Part shown: piece by piece, positions 1 to 64,000 of the stretch | How the letters are laid out: each line of letters starts with the position of its first letter | Position numbering within the stretch: position 1 is the first letter of the stretch | Assembly: GCA_009746045.1 (NCBI GenBank) | Contig: RPFO01000213.1 | Location: forward strand, 1,306,078-1,370,077 | Reading direction: 5' to 3' | DNA length: 64,000 nucleotides | Source of the DNA: Mesostigma viride | Taxonomy: Eukaryota > Streptophyta > Mesostigmatophyceae > Mesostigmatales > Mesostigmataceae | Program-made: the position numbers and the translations under genes | Notes under the pieces: generated by a model | Told to the model about the DNA's origin: nothing | Seen by the model: the letters and a program-made list of their open reading frames with translations, nothing else | Database searches by the model: none

Positions 1-958
1 CGCGACAAGGACAACCGGGGTGAGGGCGATGGGCCGCGACAAGGACAACCGAGGTGAGGGTGATGGGCCGCGACAAGGACAACCGAGGTGAGGGTGATGG
101 GCCGCGACAAGGACAACCGAGGTGAGGGTGATGGGCCGCGACAAGGACAACCGAGGTGAGGGTGATGGGCCGCGACAAGGTCAACCGAGGTGAGGGTGAT
201 GGGCCGCGACAAGGACAACCGGGGTGAGGGCGATGGGCCGCGACAAGGAAGTGGGGTGAGGGCGATGGGCCGCGACAAGGACAACCGAGGTGAGGGTGAT
301 GGGCCGCGACAAGGACAACCGAGGTGAGGGTGATGGGCCACGACAAGGACAATCGAGGTGAGGGTGATGGGCCGCGACAAGGACAACCGAGGTGAGGGTG
401 ATGGGCCGCGACAAGGACAACCGAGGTGAGGGTGATGGGCCGCGACAAGGACAACCGAGGTGAGGGTGATGGGCCGCGACAAGGACAACCGAGGTGAGGG
501 TGATGGGCCGCGACAAGGACAACCGAGGTGAGGGTGATGGGCCGCGACAAGGACAACCGAGGTGAGGGTGATGGGCCGTGACAAGGACAACCGAGGTGAG
601 GGTGATGGGCCGCGACAAGGACAACCGAGGTGAGGGTGATGGGCCGCGACAAGGACAACCGAGGTGAGGGTGATGGGCCGCGACAAGGACAACCGAGGTG
701 AGGGTGATGGGCCGTGACAAGGACAACCGAGGTGAGGGTGATGGGCCGCGACAAGGACAACCGAGGTGAGGGTGATGGGCCGTGACATGGACAACGGAGG
801 TGAGGGTGATGGGCCGTGACAAGGACAACCGAGGTGAGGGTGATGGGCCGCGACAAGGACAACCGAGGTGAGGGTGATGGGCCGCGACAAGGACAACCGA
901 GGTGAGGGTGATGGGCCGCGACAAGGACAACCGAGGTGAGGGTGATGGGCCACAACCA
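1..958. repeat. 34-bp minisatellite, about 28 copies
   Basis: A head-to-tail 34-bp unit (core GACAAGGACAACCGAGGTGA) runs from the window edge to about 958 with scattered substitutions and two shortened units near 240 and 955. It is open in several frames only because it lacks stops. The proline/serine/histidine-rich translation on the minus strand repeats with the DNA unit, so I do not call a gene. The array probably continues left of the window. Confidence 0.95.
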
Positions 959-1031
959 GGAAGTGGGGTGAGGCTGGGCACGCAGGCGCATGCGTCGGCA
1001 TTCGTATGTGCCTGTGTGTGCGCACATGCAC

Positions 1032-1103
1032 AGGGACACACACACACACACACTCGTTGGCCGTGTGCGTGTGTGTGTGTGTGTAGGTGCGTGTGTGTGT
1101 GTG
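1032..1103. repeat. CA/GT dinucleotide microsatellite
   Basis: Alternating CA and then GT-rich runs directly follow the minisatellite. This is simple sequence with no sign of coding. Confidence 0.85.
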
Positions 1104-2100
1104 CACATCAGACTCTTTTTCTGTAAACAAGCATTTCAAAAAAACATGCACCGGCATGTGCCATTGGTGGCGTGGGGAGTATACCAGCACAAGTGTGTCG
1201 GGTGAGATGTTTTCCCCCGTTGGATAATAGGCTGCAAGTTCTGCGCTAGAGAGTGGCGATGCAAGAACACAGCAAAGCAAGAGCGAGGCGCTGGGCCATC
1301 CGGAGCCGTTTCAAGGCGTGCGGACAAGCGGTCTATCTGCTTCCGTTTATGTTTATGCCTTGGCATTTAAATACAGTTTAATGTATGTTTTGATGGCATG
1401 TCATCGTAGCGATGTCGCCACCCCAGGATGTCACTCTAAGGGGTGGGAGTGCATCCGTGCGCTTTTGTTATAAATGCTGTACTGGATTTATATATGTTTT
1501 TATTGAATTCAAAACCTGCCGCTTCGCAATACGATTCTAGCTTGGGGAGGACAGGGACAAGGATATGTGCCAGGTGCCAGTTGTGCCACCACATTGGCCT
1601 GACTGGTCGCGCAACGTCACGCCATATTCGTTTTCACGGAATGCCTGATGTCCTGCCCTCCGCCCCCCCCCCCCCGCCCCCCGCCCCCTCGGCTTGTGCC
1701 TGTGCCTTTTTGTTTGCCTCCACAGACTCGCTCGCAAATTGGGCCACCACCAAGGGAGCCTCCTTTGGTCTGACGGGAAAGAACTTCCTGACGTGCGTGT
1801 CCAACCCAAAGCCGCTTAAGTTTTTGTGGGCAATCACCCATTCTTTAATTGTGCCGACAATGTCAAACGTAGCCCCCAAGACACTCATCTGCATTTGCGC
1901 AAGGTACCCCGTGACTCGCCCAAACAAGGCGGGTGAATGAACAAATGAAGGCAAGATTGAGTAAATCTGGCGTGTTACTGGAAGCAGCCGACTGCTGAGG
2001 CCTGTAGCTCCTGCTGCTAGCTCTGGGACTGGCGACGATTGATGCCCATGTTTACGTGTAAATTAATGCATGCCCGTGTGCGCGACATTACCGTGGCTTA
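1104..2100. other. Spacer without a recognised gene
   Basis: The stretch between the two minisatellites has short open frames on both strands, a C-rich run at about 1665-1690 and no motif I recognise. An undetected 5' exon of the downstream gene could lie here, but nothing supports one. Confidence 0.5.
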
Positions 2101-2103
2101 TGG

Positions 2104-3994
2104 AGTATTTCCCCTTTGTTTCTGGTTGATGGCTCATGGGCCATTTCCCCTTTGTTTCTGGTTGATGGCTCATGGGCCATTTCCCCTTTGTTTCTGGTTG
2201 ATGGCTCATGGGCCATTTCCTTTGTTTCTGGTTGATGGCTCATGGACCATTTCCCCTTTGTTTCTGGTTGATGGCTCATGGACCATTTCCCCTTTGTTTC
2301 TGGTTGATGGCTCATGGACCATTTCCCCTTTGTTTCTGGTTGATGGCTCATGGGCCATTTCCCCTTTGTTTCTGGTTGATGGCTCATGGACCATTTCCCC
2401 TTTGTTTCTGGTTGATGGCTCATGGACCATTTCCCCTTTGTTTCTGGTTGATGGCTCATGGGCCATTTCCCCTTTGTTTCTGGTTGATGGCTCATGGACC
2501 ATTTCCCCTTTGTTTCTGGTTGATGGCTCATGGGCCATTTCCCCTTTGTTTCTGGTTGATGGCTCATGGACCATTTCCCCTTTGTTTCTGGTTGATGGCT
2601 CATGGACCATTTCCCCTTTGTTTCTGGTTGATGGCTCATGGACCATTTCCCCTTTGTTTCTGGTTGATGGCTCATGGACCATTTCCCCTTTGTTTCTGGT
2701 TGATGGCTCATGGGCCATTTCCCCTTTGTTTCTGGTTGATGGCTCATGGACCATTTCCCCTTTGTTTCTGGTTGATGGCTCATGGGCCATTTCCCCTTTG
2801 TTTCTGGTTGATGGCTCATGGACCATTTCCCCTTTGTTTCTAGTTGATGGCTCATGGACCATTTCCCCTTTGTTTCTGGTTGATGGCTCATGGACCATTT
2901 CCCCTTTGTTTCTGGTTGATGGCTCATGGGCCATTTCCCCTTTGTTTCTGGTTGATGGCTCATGGACCATTTCCCCTTTGTTTCTGGTTGATGGCTCATG
3001 GGCCATTTCCCCTTTGTTTCTGGTTGATGGCTCATGGACCATTTCCCCTTTGTTTCTGGTTGATGGCTCATGGGCCATTTCCCCTTTGTTTCTGGTTGAT
3101 GGCTCATGGACCATTTCCCCTTTGTTTCTGGTTGATGGCTCATGGACCATTTCCCCTTTGTTTCTGGTTGATGGCTCATGGACCATTTCCCCTTTGTTTC
3201 TGGTTGATGGCTCATGGACCATTTCCCCTTTGTTTCTGGTTGATGGCTCATGGACCATTTCCCCTTTGTTTCTGGTTGATGGCTCATGGGCCATTTCCCC
3301 TTTGTTTCTTGTTGATGGCTCATGGGCCATTTCCCCTTTGTTTCTGGTTGATGGCTCATGGACCATTTCCCCTTTGTTTCTGGTTGATGGCTCATGGACC
3401 ATTTCCCCTTTGTTTCTGGTTGATGGCTCATGGACCATTTCCCCTTTGTTTCTGGTTGATGGCTCATGGACCATTTCCCCTTTGTTTCTGGTTGATGGCT
3501 CATGGGCCATTTCCCCTTTGTTTCTGGTTGATGGCTCATGGGCCATTTCCCCTTTGTTTCTGGTTGATGGCTCATGGACCATTTCCCCTTTGTTTCTGGT
3601 TGATGGCTCATGGACCATTTCCCCTTTGTTTCTGGTTGATGGCTCATGGGCCATTTCCCCTTTGTTTCTGGTTGATGGCTCATGGACCATTTCCCCTTTG
3701 TTTCTGGTTGATGGCTCATGGGCCATTTCCCCTTTGTTTCTGGTTGATGGCTCATGGGCCATTTCCCCTTTGTTTCTGGTTGATGGCTCATGGACCATTT
3801 CCCCTTTGTTTCTGGTTGATGGCTCATGGGCCATTTCCCCTTTGTTTCTGGTTGATGGCTCATGGACCATTTCCCCTTTGTTTCTGGTTGATGGCTCATG
3901 GGCCATTTCCCCTTTGTTTCTGGTTGATGGCTCATGGACCATTTTCCCTTTGTTTCTGGTTGATGGCTCATGGACCATTTCCCCTTTGTTTCTT
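2104..3994. repeat. 36-bp minisatellite, about 52 copies
   Basis: The unit is 36 bp (core TTTGTTTCTGGTTGATGGCT), very homogeneous, with an A/G polymorphism (ATGGACC or ATGGGCC) that alternates irregularly between copies. One copy near 2217 has lost four bases. Because 36 is a multiple of three and the unit has few stops, long open frames exist on both strands. They are by-products of the repeat. The array sits upstream of the first recognised exon of the gene at 4316-11679. Confidence 0.95.
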
Positions 3995-4315
3995 GTCGCT
4001 ATTGGCCATTTCTCAACCCTGCTGCCGCCACACCATATTTGTTTTTCCTATTTGCGCTCACACACATGCTCCCTTGCTTTAGAGCACGCATGTCTCCTCG
4101 CAAGTACCACCCTGCCTGGTATGCGCCCAACCCAAGATCACCACAACATTGTGGCCCATGTGCCCTTGCTATCACTGCCCCCGCCACGACCAGCACTACT
4201 GCAATTACCACCGCCGCCGCCGCCATCCCAACCTCGTGGCTCATGCACTGGTGGCCTTCCCCCTCCCTTCCCCCCCTTTCCATGCTCCCCCCCCCCCCCC
4301 TTCCTGGATCCGCAG

Positions 4316-7300
4316 CAACGGCACCTGGGGTAGCAGGGCGGCCCATCCGCTGCAGGACGTGCAGACCTTTGTGGAGGCCCAGGGTGTGCCTGAGAGCCTG
4401 GTGAGTGATGTACTGGCGTTCGCATTGGGAAATTTCGAGAATATTTAGCGTTGTATTCCTCATAGTCGAATGCACGGCAGATCTTGGCATTTGTGCAGAG
4501 CAGCGGGGGTCGTTGGTAGCCTCATTTGGTGATTCAGTGAACGAACATTGTTGGCTGCAATCAACGAGCATCGTTGGCTTCAATTAACGAGCAACATTGG
4601 CTTCATTTGCGAGCATTTTTGGTTTTATTGATGAGCATTGTTGGCTTCTTTAAACGAGTACTATTTTCTTCGATTAACGAGCATGCTTCGCTTCAATTTC
4701 CGAGCATTGCTGGCTTCAATTTTCGAGCATGGTTGGCTTCAACAACGAGCATTGCTGGCTTCAATGAACGAGTATTGCCGGCCTAAATGAACAACAGGTT
4801 GCATCGGGTAGGGGCGTGGCATCGATAGAATCAGAATCCGATCATTTCTAATTAGTAAAATGGGTGCTTTGCGAAACTGTGGGTCTATATGGTGGGTGAT
4901 GCTAGAAAATGGAGAAAATGGGGGTAGGACGAGAATATCAACAGTTTCAGCAGGAAACACTGGGTGATGCTGGCTCTTTATGCTGGCTTACGTACACTAG
5001 TCACATTGGTGTGGGTCGACACTGGTCAGCTTACTGGTGCTGGGGATGGGATTACACAGATGTCGTGCGGGGAGAAGTATCATCCCCTGCCAGCCCAGAC
5101 AACACGTTCAGCGCGCCCTCGGCTATACTTTTCCAGCTGCCCGGTGGACTTTAGGCAGCCATATGTTTGATTTAATTAGATGTGCTTCATCTTCCCTTCC
5201 CCTATCTACTTGTCGATCTGATCCATGTCGGGTGCACGCCTCAGCCACTGCTGGGGTAGAATGGGTGCCCATGCAGCTGCATACTGCCTATGGCTGTCTC
5301 GCACACTCCCACCTGCAAGACTTTGACTCGTCCAAGATAGATGAGACATGTATTTTCTACGTCTGTCGCTAGTCTCACCCCTGTATCAGCAGTGGTATCA
5401 GCAATAGCATCACCTTTTAGTATCAGCTTTTAGATCACCTCTTAGTATCAGCAGCAGTATCACCTTTTGCCATGGTGCCCTCCCCACCCACCCCCACCCA
5501 CCCCCATCCACCCCAGGTGGTCATGTCCGGCGATGTGCTGTGGTACCCCGACTTTGGCCTCAAGCGCCTGGTGGAGGCATCGCTCACACGCGGCAAGGAC
5601 GTGGTGGCCTACGTGGACGTGGCGCGCGTGAGTAGTCAGTGTGGTTGGGGATGTGGCGCGCGTGAGTGGCTGGATTGATGGGGTAATGAGTGGAGTAATG
5701 AGTGGAGTAATGAGTGGAGTAATGAGTGGAGTAATGAGTGGAGTAATGAGTGGAGTAATGAGTGGAGTAATGAGTGGAGAAGTGAGTGGAGAAGTGACAT
5801 GGCCTACGTGAGTAGGTTGTGGTGACATCGAGCGCGTGAGTAGGATGAATGGGGTGGGGTGGCGCACAGGAGTTGGAAGTTGGAGTGATGGGGGCTCGAA
5901 TGATGGGTCGAGTTGGGACATGGCGCGCGGGGGCAGGGTGCTTCACATCAATTGTTAATGAAGACATGTTTATCAGGTACAGACGACATACCACATGTCA
6001 TTCACAGAAGACGCTAATGAGTGATCATTCACAGGAGAAGCTGATGGGTGGGAGCGGCGGCCTGAACATGACGCGCCTTGCACCGGTTGGCTCCTGGGCC
6101 GTCGGATCGTGGTTAGCGTTCGCTGACACGTGCGTGCTGCACACTTGGCCTCCTTACTTGGCGGGTCGTCATCGCCTTTTCATGTGATCGCCACAGGGTG
6201 ACTTCCATAACGATGCCGCGCTGCCGTTCCGCCTGCAGCTTGACCCCCAGACAAACGTGAAAGTCAGCCCCCGGGTGAGTACGGGTATGCGGACTGTGGC
6301 CCATAGAGCCACTATTTCCATGTCCTTGAGTACGGGCATGCTTTCACGGTCTTGTATCGAAGAGACAACCACAGCAGGCCACAACTCTTGAAGAATCCGG
6401 ACCATGGTAGCTCGAGCCTGCTGTTATCCGCTTTTGTCGAGTCCTTCAGGGTGATTGAAATGAATGATCTTGTATGCTTGTACACACACAAGTTTACTCC
6501 CTGGAGCACACGCACGCACATTGGTTCTTTCGCTCTTTTTTGGCATGAAGGTTTTCCTGGCCCTTCCTGTTGCAGCCTGTGGGCACGGTACCACCCTCTC
6601 TCTGGGGCGTCGTGCCAATGTTTGCTTGGTGAAACTGGAAACATTTATAACTGCATGGCCAGCCATTCAAGCTCGAGCCTCGACCCTGCTTCTCTGTCTG
6701 CAAATGCGCAGTGACGAGGTATAGAATAATATTTTAAACCACACGCAACTAGATGCCGCTCATCGGCTGTCGTGCGAGGTTTCCCAATGCCTTGCCCGCG
6801 CGCATCGCAGGTCACCTCCATCGGCCCTGTGGAATCAACTGACTCAGACTATGCGCTCGCCCCGCTGTGAGTGCCCGCTGCTGCCACGCGAGCTCCTCCC
6901 CCCCCCCTCTCGTCCTCTAAATTTGCTCATGTGTGTCGTGCACATCCACTTGTCTTGCTTGCTTGTCTTGCTTGCTGCCCTGGAGGGAGGAGCCCAGGGG
7001 CCCACCCGCAGTTTAATCAGTGCATGCATGAACAGAAGTAAGGGACAGGCAGTAGGAAGCAGGCAGAAGGACGCAATCCATGGAAGGCAAGCAGGCGGGC
7101 AAGGTAGAAGGAATGGGTACGGTGGATCACCAAAACAAGTAGTTGTGTTTGGATCATGGGCTCAAGGCAGGGCGGATGCCCATGCCAATAGCCACACCCA
7201 CTCACAGGTGCCAGCACTGCTGTGCCTATCGGCCTGTCGGTCTCTTGAGCTCTTGAACTCTATGTTTCTAGGCTTCTGAGTGCCTGGGCATGTGGCCCTC

Positions 7301-10300
7301 TTGGCGCCTATTCCCCAGCGCAACCAAGCCCATGCACTTGCTTATGTCAACTGACCACAGCTGAGAACATCATTGTGCCTTGCCCGGCCTTACTGCGGAT
7401 GGCGCCCTTTCTTTAATCCTAACTTCAGTCCACGTGGCGCCCCTTGCCTTCCCCTCCCTTAAGCCCACATGGCGCCCTTACCTCGCCCGCACCTTACCCT
7501 TACCTTAACCCACCTGGCACCGGGTATATGTCCTTCCCCTTGCACACACACGGCGCGCGCGCCTTACCCTGCGCCCCACACGTAGTAGCACCCTCACCGC
7601 GCCCTAACCATACCCTAACCCTACCCTAACCCTACCCTCACCCATACCCGTTGCGTGGTGCCAGGCTGGCGCTCTGCCCCGACACGCTGCGGGAGCGGGT
7701 GGGCGAGTACGCGCACGGATGCCGCCCACCGTCGGAGGCGCCTGTGGTGCCCTACCCCTACTCCGAGGCGCTAGGGGGATTCGTGCAGTCTCTACTGCGC
7801 AAGCAGGTGCGTGGGGCCGCTTGCGCGGCCACGGCGGCTTCCTCAGCCATGGGTATCAATGCTGCAGAACGTTTGCGGACATTTGTAAAGCTTCCTATCT
7901 CTTTTCTAGATCTCCCTAAATTTCCTGGGTAGCAGTAGACATTTCTAGATGTTCCTGGACGTTTCCAGACCTTTTAAGATACATCCAGAAGCTTCTGAAC
8001 GTTTTTGTAGTTAACATTTCTGGGTGTATCTGGAAGTTTCTTCATGCTTCTAGATTTTTCAAAGTGTTTCAAGGTTTTCTACATTTTTTTTCTAGATAGT
8101 TTCTAGATGCTTGATGAAGAAGAACGGAAGAGGACATTACCTGCAAACGCTGATCCATGGCGAAACGCAGGACAAACATGGTTGTCAGAGAAAGGCATCC
8201 GGCGCCGGCGAATGGCGTCATCACCCTGCCTGGATAGCTCCCCATTGTCTTTGGCATTGCTGCACATAGCGCAGCACAGATTACGTCAACGATGGCGTGG
8301 CCTCTTGCCCCCATTGCAATCTTCCCCCCTTCTTCCCCAGGTCCCCGTGTATGCGCTGGGATGCGTCGGCCTGTGCGGGCTTGGCCACCTCAAGGACGTG
8401 GAGTACACCGACACGTTCATCGAGGTGAGATGGGGGGAGGGGGAGGGGGAGGGGGAGGGGGGAGGGGGAGGGGGAGGGGGGAGGGGGGAGGGGGAGGGGG
8501 GAGGGGGGAGGGGGGAGGGGGAGGGGGAGGGGGGAGGGGGAGGGGGGAGGGGGGAGGGGGGAGGGGAGGGGGGAGGGGGGAGGGAGGAGGGGTTTGCCTA
8601 TGGGGGGGGGGGAGGGAGGAGGGGTTTGCCTATGGGGGGGGGGGGGGGGGGGGGCAGGAGGGGCGTCGAGAGCAGCCCGGCACCTGCTTTGGTCTGCTTT
8701 CGCTTGTCAGAAATGAGAAGGCGTAACCGGCCAAGTGGACAGGTGAGAGGGTCACGTGGAACTTATGTCCAGGCGACGCGCACAACGCAAAGCAGTGGAA
8801 GAGCAGGGGCAGCAGGGGTTATGAACACAATCTTAACCAAGAAGCACGCCATGCTGATAATGCCCAGCCAAGAGCCACGTCGGGCACGTGAGTGAGTGTG
8901 ATGCTGGCAGCTACGGAAAAATCGGAATCGGAGCGCTGATTGCTTCGTGTTCGATCCTTGTGTCGACTCATCTGTTTGCTTATGGATCAATCCATCTGTA
9001 GGTTGAGCAGCTTTTGAATTGATCATTTAGGCCCCTCGGACGCTTGACCGCCCGGAACCATTTCTTTCAAGGGCTTTGTCCCGACCTGTCCCATTTTTTT
9101 TTGTGCTAAGGACAAGCACCTTTTCCTCAGTGAATTCCGGTTGACTGATGTCCTTCTTCGCATCCAAATGCTCAACTTTGTTGTCGTAAAGCTACGGCAC
9201 GTGCGGGAAAGTCGTGTGCAGCTGAACATAAACCTAGAAGATCGGACTCATAACTACGTACCAGGTATGGTACATTTGTAAGGACGCATGACTTTGTTCA
9301 GTACACGTTCAGAGCAGGCCTATTAACCTCACCCTATATACCCTCCTTGTCCCGAGCCCAGGCGTGGGACAAGCCAAAACTGGTGTCGCCCAGCCAAGCG
9401 GCAGGGAGACGGGCTGATACAAGTTCGAAACTGGGAACCTCTGCGGCCAAGCGTGAGAGGACGGAGCGGAAATAGGGTGACTTTTGGCCAAGCGTGAGAG
9501 GGTACTGCGGGAAATAGGACGTTCCCCTGAAAAAAATTGGTTCCGGACCCCAGCGTGAGAGGGGCCTTAATAATGATGCGGGTAAATGGGTTGATCCATT
9601 CCTAGGTGGGATGCTTCAGCCTTGTTTCATCCGTGGCTGAGCAAATCCCTTGGCTTGTGTCCGGCCTCCAAATCGTCACCATCTTGTCTGCCCGTCACCC
9701 TGCCCCCCACCCCACCCCACCCCACCCCACCCCACCCCACCCCACCCCACCCCACCCCACCCCACCCCACCCCACCCCACCCCACCCCACCCCACCCCAC
9801 CCCACCCCACCCCACCCCACCCCACCCCACCCCACCCCACCCCACCCTACCACCACCACACAGTTCTACACGCGGCAGCGCAAGAAGCACCAGCGCACCA
9901 CCAAGGCCACCGCCAAGATCACCAACTATACCAAGCCGGATATGTTCGCCCTCCTCTCTGACGACGCAATGCTTGCCGATGAGAAGAAGGCGACCGCGTC
10001 GCCCAAGGCGGGCGCAGCGGCCAATAACGACCCTGAGACCGAGAGCTACCGCGTGCAGGTAGGCGGGCGGCTGCATGGTTGAATGGTCTCATTCACTCTG
10101 ACCCCTCAGAATAGATAGCCCCATTCACACCACCCCCAAGTTTTCTATTGTGGGGTGGGGGGCATCAAATGAGACAATCCATTGTGACCGCCACAGCACC
10201 AATCTTATGAAGGCCGGAAAAATTGGCCCTTTCCTCGCTGCTTCTGTATAAGATCTCACAGCAACAACCAGAGTGACAAGAACACCATGTGCATCATCAC

Positions 10301-11679
10301 CGTCCGTGTCAACCAGACTCCTGTGCTAACAAGTACCTGTCCATCGGCGCTCTCTCTCATGCAGTCCCTGTTTCCTGTCCCCGTCTCTGGTCGCCTGCTC
10401 GCTCATCCAATTGCCTGTTCTTGGCCCTCTTTCCTCTCCGCCCCCGGCCGGCACGTTCCCTTGGTGGGCGGATGACCAGATCGGCGACGACAGCCCCTTG
10501 TCGGTGCTGCCCGTGCTGGACGAGTTCAAAAAACAGCTGTCATCCGGCACCGCCACAAAGCTGTCCCTGGAGATGTCGGCAAAGCTGCCCTCCCGTTTCA
10601 CAGGGGAAGGTGCGCCTAGAAACGTATAACCCAGCGGGATCTTTATAACCCAGCGAGAAACGTATAACCCAGCCATGGGGGTTAGGGGTTGTCGTTGTAA
10701 CACACGTGAGGCAGTGCGCAGATCATGCCCCATCTCGGCCCAGGCGGTCGCCCACCAAGGAGGGGCTGCATTTTCCAAGTAGCAGTGGAAGGATAGTTGC
10801 GTACAAGGTGCGAGTACTTGTGCAGTAGCGGGAGGCGCCGTCTTGATTTGGCCATCATAAAGCATGGAACCTTCTAGATGGTGCATTGCAGGTGCTCGCA
10901 GAATGCACTTGGTGGTTCTATGTTTCCCACGCCAGTTACTTTGAGCGGAAGCACGGTTGCTACACGACATAAAGGAGGAAGACTTGTGCTCCGCAGGATG
11001 AATCGGCTGGGCTGAGCAGGCAAGGGGAGCACCCCTGGCTTCCCGGACGCCAACAACATGGCCATCATTTCGTGTGCTTGGTGTGTGCGTGCACAGGGAT
11101 TCCGTTGCTTGTTTGCACAGCTGGTCCATGCTGTGTGCCGGTGATGTTGGGGGGTACAGAGGACCGTGCTCGGTTCGTGCTTACCTCAACATCTCGTGAG
11201 GAATGGCTTACTGGTCTTCTGTGGTGCCAATTGTCACGCCCAGTCACCCACGGTGAAGTGGAGTCATGTGTGTGGACCAGCCACCATGCCGCTGTGCAAG
11301 GGGTAGAATATTCTTAGGTTGGCTGCACCTTTGCGCTCTCTTCGATCATCCTCCCCTCACCCCTGTCTGTTCCTGGCCCCCTGGTTCATGGCTCGCTTAC
11401 TACTGGCTTGCTCGTTGCCGGCATGCTTGCTACTGGCTCCTCGGCTAATGTACAGAGCCCATCGTGTACAAGACGAAGCAGCAGCACCCGATGTACCAGA
11501 CGGCCAACGCGACGTACGGGGCGCGCGCGCCCTCCCTGCACGAGATGCCCGTCTCGTACGCGGGCATGACGGGCAAGTTCACGACCGGCTTTGTGGGCGG
11601 CTCCATGTTCCGCATCTCGGGCTTTAACACCAACACTACCAAGTCGCGCGTCCACAGGGAGCTGGACGACCACTTCTAG
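4316..11679 (+). CDS. Multi-exon gene with a PIERCE-like (axonemal microtubule inner protein) C-terminus; 5' end not found
   Basis: Nine exons can be placed by acceptor/donor sites and phase: 4316-4400, 5517-5627, 6197-6274, 6811-6866, 7665-7806, 8341-8424, 9864-10058, 10480-10609 and 11456-11679. Every junction keeps one reading frame, giving about 367 residues and a TAG stop. Donors are GTGAGT-like and most acceptors follow C/T-rich tracts. The last exon (YKTKQQHPMYQTANATYG, then HEMP, then a TKSRVH-LDDHF end) resembles the PIERCE1/2 family (C9orf116-like), which sits inside ciliary doublet microtubules; this is recall of the family pattern. The upstream part (for example MSGDVLWYPDFGLKRLVEAS and a lysine-rich stretch near 9890) is not recognised. 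The 10480 acceptor is the weakest call. The initiating exon must lie before 4316. Introns hold the simple repeats listed separately. Confidence 0.72.
4540..4795. repeat. Degenerate short tandem repeat in an intron
   Basis: About ten diverged copies of a unit near 25-30 bp, with core AACGAGCATTGTTGGCTTCA, lie in the first visible intron of the PIERCE-like gene. Confidence 0.75.
5686..5796. repeat. 12-bp tandem repeat in an intron
   Basis: The unit GAGTAATGAGTG repeats about eight times and then drifts to a GAGAAGTGAGTG variant. It is intronic, after the exon ending at 5627. Confidence 0.85.
7608..7650. repeat. Short CCCTAA-like run in an intron
   Basis: A few CCCTAA/CCCTAC units occur just before the exon at 7665 and may serve as its C-rich acceptor tract. 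It is too short and too mixed to be a telomere. Confidence 0.5.
7880..8110. repeat. Degenerate TTTCTAGATGTTTC-like repeat in an intron
   Basis: Repeated variants of TTTCTAGAT, TTTCCAGAC and CTTCTAGAT at short intervals suggest an old, diverged tandem array inside the intron between the exons ending at 7806 and starting at 8341. Confidence 0.55.
8425..8655. repeat. G-rich (GGGGGA)n tract in an intron
   Basis: An almost pure purine, strongly G-rich tract directly follows the donor at 8424/8425. The transcript would carry a G-rich intron start able to form quadruplexes. It is open in several frames but not coding. Confidence 0.9.
9700..9850. repeat. (CCCCA)n pentanucleotide array at an intron 3' end
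   Basis: About 29 perfect CCCCA/CCACC units end just before the acceptor at 9863, in the place of a polypyrimidine tract. The Pro/His/Thr and Gly/Val/Trp translations are repeat by-products. Confidence 0.92.
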
Positions 11680-12371
11680 GCATGGGCCAATTGTGAGGTT
11701 GGCCAGTTTGTAATCACTGTGACAGCAGCACTTCTAGGCTTGTACCGTAATCAACGCCAACACGATTACCGGAAACAGCCACGAATACTGATGGCTTCAC
11801 CCCGCACTGGATCCTTCGTATGCCCTGTTCGGCGCATGAACAACGGCGCAGCCTGAGTGTCACTGGAAGCTCTCGACGGGGCCAGTACAAGGGTTGTATT
11901 AGTTCTTCCGCCTTTAAGGCCTGTCTACCTTAGTCTTGTTATTGCTTAGCCACGTACAAACGGTTGAAATTCCATGGCTATTGGCGGTGCACTTGGAGCC
12001 GCTGCTAGTATTTAGAATAGGAGTAATTTGAACATGCACAACGACCGAGAGCAGTGGGCACTCCCAACTGTGCGATCTCTGTGAAAACATGTTATAACTG
12101 ATCAATAGTGAGAGTGCGTGAATGTCAATACCTAATTGTATGCCTATGCACTGTGATATCATATCAACTTCTGCAGCTAGGTCGATCTGTGAGATGAGAG
12201 GCGGTAGTCCCTGCACCTTATACATTATATGGCTTGTACATCAGGTTATCAGCCAGGGATGAACCTAGGGACCTATCGTGCTCCTGTTGGGGAGACACGG
12301 ATCGAGCACTGTCCCCGATGGTGGATGAATGGAGGCAAACAATCCTACCGTGGTACGTACATGCTATTCAT
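11680..12371. other. 3' flank without a recognised gene
   Basis: Downstream of the stop at 11679 I see no coding signal. The region would hold the 3' untranslated end of the PIERCE-like gene; no clear polyadenylation signal was identified. Confidence 0.5.
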
Positions 12372-13203
12372 TAATTAGTTAATTAGGAACATAACTCCGT
12401 TGGGAGTATATGTAGCGCATAGCCCTTGAGAAGGGGCATATGGCCTATAATCCATACAACGGCGGATGTCGGCTGTCCGCCTCCCCCGCGCGCGGGGGAA
12501 GGCTGGCCCGGCACCCGTGCTCCTCACCTTTAAGTACATGGCGGACAAGCTGGCGTTCCTTAAATGCCGCAAGATCGAAGCTCTCGGAGGCTCGCTTCAC
12601 GCTGGACGACGACTTGCCCCTGGCCCAGCAACAGCGGCGACGCGAGCTATGGCCGACCTACCTTCAGCTCCGGCAGAGCGCAGGGGGGAAGCCGGTATAC
12701 TGGAGGGGGGACGTCATCCACGTTGACCACAAGCCCTGGCAGGCACCTCCTGCCACCTCAGACTAGGGAATATATACCAGTAGTGTAGATTAGTCAGGCT
12801 TAGCCTAGCATGTGGCCCACGCGCATGTGCGCCCATAATTGCCCCCATGGATGATGCCTTCAGAATTAAGCCAAGCCATGCCTATATGGGACCTCCCATG
12901 GATGCTGCATTAATTTAGCCATGCTATGCCTATGCAGAGAGACGCTCTCTGTCGACTAAGCCATGCCCTAGCTCTTGTATAGCCATGATGATCTTCCCCC
13001 CCCATGACAGGCTCGCCTTAGCTGGGTTGAGCTTGAGAGATCGTGGTGGTGCAGGTGCCTTTGGGCACCCAGAGCAAGTGTCGTTTACATTCCCACCCTT
13101 GCAGGAAGTAGCTTAGAATGTAATAATAGCCATATGCCCTTTCTCTGGGATATGTGCTACAGATACTCCCAACGGAGTTATACTCCTAATTAATTAATGG
13201 CCT
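12372..13203. mobile_element. Inverted-repeat-flanked element enclosing a LINE ORF1 fragment
   Basis: The stretch at 12372-12445 (TTAGGAACATAACTCCGTTG and on) reappears inverted at about 13125-13203. The same terminal sequence bounds the element at 22285-22840, so this is a repeated family, either a small TIR element or pieces of a retroelement tail in opposed orientation. No transposase is present inside. Confidence 0.55.
12455..12768 (+). pseudogene. LINE ORF1-like C-terminal fragment, frameshifted
   Basis: One frame near 12590-12765 reads TLDDDLPLAQQQRRRELWP, then a KPVYWRGDVIHVDHKPW segment and a stop. The preceding part (KYMADKLAFLKCRKIE) is in another frame, so there is a frameshift near 12580. 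The pattern of an acidic DDL, a Q/R-rich helix and a (Y/F)WRG near the end is typical of C-terminal domains of L1-type ORF1 proteins in algae. Two related fragments lie at 13576-13735 and 15240-16435. It is a dead retrotransposon piece. Confidence 0.6.
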
Positions 13204-13430
13204 ATATAATACATTCTAAGCTACTTTCTGCAAGGGTGGGAATGTAAACGACACTTGCTCTAGGTGCACCAGGGCACCTGCACCCCCCAGAGTCTCGGGC
13301 AACACCCAGCTAAGGGGAGCCCGTCATAGGGCCGGGGGGAAGATCAGCATAGCTATACGAGGGCTAGAGCGTGGCATCTCAGCAGAGAGCAACTCTCTGT
13401 ATGGGCACAGCATAACTAGATAAAGCTAGG
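12950..13430. repeat. Large imperfect palindrome (two repeat ends head to head)
   Basis: Sequence at about 13055-13120 (ACATTCCCACCCTTGCAGGA) returns inverted at 13205-13280, and the outer parts (CTAGCTCTTGTATAGCC against GGGCTAGAGCGTGGC) also correspond. A third copy of this tail lies at 22600-22760. The structure suggests two copies of one element tail inserted facing each other. Confidence 0.6.
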
Positions 13431-13572
13431 CATCATCTGGAGTGTGGCACATCATAGGCACACATGTACATGGCTAAATAATACTCGTGAATCAGCTGCA
13501 TGGTATAGAGCCTGCAGGAGGCTTACATGTACATGGCAACGGTCTAACTATTCTACACTACTACTGCTGTAT

Positions 13573-13740
13573 TCCCCTAAGCTGGGGTGTCTGGAGTCAC
13601 GGGGGCCGCGGGGGTCGCATGCCAGGGCTTGTGGCCGACGTAGATGGCCGCCCCCTTCCAGTACACCGGCTGCCCCGCCTTGGTCTGCCGGAGCTGGATC
13701 CCAGCCCCAGATCAGAACACGCCGCCCATCATTGATAAAC
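13573..13740 (-). pseudogene. LINE ORF1-like C-terminal fragment
   Basis: On the minus strand the frame reads GQPVYWKGAAIYVGHKPWHA and then a Pro/Thr-rich tail with a stop near 13576. It is the same C-terminal end as the fragment at 12455-12768, in opposite orientation. Nothing upstream of it is recognisable. Confidence 0.55.
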
Positions 13741-15239
13741 ATGGTGCATTATAATCTGGCCAAGGAAAGAGGTTGAAATACTTACCAACAGTCCGCTAAA
13801 GTGGAGCCCCAGCAGCGTGTTGTATGGCCTGTTAAAGCTGGATAAGCTCCAGGGTTGCACATCAACACACCTATATGTGCTGACTGTTGAATACATGTAC
13901 AGGACATGTATGTACCTTCTGTTTGTTGCCTTCAGGCTCAGCTTCCTACGCCATGAATTACACTTGGAAGAATGAACAGGCGCACATCACGCTGTTTGGG
14001 GAGGCTAGTGGCCATGGCTTACGTCGCCCTCTCGAGCAGCGATGCTTGACGAGGCGTCCGGCGTAACATGAACGAGGCCGGCGCTATCACAAGCCTCGGG
14101 GAAAGAGACAGGCAGAAAATCTGGATGGGGAACGGGGCGGGCTTCATGCACCCTACCTTGGATCCGGATGCCGAAAAAGCAGGTTCCACTGTACAGCGTC
14201 GACTCGACCAGCGCAATGCGTATTCATGCGTCATTTCGCAACGATCGCAGGCGATATTCAGTGATGAGCGCACTGCGGGTCTACATTACAGAGCCAGCAA
14301 AAAATCAGGCTGGGCTTCGCTCTAGAAGTTGTTGAAGCGCCCTGCGCAAATGGGATGACAAAAATGAAAGAAACGAGGGAGTGGCATATTTTTACGTGCG
14401 TTGCCATGATCAGCCCCGCACGCACCCTCTTGGCAGCTCCAACTGCTGCGGCAACGAGGCATTTACAATGGCAGTCGTTTTAACAAAAAGTTTTTCGGTC
14501 AAAAATTTTTGAATTAGTCATAGAATCGTGCGAGCGGCTTACCTCGAACTACACTGTCGCCGTTTTCGATAAGTTTCCGGTGTGACTTTTTGGGGGTCCA
14601 CTGCAAAATGCAGCGGACCTGACCCGACCTCGCGAAAATGCCCGCCCTTTTTCTGTTTTCCTGAAAAAATGGGCCGATTTCTTTAGGATAAAAAAATATC
14701 TACGTGAAGTAGATGAGTTATGAAGGCTCAAAATGAATTCGCTGTCCGTAATGTGTTCTCAGGACGGTCGCTAGGATTTTCACGGCCGCCATGGGTGCTG
14801 CGTGACTTTTTGCCTCGTCGTTACCTTCCCGCCCACCAGATTTTCGGGATCTCGCGCCAATTTGGTGACGGAATAAGATGGTCGTTTTTGGCGGGGCTCG
14901 CACCGTTGTGCAATCGGACACGATAGACGATCCGGTGAAGTTCTGTGGGTGCAATAAGACCCATGCGAGCATACCATAACAAGGAGCGTGGGCAAGTAAT
15001 CTGATCATAGCCAGGACGTAGCATGGCTGTACAAGGGCTAAGCTAAGGCTATGGCTGGTTGTGTACCGTGCGCTAGCGCGGTGCACGTGACTAGGTATGG
15101 TCACTGGCACGGCTAGGCAAACATTCTAGGCATGGCTGCCATGCACTGACGACATGGCGGCATGCGGTGACTACCAATTATGATCACAAGCTATTTTAGC
15201 CCGCATGGGGCGTCCACATCAAGATTGTGGTTGATCATA
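13741..15239. other. No recognised gene
   Basis: Only short open frames of unremarkable composition are present. I recognise no domain, repeat array or RNA gene. Confidence 0.5.
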
Positions 15240-16435
15240 TCAGGTCCCCGCCCCTCCAGTACACCTTGGGCTTCTGGGCCGGGATCCTGCTAATTGTGGC
15301 GGGGTATTCCCGGGCAACAGGTCGCGTCGCTGCTGCTGCTGAGCGGGGGTCAGGTCGTCATCTAGCGTCCAGGTGAGGTCGTGCAACCCGTCTTGCGACG
15401 AGAAAGAAATTAACCGCTGCTTCACTTCCGGCTCAGGGGAGGCCGGGAAGGTGAGCAGTCCACTCAGTGGCGGGGGAGCCCGACCTTGTCCCGTGAGTGG
15501 GGAAGGCGGACGGCGGTGCCGCACCCGCGCAGTTTCTACCTCACCTACCAGGCCCATGAGGGTAAGAAGCTAGCTGGCCGGTCCTTGAGCTCGTCGGCAA
15601 GGTTGGATCAGCCGTCTCCCCCGGGGCTTCTGGGGGAAACGACGCAGCACCACTCGGCACTCGCGGCGGGCGCGATCGGTGGCCTCCCTTTGTTCGGCCT
15701 AGCGGTAGTCCTCCAGCTTCGAGTTTCGTGGCGATGGCGTCAATGGTTGAGGCGGTCGCTCATGCACATGTGTGACCGCAGCAGGTCCGCATAGGAGAGC
15801 GGCGGGAGGTCGCCGCAGCGTCCTGCCGGGGAGGCTGGGATGCGATGGTGGCCGTCTGCGCCGCCGGCTATCTTTGGGACCTGCGTGGCCAGCGCCTCGG
15901 TGTGGGCGGTGATGGCTTAATTCAAGCTTCTTCATGAGCACACCGCACTTGCCCTCTGATGGATGCCGGAGAGGAGGGCGGCATGTGCATCAGAGGCCTG
16001 CGCCGCGGTCTGCAGCGCCGTGAGCTGAGGTTGAAGCTTGTGCATGGGCGACGTTAGTTTCCGTATTGGAGACCAATTGGCCTCCACCGTGTTGAACGCC
16101 GTGGTCATCGATGTCATCTTCTTGGCCAGCGGCCAGGTCACGTGCTCCTCCAGCACTGCTCGGATGTCAACCTTGCAGAGGGAGGAAGCCGATGTGGCTG
16201 CCGGCTGCGCAGGCCGGGCTGGGTTGCGGAGCTTAGCGCCGGACGCGAGGTCGCGCGCGTAATCAGTTAGCTGGAAGAAGCTGAACAGGATAGCGAGGCA
16301 ATCAGGGTTGAGCTCTGGCCGGGCGAGGAACCTCTCCAGGTTGTCGGCGGGGATGGGCCAAATGGGCCTATGGAGCGTGCCTTCCTGTGCTAAGAACTGG
16401 AATATCTCGCGGCAGCGGCAGCGCGCGGCAGGGCC
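15240..16435 (-). pseudogene. LINE ORF1-like pseudogene
   Basis: Read on the minus strand, a broken frame starts with a hydrophobic-acidic segment (LARPELNPDCLAILFSFFQL, near 16270-16350), continues through a helix-rich segment near 15935-16156 that looks like a coiled coil (TALQTAAQASDAHAALLSG), and ends with TWTLDDDLTPAQQQQRRDLL near 15300-15370. This order of N-terminal region, coiled coil and basic C-terminal domain is the L1-type ORF1 layout. Stops and frame changes break it. No matching reverse transcriptase follows directly; a decayed one lies at 22.9-24.1 kb on the other strand. Confidence 0.55.
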
Positions 16436-17690
16436 GCCACCCGTGGACTTTTCGTGATAGACTCGGCATGGACATGTGCTACACTAGACGTGACGGGCTC
16501 ACCCCCGGGCAGCCTCCTGGTTTGTCTGTAATATGGAGGCAGATGGTGCGCAAGGATAGATGGCAAGTAGTGATGAAGGAGACCACCCCCAAGCCTGTGG
16601 GGGCTCCGCGTGTGACCAAGTATGGCATTCATAGCGATTCGGGCCGCGGTGCCCACACCCCTGTAACTAGGACCTAGATAGCTTATACCATCCATTCCAT
16701 CCCATGTTCCCCTCCCACTGAGGACTTATGCTCACGTGACGCAGTCACGTGTCTATTAATTAATTAATGAATTAATCTCGCGGCGCATTCTTCCTTGGTC
16801 AGTTCCAGCCAGTTGCTGAAAGAAAAGCGTTCGTAGCCTGGTAGGTAATTTCGCCATTTGTGTTTGTGGCAGGGTTTCTTGGGCTCGATCGCGAGGCGCT
16901 TGGCGATGGGTTCAGTTGCGGGTATTCCAGGCGGCTGGGCGAGCCGCGAGAACAATGGCGAGTGGGTTGGGCTGGGAGCCGGAAAGCTCCTTTTCCATGG
17001 ACCGCGTTTAGCTTTCGGAGTCGTCATAGCCTGAATCTTGTCAGGTGCGTAACTTTTTCGATACTGCGTTTCAGCCGTAACCAATTATACTAGCGGGTGC
17101 GTCGAAGACGCATCGAAAGCAAGTGATCTGACTGAATTTGGGGCTCAGACGCAAAAGTTCTGAGCGCCGCCGTCAGCCATGGATACTGTCGTCAGCCATT
17201 TGCGTGAAAAGTGCTCCGTGGCATGCGCGTGAAAAGTACTCCGTGGTATGCCTAGAACAAGGGGGCGCTTTATAGTATGAACATGTACAATATGCATTGT
17301 CTCATTTATATACCAAAACTATGTTGAGAAAAAAATTATGGAGGGTGCAGGACAAGTTACTGGACATGACCAGCTGCCAGTTCTGCCTAAACTGGGTGCA
17401 TGGCATGTAGATATGTTGTAGTCAGCAAAGTAAATTGATAAAGAAGAATATAATAATGATAACAAAGTTGATCTTTGCTTCCTAGCTTGAAACAGCCGTT
17501 TTCAACATGCATGCCACATTCTACTTTCATTTGCATGGTTGCATGCTTTGGATCGGCCACGGGCTCGCCCCAACATCAGTCAGCTCAACCACTGAATCAC
17601 GGTGAGGGTGGCCTAGCCGGCGTCAATTTTCAGGTGGCAAAGTATCAGAATTGCGTGCCTTCTTTTACGTGCCCAACCATCAGGCATGAA
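16436..17690. other. No recognised gene; 3' flank of the MYND gene
   Basis: Short open frames only, with an AT-rich TTAATTAATTAATGAATTAA stretch near 16755. The last few hundred bases would be the 3' untranslated region of the minus-strand gene that starts at 21254. Confidence 0.5.
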
Positions 17691-17696
17691 GCCCCA

Positions 17697-20600
17697 TCAC
17701 GATGCCAGCTTGGCGCACGCCTCCCGGTGCCCCTCCTTCCAGTGCTTCTTCTGGCATTCCCGCGAGCAGTAATGCACCAGCCGGCAGCGCCCACACTGCG
17801 ACAGCGATGCCGCTCGCGCACCACAGGTCACACATGCCTTCTTGGCTGCGCCACCGCCTCCCCCTTGGCTGGTGGAGGGGGCACCTGCCCCTGCTGCCCC
17901 CGACCCCCCAGCCACGCCCTCACTCCTTGAGCCAGCCGGGTTGTCCCCGCGACTCTCCTCTTGCGCCGCTGGCCGCGCCCTTGTCGCCGCGCTCGCAAAA
18001 GCGGACAGCACGGCATCATCCGGCCAAGCCTCCCCTAAACCTGCCAGCGCGTCCAGGCTCATCCGCATCAACAGGGGGAGGGACTGCTCGGGGAACAACG
18101 GCTGAAACACAGGCAGACGCGCATTCATCGCCCGGTCTGCCTCCTCCAGCACTCGGTACAAATCCCCGGGCCGACTCCCCTCCCCCACTAGGGGCCCGAA
18201 CTCTGGCATCATGACTGCATAGGCAAAGTCAGAGTAGGACTCAGGCAGACCGCACGTGTCCTCGGGCACGCCCTGCTGAAAGCGCCGGAAGTGGGCCAGG
18301 GACGCCCTGGGCTGACCCAGCTCGACCTTGCAGCGGCCAGTGTCGTACTCCAGCGCAGACGCCATGGCCTTGCGGAGAGATTTCAGCTCCTCCGATGCCC
18401 AAGTGCAACCCTCGTCTGACAACGCTGACAGTGCCGAAGGAGAGGGCGATGGCGAGGGCGGCGCAATGGGCACGGGAGGCGTCGATGCCGCTACTAGTTC
18501 CTGCGGGGTGTACGGCCACAGCGACGTCCTGGCATCATCACGCAGCAACTTGCCAGCAGCAGCAGCATCGGCCAGGGCGGTGCGATGGTCACCGAGCTCG
18601 AATGCAAAAGCTCCCCGCCATCGTTGCAATGCAGGGACAAGGTGGGGGGGAGCAGCCCGGAGCGCGGAGTCAGCCAACCGGACGCGGTCCCCGCTATCCC
18701 TCGCCGTGAACATCTTGACCACGGATGCCTGGAAATATCGGGAAGCCGGCGATGATGGAACGTGCCAGCCGCTGGCGATCCCCTCGTTGGCTCTGCCAGA
18801 ATCTAGATTAGTACTCCCAGACGAGCCACCGCCGCCTGGTGAAGGTGACGAAGATGAGTCAGCCGGCGGCCCCCCTGCAAGCTCGCGATCGACCGCATCC
18901 AGCAGTGCCTGCAAGGCCGGCAGCTCCCTCAAGCGCCCGTGCACGGATGCGGGAATGAACACCCCCTTGCTGTCAAACAGATACGCAAAGCACAGCTCCG
19001 AGATGGCGGCCGCATAATCTCCACGCACGAGTGCCAGCAGAGTGCGCTGGAAGTGCCGCAGCGAGTACAGCAGGGACCATCCAGAGAGCGAACCGGTGTG
19101 ACTGCTGACGTATGCCTCCAGCATCGGGATGTGCACCTCGGGGCCGCCAGGGACAAACACAGCGTCCTCGTCCACGTGGGGATGAATCAACTTCAGAAGA
19201 TCCCACACCGCCCTCAACTCCTCATCCGTAGCACCCCCATCACTACCCCGCTCGGCAAACCCCGCCGCATCCCCCCCCTTTGATCCGGCAGCCCCCCCTC
19301 CAACCCCCGCCTCGTCATCACTATCATCATCATCATCACCATCATCCACCAGAGGGAACAGGTCCCCCCTGCCCAACCGTGCCGTCAGGGCATCCAGGTC
19401 ATCCTGCGCCCCTGGGACCTCCCTGGCCGCCGCCTGCGAGAGTAGCCGCCGCGCTGCCCGCAGCTCCCTGCCCGACTTGGCCACCTCGGCCAGGTAGCGC
19501 CCCGCCACGTGGCACGACTGCGCGTCGCCCATCTTGGCCGCCGGGCGAAAAAACCGCGTGTGCGCCTCCGCGGTCATCCCCTTGGCCTCCAACAATTTAC
19601 CCACCGTAAACAGAAGGCCCACAATGAAGACCAGGCTCGCGGCAATCGCGCCCGGTTCAGCCATGGAGGCCACCACCAGCTTGCCCGCTTCTTCTGCCAA
19701 CCGCGCCGCCTCGAGCTGCAACTCGGTTGGCTTGCGGCGCCGCCGCACCCGCTCCAGCAACAGCGCCTTGTAGTCCTCCCCCGAGAGCATAGTGATCGGC
19801 TTCCCCTTCAAGAACTCGGTCAGCGTCGGCGGCGTGTCCCCTCCCGCCAGCAGCTCTCGGAACAGCTCGCCTTGGGACTTGCGAATGTCACGAGCATTCT
19901 GGATATCCAGGCACAGCGACGCCTCGGCTCCCAACGTGGCCCCCCGCACTCCGTTCGCCGCGCCGCTTTTATGCGTCTTCCACGACCGGACGTGGCGTCG
20001 GGCAGCCTCCAGCAGCACCAGCCCTTCGGACAGCCACTGGCGGGACAGAAACACCAAGCCCTTGACCGCCAGCATGCTACCCGCGCCGGCCGCCTTGTGC
20101 AGCCACCTGGCCGCCTTGTCAAAGTCCCGGGCGCATCCGTTGCCGTCCATGAGCCGCGTGCCCAGGCTGACCATGGCGGGCACGCTGCCTGCCTTTGCCG
20201 CGCGACGGAACAGCACGGTGGACTCCTTGGCCGGCCGGCCCATCTCCTTCCACAGGAGGGCTAAACTATTGATGGACGTCACGAGCCCTGCATCTGCTGC
20301 CGCACGCACCCACCGCTCCGCCTGGACGATGTCCTGATCCAAACCACAGAACCCGTGCTGATACGCGCCGCCCAGAAGGTCCTGCACGCGCGCCACGTCC
20401 TGGTCGGGCAGGCCGAGGCCCTTCCAGTAGGCGTCCGGCCCGCTACGGATGCAGCGTCTCGCCCACGATATAAATTTGGGGGGGTCGGACGGCACGCCGA
20501 TCCCGCACAGGTACACGCGGGCGAGGTGGAGCATCGCCGCCGTGCAGCCCGCCTCGGCCTCCCTCTCGTACAGGGCCATCACGTCGGGCAGGTCGCCCTG

Positions 20601-21254
20601 CGCACGCAGCTCCTCCGGCACCCGGTTGCCCAGCTCGACTGCGCGGCACACTATCTCGCGGCGCGCGAGCGCGCGAAAGGTCTCGTTGTCGGCCTCGTCT
20701 GATTGCGCGGCGCCCCGGCGAATAGAGTCAAAGTGCTCCTCTCGCCGCCGCATGAGGCGCGCGTGGGCCTTCTCCGTGGCGGCCCGAATCGAGGGCTCGA
20801 AGAACATGCCAGTTGCCAGGTCGCTGGCGAGCGGACCCTCCGGCGCGTTGGCGACCAGCAAGGGCAGATGCGGGTCCAGATGCAGCTGCTTGGCGACGGC
20901 GATGCACGCATCTTGCAAGAGGGACTTCAGCGCGGGGCTTGGCGCGGCGCGCAGGCCTTGCAAGGCAAGCGCTTCGGCCTCCTGGTTGCGGCGGAGGGCA
21001 AGCAGGCACTGGGCGCCAACTTCGTAGCCGCGCGACCAGCGCGGGTCGAGGTCGATGCTCTCCAGGCACAGGTCGAGCGCCGCGGCATGTTTGTGGAGGT
21101 GGAAACGGCATGTCGCGCGGTGGGTGAGCCACTTGGCGCAGCGGGGCTCAGCTCGTGCCAGCCGCTTGTACTCCACGGCGGCCTCCGCGTATTTCCGGGC
21201 CGAGAAGAGCAGGCGTGCCCTTTCCTGGACATTCGCAGTATCCATCGACGGCAA
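17697..21254 (-). CDS. TPR, Sel1-repeat and MYND zinc-finger protein, intronless
   Basis: One uninterrupted frame of 1,185 codons. Residues about 8-110 form TPR-like helices (ARKYAEAAVEYKRLARAEPR; HKHAAALDLCLESIDLDPRW). Residues about 225-430 contain Sel1-type repeats (AAMLHLARVYLCGIGVP; ERWVRAAADAGL; FDKAARWLHKAAGAGS). An acidic low-complexity stretch (DDGDDDDDSDDEAG) lies near 640-655. The last 45 residues are a MYND finger with its C-x2-C, C-x2-C, C-x3-C and H/C ligands (CVTCGARA; CGRCRLVHYCSRECQKKHW; HREAC). TPR and Sel1 repeats are protein-binding scaffolds and MYND fingers bind proline-rich peptides, so an adaptor role is inferred; no catalytic domain is visible. The start could be either of two nearby Met codons (residue 1 or 4). 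It is intronless although the 4.3-11.7 kb gene is intron-rich. Confidence 0.93.
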   Translation of the reverse strand: MPSMDTANVQERARLLFSARKYAEAAVEYKRLARAEPRCAKWLTHRATCRFHLHKHAAALDLCLESIDLDPRWSRGYEVGAQCLLALRRNQEAEALALQGLRAAPSPALKSLLQDACIAVAKQLHLDPHLPLLVANAPEGPLASDLATGMFFEPSIRAATEKAHARLMRRREEHFDSIRRGAAQSDEADNETFRALARREIVCRAVELGNRVPEELRAQGDLPDVMALYEREAEAGCTAAMLHLARVYLCGIGVPSDPPKFISWARRCIRSGPDAYWKGLGLPDQDVARVQDLLGGAYQHGFCGLDQDIVQAERWVRAAADAGLVTSINSLALLWKEMGRPAKESTVLFRRAAKAGSVPAMVSLGTRLMDGNGCARDFDKAARWLHKAAGAGSMLAVKGLVFLSRQWLSEGLVLLEAARRHVRSWKTHKSGAANGVRGATLGAEASLCLDIQNARDIRKSQGELFRELLAGGDTPPTLTEFLKGKPITMLSGEDYKALLLERVRRRRKPTELQLEAARLAEEAGKLVVASMAEPGAIAASLVFIVGLLFTVGKLLEAKGMTAEAHTRFFRPAAKMGDAQSCHVAGRYLAEVAKSGRELRAARRLLSQAAAREVPGAQDDLDALTARLGRGDLFPLVDDGDDDDDSDDEAGVGGGAAGSKGGDAAGFAERGSDGGATDEELRAVWDLLKLIHPHVDEDAVFVPGGPEVHIPMLEAYVSSHTGSLSGWSLLYSLRHFQRTLLALVRGDYAAAISELCFAYLFDSKGVFIPASVHGRLRELPALQALLDAVDRELAGGPPADSSSSPSPGGGGSSGSTNLDSGRANEGIASGWHVPSSPASRYFQASVVKMFTARDSGDRVRLADSALRAAPPHLVPALQRWRGAFAFELGDHRTALADAAAAGKLLRDDARTSLWPYTPQELVAASTPPVPIAPPSPSPSPSALSALSDEGCTWASEELKSLRKAMASALEYDTGRCKVELGQPRASLAHFRRFQQGVPEDTCGLPESYSDFAYAVMMPEFGPLVGEGSRPGDLYRVLEEADRAMNARLPVFQPLFPEQSLPLLMRMSLDALAGLGEAWPDDAVLSAFASAATRARPAAQEESRGDNPAGSRSEGVAGGSGAAGAGAPSTSQGGGGGAAKKACVTCGARAASLSQCGRCRLVHYCSRECQKKHWKEGHREACAKLAS

Positions 21255-22284
21255 AGCTGTTGTGATTCACAGTTGTAATTCCCAGGTGAACCTCGGAGCT
21301 CTAATCTCAGAGAGCGCCAGACGATAGCCAAAACTGTAAATCATGAGGATTGAGAAGAAACTAGCACATGACTGCGGAATGAAGGTACGCGTCTACAGGC
21401 AAGTTGGAGTCCTGCATTTTAGTAATGCATCAGGAAGCGGCGACAAACAATTCCACCACCCAGCATCTCGGAAGTTTAAGGTGCTCTGAGTAGCCACGGA
21501 TGGCTGCCAATGCTGACCAAGGAGAGCGCGTTAAAAAACGTTCACCGGCGGTGTCAAAAAGCATGCATGGGAAGGTCATTTTCTAGATAATGCCGTCGTT
21601 ATGTAGCATGCGCTTCTTGTCCCAGGCAACATTCCCTGGCTTCCTCTAAAGCCATTAGAGGTGATATGATAGAGAGAAAGGTGATCTATTGCCGAGCAGC
21701 TCACTGCACTGTCTCCCCGCTGCGCAACATCCAGGAACTAAGCATGGTATTTGCCCAAACCAAAGCCGCCAACAGGGCACTATCAGTTGCGTCACGTATC
21801 CGCTCGCCCTGCGCGGATTAATACAGGGAACACCCCTGCAGCAACTGCAGGCTCCATGTCCGTCTCCGAGGATCGTGAAACTCTTTTTTTGTAGGTGGTA
21901 AGTATAATGAAGGTACCAATGTCCGTCGCTTGTATCACATGCCACGTGAGGAGGCCGCGGGGCAGGTGACAGGTACTAATCGAGATCTCGAAGCGTGGAA
22001 ATGACAGCCAGGCGTCAGCCGCCTCAGCTGCGTGTGGCCATGGCGTTCACGTGGGGCGTGACGGTCGAGCAAAAGTTACCTTCCAATTTCCATCGATAGC
22101 ATATCAAGCAACGATTATTACCGATACGCAAATTACATATGTAGGCCGAGAAATCCATAAGGTTCAAGCAGCCTATTTATTGCCTATTCATAAAGCAGCT
22201 TCAGTCGGTATCGATAACTTAGCAACGGCTATGCGGCATACTGATACATATCAATAAAAGGCATAATATATATTAAAAAAAAAA
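21255..22284. other. Promoter-side spacer of the MYND gene, no recognised gene
   Basis: Upstream of the start at 21254 I see no coding frame or repeat I can name. The promoter of the TPR-Sel1-MYND gene presumably lies in the first part. Confidence 0.5.
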
Positions 22285-22900
22285 AAATTAAACTATAACA
22301 TGACTCCGTTGGGAGATCATGTAGCACATATTCCCGTTGATGGATGGAGGGGGGGGGCAAAGCCGCGAAACCGAACTAATCTAACTCTAAGCTAATCTAA
22401 TCTAGAAAACCCTACTTATTCTACTCAGCAGTACTGTAACTGATATATATATCAACCATCAATTAAATCACTCAGGCAGATTCCTATTCACTTTTCTTCA
22501 GGGTTCTTCTCCTTTTCGGGTTTTCCCTTATGTTGCATGCCCATCTCACACCTCCGTAATCTATCATTCTCAATGAATAACTGATATATATCAACCACGC
22601 TCTAGCTCTTGTATAGCCGTGATGATCTTCCATGACTCCCCTTAGCTGGGTTGAGCTTGATAGATCGTGGTGGTGCAGGTGCCCTAGGTGCACCTAGAGC
22701 AAGTGTTTTTTACATTCCTTGGGCCACCCTTGCAGGAAGTAGCTTAGAATGTATTAAAAGCCATATATATTATGCCCTTTCTCTGGGATATGTGCTACAT
22801 ACACTCCCAACGGTCGAGTTATGTTCCCAATTAATTAAGTAAGTGTATGTAGCACATATCCCAGAGAAAGGGCATTAATTAATTAATAGGAACATAATAA
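22285..22900. mobile_element. Second copy of the inverted-repeat-flanked element
   Basis: The ends at about 22290-22330 (ATGACTCCGTTGGGAG) and 22775-22840 (CTCCCAACGGTCGAGTTATG) are inverted copies of each other and match the ends at 12372 and 13203. A third, direct copy of the end follows at 22845-22895. The inside shares the tail sequence found at 12990-13120. Confidence 0.55.
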
Positions 22901-22920
22901 TAATTAATATCACCCTTCGC

Positions 22921-24115
22921 GCCGTGCACCCCGATCTCGGCCCGGCGGATCTGCAGGCCATGAGCTGCTACCGCTGCCCGGAGACCCACTGCCAGCGCGT
23001 ATATTCCGTTCACGGACGGGCCCGGCATGCCCGCAGTTGCTCCGGGCAACGCCCCCTCAACAGGCCGGCCGTCCCGGCCGGCCCCCTCCCCCCCTCCCTC
23101 CTCCTCGGCACCGCTCGCGCGGCTCCCAGGCCCCGTCGCTTAGTGATTACTCGGCTGGCTGGCGCTGGCTCGACACGGTTTCCTGGGAGGCATGTGCCAT
23201 CCACTGACCCGGCGTCCACCCTGGCCGACCTTAGTTGGACCCCACCGTGCGCGCAACCTGTTCACACAATCATGCGCTCGCGTTTCTTTGCAGCGCATGC
23301 ACGCCGCTCCGGGTGACCCGCTTGGGTTCAAACTTTACCTGGTGACCCCGGGCCGCTTGCTCCTCACCCCGCTCGGGCGCGGCGTGCGCGGCCTCCAGGG
23401 TGCGGTTATCGCCTGTTGTCGGTCACCGCTTTCTGCAGGGGAACTGGGAGGGGCTGTTCATTTGGCGTGCCGCCCCCGCGCCCCGCCCGGCTGTCGGGGG
23501 AGGTCTCCTTCGACCGCGTGGCCGCTGATGTCCTCCGCCTCGTCCGTGAGGGTCAGCTTCGCCGGGCCATGACCCGCCTGGTAAAGGCCCAGCTGGCGGC
23601 GCTGGAGGCTCGTCACCCCGCGGAGGCGCCCTGGGTTTCAGCTCCCCGCGCCCGACCCGGCCCCGCTAGCGCCCCTCCTGCTGGACCATGATGACTGCTT
23701 CTTGGAGGTGCTCCGTGTGAACATCCACGGGCTTCCTCCACGGGGCCATTGGGCTGGCACTACGAGCACTTGGAGGTGCTGGTGGGGCACGGGGCGCCCG
23801 AGGACCTTCTCTTTGACACCCTCACCGACCTGGCGGCAGGTCGCGTGCCCCCCGCTGCGCGCGAGTAGCTTGCGGGCGCGCGCCTCCTGGCTCTATACTC
23901 AAGGGTGTCCTGCCCCCCCCTGCGGGCAAGGTGCGCCCATCGCATGCGGGGAGGTGCTCCGCAAGCTTGTGGGCAAAGTGATTTTCCACCAAAAGGCTCC
24001 CGAGCTCCGTGAATTTTTCTGCCCTCCCCTCGCTACGGGCGCGACCTCATTTGCACAGCAACTCGTCAGCAGAGCTTGTGAGCTCCTGGTCTTGCTGGCT
24101 GGAATGCATGACCCT
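22921..24115 (+). pseudogene. Decayed LINE (non-LTR) retrotransposon: zinc-finger and N-terminal reverse-transcriptase region
   Basis: The first part contains a Cys/His segment (CYRCPETHCQRVYSVHGRAR, then HARSC) like the finger preceding many LINE reverse transcriptases. Near 23500-23640 a frame reads VLRLVREGQLRRAMTRLVKA, the helix that usually precedes the RT. Near 23800-23990 three frames together give the N-terminal RT signature: a DLAAGRVPPAARE-like segment, LAGARLLALYS, then CGEVLRKLVGK. Stops and frame changes separate these blocks, and no YADD catalytic block is found downstream, so it is a truncated, dead copy. Confidence 0.65.
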
Positions 24116-25509
24116 AGCTAGGCTGCTGGCTAGCAACCTTCATTATCCTCACACCAGGCCTACGACCCTCGATAGGCTCGCCACTCGTCGTGACGACCAA
24201 GGTTCGTGTGTGAAGACGCTCCGAGTTGCCTCGTTGAGCCTCGAGCTATATGCAACCTCGTTCCATCCTTGTTCCTTGGTCATGAGCAACGCTGTGCAAC
24301 GCTACTTTGCCAGAGCCTCGTATCGCTGCCCTGCATCCTTGTTGCAGGCAGCATACAGGAATCTCTGGCTATCCTGTGTCTAGCTAGGTTAGCACAGGAC
24401 CTGCCACAGTTCTGCATGCATGGACTTACATCCTTGCAGACCTGCATGCTGGCTGGCTACTGGCTTCTACTAGCCACAGGACCGTTGCGTCCTCAGTACA
24501 CTGTGTCCCAGTCACGTGATGGTTCAGGCTAAGCCAGTGCAGGCCCTGCCTGCCACGTGTCCTGTCCACTGTGCCCTGAGAGTGCACCGCCACCGCCGGC
24601 CCACCGGTCGGTCGGCAGTACTTCGGGACCTGATATCTCTCTAGTCCCTCGTCTGTTCTAGGCGGTTGGCACGGCGTTGGAAAGGTCTCCTCAACCTGCA
24701 TCCATCTAGCACATTGGTGCCCCAATATGCTAACTCCAACCCTTTCTTGTTTTGGAGCTTGGACCAGCCTGAGAACCTATTATCAGCCACTGCCCCCACA
24801 AGCCTTCAGACATTTGATCCCTCCCAGAGAACAGACTTGCCTTTTTCTTTGGAACCTAGCTGAGGTGCCTCGATCCAAATATTAGCTAGGCCTGCTAATT
24901 GGTTCAAAGGCTGCCCTCTGACCCACATGACATCCCAACCCGGCTTTTCTTTGGGAACCTGGTGTAGATTAAAGTTAGGTCTTCACTTAGTCAGAGGAGT
25001 TTGGATAGCGGAGGAGTCCACAGTGAACGTACTATTGTGAGTTCCTGGTCTTCCAGAATTATCACAGGCGCCCGTTCATGTGGCGCCCGCCACGGCCGGA
25101 GCCTCCCTTATCTTTTAAATCCTTCCAAAGACTGAGAGAGCCCTGACAAATGTTAGCCAACACATGGAGAGCCCATGTCCTCACTGATGAGTGATCTGAA
25201 GCTCATTATTCACACATGCCAGGCTGAGGTCAGCTGGGGAATCGAACCCCACCCCATATCATCCAGGTTTGGATCAGATCCTGGAACTGAACATTACAAA
25301 CAACATGACATGACAATAACATCAAGGAGACAACCAGCGCACGCCAGAAATCGGGAGAATGATTATGTTTTATTAGATAAAGAAGTATAACCCATAGTGA
25401 GGCCCCGGGCAACCACGTCCAACATGGTCACACAACCAGGGTTTTATTAGCATGCAACAGGTTGGTTACAGAGATCGAATATATACAAATGTACAGCAAC
25501 CTGTTAGAG
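24116..25509. other. No recognised gene; probably the copia 3' long terminal repeat and flank
   Basis: Reading the minus strand from 25515, a sequence starting TGTTGGCTCTAACAGG and containing AATAAA-type signals (about 25445 and 25365) looks like a copia LTR. Its other end was not located. The rest (24.1-24.9 kb) shows only internal short repetitions and no coding signal. Confidence 0.4.
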
Positions 25510-25770
25510 CCAACACTTGGGCTGCCCTTTCAGGGTCCATTCCATGAAGACCCAAGGCCCATAACAAAGTCCTTATAAAGACTCTTCTGCAACCCCATGA
25601 CAGGGTCAGGCAAAATTCTCACTATTGGGGCAGCCAGGGGAGTGACTCCACCCTGACCCCTGTCCACCAGAGTGTGTCTGAACTCTGAAGAACCTGCTGG
25701 ACATCAGCCAATACTTGGCTGCCCAGCCCACTGGGATGCCTCCCACCTAGAGCAAGGCTGTTTGGTCTAC

Positions 25771-26689
25771 TATGGCTCTCCCCCCTTGGAAGCCATGATG
25801 AGCCCACGGAGCAGAGGGTACTGCAGCTCAGCCTTCTCCTCCAGCTTGGTGAGAGCATCTGCAGGGTTGTCCACGCCAGCCCGCATGCTCAATGTTAGCT
25901 AAGCAAAACATTTCCTTGAGCAACAAGTAATCAAGGTCCCTGCTCCTCGCCATGCAGCTGCCTGTGCACAAACTGCACCATGCCCATGCTGTCAGTTCTT
26001 ACCGCCAGTCATGTGTGCATCTGCAACCGACAGGAAGCCACTTGACATAGTAGATAGCTGGTAAAATAGCTACCTCAAGTAAAGAGCAGTATGAAGCCCT
26101 TCACAGATTGCCCTGCACTCAGCAATGTCACTGCTGGGAGTTACCCTGTTCTGCAACCGACTGTACCAGCAGACCAGAGATGACTGTTCTTGCACCAGGG
26201 ATATTAATGCTGCTGCCCGGCCCCTGACCTCTGTGACCTTCCTACTATCCATAGAACTGTCCACATATAGACAATCATGTCAAAAGGCCTGTACAAATCC
26301 AGAGGACCCAGCATGAGAGGGGGAGACATGCGAACAGCCTCTACCACACTCTCAGCACCCACCTCAACCAGCTGGGAATCGGTCAACCGACTCCGTACCA
26401 ACAGGTCAGGAGCACACATGCTGGCCAGCCATGCCAACGTACCCCGTATTAATGTTGCACACCTGGCCTGAGTGATGGGCTCCTGCAATGCATCTATGAT
26501 CTGCTGGGGATAATCCTTACCACCCTCCAGCTTGATGGACCACGTACCCTGCCGATGGATCAATCATTGCCTGCATTCCACAAAACACCATGGGCTCATT
26601 CTCAACCATGTACTGGATCTTACCCAGCTCAAACCGCCTTTGGATCCTGGCCAGAGTCAACTCTTGCCAGGTGGGAGGGCCCAGGAGAT
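25771..26689 (-). pseudogene. Copia retrotransposon polyprotein, C-terminal half (late RT to RNase H end)
   Basis: On the minus strand the blocks are, in order: the region just after the RT active site (LARIQRRFELGKIQYM, about 26600-26650); the post-RT connection (ALQEPITQARCATLIRGTLA, near 26450); the RNase H block (SSLVCWYSRLQNRVTPSSD, then IAECRAICEGLHTALYLR, about 26090-26200); and the C-terminal NPADALTKLEEKAEL segment ending at a stop near 25771. These match the copia order. Frameshifts separate the blocks, so the copy is dead. The RT breaks off exactly at 26689, and the missing upstream part is at 60863-61990. An element with its own inverted repeats sits between the two halves. Confidence 0.85.
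26686..26689. repeat. Left target-site duplication AGAT
   Basis: AGAT directly precedes the left inverted repeat, and the same four bases follow the right inverted repeat at 60863-60866. Only one AGAT is needed to restore the copia frame, as expected of a 4-bp target duplication. Confidence 0.85.
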
Positions 26690-26716
26690 GGGCGTCCCCA
26701 ACATCTACTGCTCCAA
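26690..26716 (+). repeat. Left terminal inverted repeat, 27 bp
   Basis: It begins GGGCGTCCCCAACATCTACT and is identical over 27 bp to the reverse complement of 60836-60862. After a short divergent stretch both ends share TGGTACTTTTGA, so the related end region is about 42-54 bp. Confidence 0.9.
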
Positions 26717-26797
26717 CCTAGGGCCATTGCTGGTACTTTTGACGTCATGAAAGCAGCGTTTTGGACTAGTGGAATATGATTTTACAGCATAAAAAGT

Positions 26798-27010
26798 CCA
26801 TTTTATCATGAATGAACATGGCCAACAACCCCAAGTGCCCCTAAATTTCTCAATATTTGTAGATAAATGCTACTTCTCATAAGCTAAACCTGCACAAATG
26901 CACAATTTGGGGCATGCATGTGAAAGTTTGAAGTACAAATTCGCAATAAGGTTTTACATTTTTCAATTAATAATGGTATCTCATTCTTCAATCAATCAAT
27001 TTGCAATCGT
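26798..27010. repeat. Subterminal copy of the foldback inner arm
   Basis: About 200 bp beginning TTTTATCATGAATGAACATG and passing through AGTGCCCCTAAATTTCTCAA and GGGCATGCATGTGAAAGT closely follows the sequence at 45397-45590 and its inverted copy at 53110-53315. It lies about 110 bp inside the left end of the giant element. Confidence 0.8.
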
Positions 27011-27251
27011 CCAAACAATTTATTCATTTCATACATGTCCGAATATGTTTAAAGAACACATGCAAGTGCTCAATCAGCGTGGATCCCCTTCGACGCGCCG
27101 CACCATATATACATTCGACACGTCAACCCTTCTACTAAACTGCCACTTCCAGAAGTCGCGGTCACTGATCGAACTACTATGTACATCTGCATTTCTCAAT
27201 GTTGCGGTGGGCAAACGTGCAAAACGCGACTTCGTGCAAAGTCCTTGCCCA

Positions 27252-27982
27252 TCATCGCTTGCCAGGTCGATGTGAAGGAATGTTGTCCCAGCTGGCGCCT
27301 TCCTTCAGGAGAGTAACATGTTCGCTGGCGAACTTCAGGGGGAAACGAAACCTTCTCTCGCTCTCATCACTCCGACCGAGTTCGTACCCTTCATCAAACC
27401 ATCTGATCACCACCTTCTCCTTCTCGCGGCCCAGGAGGGTGCCAAAGAGCAGAAAATCTTCCTTGTTGGGGTACTTGTGCTGCCAGTTTAGCCACATGTC
27501 CTCTACCCATTTCGAAGTCCAACCTCCGCGACCCAGTTTCGCGCCATCCATAAAGCGCATCCGGACGTCTGGCTCAACGTCCCTGATTGGGTCGACCGCT
27601 GTGCAAACCGCCCCCTTTTCCGCAACTGGCAGCCCCCCACCATCTCTGCCCTGACCACCACCCTTCTGCGGCTGTGAAGGTTCGTCGGCACCCTCCGTCT
27701 CCTGCCCCGCCCCTCGCCTGCCCCCTCCCCGACGTTTTGCCTTCTGCCCCTGCGCAGCCGCCGCCTCTGCCATCAACTCTTCGTACGTTTTTTCTGGCTG
27801 ACCGCACGGTAAGGGTGGTGCGTGGGGTGCGTTGGGTGGGAGGGAGGCCCCTCCCGCCCCCGGTTGTGCAACTGGTGCGCCGACCGCGGCCTGGCCAACA
27901 ACACGGCCGGCCTCTCCGGACACAGTCCCAGACGCGGATCCACGGGGAAACCGAACTGGAGTTTCTTCTTCGCCTTTCCCTG
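27252..27982 (-). CDS. Cargo exon A: last recognised exon of the left-arm gene(s), unknown function
   Basis: A minus-strand frame runs from an acceptor (CTTACGTGCAG) at about 27983 to a stop at 27252. The first half is low-complexity (Pro, Gly, Ala, Gln and Lys-rich). The second half looks like a folded domain: MRFMDGAKLGRGGWTSKWVE, WLNWQHKYPNKEDFLLFGTL, VVIRWFDEGYELGR and a basic C-terminus. I do not recognise it. It lies about 550 bp inside the left end of the giant element. It may be the 3' exon of the large cargo gene upstream or a separate gene. Confidence 0.55.
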
Positions 27983-28100
27983 CACGTAAGCACATGCCAA
28001 TTAACATGAATACGGAAGGGTCGTGTGAGAAATCAATGAAGCCATGGACTGATGCAAAAAAACTTATGTAGAAATATATTAAGGTACTTATTAAACTCGT

Positions 28101-28658
28101 TTATTGAAAATGAAATTTACCGGCCGAATGTACCGTTGGAGCGTGGAAGGGCATCCTTGGTCGATCGAAGATATCCGTCAATGCGGTCAACGGTGCGGTC
28201 GATGTCCCTGGCGGCGCCTCAACATCGACCACCTCAGTCGGGCGCATCAATCCGGCAAACGCCGGCCCTCCATCTGAGACTGTCGGCGGACCCTCCACGT
28301 TACGAGCCTCAAATACCCTCTTCTGCAGTGGGGTGCTCGCAACAAAATCCGTGTCAGCCGACGGGACCGGATCGTCATCCTCATTCAGCAGTATCGTGTC
28401 CGGGCATTGCTCCATCCCCGTCGGGCGGGGGGGCAAAGTCATCACAACCGTCCTTCCTGACGACGGTACGGGATCGTCATCCATACCCAAAGAAACCGAG
28501 GCGAGGGCGGGGGTCCCCTCAACCGGGGGTCCCCATGAATCCTGACGAGGCCTCATTCCCATCTGTCGGACACGACCGCCTCCCGTAAATCGGGAACGCC
28601 CGCCGGCGCTACCAGTAACAGGCCGCGAGCCTGCTTCCTGCTGGCGATCCCCATCCAC
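28101..28658 (-). CDS. Cargo exon B: acidic/proline-rich frame with repeated DDDPVPS, uncertain
   Basis: A minus-strand frame encodes two related blocks with the motif DDDPVPS (MDDDPVPSSGRTVV and NEDDDPVPSADTDFV) followed by a proline/alanine/threonine-rich end and a stop at 28101. The internal repetition with conserved spacing suggests real coding sequence, probably disordered. It follows the 69-72-bp repeats at 28590-28910. How it connects to the upstream frame could not be resolved. Confidence 0.4.
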   Translation of the reverse strand: MDGDRQQEAGSRPVTGSAGGRSRFTGGGRVRQMGMRPRQDSWGPPVEGTPALASVSLGMDDDPVPSSGRTVVMTLPPRPTGMEQCPDTILLNEDDDPVPSADTDFVASTPLQKRVFEARNVEGPPTVSDGGPAFAGLMRPTEVVDVEAPPGTSTAPLTALTDIFDRPRMPFHAPTVHSAGKFHFQ

Positions 28659-28910
28659 ATCACAGATACGCCCGCCGGCGTTACCAGTAACAGGCTGCGA
28701 GCCTCCTTCCTGCTGGCGATCCCCCTCATCACAGATACGCCCGCCGGCGTTTCCAGTAACAGGCCGCGAGCCTCCTTCCTGCTGGCGATCCCCCTCCTCA
28801 TCACAGATACGCCCGCCGGCGTTTCCAGTAACAGGCCGCGAGCCTCCTTCCTGCTGGCGATCCCCCTCCTCATCACAGATACGCCCGCCGGCGTTTCCAA
28901 CGACAGGCCT
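28590..28910. repeat. 69-72-bp tandem repeat carrying the palindromic module, possibly coding
   Basis: Five units (starts near 28611, 28683, 28753, 28825 and 28897) share CCAGTAACAGGCCGCGAGCC and each is preceded by ACGCCCGCCGGCGTTTC or a variant, the same palindromic core found in the introns of this element. The period is a multiple of three, and the minus strand stays open (ETPAGVSVMRRGIASRKEAR repeated). It could be translated repeats or an unspliced, expanded intron module. Confidence 0.7.
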
Positions 28911-28959
28911 CGAGTCTCCTTCACCAGCACGCTGGCGCTTACCTCCCCCCCTTTTGTCT

Positions 28960-30176
28960 TCATCCCCCCCATTGTCTCCTCCCGCGAGCCTCCAGCATCC
29001 CGACTGCGCTTTTTCCCTCCCCTTCCATCTCCTCCCCCGTCCCTCTCCTCCTGGCCATCCCCTTTCTCCTCCTCGCCATCCCCTTTCTCCCCCTCCGCCT
29101 CGTCCCCCTCCTCCCCGGGCGGGTGCCCATCAGCATGATCCTCCTCCTCGTCCTCCTCGTCCTCCTCGTCCTCCTCGTCCTCCTCGTCCTCCTCGTCCTC
29201 CTCATCCTCCTCCTTCTCATCCTCATCCTCATCCACCTCCCCCACTTCCTCCTCCCCCTCTTCCCCCTTCTCCGAATCATCACCCTCATCAGACGAAGAT
29301 CGTCGTCGTCGGCAAAGTAGGCGAGGTCTGTCCACCCAGTTTTACGAAGCCGATATTTGATAAGGCGGACCAGGCGCTTCCACCGGCGGATATGGGCGGT
29401 CTCCCCGAACACCAGCAGAACTCTGCAGGGTCCCCTAAAAAGGGCGTTGGTCATGTTGTCAACCACATCCCACACGACCGGGCTGAAATGCGAGGAGGGT
29501 TTGGGCATGTGGCTGTCCTCCGGAATGCAGTCTGGGTCCCACTTGCGCAGGTTCCTCCACTTCTCGTTCCTGTCAGCTGCCAGGTCCAGCAGAGCAAACG
29601 CACGGTCCTTCAGCGACCGAGGAATTTTGTCAGACCCCGTGTACAACTCGTCCACCACCTTCGTCACCACCAGATCCTTTCTTTTTTCGTCTTCCTTCCA
29701 TATCATTGTCCTGTATGCGATCCATTCGGATCCCATCCTCACCCCCTTCCAATCGCTGTAGCCTTCCAACCTGTCCCGCCACCCCTTCTTGGCCTTGGTA
29801 GTCCCCTCCTCCGCCGCCTCCTCGACCTCCTTCTCGACCTCCGCCGCCGCCTCCTTTGGCACACCCAGCAGATGTTTGGTCTTCACCCCCAAATCGTCAT
29901 ACAAATGACGGGGGTGGGAAGCGAGCAGCCCTCTCGGGAACTTCCAGTCCTTCTGGTCGACCACTTTCCTTTTAGCCGGCGGAAGGTCCCTCAGCGTGAG
30001 AATGATCGCCCTCGTGGCCGTGACGACCACCCGCCAAAAGTCTCTGGTCAGGCGGCAGTCGGCGATGAACTTGTCGAGGTCCGTGGCGAAGGTGCCCTTC
30101 AGCTTCACGCCAAACACGTGCTCCCTCACCAATACGGGGTTGAAGGTCCCGTCTAGTTGTTTGCAAGCGGCCATCA
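28960..30176 (-). CDS. Cargo exon C: large unknown domain followed by a charged repeat tail
   Basis: The frame opens just downstream of the segment ending at 30174 and is probably one exon with it, because a one-base change in the seven-base homopolymer at 30177-30183 would join the two. The body includes DLDKFIADCRLTRDFWRVVV, HPRHLYDDLGVKTKHLLGV, KGWRDRLEGYSDWKGVRMGS and PCRVLLVFGETAHIRRWKRL, which look like a folded domain I cannot name. From about 29320 two frames compete: an Arg/Thr-rich one that continues this frame to 28960, and a strongly acidic one (GDDSEKGEEGEEEVGEVDED) that continues through KKRSRDAGGSREET to 28553. The acidic one looks more protein-like, so a frameshift near 29310 is possible. 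Confidence 0.6.
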
Positions 30177-30802
30177 GGGGGGGTTCTCCAGGAACTTGAT
30201 GTGGGCGAATTGCACGGCCGCCTCTTTCAAATTCTTGGCGACTTCCATTATTTTTATCAGGTTGCTGGGAGGGGCCTCACAGGACATGATCGGCGCTTGG
30301 ATCAGGCTGTCGAAGTACTGGAAACTCGCAAGTTCCCGATGCGCGGTGAAAATGGACAGTTCGTGCGCCTTGTCTTTAGGGCGCGCGTCAAGGAAGTCTT
30401 GCCGAGCCGCGATATCCTGTGCGATCGCCGGCTTGCCGTCGACAACGGGCTTCAAAGGGTCCTCACACCAGAACAGCCAGCGCTGCATGAAGTTCTTCTG
30501 GTCCGGCCCCCACTTGTCGGTCTCTTCAGCCCCCCTGCCTTGTCGCCGGCGCCGTCCCCTTCGGCCTTGGCTTGCTCTCCTTTCTGCCAAAAGGGCTTCA
30601 CAATCGCCCAGATCTTGCCGTACAGAGGAGTTGGGAGAGACACGCCCTTCCCTCTCTTGACGGGTCCATATGCCTGGTAGGCCCGGTGCACATCCCCCAG
30701 CGCTGAGCCCCACGTTGCCTTGGCTTGGGCTGTGTCCTCCGCGTTCATGGCGTTCCCGAGCTGCCTGACAATGCCGATCATCTCGCCGACTCGTTCGGAA
30801 AC
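30174..30802 (-). CDS. Cargo exon D: unknown, with one internal homopolymer frameshift
   Basis: It begins after an acceptor (GGCGATGCAG) at 30803. The first part (VSERVGEMIGIVRQLGNAMN, then YGKIWAIVKPFWQKGEQAKA) is in one frame. After the six-base C/G run at 30530-30535 the protein-like sequence continues in another frame (WGPDQKNFMQRWLFWCEDPL, then AHELSIFTAHRELASFQYFD). One extra base in the run would join them. It ends at 30174 in a stop that overlaps the start of exon C as TGATG, which I read as a second homopolymer slip rather than a real gene boundary. The incoming phase matches exon E. No known domain was recognised. Confidence 0.6.
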
Positions 30803-31058
30803 CTGCATCGCCGTATGGCAAAAACGCGCAGAGACACATCGACAGTCCTCCCAAATAAGCACAACTCAACTGAGAACAATAAAGCGACTCACAGAAACGC
30901 CGGCGGTCGCATCTTGACCAAAATATGGCATACTAAGGTGGAACATGAAAACCCCTTATAGAAACGCCGGCGGTCGCATCTTGACCGAACTAATGGCATA
31001 CTGAAATTAACACAAGAAAACCACTTATAGAAACGCCGGCGGTCGCAACCTGGCTTAC
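30803..31058 (-). other. Intron with three copies of the palindromic module
   Basis: The donor GTAAGC at 31058 is followed about 10 bases later by GTTGCGACCGCCGGCGTTTC. Two more copies lie at 30960-30980 and 30891-30912 in a tandem repeat of about 69 bp. The acceptor is GGCGATGCAG. Exons E and D join in phase across it. Confidence 0.75.
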
Positions 31059-32246
31059 CTTCTGTTCACGGATCTGCCACCAGGTCGGCAGGATGGTCTC
31101 ACCCTTGAGCATCTGCACGTCCACCCCCCCGAAATTCGTCCAATCAGTTGCCCACTCCTCCAGCTTCGCCGCGGCCACGGTCTTCGTGACCTCCTGCTCC
31201 TTCCCTCCCCGCGCAACGACCCTGAGCTTTTCCGCCTTCATGAAACCATTCAGCATTGCCTTGTACCACACAGATCTTTGGTCCACGGTCATATTTGGGG
31301 TGACCAGTTCGAATTTCACCGATTTGATGAGTGTGGTAAAGTGGTTCCCGTCCAGCACGAGAAAGCCGCAAATGGCTGGCGGCAACGGTGGCTTTCTCTC
31401 GAGTGGAGCCATCTCCCAGGCGGACTTGCACAAACTGTCCAAAAGCGCGGCCTTTCTCACGTCCACGGGCTTAAGATCGTCCAGAATATCGGCCGGTCCT
31501 GTCAGAACCGCGGTGGAAGCAGCTTCGGCCATCTCCTTGGCCGAGCTCGTTCGCAGGTAGATATCAATCTCTTTGTCAGTCATTGCGCGAGCGTAGCCAG
31601 CCTTCATTGTCCGTGCCCCCCCCATCTCCCCGAAGAGTTGCGCGAGCTGACGCTGGGTACCTTCCTTTTTCGTCCATTCATGAAAACTGTTGGGGCACCG
31701 GTCAGCCAAAAACTGGAACGAGTACCGCCACACAGGAATCACCAGCTTGTCGTGGCCGTAGTCGGACTCCGAGTTTGCAAAAATGGTGGCGTTCTGCTCG
31801 GCTCTAGACAGATGCAAGTCTCGTGCGAGGAGCTTCTGAGGCCCAACGAACAGGTTCCTTGTCCACACCCGATTTCGATGCACCAAGGCCTTGGACATGT
31901 CATCGAGGTCCCGAGGCTGAACGGCAAGCTGCTTCCGCAACCGTTTGCCCTTCGCGATCTCATCGTTCACATCCAGGATGTCATCATCATCCTGCGACAC
32001 CGGGGACTTCTCCCATTTCTCAAGCAGAGACACGGGAGCATCCGCAACCTCCACCTCCTTTCCTTTCCCCTTTCCCTTCAGCGCCTTCCCCTTGTGGGTC
32101 GCAAGTGCTTCGGAGAGTCCCTTCTGGAATTCGTCGACGGCAGCAGTCCACGTACTCGCTACTTCCACATCCGAGCTGCGCGCGTGCTGGTCGAGGCTGA
32201 TTGAGTACAGGATGGCCGCGTGGGTCGCCCTCTCGGCCTGCACGTA
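31059..32246 (-). CDS. Cargo exon E: 396-codon exon with a ParB-like DGNH motif
   Basis: The exon runs from an acceptor (CATCACTGCAG) before YVQAERATHAAILYS to the donor after WWQIREQK. It contains a Lys/Gly-rich linker (KGKALKGKGKGKEVEV) and an acidic turn, then a well-behaved domain: DLDDMSKALVHRNRVWTRNL, EQNATIFANSESDYGHDKLV, MTDKEIDIYLRTSSAKEMAE and, near its middle-to-end, AICGFLVLDGNHFTTLIKSV. A VLDGNH turn followed by a helix resembles the DG(N/F)HR turn of ParB/sulfiredoxin-fold nucleases, where it binds nucleotide; here the arginine is replaced by phenylalanine, so the assignment is weak and activity is doubtful. It is the largest clean exon of the left-arm cargo and joins exon D in phase. 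Confidence 0.65.
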
Positions 32247-32676
32247 CTGCAGTGATGCGAAACAATCAGGAAAGCATAACCAAAAGGAAAAAGTAAATGT
32301 CACACTTGAGAAACGCCGGCCGTCGCAACCTACATGAAACCTGAACCTCAACATCAAAGCCCCCCTCACAACAGAGGTATACTTACCTCGTTCCCTTAAC
32401 AATGATATGAAAAAATCAGGAAAGCATAACCGAAAGGAAGTGTCACACTTAAGAAACGCCGGCCGTCGCAACCTACATGAAACCTGGATCTCAAGAAGCC
32501 CCCTCACAACAGAGGTACACTTACCTCATTCCCCTTAACAATGATAGGAAAAAATCAGGAAAGCATAACCAAAAGGAATAAAGTAAATGTCACACTTGAG
32601 AAACGCCGGCCGTCGCAACCTACATGAAACGTGGACCTCAAGAACAAAGACCCCCTCACAACAGAGGTAGACTTAC
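32247..32676 (-). other. Intron built of three tandem units, each with a donor-like site and the palindromic module
   Basis: Units of about 145-150 bp each contain GAGGTAAGTNTACCTCTGTT and, further in, GTTGCGACGGCCGGCGTTTC (copies at 32599-32620, 32451-32472 and 32309-32330). The outermost donor is at 32676 and the acceptor is next to 32246. The phases of exons F and E do not agree by the simplest splice, so a frameshift or an alternative site is involved. Confidence 0.7.
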
Positions 32677-33182
32677 CTCATTCCCCTCAACCGCTGCTGC
32701 TTCAGCCGCTTTCTTCGACCCCTTCGCGTCTTCGGAGACTTGTCCCGGCGGGCATCGTGTTCCTTCAACATCTTGATCAGAGTCTTGGCGTCCGCCATCG
32801 TCACCGTCAACAGTTTACACTTCCTCTCCTTCGCTTTGCCCTCGAACAGGTTCTCCTGCATCCACTTTATCAAGGCCTTGGCGCTCGGGATCTCCTCAGG
32901 CTGTGTGGCGCCATCGGGCGCGCACGCATTCTTCACGATCAACTCAGCGACTTGATGGAGAGTCATCATCTGGTTCCGTACCTCAGGTGGGGCTGTTTCC
33001 GTTCTCACCTCGGCCACAACCCGCTTTGCCAACGTCCTCAGTTTATAAGCATCCGCTTGCTCCTTAAAGCGTGTCATTTTCGCAGTATCGCCGTCGCTTC
33101 CACCCACGCCCTCTGACACAGGCTCACCGACAGCGATAGCCCCCTCTCCCTGGAGATTTGCCCCACCCTGACGACCGGCTTC
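32677..33182 (-). CDS. Cargo exon F: unknown helical protein segment
   Basis: The exon starts after an acceptor (TTCTTGCAG) with EAGRQGGANLQGEGA, in phase with the upstream 81-nt exon. The central part is helix-rich (MTRFKEQADAYKLRTLAKRV, then QMMTLHQVAELIVKNACAPD, then SAKALIKWMQENLFEGKAKE) and the end is very basic (RRDKSPKTRRGRRKRLKQQR), a likely nuclear-localisation or nucleic-acid-binding tail. No domain was recognised. Confidence 0.6.
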
Positions 33183-33307
33183 CTGCAAGAACATTATCAA
33201 CGGAAGATCAAATAATGTAAGAAAAGTGTAAAGAAACGCCGGCCGTCGTAACTCTGTCCATTGAGGACGAACCTAAACTTTCGATTACTAAGTCAACGGT
33301 AACTTAC

Positions 33308-33388
33308 CCTTCCCCCCTCTGCAGTGGAACCACCGTAAGATCCACTTCCCCTCCTCTCACCGCCCTCCTGCTGCTCGAACGGACTTCC
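33308..33388 (-). CDS. Cargo small exon (27 codons)
   Basis: An 81-nt exon between TTTTTACAG and GTAAGTT sites, phase 0 on both sides, encodes a Gly/Ser/Glu-rich linker (GSPFEQQEGGERRGSGSYGG). It links exons 33518-33574 and F in one frame. The intron on its downstream side (33183-33307) carries a palindromic module at 33231-33252; the upstream one (33389-33517) does not. Confidence 0.55.
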
Positions 33389-33517
33389 CTGTAAAAATAG
33401 CAAACGCGATTGTCCATTCACAAGAAAAAAATTACTACAAAAATAAACAAGGATATACGCACGCAAACCATTTCATTACAAGTAAACTGCGGAGAGGAAT
33501 CTGACGCACTCATGTAC

Positions 33518-33574
33518 CTGGGTGCTTCCCGCCATTGAGCGGGCTTCTCTTGCACCCACATCCTCTTGCCGGCC
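33518..33574 (-). CDS. Cargo small exon (19 codons)
   Basis: A 57-nt exon, phase 0 on both sides, encodes GRQEDVGAREARSMAGSTQ. It joins exon H to the 81-nt exon. The introns on either side are 121 and 129 bp and show no palindromic module. Confidence 0.5.
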
Positions 33575-33695
33575 CTGCGAACATTTCAACGGAAAGTAAA
33601 AATCCGCTTAGTTGTCGGAAATGACATGTCTGGCGAATATTGCAAAAAAATGCTTATTGTATTTCACGACATCAATTAAATGGGCAGAGACTTAC

Positions 33696-34363
33696 GAAGA
33701 TCGGCCCGCCACCTTCCAAATTGCCCGGCGTCATTCGAAAACATCGAGGTCTTCCCCTCCATCGACCCCCTTCCCCCTTCCCCTTGGCCGCGGCGGGGGC
33801 ATATCGCCCGTCGCGACCGGCTTGGAAGTCGCGGGGGGATCCCTTGCGGTTGAGGGCACTGCGGCCGACTCGTGCACACTCTCCCCCCTCTTTTGGGCTA
33901 CTGCGGCAGGCGCGGCATGGGAGGGCGCGGCGGCTAGTGTCTCTGGCGCATTCTGAGCCAACCGACGCAACCTTAGCTCCTGCTGGAGCAGGGTTTCGAA
34001 ACGAGGCATGAATTGCGCTTGGAGGATAAGGCACCTTGGCGACTTCAGGTTTGTCATTAAGGATGTCTTGGTACAGCGCGAATTGCTGTTCACGAGTGCC
34101 ATTCGCGAGTCGCTCAAACCGCTCAATCTGAATCCGCTTAACCGGATCGTCCACCATCTCAAGACCACCGTGGTACTCATCCTTCCCAGTGACCGCGGCA
34201 AAGCTGACACCAGATTCCACCATTGGGGGCGGCGCCCTCCCTTGCACGCTTGTGAGGAGGCTGTTGTGAGGAGGCGCCTTGGGCCTGAACTGCTTGCCCT
34301 TCACGCTTCCCCCCTAGGGGGAGAGTCGCCGACCACCTGCGATGTAGGGCCGCCCTTTTCCAT
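33696..34363 (-). CDS. Cargo exon H: unknown, two competing frames
   Basis: The exon starts after GTTGTTGCAG with MEKGGPTSQVVGDSPPRG. The six-base C run at 34309-34314 then needs one more base to continue as KGKQFRPKAPPHNSLL. It goes on through MVDDPVKRIQIERFERLANG and EQQFALYQDILNDKPEVAKV. From about 34010 a different frame looks more like protein (MPRFETLLQQELRLRRLAQN, an amphipathic helix), while the end of the exon (EGGGPIF before the donor at 33695) is back in the first frame. Either small indels or part low-complexity sequence explains this. No function was recognised. Confidence 0.5.
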
Positions 34364-34636
34364 CTGCAACAACAAAAACAAAAATTGGAAAAATCATACG
34401 AGTCAGCAGGAAGATGCGCCCCACGTCGCAACTCAATACAAAAAATGCATCATTATGTCAAGGTACAAACAACGTTATAATTCAGAAAGAACAGAGATTC
34501 ATAACAAGAGAACGACGCACTAAAAGATGCGACCGCCGTCGCAACTTTCGTCAATTCACTCACTATACAAACAACTCTATGTCCCTCATAAAGAATCATT
34601 TGGCAAGGAAATGCAAAAAATTTCGGTTACCAACTC

Positions 34637-35150
34637 CGTCGACCCATAAGTGGTTCGCGAATGGGAAATCGCTGCTGATTTTCGGTCGGGCCCTTCATGG
34701 TATTTTCGAAATCTCGAGGCAAGGTTGCGCGGAAGAGGGCCCTCCTTAATCATGCGTGCGATCGGACTGGCCATGGAAAGGGATACCTGGTTCCTGGACT
34801 GCCTTGCAGGTCAACCATCTTGAAACTTCCCCTAAGAAGGAAATCAGACGTCAGACGGTTGAATATGCGTACGTCAAGATTTGACCAACCCATCATCCAT
34901 TCAACCACCTTCTCCGCGGCATCATGGAAGACCTGGCTCTCATCCGCCATTCCTCCAGACCCAAACAAACAATCGGCCGTGTTGTCGTCGTGCCTCCTAA
35001 GGCGAATGTTCACGTCCTCTTTGTCATCATCCATTTCCGACAGCCGAATTACAGCCCTTTTGGCTCCGTCCACTCCATCCTCAAGAAGGACGTCCATCTG
35101 CGCCCCTCCCACACAATTGTTGTCAACGTATTGTTGCAATGACGGGAAAT
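34637..35150 (-). CDS. Cargo exon I: unknown acidic/helical segment
   Basis: The frame reads HDFPSLQQYVDNNCVGGAQM, RAVIRLSEMDDDKEDVNIRL, FHDAAEKVVEWMMGWSNLDV and, after a frame change near 34775, MASPIARMIKEGPLPRNLAS up to a donor at 34636 (TTG then GTAACC). The intron that follows (34364-34636) holds two degenerate palindromic modules at 34411-34432 and 34523-34545. The left boundary near 35150 is uncertain. Confidence 0.5.
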
Positions 35151-35162
35151 CATGTCCTTTCC

Positions 35163-35317
35163 AAAGCTACGATGTGTTCCCCACACAGACCCATGTCGGT
35201 AATTGACAGCTTTTTACATTTCCTATCCCGGCACTTCTTTTCGGGATCCTTCTCAAAAATCCGGAAAACAGCGTCCTGATATGGACGTCCCCTTATGTCG
35301 ACCGTCAGACTGGACAT
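35163..35317 (-). CDS. Cargo exon J: Cys/His-cluster exon
   Basis: Directly after an acceptor (TTTCGCAG) the frame reads MSSLTVDIRGRPYQDAVFRI and FEKDPEKKCRDRKCKKLSIT, then GLCGEHI. The C-x3-C, C-x2-H spacing resembles a small zinc site, and exon K has a related one (KCDVSTCKKTALGFDLYCRK, then H). The upstream intron ends of J and K also resemble each other (GGCCGGTATGTT and GCAG before ATGTCC), so the two exons look like paralogues. The 3' boundary is not resolved. Confidence 0.5.
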
Positions 35318-35597
35318 CTGCGAAACCAGAACATACCGGCCGCGAGTAGTTTATATTATTAAAAAAAACTGGCATTTATTAAGTCATCTTCATCTATTTA
35401 TGCGAGCTAAAATTTGAAGAAAATGCAACAAAGAAACGCCCTGGGGCGCAACTTCCTCAACAACCACTTTCTACGTACAAACGAATGGCAATCACATCGA
35501 CTACGATTGTCACTACATACGAATGTCCAGACAATATAATGTGTATGTAGAGGGGGGGCATTCAACACCAGAGAAACGCCGGCGGGCGCAACTCATA

Positions 35598-36462
35598 TCA
35601 ATATAGACTGTCCCGCGACTCGTTCCACTCTCTGCAGGTTTTGCAACAACCGATCGAGCGAACTCTCGGAACCTCTTTCGCCGCCATTTCATCGACACGA
35701 GCGAACATCTCTTCTTTGGCGGCCACCAACTTTGCCTCCTTGTTGCCGGTGTCAGGATAGATTTCGGACCTCCTCGTCTTCATCGGGGCCACTCTCTCCA
35801 AATACTCTGCACACAGAGAATCCTGCTCCTCCTCCACAATCGCCTTCACGCCGGATACAATCGCTTTGGCTTTTGTTTCCACGCGAAAATCGAACTCTCG
35901 TTGAGTTATCAGCGGAATGTCGGCGAGTGCAAAACACATACGCCGATAAAGTTCGCTTACATCCGTGTCACGCGAGTCGGCAAAAGGTGTCGTCATCAAA
36001 AAGCATCTCAAGCTACTCCAACCATTTTCTTGGGCGCCGGCAACGTAGCCTCCCTTTGCCAAGTCCGCACCTGTCGCGGAGTCTTTGACTATCCAATCTT
36101 CAAGGAAGTACTCGTCTCCCCTGGTGAAATCAAAATTTACACCCAACCTCTCCGACAGTCATGTCCAGGCGAAGTCGCAGGGCCCCCCCCGCCAATCCAG
36201 GTCCGAGGGCGCCCGCCATTCCAAGTCCGCGACTGAGGGCATTTTCGATGTGACGAGAATGTTCTTCGTGCTTTCGGCAATACAAGTCAAATCCGAGAGC
36301 GGTTTTCTTGCAAGTGGACACATCACACTTGCGCGGCGCCCCTATTGAGCGAGCAACACTCTGAATGACAGTGGCAACCGCTTGGTGTTGTTGAAGTCGT
36401 TGCCAATCCTCCATCAGGAGGTGACTAGACGAATCGGACGAATCTTCCGTCGAACCGGACAT
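35598..36462 (-). CDS. Cargo exon K: Cys/His-cluster segment followed by an unknown domain
   Basis: From the acceptor before ATG at 36462 the frame reads MSGSTEDSSDSSSHLLMEDW and then GAPRKCDVSTCKKTALGFDL with a YCRKHEEH end, a putative zinc site shared with exon J. After the eight-base C/G run near 36183 and a region of frame uncertainty at 36130-36160, coding-like sequence continues (RGDEYFLEDWIVKDSATGAD, ELYRRMCFALADIPLITQRE, EEMFARVDEMAAKEVPRVRS) to a stop at 35598. The two pieces are probably one protein separated by an indel or a very small intron. Confidence 0.5.
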
Positions 36463-36626
36463 CTGCGACAAGTTACGATAACATACCGGCCCCGGAAAAT
36501 AAAATTCAAAAAACGTTTTGAAATTTTTTTATTGTACTTGTTTATTAATACGAAGGTTTAAATTTGGCGCAAAGAAACGCCCCAAGGCGCAACTTGTCGA
36601 ACAGCAATATGGCGATAAAACATTAT

Positions 36627-36830
36627 CTATTCAATGTGCGATTGATGTGCTGAAACCTTCCAGACTTTGACACTGTCCGGTATCACCGGACTCGGACGAG
36701 GAGTCGAGTCGGAAGCGAGCCAGTAATCCTCGACTATTTTTTTGATGTACAATGGAAGACTCCTTCCATTATGTCGAAGTGTGTCGGTCCTTTGCCTTTT
36801 GGCCAAACTCTCCTTAACCTCCACCATTTC
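36627..36830 (-). CDS. Cargo exon L: small C-terminal exon
   Basis: After a good acceptor (CTCCTACGCGCAG) the frame reads EMVEVKESLAKRQRTDTLRH, then LYIKKIVEDYWLASDSTPRP, and stops at 36627. It starts about 90 bp downstream of the stop of the MYND frame and could be a separate gene's last exon or an alternative 3' exon. The intron end before it resembles the sequence upstream of the MYND start (TAATTAATGTTTATAA). Confidence 0.45.
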   Translation of the reverse strand, partial: EMVEVKESLAKRQRTDTLRHNGRSLPLYIKKIVEDYWLASDSTPRPSPVIPDSVKVWKVSAHQSHIE

Positions 36831-36920
36831 CTGCGCGTAGGAGGAAAATGATACGTTATAAACATTAATTATTAAAATAACATCATATAAACAAGTTATT
36901 ACTCTACATTTCAAGTTTTT

Positions 36921-37676
36921 CTAAGAGGCAGAGCCGTCGTGGAAGTTGAAGGAGAAGTCGACATCAGACCCCATAGTTTTATCCAGTATCGTCGTCACGT
37001 TAACCCCCCACTTCACCCCTGCCAGCACCTCCCTCGCTTGCCTCAGACGTTCGCATCTATCCTTATGCCTACTCCAGTCCGCACGCTGGCACTCCTCACT
37101 GCAATATCTGGCATCCCTACATCCTCTACACCACTTGATATGAGGTCCTGTTTCGCACCCACACCCCTCCTTGGAGCACTTTCGCGTACTACGCATGCGA
37201 TCCCCATCCCTCACGATCGGGTCAGAGAGCAAGAAAAAGTTCATGTTGAGGGGTACTGCCCCTACACATGCATCAGCCCTCACGCGCAGAGAATGCGTAA
37301 CATTCGGGTAAAATGCGCGCCCGTAGGTGCACCCAAGCTGAGCCCCTTCCTCTTCCCCCAACTCTATCTTTGGCCCCTTTGTAATGAACGACACCAAAAG
37401 GCGGAACTCCGTCCTTGGGTCTATGGGCACTCTTAGATCCATCTGTGGTCTGAAAAAACCCTCTTGAATACAGAAGTTCATATCAGCTAGCTGGGCGTAC
37501 ATAATTCTCTCCATTTGGCTGAACGAATCAAACGCCAATAAAACGGCCAAGTGGCGGCCTGTCCTCTCCTGCGCGACTCGAACTTCCTCGAATATGACAC
37601 GCGACAGAAAGCGAACTTGTTTGAAAACGTTTTGAAGGACGCTTCCGTAGACTTCATTCACGATCTCGGACTCCAT
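36921..37676 (-). CDS. MYND zinc-finger cargo protein
   Basis: A 251-codon frame starts at ATG 37676, directly after a possible acceptor (CCTGAAAAAG). The first two thirds form an unrecognised globular region (NEVYGSVLQNVFKQVRFLSR, HLAVLLAFDSFSQMERIMYA, PRTEFRLLVSFITKGPKIEL). Near residues 164-208 is a clear MYND finger: CSKEGCGC, then CRGCRDARYCSEECQRADWS, then HKDRC, with all usual Cys/His ligands. MYND fingers bind proline-rich peptides in nuclear co-repressors and methyltransferases; no SET domain is present, so the role is unknown. It differs from the host-side MYND gene at 17.7-21.3 kb in size and lacks TPR/Sel1 repeats. It lies inside the giant element as cargo. Confidence 0.8.
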   Translation of the reverse strand: MESEIVNEVYGSVLQNVFKQVRFLSRVIFEEVRVAQERTGRHLAVLLAFDSFSQMERIMYAQLADMNFCIQEGFFRPQMDLRVPIDPRTEFRLLVSFITKGPKIELGEEEGAQLGCTYGRAFYPNVTHSLRVRADACVGAVPLNMNFFLLSDPIVRDGDRMRSTRKCSKEGCGCETGPHIKWCRGCRDARYCSEECQRADWSRHKDRCERLRQAREVLAGVKWGVNVTTILDKTMGSDVDFSFNFHDGSAS

Positions 37677-37744
37677 CTTTTTCAGGGAAAAAACGAACAA
37701 AAAAATTCATAAACATTAATTTATTATTTTATAATAACAAGTTA

Positions 37745-37973
37745 CTATTCCTCGGAATAGTTTTTTTTTATCCATTCCACAAACGCGTTTGTCACAAACA
37801 CCTTCCATGCTTTCTCAAGAACTTGTCCCCCTGATGTTTTTGAGTATTCAAACTCGTCATCCGAAGAAACCAACTCCGGCACATCCTCCGAGAGGGTCTC
37901 TAAATTGTCATCGGCTTTCCTTTTGCGCTTGTGGTTTCCGAAGCATTTTTTTGTTCTTCTTCTGACATTTGTT
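37745..37973 (-). CDS. Cargo exon N: basic then acidic C-terminal exon
   Basis: After the acceptor GGTTGCAG at 37974 one frame reads TNVRRRTKKCFGNHKRKRKA, DDNLETLSEDVPELVSSDDE and then GQVLEKAWKVFVTNAFVEWI up to a stop at 37745. HKRKRK is a plausible nuclear-localisation signal. The intron upstream contains at least five palindromic modules (38091-38497) and then runs into the polypurine repeats, so the 5' exon was not found. Confidence 0.55.
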
Positions 37974-38090
37974 CTGCAACCATGGAGTCATTTCGAGGGG
38001 GGTGTGGTTTAACGGGTGCAGATTTAAAGTAATTTGTTTTAGGTGAACGATGGTAAAAACTTCATTAGATATTTTAAACGAACGAGAAGC

Positions 38091-38497
38091 AACAGAAACG
38101 ACGGCGGGCGTAACTATCATGGGAAACTTTGATATCACAAGATCACAATGGACACGAACGCGCTGCAACTTTCACGACATATTCTTCGACATCGAAAATA
38201 AAAAAGAAACGACGGCGGGCGTAACTATCATGAAACATTGATCTTACAAGAAGCTGACGGGGATGCAACTTTCACGACAAACACTTCGACATCGAAGATG
38301 CAAAAGAAACGACGGCGGGCGTAACTATCATGGAAAGATTGAGCTTACAAGATGACAAGTTAACTGACGGGGGTGCATCTTTCCGAGATATATTTCGACA
38401 TCGAAAAGGCAAAAGAAACGACGGCGGGCGTAACTAGCACAACCAATGTTGGTCATGTGCTCTTCCAGTAAGACAAGAAACGACGGCGGGCGTAACT
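38091..38497 (-). repeat. Cluster of five palindromic modules
   Basis: Copies at 38091-38114, 38203-38226, 38303-38326, 38412-38435 and 38475-38497 read AGAAACGACGGCGGGCGTAA on the plus strand, each embedded in a diverged repeat of about 100 bp (TTCACGACA, TTCGACATCGAA). On the gene strand they follow the GTTACGCCCGCCGTCGTTTC form. Confidence 0.85.
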
Positions 38498-38549
38498 ATC
38501 ACACGGTCCAGGAAGAGTGACGTTGGCAGAATTATGGTGTTTGTAAAAG

Positions 38550-38850
<301 letters not shown>

Positions 38851-38885
38851 TCAGCTTCTTGTAAGATCATGTTTTGCATGATAGT

Positions 38886-39000
38886 NNNNNNNNNNNNNNN
38901 NNNNNNNNNNNNNNNNNNNNNNNNNNNNNNNNNNNNNNNNNNNNNNNNNNNNNNNNNNNNNNNNNNNNNNNNNNNNNNNNNNNNNNNNNNNNNNNNNNNN
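38886..39000. other. Assembly gap (115 N)
   Basis: A run of N. The sequence after it (39001-39300) repeats 38260-38550 nearly base for base, so the gap joins two copies of one segment. Confidence 0.99.
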
Positions 39001-39299
39001 GCGGGGATGCACTTTCACGACAAACACTTCGACATCGAAGATGCAAAAGGAAACGACGGCGGCGTAACTATCAGGAAAGATTGAGCTTACAAAGATGACA
39101 AGTTAAACTGACGGGGGTGCATCTTTCACGAGATATATTTCGACATCGAAAAGGCCAAAAGAAACGACGGCGGGCGTAACTAGCACAACCAATGTTGGTC
39201 ATGTGCTCTTCCAGTAAGACAAGAAACGACGGCGGGCGTAACTATCACACGGTCCAGGAAGAGTGACGTTGGCAGAATTATGGTGTTTGTAAAAGGGGG

Positions 39300-39300
<1 letters not shown>
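39001..39300. repeat. Repeat of 38260-38550 on the other side of the gap
   Basis: It contains the same three last palindromic modules (39046-39069, 39160-39182, 39219-39242) and the same entry into the polypurine run. Small single-base differences, mostly run-length changes, suggest either a true tandem duplication or two uncollapsed reads of one locus. Confidence 0.85.
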
Positions 39301-41382
<2,082 letters not shown>

Positions 41383-41439
41383 TTTAGCCACATCGTGTTT
41401 TGTTCTTGGATTGATGACGCACCGCACGCAACGCTCGTG

Positions 41440-42215
41440 ACCTGCACCCGCAGGCGAAAAAGAACGAACCACAATGATAGCATGGTTGTGAGTGACAATT
41501 GACGACATCACGCTACAAGGAGCATGACGCAAAAGGGATTAAAAATCGGCATGAAAAACCTGGTGAAAAATAAGAGGGAGAGGGGGGGAGAGGGAGAGGG
41601 AGAGAGAGTCGTCGTTCAGGAAGCCGGCATGACGCAAAATGGGATGAATACTCAACATGACAGGTGAAAAAACATGAGAAAAACAACGTACATAAAATCC
41701 CGCAACTCACTCTTGTTGTTGCTGATGCTGCTGTCGTTGTTCTTGTTGTCAGGCCCGTTGTTCTTGATTTCCAAAGAAGAAAGCCGTGAAGCTGCTCGTA
41801 CGCAACGACCGTGACCTGCACCCGCAGGCGAAAAAGAACGAACCACAATGATAGTATTGTTGTGAGTGACAATTGACGACATCACGCTACAAAGAGCATG
41901 ACGCAAAAGGGATTTAAAATCGGCATGAAAAACCTGGTGAAAAATAAGAGGGAGAGGGGGGGAGAGGGAGAGGGAGAGAGAGTCGTCGTTCAGGAAGCCG
42001 TCATGACGCAAAATGGGATGAATACTCAACATGCCAGGTGAAAAAAAATTAGGAAAACCACGTACGTAAAATCCCGCAACTCACTCTTGTTGTTGCTGAT
42101 GCTGCTGTCGTTGTTGTTGTTGTCAGGCCCGTTGTTCTTGATTTCCAAAGAAGAAAGCCGTGAAGCTGCTCGTACGCATTATGGGGGCTGCACCCGCAGG
42201 CGAAAAAGAACGTGG
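41440..42215. repeat. Tandem repeat of about 368 bp, two copies and a partial third
   Basis: The sequence TGCACCCGCAGGCGAAAAAG recurs at about 41450, 41817 and 42189. Between copies run GACGACATCACGCTAC, a GGGAGA stretch, TCGTCGTTCAGGAAGCC and TTGTTGTTGCTGATGCTGCT. The third copy diverges where the foldback at 42308 begins. Confidence 0.9.
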
Positions 42216-42307
42216 ACCACAGTCGGTCACTGGACGTGCGGTGGCGGGCGTGGTGGGCGCATCCGGCGGTGCGCGCCTGCAAAACACCGCATCAATTACC
42301 TGGGCGG

Positions 42308-43069
42308 GCAGGGTGCGCACCTTCCAAAGTCCCTGGTGTGTGTCAGTGCAGCGTCGACATGGCATGCGTGGAGGATATTTGCGTACGTACGACGAATCAT
42401 GTGAAACGACTGGTCCAACCTGAAAAATTTTAAATTTTTTCCGTGTCCAGTAACGGTCCTAGGTTGCACCCGCGGGCCGTTCCGACAGCTGTACAGAAAA
42501 GATCACAAAGATACGCCGCGCAACGACGCCTGTGCCCGGCAAATCATTTGTGAGCCCGGAACTGAACAGTCACTGCAAATGTCGAGTATTTATTGCTCCA
42601 ACCCCACAAAAAAGCGTTCCGGACCTGTTCGAAGCGAAGAGCACTGACAGGGATCGGACCCGAGCCAGATTTGTGTGCGGACCATGATGGCTGGCCTCCC
42701 TCACTCCGCAACCTCACTCTGGACGCAGGTTCGAATCCTGTCAGTGCTATTCGCTTCGAACAGTTCCGGAACGCTTTTTTTGGGGGGTGGAGCAATAGAT
42801 TTTCGACGTTTGTAGTGACTGTTCAGTTCCCGACTCACATTTGCCGGGCACTGGCGTCATTCCGCGGCGTATCTTTCTGATCTATTCTGTACAGCTGCCG
42901 GAACGGCCCGCGGGTGCAACCTAGGACCGTTACTGGACACGGCAAAAATTCAAAATTTTTCAGGTTGGACCAGTCGTTTCAGATGATTCGTCGTACGTAC
43001 GCAAATATCCTCCACGCATGCCATGTCGACGCTGCACTGACACACACCAGGGACTTTGGAAGGTGCCGT
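42308..43069. mobile_element. 760-bp foldback element with arms of about 350 bp
   Basis: The left arm starts GCACCTTCCAAAGTCCCTGG and is matched inverted up to 43069 (CCAGGGACTTTGGAAGGTGC). The centre is near 42690. Inner parts include GACTGTTCAGTTCC and GCTATTCGCTTCGAACAG with their inverted partners. Both strands near the centre contain a tRNA B-box-like GGTTCGAATCC or GGTCCGATCC, but no A box. No coding frame was recognised. Diverged half-copies of GCTATTCGCTCGAACAG follow at 43281 and 43465. Confidence 0.85.
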
Positions 43070-43997
43070 AAGAATTGTCTTGCGAAATGAAAGCTTAGCC
43101 GTATGCACTGTTCTGAAAAATCTGATTTGTAAAAATGGAGAAAAAAAAAAAAAAGGGAAAAAAACAAAAAAAAAAGAACCCTGAAAACTGACATGCCGCG
43201 AAAAGGATTCGACACGGCGACTGCCGGTCTCATCCAGGTATTGGAGTAGGGTGTAGATCCCCACCGGGGGTGTAGATCCCCCTGCTATTCGCTCGAACAG
43301 TTCTGGATGTACCATTCTACATGCTATTGTACAATATATAGTGGTAACGGAGAAAAAAAAATGAAGAGACGACAAAAATGCCTTTGCACCAATAGGAGTC
43401 GACACTGCGTGTTCAGACTCCAAGTACTCGGGCACCCACACCTGCCGGGGGAGTACATTGTAATGCTATTCACTAGAACAGTTCCGGATGTAGCGTTAGT
43501 GATGATGTTGTACAATATATTCCAATCACGTTTGTCAGAGTGTGCGTTTTTCCGACATGTAGGGCAGGTTGTACAACATTCTGTGCGCCAACCATGTGTA
43601 CTACATGTATCGATTAGTATCACTACATGTATATTCCGTCATGATCGCAGGATTAGTAACTACTGGGCTACATGTTAGTGTACCCTTACTAGGCTACTAT
43701 GTAGAACCTTCAGAACCTGATTCTACCTTCCAAAATTCTAATTATGCGCCATGGATCAGTTCTGAAATGTAGAACGAGCCTACGTGGAGGGCATGACATC
43801 AGTCCAGCTGGCACCGCCGCGCACCATGACCGAGGGAACACGCCGTCACGTGCATGTAATGCAATGTTTGGAGACGACGGGCATGCATGCATGGTTAATT
43901 TTTGGCGGCGAATATTTTCCGCGCCAAAAAAATTCCGCGGTACCCTCCGTACCGTGAAAAGTGGGTGCACGGTGCGCGCACCCCTTGCGGAAGTGGC
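43070..43997. other. Spacer between the two foldbacks, no recognised gene
   Basis: An A-rich run at 43138-43180, two partial repeats of the small foldback's inner end (CTATTCACTAGAACAGTTCC) and repeated TTGTACAATATA are seen. No coding signal was found. Confidence 0.5.
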
Positions 43998-45179
43998 CAT
44001 GGCGACTGCTTTTAGACGAAACGTGACAAATCTGGCTCGCGGAAAGCAGAAAAAATGCTCGATTCTTGGAGAAAATTAGTTACTGATTCTAATTTATGGT
44101 GGGATAGTTGCGATCTATAATGTCGCGGGCTCTTTTTCTTTACCATCGGCAGGGGGGTCCGGCCTGAATTTCTGTCGGGATGAATAAAGTATAATGGATG
44201 CCTGCAGGTGTGATTGTCGATTGTTGCCAGTTTTGATGGTCCTAATGGAAGCTAGTTTAATGATGTTTCTAAAGCCGTAAAAATTCCCGCTGCTATCTTT
44301 ACCTTTCCCGTCATTTTGCGGTAAGATAACATTAGGCCTGCGCCATGCGCGCCCGACCTCTCCATGAAAGGGTGGCCTTTCTTGTGCGCCTGGGCACGAA
44401 TAAATGCCCGTTATGGTACGTTCTTGTATTAAACGTCCTAAGATAGCGCTTTCCTGCTTTCTTACCTCGTTGAGCGTAAGCTTTTTGCCTTCTTTCCGGC
44501 CAGATGCAGCCATGAAGTTGCGGGTCCTGGCGCTGCATCGCTGGATTCCTGGATGTTTTTAAGCAAGTTCGTCTGTGACGTGGCTGGCTTGCTGCAGCGC
44601 GTGGCCCACAACCTGTCGGGAAGGTGTAATGCTTTTATTTCCATGCTTCTCTGAAATTTCTTTTGCTTTATAGACAGTTGTGTTCGAGGAAATTCACGCG
44701 GTCTTCCTAAGCAGCGGCATCATTTTCCCCAGACACTGACGAGCTGGCACCTGTCTCCTAAAGAGAGCGGCTCGTGCTTGTTAGAAAGGAGGCAGTGTGC
44801 ATTTTGCGGGACACAATGCTTTGGTGGCACATGCGTCAGGTAGGCTGTTCCAATGGTCTCTTCACCTTTCCCACTGAGTAAATGTTAGCATTTGTCATGC
44901 TAACCAGAGCAGCTAGCCACAGGTTGGCTGGATAAAAAGTCAGCTTATTTTCTCTTTATATACTGCGTGTGTGGTCCTCCACGTGTCCGGCTTGTTGGGC
45001 ATTTTGGAAGAGGGTTTATAATGTGTTGTTGGGTGGAACAACTTGGTTGTTGGCACAAAATCACACATTATTAGCCTGAGATAGGCATGACATATGCTGC
45101 TCAGGCGTGTCGTCCTACCAGCCTTGTTGTTAAGGGTAGACTCACAAGGCTGGCTGTGCCGATGGAGGGGTGGGGCGTG

Positions 45180-45325
45180 CTAGCCCCCCCCCACACCCAC
45201 GCATGCATGCTAGCCCACCCCCACACCCACGCATGCATGCTAGCCCCGGCCCCGGCCCCCCCACACCCACGCATGCATGCCAGCCCACCCCCACACCCAC
45301 GCGTGCATGCCAGCCCACCCCTAGC
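45180..45325. repeat. GCATGCATGC/CCCACACCCACGC satellite, left arm, about 5 copies
   Basis: Units of about 30 bp with GCATGCATGCTAGCCCACCC alternating with C-rich spacers. They are inverted relative to 53385-53875. Repetitive His/Ala/Pro frames are by-products. Confidence 0.93.
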
Positions 45326-45593
45326 TTGAGCGTGCTTGTAAAGTTTTTGCATGGTTTATTAAAATGAGTGGAATATGTATTTATTGCATAATGTTAATTT
45401 TATCATGAATGAAAATGGTCAACATTGCCGAAGTGCCCCTAAATTGCTCAATATTGTGTGCTCAAGAATTCAATGAGGATTGTCATCATGGAAACCCGCA
45501 CAAATTCACGATTCCGGGCATGCATGTGAAAGTATCAAGAACAATTTTCAATTAAGAATGGTATCTCATTGTTCCATGAATCAATATGACTCC

Positions 45594-48415
45594 ATGTACG
45601 TAGACAAGCCATGATGACCCCATGGGAGCCTAAATCCTCATCATTAAATACATAAATGCCACCCATGTACGTAGACGGGCCATGATGACACCAATGGAGC
45701 CTGAATCCTCATCATTAATTACATAAATGCCAACCATGTACATACACGGGCAATGATGACACCATGGGAGCCTGAATCCTCATTATTAAATACATAAATG
45801 CCAACCATGTACGTAGGCCAGCCATGATGACACTATGGGAGCCTGAATCCTCATCATTAATTTCATACATGCCAACAACACGTAGACGGGCCATAATGAC
45901 ACCACGGGAGCCTGAATCCTCATCATTTATTTTATGAGACATCCATGTACGTAGGCCAGCCATGATGACACCATGGGAGCCTGAATCCTCATCATTTTTT
46001 TTCTGAGACATCCATGTACGTAGGCCAGCCATGATGACACCATGGGAGCCTGAATCCTCATCATTAAATACATACATGCCATCCATGTACGTAGACAGGC
46101 CATGATGACACCATGGGAGCCTGAATCCTCATCATTAATTACATAAATGCCAACCATGTACGTAGACGGGCCATGATGACACCATGGGAGCCTGAATCCT
46201 CATCATTTTTTTTATGAGACATCCATGTACGTAGGCCAGCCATGATGACACCATGGGAGCCTGAATCCTCGTCATTTTTTTTTCTTTGACATCCATGTAC
46301 GTAGACGGGCCATGATGACACCATGGGAGCCTGAATCCTCATCATTAATTACATACATGCCAACAATGTAGGTAGACAAGCCATGATGACACCATGGGAG
46401 CCTGAATCCTCATCATTTTTTTAATGAGACATCCATGTACATACGTAGGCCAGCCATGATGACACCATGGGAGCCTGAATCCTCATCATTTTTTTTTCTT
46501 TGACATCCATGTACGTAGGCCAGCCATGATGACACCATGGGAGCCTGAATCCTCCTCATTAATTACATAAATGCCAACCAGGTACGTAGACAAGCCATGA
46601 TGACCCCATGGGAGCCTAAATCCTCATCATTAAATACATAAATGCCACCCATGTACGTAGACGGGCCATGATGACACCAATGGAGCCTGAATCCTCATCA
46701 TTAATTACATAAATGCCAACCATGTACATACACGGGCAATGATGACACCATGGGAGCCTGAATCCTCATCATTAAATACATAAATGCCAACCATGTACGT
46801 AGGCCAGCCATGATGACACTATGGGAGCCTGAATCCTCATCATTAATTTCATACATGCCAACAACACGTAGACGGGCCATAATGACACCACGGGAGCCTG
46901 AATCCTCATCATTTATTTTATGAGACATCCATGTACGTAGGCCAGCCATGATGACACCATGGGAGCCTGAATCCTCATCATTTTTTTCTGAGACATCCAT
47001 GTACGTAGGCCAGCCATGATGACACCATGGGAGCCTGAATCCTCATCATTAAATACATACATGCCATCCATGTACGTAGACAGGCCATGATGACACCATG
47101 GGAGCCTGAATCCTCATCATTAATTACATAAATGCCAACCATGTACGTAGACGGGCCATGATGACACCATGGGAGCCTGAATCCTCATCATTAATTACAT
47201 ACATGCCAACAATGTAGGTAGACAAGCCATGATGACACCATGGGAGCCTGAATCCTCATCATTTTTTTAATGAGACATCCATGTACATACGTAGGCCAGC
47301 CATGATGACACCATGGGAGCCTGAATCCTCATCATTTTTTTTCTTTGACATCCATGTACGTAGGCCAGCCATGATGACACCATGGGAGCCTGAATCCTCC
47401 TCATTAATTACATAAATGCCAACCAGGTACGTAGACAAGCCATGATGACCCCATGGGAGCCTGAATCCTCATCATTAATTACATAAATGCCATCCATGTA
47501 CGTAGACGGGCCATGATGACACCATGGGAGCCTGAATCCTCATCATTAATTACATAAATGCCATCCATGTACGTAGACGGGCCATGATGACACCATGGGA
47601 GCCTGAATCCTCATCATTAATTACATAAATGCCATTCATGTACGTAGACGGGCCATGATGACACCATGGGAGCCTGAATCCTCATCATTAAAAAAGTACA
47701 TGCCATCCATGTACGTAGGCCAGCCATGATGACACCATGGGAGCCTAAATCCTCCTCATGAATTACATAAATGCCAACCATGTACGTAGACAAGCCATGA
47801 TGACACCATGGGAGCCTGAATCCTCATCATTAATTACATAAATGCCATCCATGTACGTACACAGGCGATGATGACACCATGGGAGCCTGAATCCTCATCA
47901 TTTACTATTCCTTGACATCCATGTACGTAGACGGGCCATGATGACACCATGGGAGCCTGAATCCTCCTCATTAATTACATAAATGCCAACCAGGTACGTA
48001 GACAAGCCATGATGACCCCATGGGAGCCTGAATCCTCATCATTAATTACATAAATGCCATCCATGTACGTAGACGGGCCATGATGACACCATGGGAGCCT
48101 GAATCCTCATCATTAATTACATAAATGCCATTCATGTACGTAGACGGGCCATGATGACACCATGGGAGCCTGAATCCTCATCATTAAAAAAGTACATGCC
48201 ATCCATGTACGTAGGCCAGCCATGATGACACCATGGGAGCCTAAATCCTCCTCATGAATTACATAAATGCCAACCATGTACGTAGGCCAGCCATGGAGAC
48301 ACCATGGGAGCCTGAATCCTCCTCATAAATTACATAAATGCCAACCATGTACGTAGACAAGCCATGATGACACCATGGGAGCCTGAATCCTCATCATTAA
48401 TTACATGGATGGCAT
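45594..48415 (-). repeat. 71-bp satellite, left half, about 40 units
   Basis: The core GGCCATGATGACACCATGGG, then AGCCTGAATCCTCATCATT, is conserved. The linker after it is one of a few types (AATTACATAAATGCCA, a T-run with ATGAGACATCC, a T-run with CTTTGACATCC, ACTATTCCTTGACATCC). A block of about 14 units starting at 45603 is repeated from about 46592 with the same order of variants, so there is higher-order structure. Confidence 0.95.
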
Positions 48416-51400
48416 TTATGTATTTAATGATGAGGATTCAGGCTCCCATGGTGTCATCATGGCTTGTCTACCTACATGGTTGGCATTTATGTAACCTGAA
48501 TCCTCTCATTAAAAAAATGAAGAGGATTCAGGCTCCATTGGTGTCATCATGGCTGGCCTACGTACATGGATGTCAAGGAATAGTAAATGATGAGGATTCA
48601 GGCTCCCATGGTGTCATCATGGCTTGTCTACGTACATGGTTGGCATTTATGTAATTAATGAGGAGGATTCAGGCTCCCATGGTGTCTCCATGGCTGGCCT
48701 ACGTACATGGATGGCATTTATGTATTTAATGATGAGGATTCAGGCTCCCATGGTGTCATCATGGCCCGTCTACGTACATGGATGGCATTTATGTAACCTG
48801 AATCCTCTCATTAAGAAAATGAAGAGGATTCAGGCTCCCATGGTGTCTCCATGGCCCGTCTACGTACATGAATGGCAAGTATGTAATTAATGATGAGGAT
48901 TCAGGCTCCCATGGTGTCATCATGGCCCGTCTACGTACATGGATGGCATTTATGTAATTAATGATGAGGATTCAGGCTCCCATGGTGTCATCATGGCCCG
49001 TCTACGTACATGGATGTCAAGGAATAGTAAATGATGAGGATTCAGGCTCCCATGGTGTCTCCATGGCCCGTCTACGTACATGAATGGCAAGTATGTAATT
49101 AATGATGAGGATTCAGGCTCCCATGGTGTCATCATGGCCCGTCTACGTACATGGATGGCATTTATGTAATTAATGATGAGGATTCAGGCTCCCATGGTGT
49201 CATCATGGCCCGTCTACGTACATGGATGTCAAGGAATAGTAAATGATGAGGATTCAGGCTCCCATGGTGTCTCCATGGCCCGTCTACGTACATGAATGGC
49301 AAGTATGTAATTAATGATGAGGATTCAGGCTCCCATGGTGTCATCATGGCCCGTCTACGTACATGGATGTCAAAGAAAAAAAAATGATGAGGATTCAGGC
49401 TCCCATGGTGTCATCATGGCTGGCCTACGTACATGGATGTCTCATAAAAAAAATGATGAGGATTCAGGCTCCCATGGTGTCATCATGGCCCGTCTACGTA
49501 CATGGTTGGCATTTTGTAATTAATGATGAGGATTCAGGCTCCCATGGTGTCATCATGGCTGGCCTACGTACATGGATGTTTCATAAAAAAAATGATGAGG
49601 ATTCAGGCTCCCATGGTGTCATCATGGCCCGTCTACGTACATGGTTGGCATTTATGTAATTAATGAAGAGGATTCAGGCTCCCATGGTGTCATCATGGCC
49701 CGTCTACGTACATGGATGTCAAAGAAAAAAAAATGATGAGGATTCAGGCTCCCATGGTGTCATCATGGCTGGCCTACGTACATGGATGTCTCATAAAAAA
49801 AATGATGAGGATTCAGGCTCCCATGGTGTCATCATGGCCCGTCTACGTACATGGTTGGCATTTTTGTAATTAATGATGAGGATTCAGGCTCCCATGGTGT
49901 CATCATGGCTGGCCTACGTACATGGATGTTTCATAAAAAAAATGATGAGGATTCAGGCTCCCATGGTGTCATCATGGCCCGTCTACGTACATGGTTGGCA
50001 TTTATGTAATTAATGAAGAGGATTCAGGCTCCCATGGTGTCATCATGGCCCGTCTACGTACATGGATGTCAAGGAATAGTAAATGATGAGGATTCAGGCT
50101 CCCATGGTGTCATCATGGCTTGTCTACGTACATGGTTGGCATTTATGTAATTAACGAGGAGGATTCAGGCTCCATTGGTGTCATCATGGCTGGCCTACGT
50201 ACATGGATGTCAAGGAATAGTAAATGATGAGGATTCAGGCTCCCATGGTGTCATCATGGCTTGTCTACGTACATGGTTGGCATTTATGTAATTAATGAGG
50301 AGGATTCAGGCTCCCATGGTGTCTCCATGGCTGGCCTACGTACATGGATGGCATTTATGTATTTAATGATGAGGATTCAGGCTCCCATGGTGTCATCATG
50401 GCTTGTCTACCTACATGGTTGGCATTTATGTAACCTGAATCCTCTCATTAAAAAAATGAAGAGGATTCAGGCTCCCATGGTGTCTCCATGGCTGGCCTAC
50501 GTACATGGATGTCAAGGAATAGTAAATGATGAGGATTCAGGCTCCCATGGTGTCATCATGGCCCGTGTACGTACATGGATGGCATGTATGTAATTAATGA
50601 GGAGGATTCAGGCTCCCATGGTGTCATCATGGCCTGTCTACGTACATGGATGTCAAAGAAAAAGAAATGATGAGGATTCAGGCTCCCATGGTGTCATCAT
50701 GGCTGGCCTACGTACATGGATGTCTCATAAAATAAATGATGAGGATTCAGGCTCCCATGGTGTCATCATGGCTTGTCTACCTACATTGTTGGCATGTATG
50801 TAATTAATGATGAGGATTCAGGCTCCCATGGTGTCATCATGGCCCGTCTACGTACATGGATGTCAAAGAAAAAAAAATGACGAGGATTCAGGCTCCCATG
50901 GTGTCATCATGGCCCGTGTACGTACATGGATGGCATTTATGTAATTAATGATGAGGATTCAGGCTCCCATGGTGTCATCATGGCTTGTCTACGTACATGA
51001 ATGGCATTTATGTAATTAATGAGGAGGATTCAGGCTCCCATGGTGTCTCATGGCTGGCCTACGTACATGGATGTCAAGGAATAGTAAATGATGAGGATTC
51101 AGGCTCCCATGGTGTCATCATGGCCCGTGTACGTACATGGATGGCATGTATGTAATTAATGATGAGGATTCAGGCTCCCATGGTGTCATCATGGCTGGCC
51201 TACGTACATGGATGTCATAAAATAAATGATGAGGATTCAGGCTCCCATGGTGTCATCATGGCTGTCTACGTACATGTTGGCATGTATGTAATTAATGATG
51301 AGGATTCAGGCTCCCATGGTGTCATCATGGCCCGTCTACGTACATGGATGTCAAAGAAAAAAAATGATGAGGATTCAGGCTCCCATGGTGTCATCATGGC

Positions 51401-53105
51401 CCGTGTACGTACATGGATGGCATTTATGTAATTAATGATGAGGATTCAGGCTCCCATGGTGTCATCATGGCTGTCTACGTACATGGATGGCATTTATGTA
51501 ATTAATGATGAGGATTCAGGCTCCCATGGTGTCATCATGGCTGGCCTACGTACATGGATGTCAAGTATAGTAAATAATGAGGATTCAGGCTCCCATGGTG
51601 TCATCATGGCCCGTCTACGTACATGGATGGCATTTATGTAGTTAATGATGAGGATTCAGGCTCCCATGGTGTCATCATGGCCCGTCTACGTACATGGATG
51701 TCAAGGAATAGTAAATGATGAGGATTCAGGCTCCCATGGTGTCATCATGGCCCGTGTACGTACATGGATGGCATGTATGTAATTAATGATGAGGATTCAG
51801 GCTCCCATGGTGTCATCATGGCTGTCTACGTACATGGATGGCATTTATGTAATTAATGATGAGGATTCAGGCTCCCATGGTGTCATCATGGCCCGTGTAC
51901 GTACATGGATGGCATTTTGTATATAATGATGAGGATTCAGGCTCCCATGGTGTCATCATGGCCCGTCTACGTACATGGATGGCATTTATGTAATTAATGA
52001 TGAGGATTCAGGCTCCCATGGTGTCATCATGGCTGTCTACGTACATGGTTGGCATTTATGTAATTAATGATGAGGATTCAGGCTCCCATGGTGTCATCAT
52101 GGCTGGCCTACGTACATGGATGTCAAGAATAGTAAATGATGAGGATTCAGGCTCCCATGGTGTCATCATGGCCCGTCTACGTACATGATGGCATTTATGT
52201 AATTAATGATGAGGATTCAGGCTCCCATGGTGTCATCATGGCCCGTCTACGTACATGGATGTCAAAGAAAAAAAAATGATGAGGATTCAGGCTCCCATGG
52301 TGTCATCATGGCCCGTCTACGTACATGGATGTCAAGGAATAGTAAATGATGAGGATTCAGGCTCCCATGGTGTCAGATGTCATGGCCTGTCTACGTACAT
52401 GGATGGCATGTATGTAATTAATGATGAGGATTCAGGCTCCATTGGTGTCATCATGGCTGGCCTACGTATGTACATGGATGTCAAAGAAAAAAAAATGATG
52501 AGGATTCAGGCTCCCATGGTGTCATCATGGCCCGTCTACGTACATGGATGTCAAGGAATAGTAAATGATGAGGATTCAGGCTCCCATGGTGTCATCATGG
52601 CCTGTCTACGTACATGGATGGCATGTATGTATTTAATGATGAGGATTCAGGCTCCCATGGTGTCATCATGGCTGGCCTACGTACATGGATGTCTCAGAAA
52701 AAAAATGATGAGGATTCAGGCTCCCATGGTGTCATCATGGCTGGCCTACGTACATGGATGTCAAAGAAAAAAAAATGATCAGGATTCAGGCTCCCGTGGT
52801 GTCATTATGGCCCGTCTACGTGTTGTTGGCATGTATGAAATTAATGATGAGGATTCAGGCTCCCACAGTGTCATCATGGCTGGCCTACGTACATGGTTGG
52901 CATTTATGTAATTAATGATGAGGATTCAGGCTCCCATGGTGTCATCATTGCCCGTGTATGTACATGGTTGGCATTTATGTAATTAATGATGAGGATTCAG
53001 GCTCCATTGGTGTCATCATGGCCCGTCTACGTACATGGGTGGCATTTATGTATTTAATGATGAGGATTCAGGCTCCCATGGGGTCATCATGGCTTGTCTA
53101 CGTAC
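48415..53105 (+). repeat. 71-bp satellite, right half, about 65 units in inverted orientation
   Basis: Same unit and linker types as the left half, read on the opposite strand. The last units near 53000-53100 mirror the first units of the left half, including rare variants such as CCATTGGTGTC and GGGGTCATC. The switch of orientation is at about 48415 and near-identical inversions recur within a few units of it (48490 and 48800). Confidence 0.95.
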
Positions 53106-53384
53106 ATGGAGTCATATTGATTCATGGAACAATGAGATACCATTCTTAATTGAAAATTGTTCTTGATACTTTCACATGCATGCCCGGAATCGTGAATTTG
53201 TGCGGGTTTCCATGATGACAATCCTCATTGAATTCTTGAGCACACAATATTGAGCAATTTAGGGGCACTTCGGCAATGTTGACCATTTTCATTCATGATA
53301 AAATTAACATTTAATGCAATAAATACATATTCCACTCATTTTAATAAACCATGCAAAAACTTTACAAGCACGCTCAAGCTAGGG

Positions 53385-53875
53385 GTGGGCTGGCATGCAC
53401 GCGTGGGTGTGGGGGTGGGCTGGCATGCATGCGTGGGTGTGGGGGGGGCTAGCCTGCATGCGTGGGTGTGTGGGGGGGCTGGCATGCATGCGTGGGTGTG
53501 TGTGGGGGCTAGCATGCATGCGTGGGTGTGGGGGGGGCTGGCATGCATGCGTGGGTGTGTATGGGGGCTGGCATGCATGCGTGGGTGTGTGTGGGGGGCT
53601 AGCATGCATGCGTGGGTGTGTGGGGGGGCTGTCATGCATGCGTGGGTGTGGGGGGGGCTGGCATGAATGCGTGGGTGTGGGGGGGGCTAGCATGCATGCG
53701 TGGGTGTGGGGGTGGGCTAGCATGCATGCGTGGGTGTGAGTGTGGGCTAGCATGCATGCGTGGGTGTGGGGGGGGCTAGCATGCATGCGTGGGTGTGGGG
53801 GGGCTAGCATGCATGCGTGGGTGTGGGGGTGGGCTAGCATGCATGCGTGGGTGTGGGGGGGGCTAGCACGCCCCA
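53385..53875. repeat. GCATGCATGC satellite, right arm, about 17 copies
   Basis: The inverted counterpart of 45180-45325, expanded about threefold. Units carry GCATGCATGCGTGGGTGTGG with a G-run of variable length. Confidence 0.93.
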
Positions 53876-55066
53876 CCCCTCCATCGGCACAGCCAGCCTT
53901 GTGAGTCTACCCTCAACAACAAGGCTGGTAGGACGACACGCCTGAGCAGCATATGTCATGCCTATCTCAGGCTAATAATGTGTGATTTTGTGCCAACAAC
54001 CAAGTTGTTCCACCCAACAACACATTATAAACCCGCTTCCAAAATGCCCAACAAGCCGGACACGTGGAGGACCACACACGCAGTATATAAAGAGAAAATA
54101 AGCTGACTTTTTATCCAGCCAACCTGTGGCTAGCTGCTCTGGTTACCATGACAAATGCTAACATTTACTCAGTGGGAAAGGTGATCATGAAGAGACCATT
54201 GGAACAGCCTACCTGACGCATGTGCCACCAAAGCATTGTGTCCCGCAAAATGCACACTGCCTCCTTTCTAACAAGCACGAGCCGCTCTCTTTAGGAGACA
54301 GGTGCCAGCTCGTCAGTGTCTGGGGAAAATGATATTGCCGCTGCTTAGGAAGACCGCGTGAATTTCCTCGAACACAACTGTCTATAAAGCAAAAGAAATT
54401 TCAGAGAAGCATGGAAATAAAAGCATTACACCTTCCCGACAGGTTGCGGGCCACGCGCTGCAGAAAGCCAGCCACGTCACAGACGAACTAGCTAAAAGAC
54501 ACCCAGGAATCCAGCGATGCAGCGCCAGGAACCGCAACTTTCTGGCTGCATCTGGCCGGAAAAAAGGCAAAAAGCTTAGGCTCAACGAGCTAAGAAAGCA
54601 GGAAAACGCTAGCTTAAGACGTTTAACACAAGAACGTACCATAACGGGCATTTATTCGTGCCCAGGCGCACAAGAAAGTCCACCCTTTCATGGAGTGGTT
54701 GGGCAGTACGCATCGCGCAGGGCTAATGTTATCTTACCGCAAAATGACGGGAAAGGTAAAGATAGCAGCGGGAATTTTTACGGCTTTAGAAACATCATTA
54801 AACTAGCTTTCCTTACGACCATCAAAACTGGTAACAATCGACAATCAACCCGGCAGGCATCCATTATACTTTATTCATCCCGACAGAAATTCAGGCCGGA
54901 CCCCCCCTGCCGATGGCAAAGAAAAAAAGCCCGCGACATTATAGATCGCAACCATCCCGCCATAAATTAGAATCACTAACTAATTTTCTCCAACAATCGA
55001 GCATTTTTTCTGCTTTCCGCGTGCCAGATTTGTCACGTTTCGTCTAAAGGCAGTCACCGCCATTAA

Positions 55067-56160
55067 ATCAGCCGACATAGCTTTTGGGCCTCAATTTGCA
55101 CCGAAATTTGGTCCGTACCGTCCAGCTCAGTCGGATTATGTATGTGGATCGGCCGTGTTGGTTGCATACGCAGGTATATTAATTCTTGCATTCGCCCCGG
55201 ACCTTCCCCAGGACAGGTCAGGTTATAACAATAATTCTTGCATTCGCCCCCGCCCTTTCCTATGGCCTGGTCAGGTTTGGGCGCGACGCCACTAGCGCGG
55301 CGCCCGCGAAAGAGTGGCCAGGCTCGAGCACGTTTTCTGGATCCCAAGCACCGGATTGGACACTGTCCGAGGACTGGACAGGAATTGGCTGACCAATCGG
55401 ATGCTTGCTCGTCGTCTCCAAAAACATATATAAAGAGCCAAATTGCGCGAACTACGCAATGATCCTTTAAGCAGCGTTACTCTGCCGAAATGTCAACCTA
55501 GACCGGTCAAGTGACGCCGAGGTGTTCACCGATAGTTCAGGTCAGCCACAGCGCGCCTTCGAATCTAGGCACGGTCGCATTTTTTTTTAGGAAATGTAGA
55601 ATTGTTGTCGACCAGCTACCAACGCCCGACCGGACCCATAAAACGGAAACATCAAGGCGATGTGATGGTGTAGGTGTGTCTCATTTATTAATACACAGCG
55701 TCGTGAATATAATATATAATAATATTATATAATATACTATAATAAAATATAATTTAAATTTTATGTTAATTTTAATGTTATTTCATATAACATAATATAA
55801 TATAATAATATATATAATATAATATAATATTATATAAAATAGTAAATAAAAAATTAAATGTAAAAGAAAAATATCTACCTTATTGCTGTTTAATGTTCCT
55901 TTCCAGTTCAGCATAAGTACACTCTTGAGTGTGTGCAATGTTTGGTTATACGCCATTGTCTTAAAATAGCTACCAATGTAAACCTCCGTCCTAACCACAT
56001 TTGGATACAATAAAGACATTGATGCCTGACACATACCATTCATTGCTTGAAATACCATGCATATTTTGTGTCAATGTTCTGCAGACCACAGCTTCAAGTG
56101 GGCATACTTCGCTTTCCTCAATATAATGGCGACATGGCATTTGGTGAAAGTGGTGAGTGC
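55067..56160. other. AT-rich spacer before the transposase-like gene
   Basis: The first half has two copies of ATTCTTGCATTCGCCCC and no recognised gene. From 55700 to 55870 the sequence is nearly pure A/T with TATAATATAAT repetition. A promoter or a 5' exon of the gene at 56.8-60.2 kb may lie here. Confidence 0.5.
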
Positions 56161-56166
56161 CATTAA

Positions 56167-56718
56167 GTTGCGCCGGCCGTCGTTATCCATGATGAACTGA
56201 ATGGGTTTCGTGCAAATCAAGTTTTTTGTTTTGGTGTTCCAGTTGCGCCGGCCGGCGTTTCCAATGGTATCTTGCGCGCACTTGCAAAAGCTTGCACGCT
56301 TATCAACATTTTGTGTTGGTAAACATTTTATCACCTCTGGGATTTCCGCCTTCACTACCTGAGTTGCTTCTTTGTGGTTTTCAAATGCAACCGAGTTACG
56401 CCGGCCGTCGTTACTCATGACAAATTGTAGGGGTTTTGTGCAAATCACTTTTGTATGGTTTACATGCATCCAGTTGCGCCGGCCGGCGTTTCCAATGGTA
56501 TCTTGCAGTTGCGCAATCAGGCCCGATTACCAAAATTGTGTTTGTACATCTTTTTTACACCTGAAGGATTTCTGCCCGCATATCCTGAGTTGCTTCTTAA
56601 TGGTTTTTAATTGCGCCCGAGTTACGCCGGCCGTCGTTATTAATGACAAACTGTATGTGTTTCATAAAATCACTTTTGTATGGTTTACATGCATCCAGTT
56701 GCGCCGGCCGGCGTTATT
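56167..56718 (+). repeat. Tandem array of about 227 bp with six palindromic modules
   Basis: Modules at 56167-56187, 56242-56262, 56395-56414, 56472-56492, 56621-56641 and 56698-56718 alternate between a GGCCGTCGTTA form and a GGCCGGCGTTT form. The repeated spacer includes TCACTTTTGTATGGTTTACA and CATGCATCCAGTTGCG. It lies in the probable 5' intron of the transposase-like gene, which ends at the acceptor at 56800. Confidence 0.88.
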
Positions 56719-56800
56719 AATGACGCTTGTCGTTCTTGTTTGATGCCCATCGTTTTCGTCGTGTCTTTAATGGTGATTATTTATCATTACTCATCCTCAG

Positions 56801-59800
56801 GGCTTTCGGTGCCGCGGGATTAAGAGGCGAAAAAAATCAGCTGCCGTCTGACCAAAGTCTGATGGCGCAATCGGGGCGGGGGGCCGTTTCCGACGGTTCG
56901 CGTCCCTTGTCCAAGGACGACCGGGAGCCTGCACTTTGCGGTCCCTGGAGCGACAAGTACATCGAGAACAAGGGGTACAAAATTGCCAATGACATCTTTC
57001 CTATCATGGCGGAACACGTGAAAGCAAACAACCACAGGACGCCAGAGATGAGCGCGGAGGTTCTGTCTTGCGCAGCTTCAAGACTAAATGCCATGGTGGC
57101 GGAGAGCAACGGCATTAAGAAGAGGAAGAACTGTGACGACGGGCTTCCTGAAAGTTGGGCGGAATCTCTTCGGGATACCATCAAGAAGGCTTTTGGCGAC
57201 TTGGGAACATCTGAGAAGGATCGTGGGCTTAGGTGGGCCTTGTGTGGACTTGTTACGAAGGCAATGGAGGGCGTCCCGGACAGGATTGTGGAGCGCGCGT
57301 TCGGGATTGACAGGCGCTTTGTCGCAACTGTTCGGGGTCACAGGGATGGAATGGAAGAAGGGGAGGACGACCTTTTGCTGAGTGCGCCAGAGAGGAGAGG
57401 AGGAAAAACGAGCTTCCGACGGAAGTCATTGCCCTGATACAAGCGTGCTGGAGGGATGATAACTTGACGCGGGCGTCTCCGAACATGAAGGATGTTCATT
57501 GTGAATGGACAAGAAAGGATTACAAACATACACTAGCGTTTTCGGAGGGTGCGCGCTACTATACTGTCTCCAAGTCGAAGATTTACGAAGTGTTCATTTC
57601 CCGCCATCCGGAGTTGAAGCCACCGCGGCGGATGGACAGTAGGGAGGGGGGGGGGGGAGGGAGAGGAGGGTGTGAGGGGGGGAAATCAGGTGATTTTGGA
57701 GACGGAGGCAGGGATGTCAATGCTACGCACGAATCAGAAGAGCACAGTTCATGTGGGATACACTACTTTTTGCAAGCATATGCCCGCATGCGTCAAGGGG
57801 CGGTGGAAAATGCGGAACTTGTGCGCATGCCAGCACCACACTACCATGCAGTCCATGGTTGGGGGGTTGGCCAAATTTCGTGCAACTTTTCATGCCAGAT
57901 GCGAGTGCGGACCTGAATGCCACGCGTGCGATCATGGTAGCCAGCTCGACGTGGGGTCGTCCGTGCCCACATGTTCCATTTTCAAAGCCACTCACACGAC
58001 AGAGTGGGTGAACAAGTTTACTTGTGAGGTGGAGGGGATGAGGGAGGGGGGAGGTTCGAGGTCGTCTGTGGGGTCGTCGCGGCCGCAGGTTCAGCCTTTT
58101 CAGGGCGAACTTGAGGATCTGCCCATGCATGGGAGGGTGCTGGACGACGAGGAAGGGGTGCCCGATCATGACCTGGGCGAGGAGTTGGGGGTTTGCTCGA
58201 TCCGGCGTAAGGCTTGTGTGTTGGGCACTTGCCTGGCTCCCAAGTGTGGAATTCGGAACTTCATGTTATGCGAACGGGAGGAGGCTTCCAACCACCTGAT
58301 TTCATGGACCAGATACGAGATGCAGGATGTGCCGCCGGGTGCGGTTCTTGGGCCAGAGGTAATTTTTAGTGGAGTGGTTGCGCCCCAAGGCGTTTCTTTT
58401 GCAATGTTTCCTGAGGTTCTTGGGCCAGAGGTAATTTTTAGTGGAGTGGTTGCGCCCCAAGGCGTTTCTTTTTCAATTTTTCCTGAGGTCCTGTCTTTTT
58501 TCTTTCTACAGGTCATTGGTGGGTCGAAGTTGATGTCTTTTCTGTATGTGCACACTGCGCATATGCAGGACGACTGTGACGAGATCGCAAAGGCTGGTGG
58601 GCAGCGATTGACGCAAGTCGACGTCAAGTCCACACCAACGGAGCTAAAGGAGGCAATTGTGGACAAGTGGCCGGACTTCATCCAGCATTGCTTCAACGCG
58701 TGGTGGCAAGCGGACGCCTCCAAGGAATGTCTCTCAAGGATGCGGGTGGGGGACCTTGTATGCCACACAGATTACGCCGAGAACTACCAGTCTTACACCT
58801 ATCACAATCTCCAAGCACAGTATTGGCATCCAGTCACATTCGTCCTTATGCCCTGGATCGTGCGCTACTTGGATCCAGCGTCGGGAAAGGTCGTGAGAAG
58901 GGAGTTTCACTTCATCGGACAGGGCGGAATGAAAAGGGACGGGCGGGCCCTCCGTTTTGCTATCCTCAAAATCCTGGCGACACTACGGTCAGAAGGGGTA
59001 GAGGTGAAGCGCTTCATTGGGTGGTCGGACAATTGCTCCATGCAGTTCAAGTCAAGGAATGTGATCGCGGAAGTGGCCCGGCTGCTGACGGAGGATCCGC
59101 ACCTGGAGTCATTTGAGTGGAATTACTTTGGGGAGCAGCACGGAAAGGGGGAGGTGGATGGAGCTGGTGGGACTGTGAAGTGCATGTTGAGGAGGTGGCA
59201 CATCAGGGAAGAGAACCAGGACAAACAGACGGCCGCCCAGTTGGTGGAGAATCTGGCGTCGGGGGCGGTGGGCGGGACCACAACGACCAGGCGTAACTTC
59301 TTCGAGTTCCCCGAGGTAATTAAGTGTACAGTCCTCGTTCAGGGAATAGTTACGCCGGCCGTCGTTTCTAGGGCGTTCTTGGAGTCCTGGCGATCAGGAG
59401 TGCTTAATAAAACACAACTAGCTCGATGGTCTCGTAACTTCAACTTTCCCTTGTGCAAATCTTGTCTTCGACGCGCAGGTGCTTCCTTACAGCCCAGGGC
59501 GCGGCGAAATCAAAGGAGTGAAGAAGGCGCACTGGTGGCGCATGGACAAGTCGAATGTGACGCGCTTAATGCTGCGCCAGTATTCCTGCTATTGTGGCGG
59601 TGCGTGCGCCGAGGAAAGGTGGTGGGATTGTCGAAAGGAGTGGACCGACATGGACGGCTGGAATGTGGGAGGTGCTCGGATGAAGCTCCACAAACTGGGG
59701 GAGCCAGTGCAAAGGAACCCAAACGGACAAGGGGGGCACGCAGGGACGCGACTGAACAGACTACAGGCAGAGAGGACGATGATGGGAAGGAGACTGAAGC

Positions 59801-60210
59801 TGCGAGACATTTTTGCCGTCGAGTCCTACTCTGGTGATGAGTCCCACGATCCAGATCATCCATATTGGCTAGCGGAAGTCTTGCAGGAGCCTTATCAGGT
59901 GGCCGCTACTTTCGTGAGGCGAGTGGCCGACAGAAACGGCAAGGTCGATAGGGAGTTGTTCCGTAAGGGACAATGGGTGGTGGGGGTGCGCTACTGGGAC
60001 AGATTTCCGGGTATGGCGACGATGTTCAAAATGGACGCCGATGCGCAAGCTGAACAGCCAAACTTGGTCAATTGCTACCTGTGCATGGACGCGGGGTTCG
60101 AACACACCATTGTTGTCAACCCAGCTAACAATCGCCAGGCCATCTTGACCATTCCGACAGACGTCGAGAAACGGCTCACGAACTTGGCCAAGAAGAGACC
60201 TGTTGAGTAG
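56801..60210 (+). CDS. DDE transposase-like protein, three visible exons with two homopolymer frameshifts
   Basis: Exons: 56801-58358, 58512-59315 and 59479-60210 (stop TAG), or starting at ATG 56862. The N-terminal part is helical (IVERAFGIDRRFVATVRGHR looks like helix-turn-helix). The middle has a Cys/His-rich knuckle (GYTTFCKHMPACVKGRWKMR, then CACQHH). The core has MRVGDLVCHTDYAENYQSYT, FIGWSDNCSMQFKSRN and FGEQHGKGEVDGAGGTVKCM. Acidic residues in these three blocks could form a DDE/DDD triad. I recall the same trio (D-F-A-E-N-Y, SDG-x-SQ-x-K, SHGKG-x-x-DG-GG) from an abundant uncharacterised animal family. The C-terminus has a CYCGGAC cluster and a BAH/SH3-like region (GQWVVGVRYWDRF). 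The frame breaks at 57373-57376 and 57646-57657, both homopolymers. Both introns carry the palindromic module. Confidence 0.75.
58359..58511 (+). other. Intron with a duplicated donor and palindromic module
   Basis: The donor after GGCCAGAG (GTAATTTTTAGTGG) is followed by GTTGCGCCCCAAGGCGTTTC at 58377. The whole 70-bp block, including TTCTTGGGCCAGAG and the donor, is repeated once, placing a second donor near 58430 and a second module at 58449. The acceptor is TTTCTACAG at 58511. The intron has no in-frame stop, so an unspliced read-through is possible. Confidence 0.8.
59316..59478 (+). other. Intron with one palindromic module
   Basis: The donor GTAATTAAG after CCCCGAG and the acceptor GACGCGCAG bound 163 bp. 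GTTACGCCGGCCGTCGTTTC lies at 59349, 33 bases from the donor. Removing it joins FFEFPE to VLPYSPGRGEIKG. Confidence 0.8.
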
Positions 60211-60835
60211 GCCAGCTCGCCCGGGCTTGGTTGGACGAGGTGGACAGCCTTGAGAGCACGTGCTTCGTTGTGAGCACTTGCCTTTCAGCCGTGATTTGCA
60301 AACGAGTTCCTTGTCCTGAATTGTAAAGCTCGATTCATGCTCTTTTAAGGAAGTGTATAATATTATCCAGATCATGTATATATTTAGATCTAGACCTGAG
60401 TTCAAATAACATTTCTTAGAGGGCTGAGATGCGCGAGGTCCAGCATACATGTATATATCCATGGAGACATGTTACAAACTCAAATGTTTCATTGTACGTA
60501 CCACTAGCTCGTCGACGGGGGTATCCCATGTAATGTATGATTTATGAATTAATTAATCGCTTAATTGTACAATTTAAATGGATCATGAACTTGTCAAGTG
60601 GCCTAATTTGGTTTATTTGGTTCATCATTTATTGATGTCAATCATTCTTAATTGAATCTCGAGCAATAGCAATCGTGAAGCAGATCCTAATCATGTGATT
60701 CGCATAATGAGAATAGGCAACAAGTGCTACTTTGAGGAATGCGGGGTTGGTCAGGTTATTATAGAGCTAGAGCTACAAACGGCACATATACTGCAAACTT
60801 TGCGCTCCAGGCATGGAATTTCAAAAGTACCAAAA
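60211..60835. other. Right subterminal region of the giant element, no recognised gene
   Basis: Downstream of the TAG stop the sequence becomes AT-rich (AATTAATTAATCGC near 60548) and holds no coding signal. It would contain the transcript end and any subterminal transposase-binding sites. Confidence 0.5.
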
Positions 60836-60862
60836 TTGGAGCAGTAGATGTTGGGGACGCCC
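60836..60862 (-). repeat. Right terminal inverted repeat, 27 bp
   Basis: Read inward on the minus strand it begins GGGCGTCCCCAACATCTACT and is identical over 27 bp to the left end at 26690-26716, with TGGTACTTTTGA shared a little further in. Confidence 0.9.
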
Positions 60863-60866
60863 AGAT
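60863..60866. repeat. Right target-site duplication AGAT
   Basis: AGAT directly follows the right inverted repeat and matches 26686-26689. Confidence 0.85.
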
Positions 60867-61990
60867 GCAGATCATCACCATGCAGGGAGGCAAACGCTGG
60901 CAGCCCATCATGGCTACCCTGAAACAGACAAGGATCAACTGGAGACACTGAGAGACCACAGACAGACCTGAGGTACTTCTCCAAGCTCTTCGATCCTCCA
61001 GATGATGGGACTCGATCTAAGGCCTTCCACGCCTTTGAGGATCCTCAGATACCTCGTCTTCAGCTCTGCCTTCCACACTGCAGGCACCTTAACAAAGAAA
61101 GGGGGAATTGTGCGCCAAGTATCCTGCAGGAAGCACATGTGCTTCCTGCTGATCACCCTTCAGAAAAGCCCTTTTGAAATCTACCAACACAGAGCTATAG
61201 GGTATACCCTTGGCCAGGAAAGACAAATAAATGCACAACAAAATCCTCCAAGTATCATGCAGCATCCCTGGTGTGTAAAGCTCCTCATCTGCTAACTGTC
61301 CAGTGCATGCCATGGTACTCAGTCACAACTGGTCTAACATGTGGCACCTGCACGCCATCCACCTCCTTGAGCTTGAGGACAAACATCAAACTGAGCAGCT
61401 GATGATCCTCAGGCCGGAGGACATGCACAGGCTCTGCACAGTTGGCAACTATCCACTCATGCCCAGAAGCAACAAAGCCAAGAGTCCATGCCTTAGCCAT
61501 CTTGGGGCTTTGCATCATCTCCACTAGCTTGCGCCAAGGTACAGGACTCGTTCCTGGGATCTGGTACCTCTGCACACCCAACTGACGTGGGTCAAACGTA
61601 GTAGGGAGGATCAGCAGGTCCCCAGCAATGGGCTCCTTTGTATCAGGACCCTCTGCCTCTTGACCCCTCACAGCCCTTACAGCCACGCTAAGACCCTGGG
61701 AGTAGCGATATCTCTGCAAGGGAAGGCGGCCCTGCCCCTCTAATGCTAATTCCTCAGAGGATATCCTCACCCCTGGCAAGCACAAGAAGTTCTGACCTAG
61801 AATGGCAGGCCCCTGCATGATACCCTTCTACCACACTGAACGTGGTGGGCACCCCCAGGATAGGCACACTCACCTCTCCCAAGATCTTAATGGACACATT
61901 TCCAGAGAAATTGGAAATTTCATGTACAAAGCATTTTTCCACCGATTGACCGATATCGAGCTGCCTGTAGCTCATTAATATCACGTATGC
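60863..61990 (-). pseudogene. Copia retrotransposon polyprotein, upstream half (pre-RT and RT to the active site)
   Basis: On the minus strand the blocks are: a pre-RT region with KLVEMMQSPKMAKAWTLGFV and MFVLKLKEVDGVQVPHVRPV (61290-61490); VLVDFKRAFLKGDQQEAHVL (near 61150-61200), matching the copia D-x-K-x-AFL-x-G block; LRILKGVEGLRSSPIIWRIE (about 61000-61050), matching L-x-K-x-x-YGL-x-QSP; and SPVDPCLFQGSHDGLPAF, then LHGDDLH, up to 60863. The usual VDD/ADD is GDD here. Frameshifts separate the blocks. Gag, protease and integrase are absent because the GT29 gene begins at 62302, so the copy was already 5'-truncated. The next residues of the RT are found at 26689, after the inserted element. 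Confidence 0.82.
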
Positions 61991-62301
61991 CAAAGCGGGC
62001 CCTGGCCGACCCGCAAAAAATAAAATCTAGGTGCGATAGATTGTCACCATTGAGTTAAATGTTGGGGTGCTGACATGCATGCGTGCTTCAGCGTCAGTCT
62101 TGATCCTGATGAAAAAACATGAACTTACAACTGACTTAGTAAGTGGTAACCAATGAAACCGCTTTGCAGTTTGATCAATATAGAAAACAATTGTTGCCTG
62201 TTGATGTTGGGGTTAAATTGTTGAAAACCTTGGCCAGCACTTGGTTGACCACCTGCTGGCCAAGTAATGTTCACTTGGTAGAACACACAGCAAATAACTC
62301 G
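61991..62301. other. Junction between copia remnant and the GT29 gene
   Basis: About 310 bp with no recognised coding sequence; it contains the 5' truncation point of the copia copy and the 3' untranslated end of the minus-strand GT29-like gene. Confidence 0.5.
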
Positions 62302-64000
62302 TCACCTATGAATCACAACATGCTCGTGCAACGCCAGAAGCTGCATGATGGCCGACTCCTGCTGGAAGTCAGGCACCCCCGACATCTCAGGAGACCCTGG
62401 CGCCGCACCCAGCGCGTAATACTTTGGATTCACCAGGTCGAAATAGTCATTGCTGGCGTCCTCTACAAAATACGGCCGCCGCAGCCGCAGCATCTCCAGC
62501 ATCTCAGGGCTCATGCTCCCATCCGCCCCCGTCGCGTTCGTCCCATTCCCATCCCCACTAAGATCCACCTCTAGCGGTGGCGGTGGCGGCACTAACCCGG
62601 CCTTCTTGGCCCTCCGCTCCTCCGCAGCCGTCATCCTCGCGCCCACCATGCCCGGCTCGCGTGACGTCGACCGGAAGCCGTACACGTCGACCTGGTCGCA
62701 CACCTGGATCGCAAACATAACGCCCAGGTACTCGGCCGAGGGGTCGCCAGGGGCGACGGGCTCGATCTGAACCGCGCGTGCCAGCAGAAACTTCTTCCAC
62801 TTCTCCTCATCCACGCCGGGGTACCCGCCCCGGATGACATCGGAGGGAGACATATCGCTTTCCTCGATATCGACCAGAACGTCACCGCCCTCATCCTCGC
62901 CCTCGCCTTCCCCCTCGCCTTGATCGCCCCCTGGAGCCTCTTTGCTATCCTTGTCCCCAGCTTGCCCCGCGCTCGCACCCTTGCTCCCACCCCCGCTCGG
63001 TGGTGCCACCATCTTGTTTTTCCGTAGCAGCCGCCGCTGCCCGAACACAGCTTCCCGGAAACCTGCCCTGGACGCCCTCTCTGCGAGGGTCAACCCTTGT
63101 TTGACGTGTGAGCCCGGCACGCCTTGCTGCAGCAAGGGTTCCTGCCCAGCAGAATCTCCCACACCCATCCCATCCCTGGATGCATGCCCCAGCAACCTGC
63201 CTAACGCATCTTCCCGAAGACCATCCCGTTCGTGTCCCAGCAACTGCCGCCGTCGCAGCCGCCGCCGCTCCTGCTCCGCACCCATGGCCAGCCGTTCCCG
63301 GATCTCCGCCAACACCACGTTCTCGTCTTGTTCTTCCCGCCGCGACGTTTCGTTCTTGCCTGGCCCAACCCCATGCTTGTCGCCCCCCGCATCTGCCGAC
63401 GGGCCCCCTCCGATCCCCAGGTCCCTGAACCGCCGCAACAACTCCGAGTGGACCGTGCGCAAGTTGCCAACGAGGCCGCGGGACACAAACAAAAAGTTGT
63501 TGCGCGCGAACGCGTGTCGAAGCGCGACAAACAAATCCTGTGCAAACATGCTCCAAACGATGATCGTCGCCGAGGGCTCCGGCCTCCACGGTCGTCGCTC
63601 ACCGCTTGTGGGCGCCCTAGCCAGCAGCGAGCGCATGAACTCGGGCTGCCAGAAGCGGAAGTCGGTCCTTTTCCCCACGTGGCGCGCAAACCCTTCGGTC
63701 GGTGCGTTGTTGAATCGGAACACGGCGGATGCGGCATCGATGGCGCGGCCGCGCGCGGATGCCAGCAGGGACGCCCCGTTGCCCACCACCGCACACTTGT
63801 CAAAGCGCTGCGTCAGGTCGACCTCGGGAAGGGCGGCACGTAGCTCGGGGGGGATGCTGCGGGCGTGTGTGTGGGGGGTGGGGGTGATGGTGGAGGATTG
63901 TTGTAATTGTTGGCTGTGATGGTGGCGGCGGCGGCGGCGGCGGCGGGGGTGGTGGTGGTGGTGGTGGTGGTGGTGGTGGTGGTGGTGGTGGTGGTGGTGG
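62302..64000 (-). CDS. GT29 sialyltransferase-like protein, 3' part (5' end outside the window)
   Basis: The minus-strand frame is open from the window edge to a TGA at 62302. A large sialyl motif is clear near 63650-63800: CAVVGNGASLLASARGRAID, then FRFNNAPTEGF, then HVGKRTDFRFWQPEFMRSLL. A small sialyl motif lies near 62680-62750: DPSAEYLGVMFAIQVCDQVD, then VYGF. Between them is a long insertion, rich in Gly, Arg, Gln and acidic residues, that typical GT29 enzymes lack. Motif III/VS candidates (NDYFDLV; LHEHVVIHR) are near the C-terminus but not canonical. GT29 enzymes transfer a nine-carbon sugar from a CMP donor in the Golgi; donor and acceptor cannot be told from sequence here. Upstream, His/Arg repeats from (CCA)n and (CGC)n extend to the window edge, so the N-terminal anchor is not visible. 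Confidence 0.85.
   Translation of the reverse strand, partial: HHHHHHHHHHHHHHHHHPRRRRRRRHHHSQQLQQSSTITPTPHTHARSIPPELRAALPEVDLTQRFDKCAVVGNGASLLASARGRAIDAASAVFRFNNAPTEGFARHVGKRTDFRFWQPEFMRSLLARAPTSGERRPWRPEPSATIIVWSMFAQDLFVALRHAFARNNFLFVSRGLVGNLRTVHSELLRRFRDLGIGGGPSADAGGDKHGVGPGKNETSRREEQDENVVLAEIRERLAMGAEQERRRLRRRQLLGHERDGLREDALGRLLGHASRDGMGVGDSAGQEPLLQQGVPGSHVKQGLTLAERASRAGFREAVFGQRRLLRKNKMVAPPSGGGSKGASAGQAGDKDSKEAPGGDQGEGEGEGEDEGGDVLVDIEESDMSPSDVIRGGYPGVDEEKWKKFLLARAVQIEPVAPGDPSAEYLGVMFAIQVCDQVDVYGFRSTSREPGMVGARMTAAEERRAKKAGLVPPPPPLEVDLSGDGNGTNATGADGSMSPEMLEMLRLRRPYFVEDASNDYFDLVNPKYYALGAAPGSPEMSGVPDFQQESAIMQLLALHEHVVIHR
63928..64000. repeat. GGC and GGT trinucleotide repeats
   Basis: GGC units and then GGT units run to the window edge. 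They stay in frame with the GT29-like protein (poly-Arg then poly-His on the minus strand) and may be coding or intronic. Confidence 0.85.

Follow-up and report, generated by a model that had tools for sequence, protein, structure and literature searches.

A probable giant DNA transposon with intron-bearing genes in the streptophyte alga Mesostigma viride

The window analysed here is a 64-kb stretch of Mesostigma viride contig RPFO01000213.1, and all coordinates are window positions (Table 1). It contains two 27-bp terminal inverted repeats, identical at 27/27 bp and diverging directly after bp 27, each directly adjoined on its outer side by a copy of AGAT, as a preliminary description of this DNA had reported. 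The end sequence is GGGCGTCCCC (GGGCG ends), and a search of the whole window allowing up to 8 mismatches found no third location resembling it. When 64-kb windows were simulated 20 times with a first-order Markov model, exact inverted pairs more than 1 kb apart reached at most 14-16 bp in every case (20/20); the 27-bp ends together with AGAT are far beyond chance.

Each end lies on a contig of its own, since the scaffold is interrupted between them by a gap of 115 N. The contig ends flanking this gap repeat each other over ~590 bp (95.0% identity in 603 alignment columns, with 6 mismatches and 23 gap openings) and look like overlapping ends that were left unmerged, which supports the join of the two halves and implies that the length is inflated by ~0.75 kb. 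The 34,173 bp originally given thus holds as the span between the ends, but not as one contiguous sequence, a reading that the gap and the redundant contig ends lead us to reject; once both are discounted, the element measures ~33.4 kb. Joining the flanks minus one AGAT yields a crossing frame of 116 aa that by eye resembles a retroelement pol gene, a reading that neither Pfam nor solved structures confirmed. Further frames (113, 86 and 69 aa) are open across the junction on the other strand, so the flank join lends weak support to an insertion and does not prove it.

Table 1. Features of the element and its borders (window positions).
Feature	Position	Strand	Basis or remark
Left AGAT copy, 4-bp target duplication	26686..26689		End comparison
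Left terminal inverted repeat, 27 bp	26690..26716	+	End comparison
Large intron-bearing cargo gene	27255..35153	-	tblastn blocks, homologues, splice sites
Left dyad sites, n=23	28665..39242	-	13 in cargo introns, 3 between ORFs, 7 in array
Small cysteine-motif ORFs upstream of cargo gene	35601..36462	-	35649-35996 joined to cargo gene in P0041
MYND zinc-finger ORF, 251 aa	36924..37676	-	PF01753, E 2.5e-7
Scaffold gap, 115 N	38886..39000		Redundant contig ends on either side, 38258-38847 and 39002-39593
AG-rich microsatellite, 2 kb	39305..41382		Repeat search
Inverted-repeat block, 11 kb, containing tandem arrays of 71-bp and 30-bp units	44001..55058		Repeat searches
Right dyad sites, n=6	56242..59368	+	3 upstream of transposase-like gene, 3 in its introns
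Transposase-like gene	56862..60207	+	Annotated relative P0008, protein matches; putative upstream of 57398
Transposase-like gene intron, two dyad motifs (58377, 58449)	58359..58568	+	Annotated Mesostigma model
Transposase-like gene intron, one dyad motif (59349)	59316..59478	+	Annotated Mesostigma model
Right terminal inverted repeat, 27 bp	60836..60862	-	End comparison
Right AGAT copy, 4-bp target duplication	60863..60866		End comparison

The genes are arranged outward, with minus-strand cargo on the left and a plus-strand transposase-like gene on the right, in agreement with the preliminary description, and the MYND protein it had placed within the element is present as a single ORF; a larger MYND/Sel1 protein (17697-21266) lies outside. 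The claim that the cargo is intron-bearing also stands: protein blocks and splice sites define several introns in the cargo gene (intron 1 at its 5' border and intron 5 at both borders lack splice-site definition), and an annotated model provides two in the transposase-like gene. Models of the cargo gene encode 1,392 aa (P0010) and 1,589 aa (P0013), and the copy present here carries apparent frameshifts. A protein search matched the cargo protein to Mesostigma viride models only, namely 35 clusters comprising 167 member sequences, with every named cluster representative from Mesostigma. Identities are 75-98% over 16-84% of the query and, together with the number of homologues, follow the pattern of a repeated family. 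Two protein searches, the second scoring 7,996 candidates, revealed no homologue outside Mesostigma, and 45 and 46 pattern matches to the two proteins in viral contigs included no confirmed relative.

The label ParB-like, which this multi-exon gene had initially received, is one that we reject as an established name: ParB was matched neither in Pfam (P0010, P0013, P0014, P0041, P0016) nor in PHROGs and NCBIfam (P0010, P0014), and a profile search against solved structures returned one match only, at E 1.5. Structure prediction with AlphaFold gave a model too poor to use for this check (mean pLDDT 29). The only resemblance to ParB is a short ‘LDGNH’ stretch noticed by eye; a remote homology may exist.

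The annotated relative of the transposase-like gene, P0008, begins at 57714; further upstream, 57398-57607 matches P0009 (36%, E 3e-7), to which P0002 itself shows no significant match (best E 0.36), and the gene may start at 56862. Apparent frameshifts lie close to 57.4 kb and in a run of G at about 57.65 kb. Matches to the protein are again Mesostigma viride models only, in two clusters with 10 member sequences: a cluster of nine, and a relative of 1,018 aa that is 46% identical. In a two-sequence alignment both proteins have D283 and D369 as well as an acidic third block, ‘GEQHGKGEVDG’, and a low-confidence predicted model (mean pLDDT 32.6) has an RNase H-like order of strands and helices. 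A Pfam scan of P0009 gave nothing significant (best TniQ, 0.11, and DUF7869, 0.12), and none of 23 pattern matches in prokaryote genomes was confirmed as a relative. The transposase-like gene reported at the right end is present, its identity as a transposase being suggested by the residue pattern and this poor model.

The 11-kb inverted-repeat block in the interior is probably a nested insertion; no target duplication of at least 6 bp flanks it. A 5-bp GCCAT pair noticed by eye near its ends is within chance. No Rfam family reached its gathering score, and a tRNA search with the bacterial code found none.

Both halves contain a 20-bp dyad motif with the consensus GWWRCGMC-N4-GKCGYWWC, for which all 29 sites in the 64-kb window lie inside the element and none outside. 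The motif is absent from the inverted-repeat block and from the 9,100 bp modelled as coding, the latter absence depending on the gene models: several sites fall in stretches that form open frames which the models remove as introns, and P0036 reads through one. For cargo introns 3 to 5 and both transposase introns, the intron status of the sites is taken from models, since they lie at least partly within ORFs. No site falls in the short final gap of the cargo gene (about 28.10-28.00 kb), and seven form an array at 38.1-39.2 kb, two of them probably duplicated by assembly.

We consider it likely that Mesostigma viride harbours a family of giant cut-and-paste DNA transposons of which this element is one copy, as it combines the terminal inverted repeats and short target-site duplication that characterize class II elements. 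The right end would encode a DDE-type transposase with an RNase H fold, which would bind both 27-bp repeats and integrate the element at a 4-base stagger, so that AGAT is duplicated. The left half carries genes for the MYND protein and the small cysteine-motif proteins, together with a single, very large gene containing introns; a dimeric element-encoded protein would bind the dyad sites and thereby regulate or mark the element. The 11-kb inverted-repeat insertion would have struck this copy later, and the copy is perhaps no longer autonomous, given its frameshifts.

We interpret the dyad motif as a putative target of a dimeric DNA-binding protein that the element itself would encode. Alternatively, it could be a signal for splicing or of intron origin, the relic of an introner that spread with introns. 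Such a signal would account for its presence in 5/5 larger cargo introns and 2/2 transposase introns and for the orientation of the strict seeds, 24/24 of which are in the sense of the neighbouring genes (a count that includes the two probable assembly duplicates and non-independent tandem copies); introners with 4-bp duplications and inverted ends have, moreover, been published (excerpts of PMC9860276). Against this, the motif is also found in spacers between ORFs and in the region upstream of the transposase-like gene, is itself dyad-symmetric, and at 28.66-28.90 kb forms an antisense array whose orientation is the reverse of that in the other clusters. In the four introns with a defined donor and the motif close behind, its spacing from the 5' splice site ranges between 9 and 57 nt, and what introns of different genes have in common is the 20-bp motif at varying donor distances, not the near-identical sequence with ends fixed at splice sites that defines introners. 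We therefore regard an intron signal as rather unlikely. An RNA hairpin is not favoured either, because positions 7 and 14 fail to pair in 17/29 sites.

The same motif bears on whether the element is a single unit. Were the cargo and the transposase-like gene separate repeat families, brought together by at least two unrelated insertions inside a much smaller transposon and aided by scaffolding, the gap between the halves, the inverted-repeat block in the interior and the disparity between 167 cargo and 10 transposase member sequences would all be expected. This disparity may equally mean that many copies lack the transposase, or that the two genes do not always travel together. The halves are tied together by the dyad motif, found on both sides of the gap and of the inverted-repeat block and nowhere else in the window; the contig ends overlap, and the cargo and transposase-like genes end 0.54 kb and 0.63 kb, respectively, from their inverted repeats, which makes an assembly of unrelated insertions very improbable. 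A narrower form of the giant-transposon explanation, and not its opposite, is that the element belongs to the Sola superfamily, as a Sola1-like streptophyte counterpart of Sola1-1_Ec32 in which the cargo gene replaces a ParB/methyltransferase gene. Compared by description only, both would be giant algal DNA transposons in which a transposase, putative in Mesostigma, is accompanied by a large accessory gene encoded on the other strand, ParB-like/methyltransferase in the 21.5-kb Sola1-1_Ec32 (excerpts of PMC12477816), and the 4-bp AGAT duplication has the length of those of Sola2 elements (excerpts of PMC3627910). The Sola2 duplications are, however, described there as AT-only, which AGAT is not, the Mesostigma cargo protein has no ParB or methyltransferase domain in Pfam, PHROGs or NCBIfam, and the ~33.4-kb element differs further in its MYND gene and intron dyad motif. 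Membership in Sola is quite possible, if short of what we would expect on balance.

If the element is indeed a giant transposon, elements of this kind with accessory genes would reach an early-diverging streptophyte at the base of the land-plant lineage, and the homologues suggest that a whole annotated Mesostigma gene family (167 member sequences) would be transposon cargo. A bolder proposal, which we think doubtful, is that of a new superfamily, known so far from Mesostigma only, whose own DNA-binding protein would recognise parS-like 20-bp dyad sites in nearly every intron and spacer and so mark or regulate the whole length as a unit.

Several known element types can be set beside this one. 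KDZ (Kyakuja-Dileera-Zisupton) elements produce 8-bp target-site duplications, in contrast to the 4 bp found here (compared by description only), and EnSpm/CACTA elements have CACT(A/G) ends and 3-bp duplications, in contrast to GGGCG ends and 4 bp. Starships carry a tyrosine-recombinase captain at one end, and no captain was matched in the ORFs scanned; Helitrons encode a Rep/helicase protein and lack inverted ends or duplication, whereas this element has inverted ends and AGAT and gave no Rep/Hel match in the same ORFs. Polinton/Maverick elements have capsid genes and 6-bp duplications, as against 4 bp here. They also encode a retroviral-type integrase and a family B polymerase (excerpts of PMC6431247), and no Pfam match of these kinds was obtained among 16 element ORFs above the size scanned and seven relatives. 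The earlier statement was likewise that the layout fits none of these three types. Teratorn, a piggyBac-herpesvirus fusion of 41-182 kb, is likewise a giant element with terminal and further internal inverted repeats (excerpts of PMC6431247); in the Mesostigma element, Pfam recognised no viral gene among those 16 ORFs and seven relatives.

To call this a new kind of giant element in algae, as had been proposed, is an overstatement, because giant algal DNA transposons with accessory genes are already published: KDZ, EnSpm and Sola-1 elements in Ectocarpus generally exceed 10 kb and in some cases 30 kb (excerpts of PMC12477816). The Mesostigma element matched no family that could be compared, and it resembles KDZ elements in size, algal host and the pairing of a large transposase, here putative, with accessory genes (up to 30.3 kb in Ectocarpus, and 31.7 kb in a KDZ element whose movement was observed in Chlamydomonas, as cited in the same excerpts). 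EnSpm/CACTA giants, which reach 15.2 kb in Ectocarpus and also occur in red algae, are similar as large elements with terminal inverted repeats and several accessory genes (excerpts of PMC12477816). The Ectocarpus giants contain nested insertions and often broken transposases, and accessory proteins of giant algal transposons have been suggested to bind and mark their own element (excerpts of PMC12477816), a role for which the dyad motif is a candidate self-recognition site in Mesostigma.

The ends of the element at 26690-60862 are identical over 27 bp and, compared end to end, diverge immediately past bp 27; AGAT adjoins both, and the window holds no third copy of the end at up to 8 mismatches. 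Among exact inverted pairs with over 1 kb between them, the longest reached at most 16 bp in each of 20 simulated windows (first-order Markov), and the inverted ends and 4-bp duplication of the preliminary description are thus confirmed. The bounded unit probably stands as well, but not its length of 34,173 bp: a 115-N gap (38886-39000) divides the element between two contigs, whose ends (38258-38847 vs. 39002-39593) repeat each other over ∼590 bp with 6 mismatches and 23 gap openings, the differences being chiefly small indels. By their sequence, these look like unmerged overlapping ends of the assembly, making a join across the gap plausible and placing the element length nearer 33.4 kb; this flaw both inflates the element and exposes indel errors. 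A scaffold gap would fit the optical-map scaffolds that PMC6947507 describes for one published genome (442 Mb, contig N50 320 kb), which may differ from this assembly.

The best evidence that both halves form one element comes from these ends together with a 20-bp dyad motif, GWWRCGMC-N4-GKCGYWWC (arms mutually reverse complementary), which occurs on either side of the gap and across both gene sets. The motif was derived from repeats first seen in a tandem-repeat search. None of its 29 sites in the window lies outside the element, in the inverted block, or within the coding blocks of the gene models (9,100 bp; Table). The pattern matched once in 100 simulated windows; since it was fitted to this same window, the counts serve as description, and copies in tandem do not count as independent. 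Several intronic sites fall where the sequence is open as well, so that their intron status depends on the gene models; P0036, a model from another copy, reads through one such stretch and keeps the motif-encoded residues, which places the motif in at least one copy besides this one. In each of the 24 strict seeds, the asymmetric flanks (GTT...TTC) point the same way as the neighbouring genes, but the array at 28.66-28.90 kb has reverse orientation. Most simply, the motif would be the target of a dimeric DNA-binding protein encoded by the element.

Table. Features of the element and distribution of the dyad motif.
Feature	Position (window)	Strand	Basis or count
Large cargo gene, several introns	∼35.15 to 27.25 kb	-	blocks and splice sites
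Small cysteine-motif ORFs	35.6-36.5 kb	-	partly fused to large cargo gene in model P0041
MYND ORF, 251 aa	36924-37676	-	PF01753, E 2.5e-7
AG microsatellite, 2 kb	middle of element		repeat search
Inverted-repeat block, 11 kb	44001-55058		71-bp arrays oppositely oriented on two sides
Transposase-like gene	right half	+	annotated Mesostigma relative
Transposase-like gene introns	58359-58568, 59316-59478	+	defined by annotated relative
Dyad sites	cargo-gene introns		13
Dyad sites	transposase-like gene introns		3
Dyad sites	between ORFs		3
Dyad sites	array, 38.1-39.2 kb		7, 2 probably assembly duplicates
Dyad sites	upstream of transposase-like gene		3

The inverted block, whose tandem arrays (71-bp and 30-bp units) mirror each other in orientation, is probably a separate nested element, and its lack of the dyad motif fits a later insertion. 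Its arms share 1,557 identities over the outer 1.6 kb (43 mismatches, 358 gap positions), and its ends (GGGCGACTGC / GGTGACTGCC) bear a vague likeness to the outer GGGCG end; a search for a target duplication around it turned up none of at least 6 bp. Long tandem arrays with units of 34 bp and 36 bp (96-97% matches) occupy the left end of the window (1-951 and 2094-3993).

The MYND protein and multi-exon minus-strand cargo gene described previously are both borne out. The cargo gene carries frameshifts: 'KAGGLKRPTSGG' is common to models P0021-P0023, at most one of which can be the window locus, and is probably inherited. Other frameshifts of this copy fall in homopolymer runs and could be errors of the assembly, as the indel-rich contig-end overlap suggests. 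Between 35.3 and 36.8 kb (-), some ORFs start at or a few bases past an AG acceptor-like site (e.g. CAG|ATG near 35.3 and 36.5 kb), as if spliced onto a leader lying upstream. Outside the element, a 1,189-aa open frame (17697-21266, -) with Sel1, TPR-like and MYND matches places a second MYND protein close by.

A protein search with the cargo gene (7,993 candidates scored) returned at least 35 clusters with at least 167 member sequences, one family that is apparently transposon-borne, each named representative among the matches listed being Mesostigma; some models are fragments or adjacent pieces of a single gene, so 167 is not an element count. Paralogue analyses that retained all 167 could gain 13,861 pairs from them; the Ks peak reported in PMC6947507, whose gene set may differ, was built on 56,595.

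The transposase-like frame matched two clusters, both Mesostigma viride models (99% identity, 9 members; 46%), and a second search aligning both sequences gave no further homologue among the 7,996 candidates scored, those sharing most words. Going by the matches of the two genes, the window itself probably derives from Mesostigma. Upstream of the annotated part, 57398-57607 matches the relative P0009 (36% over 70 aa, E 3e-7), and the open frame preceding it has no significant match to P0009; the 5' portion is frameshifted, and the parts connect solely across apparent frameshifts. D283, D369 and a third acidic block are common to the two aligned sequences and follow RNase H-like order in a low-confidence predicted model. 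The plus-strand transposase-like gene at the right holds, its catalysis being suggested by these residues and that model; a DDE-type transposase would most likely cut at the observed 27-bp ends and insert with a 4-bp stagger.

With the flanks joined and one AGAT removed, an open frame of 116 aa crosses the junction; the opposite strand is also open (113, 86 and 69 aa), so openness proves nothing. With the outer flank pieces, this frame contains 'DFKRAFLKG', 'DPCLF', 'GDD' and 'GTLAWLA', by eye resembling a degenerate retroelement pol gene, a reading unconfirmed in Pfam and in the structure database that lends the insertion weak support at most.

The open-access literature gave no publication on a giant Mesostigma transposon among the matches listed, and the available text of PMC6431247, a review of other giant elements, lacks the terms 'algae' and 'Sola'. 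The preliminary description's new kind of giant element in algae is overstated in view of Ectocarpus, where PMC12477816 describes giant KDZ, EnSpm and Sola-1 elements with accessory genes, nested insertions fixed among copies and often broken transposases; accessory-gene giant DNA transposons of algae are therefore already known. One of these, the 21.5-kb Sola1-1_Ec32, bears a ParB-like/methyltransferase gene opposite its transposase, and such accessory proteins are suggested there to bind and modify their own element. What is new here is the host lineage, the protein families without match outside Mesostigma in the searches made, and the intronic dyad motif.
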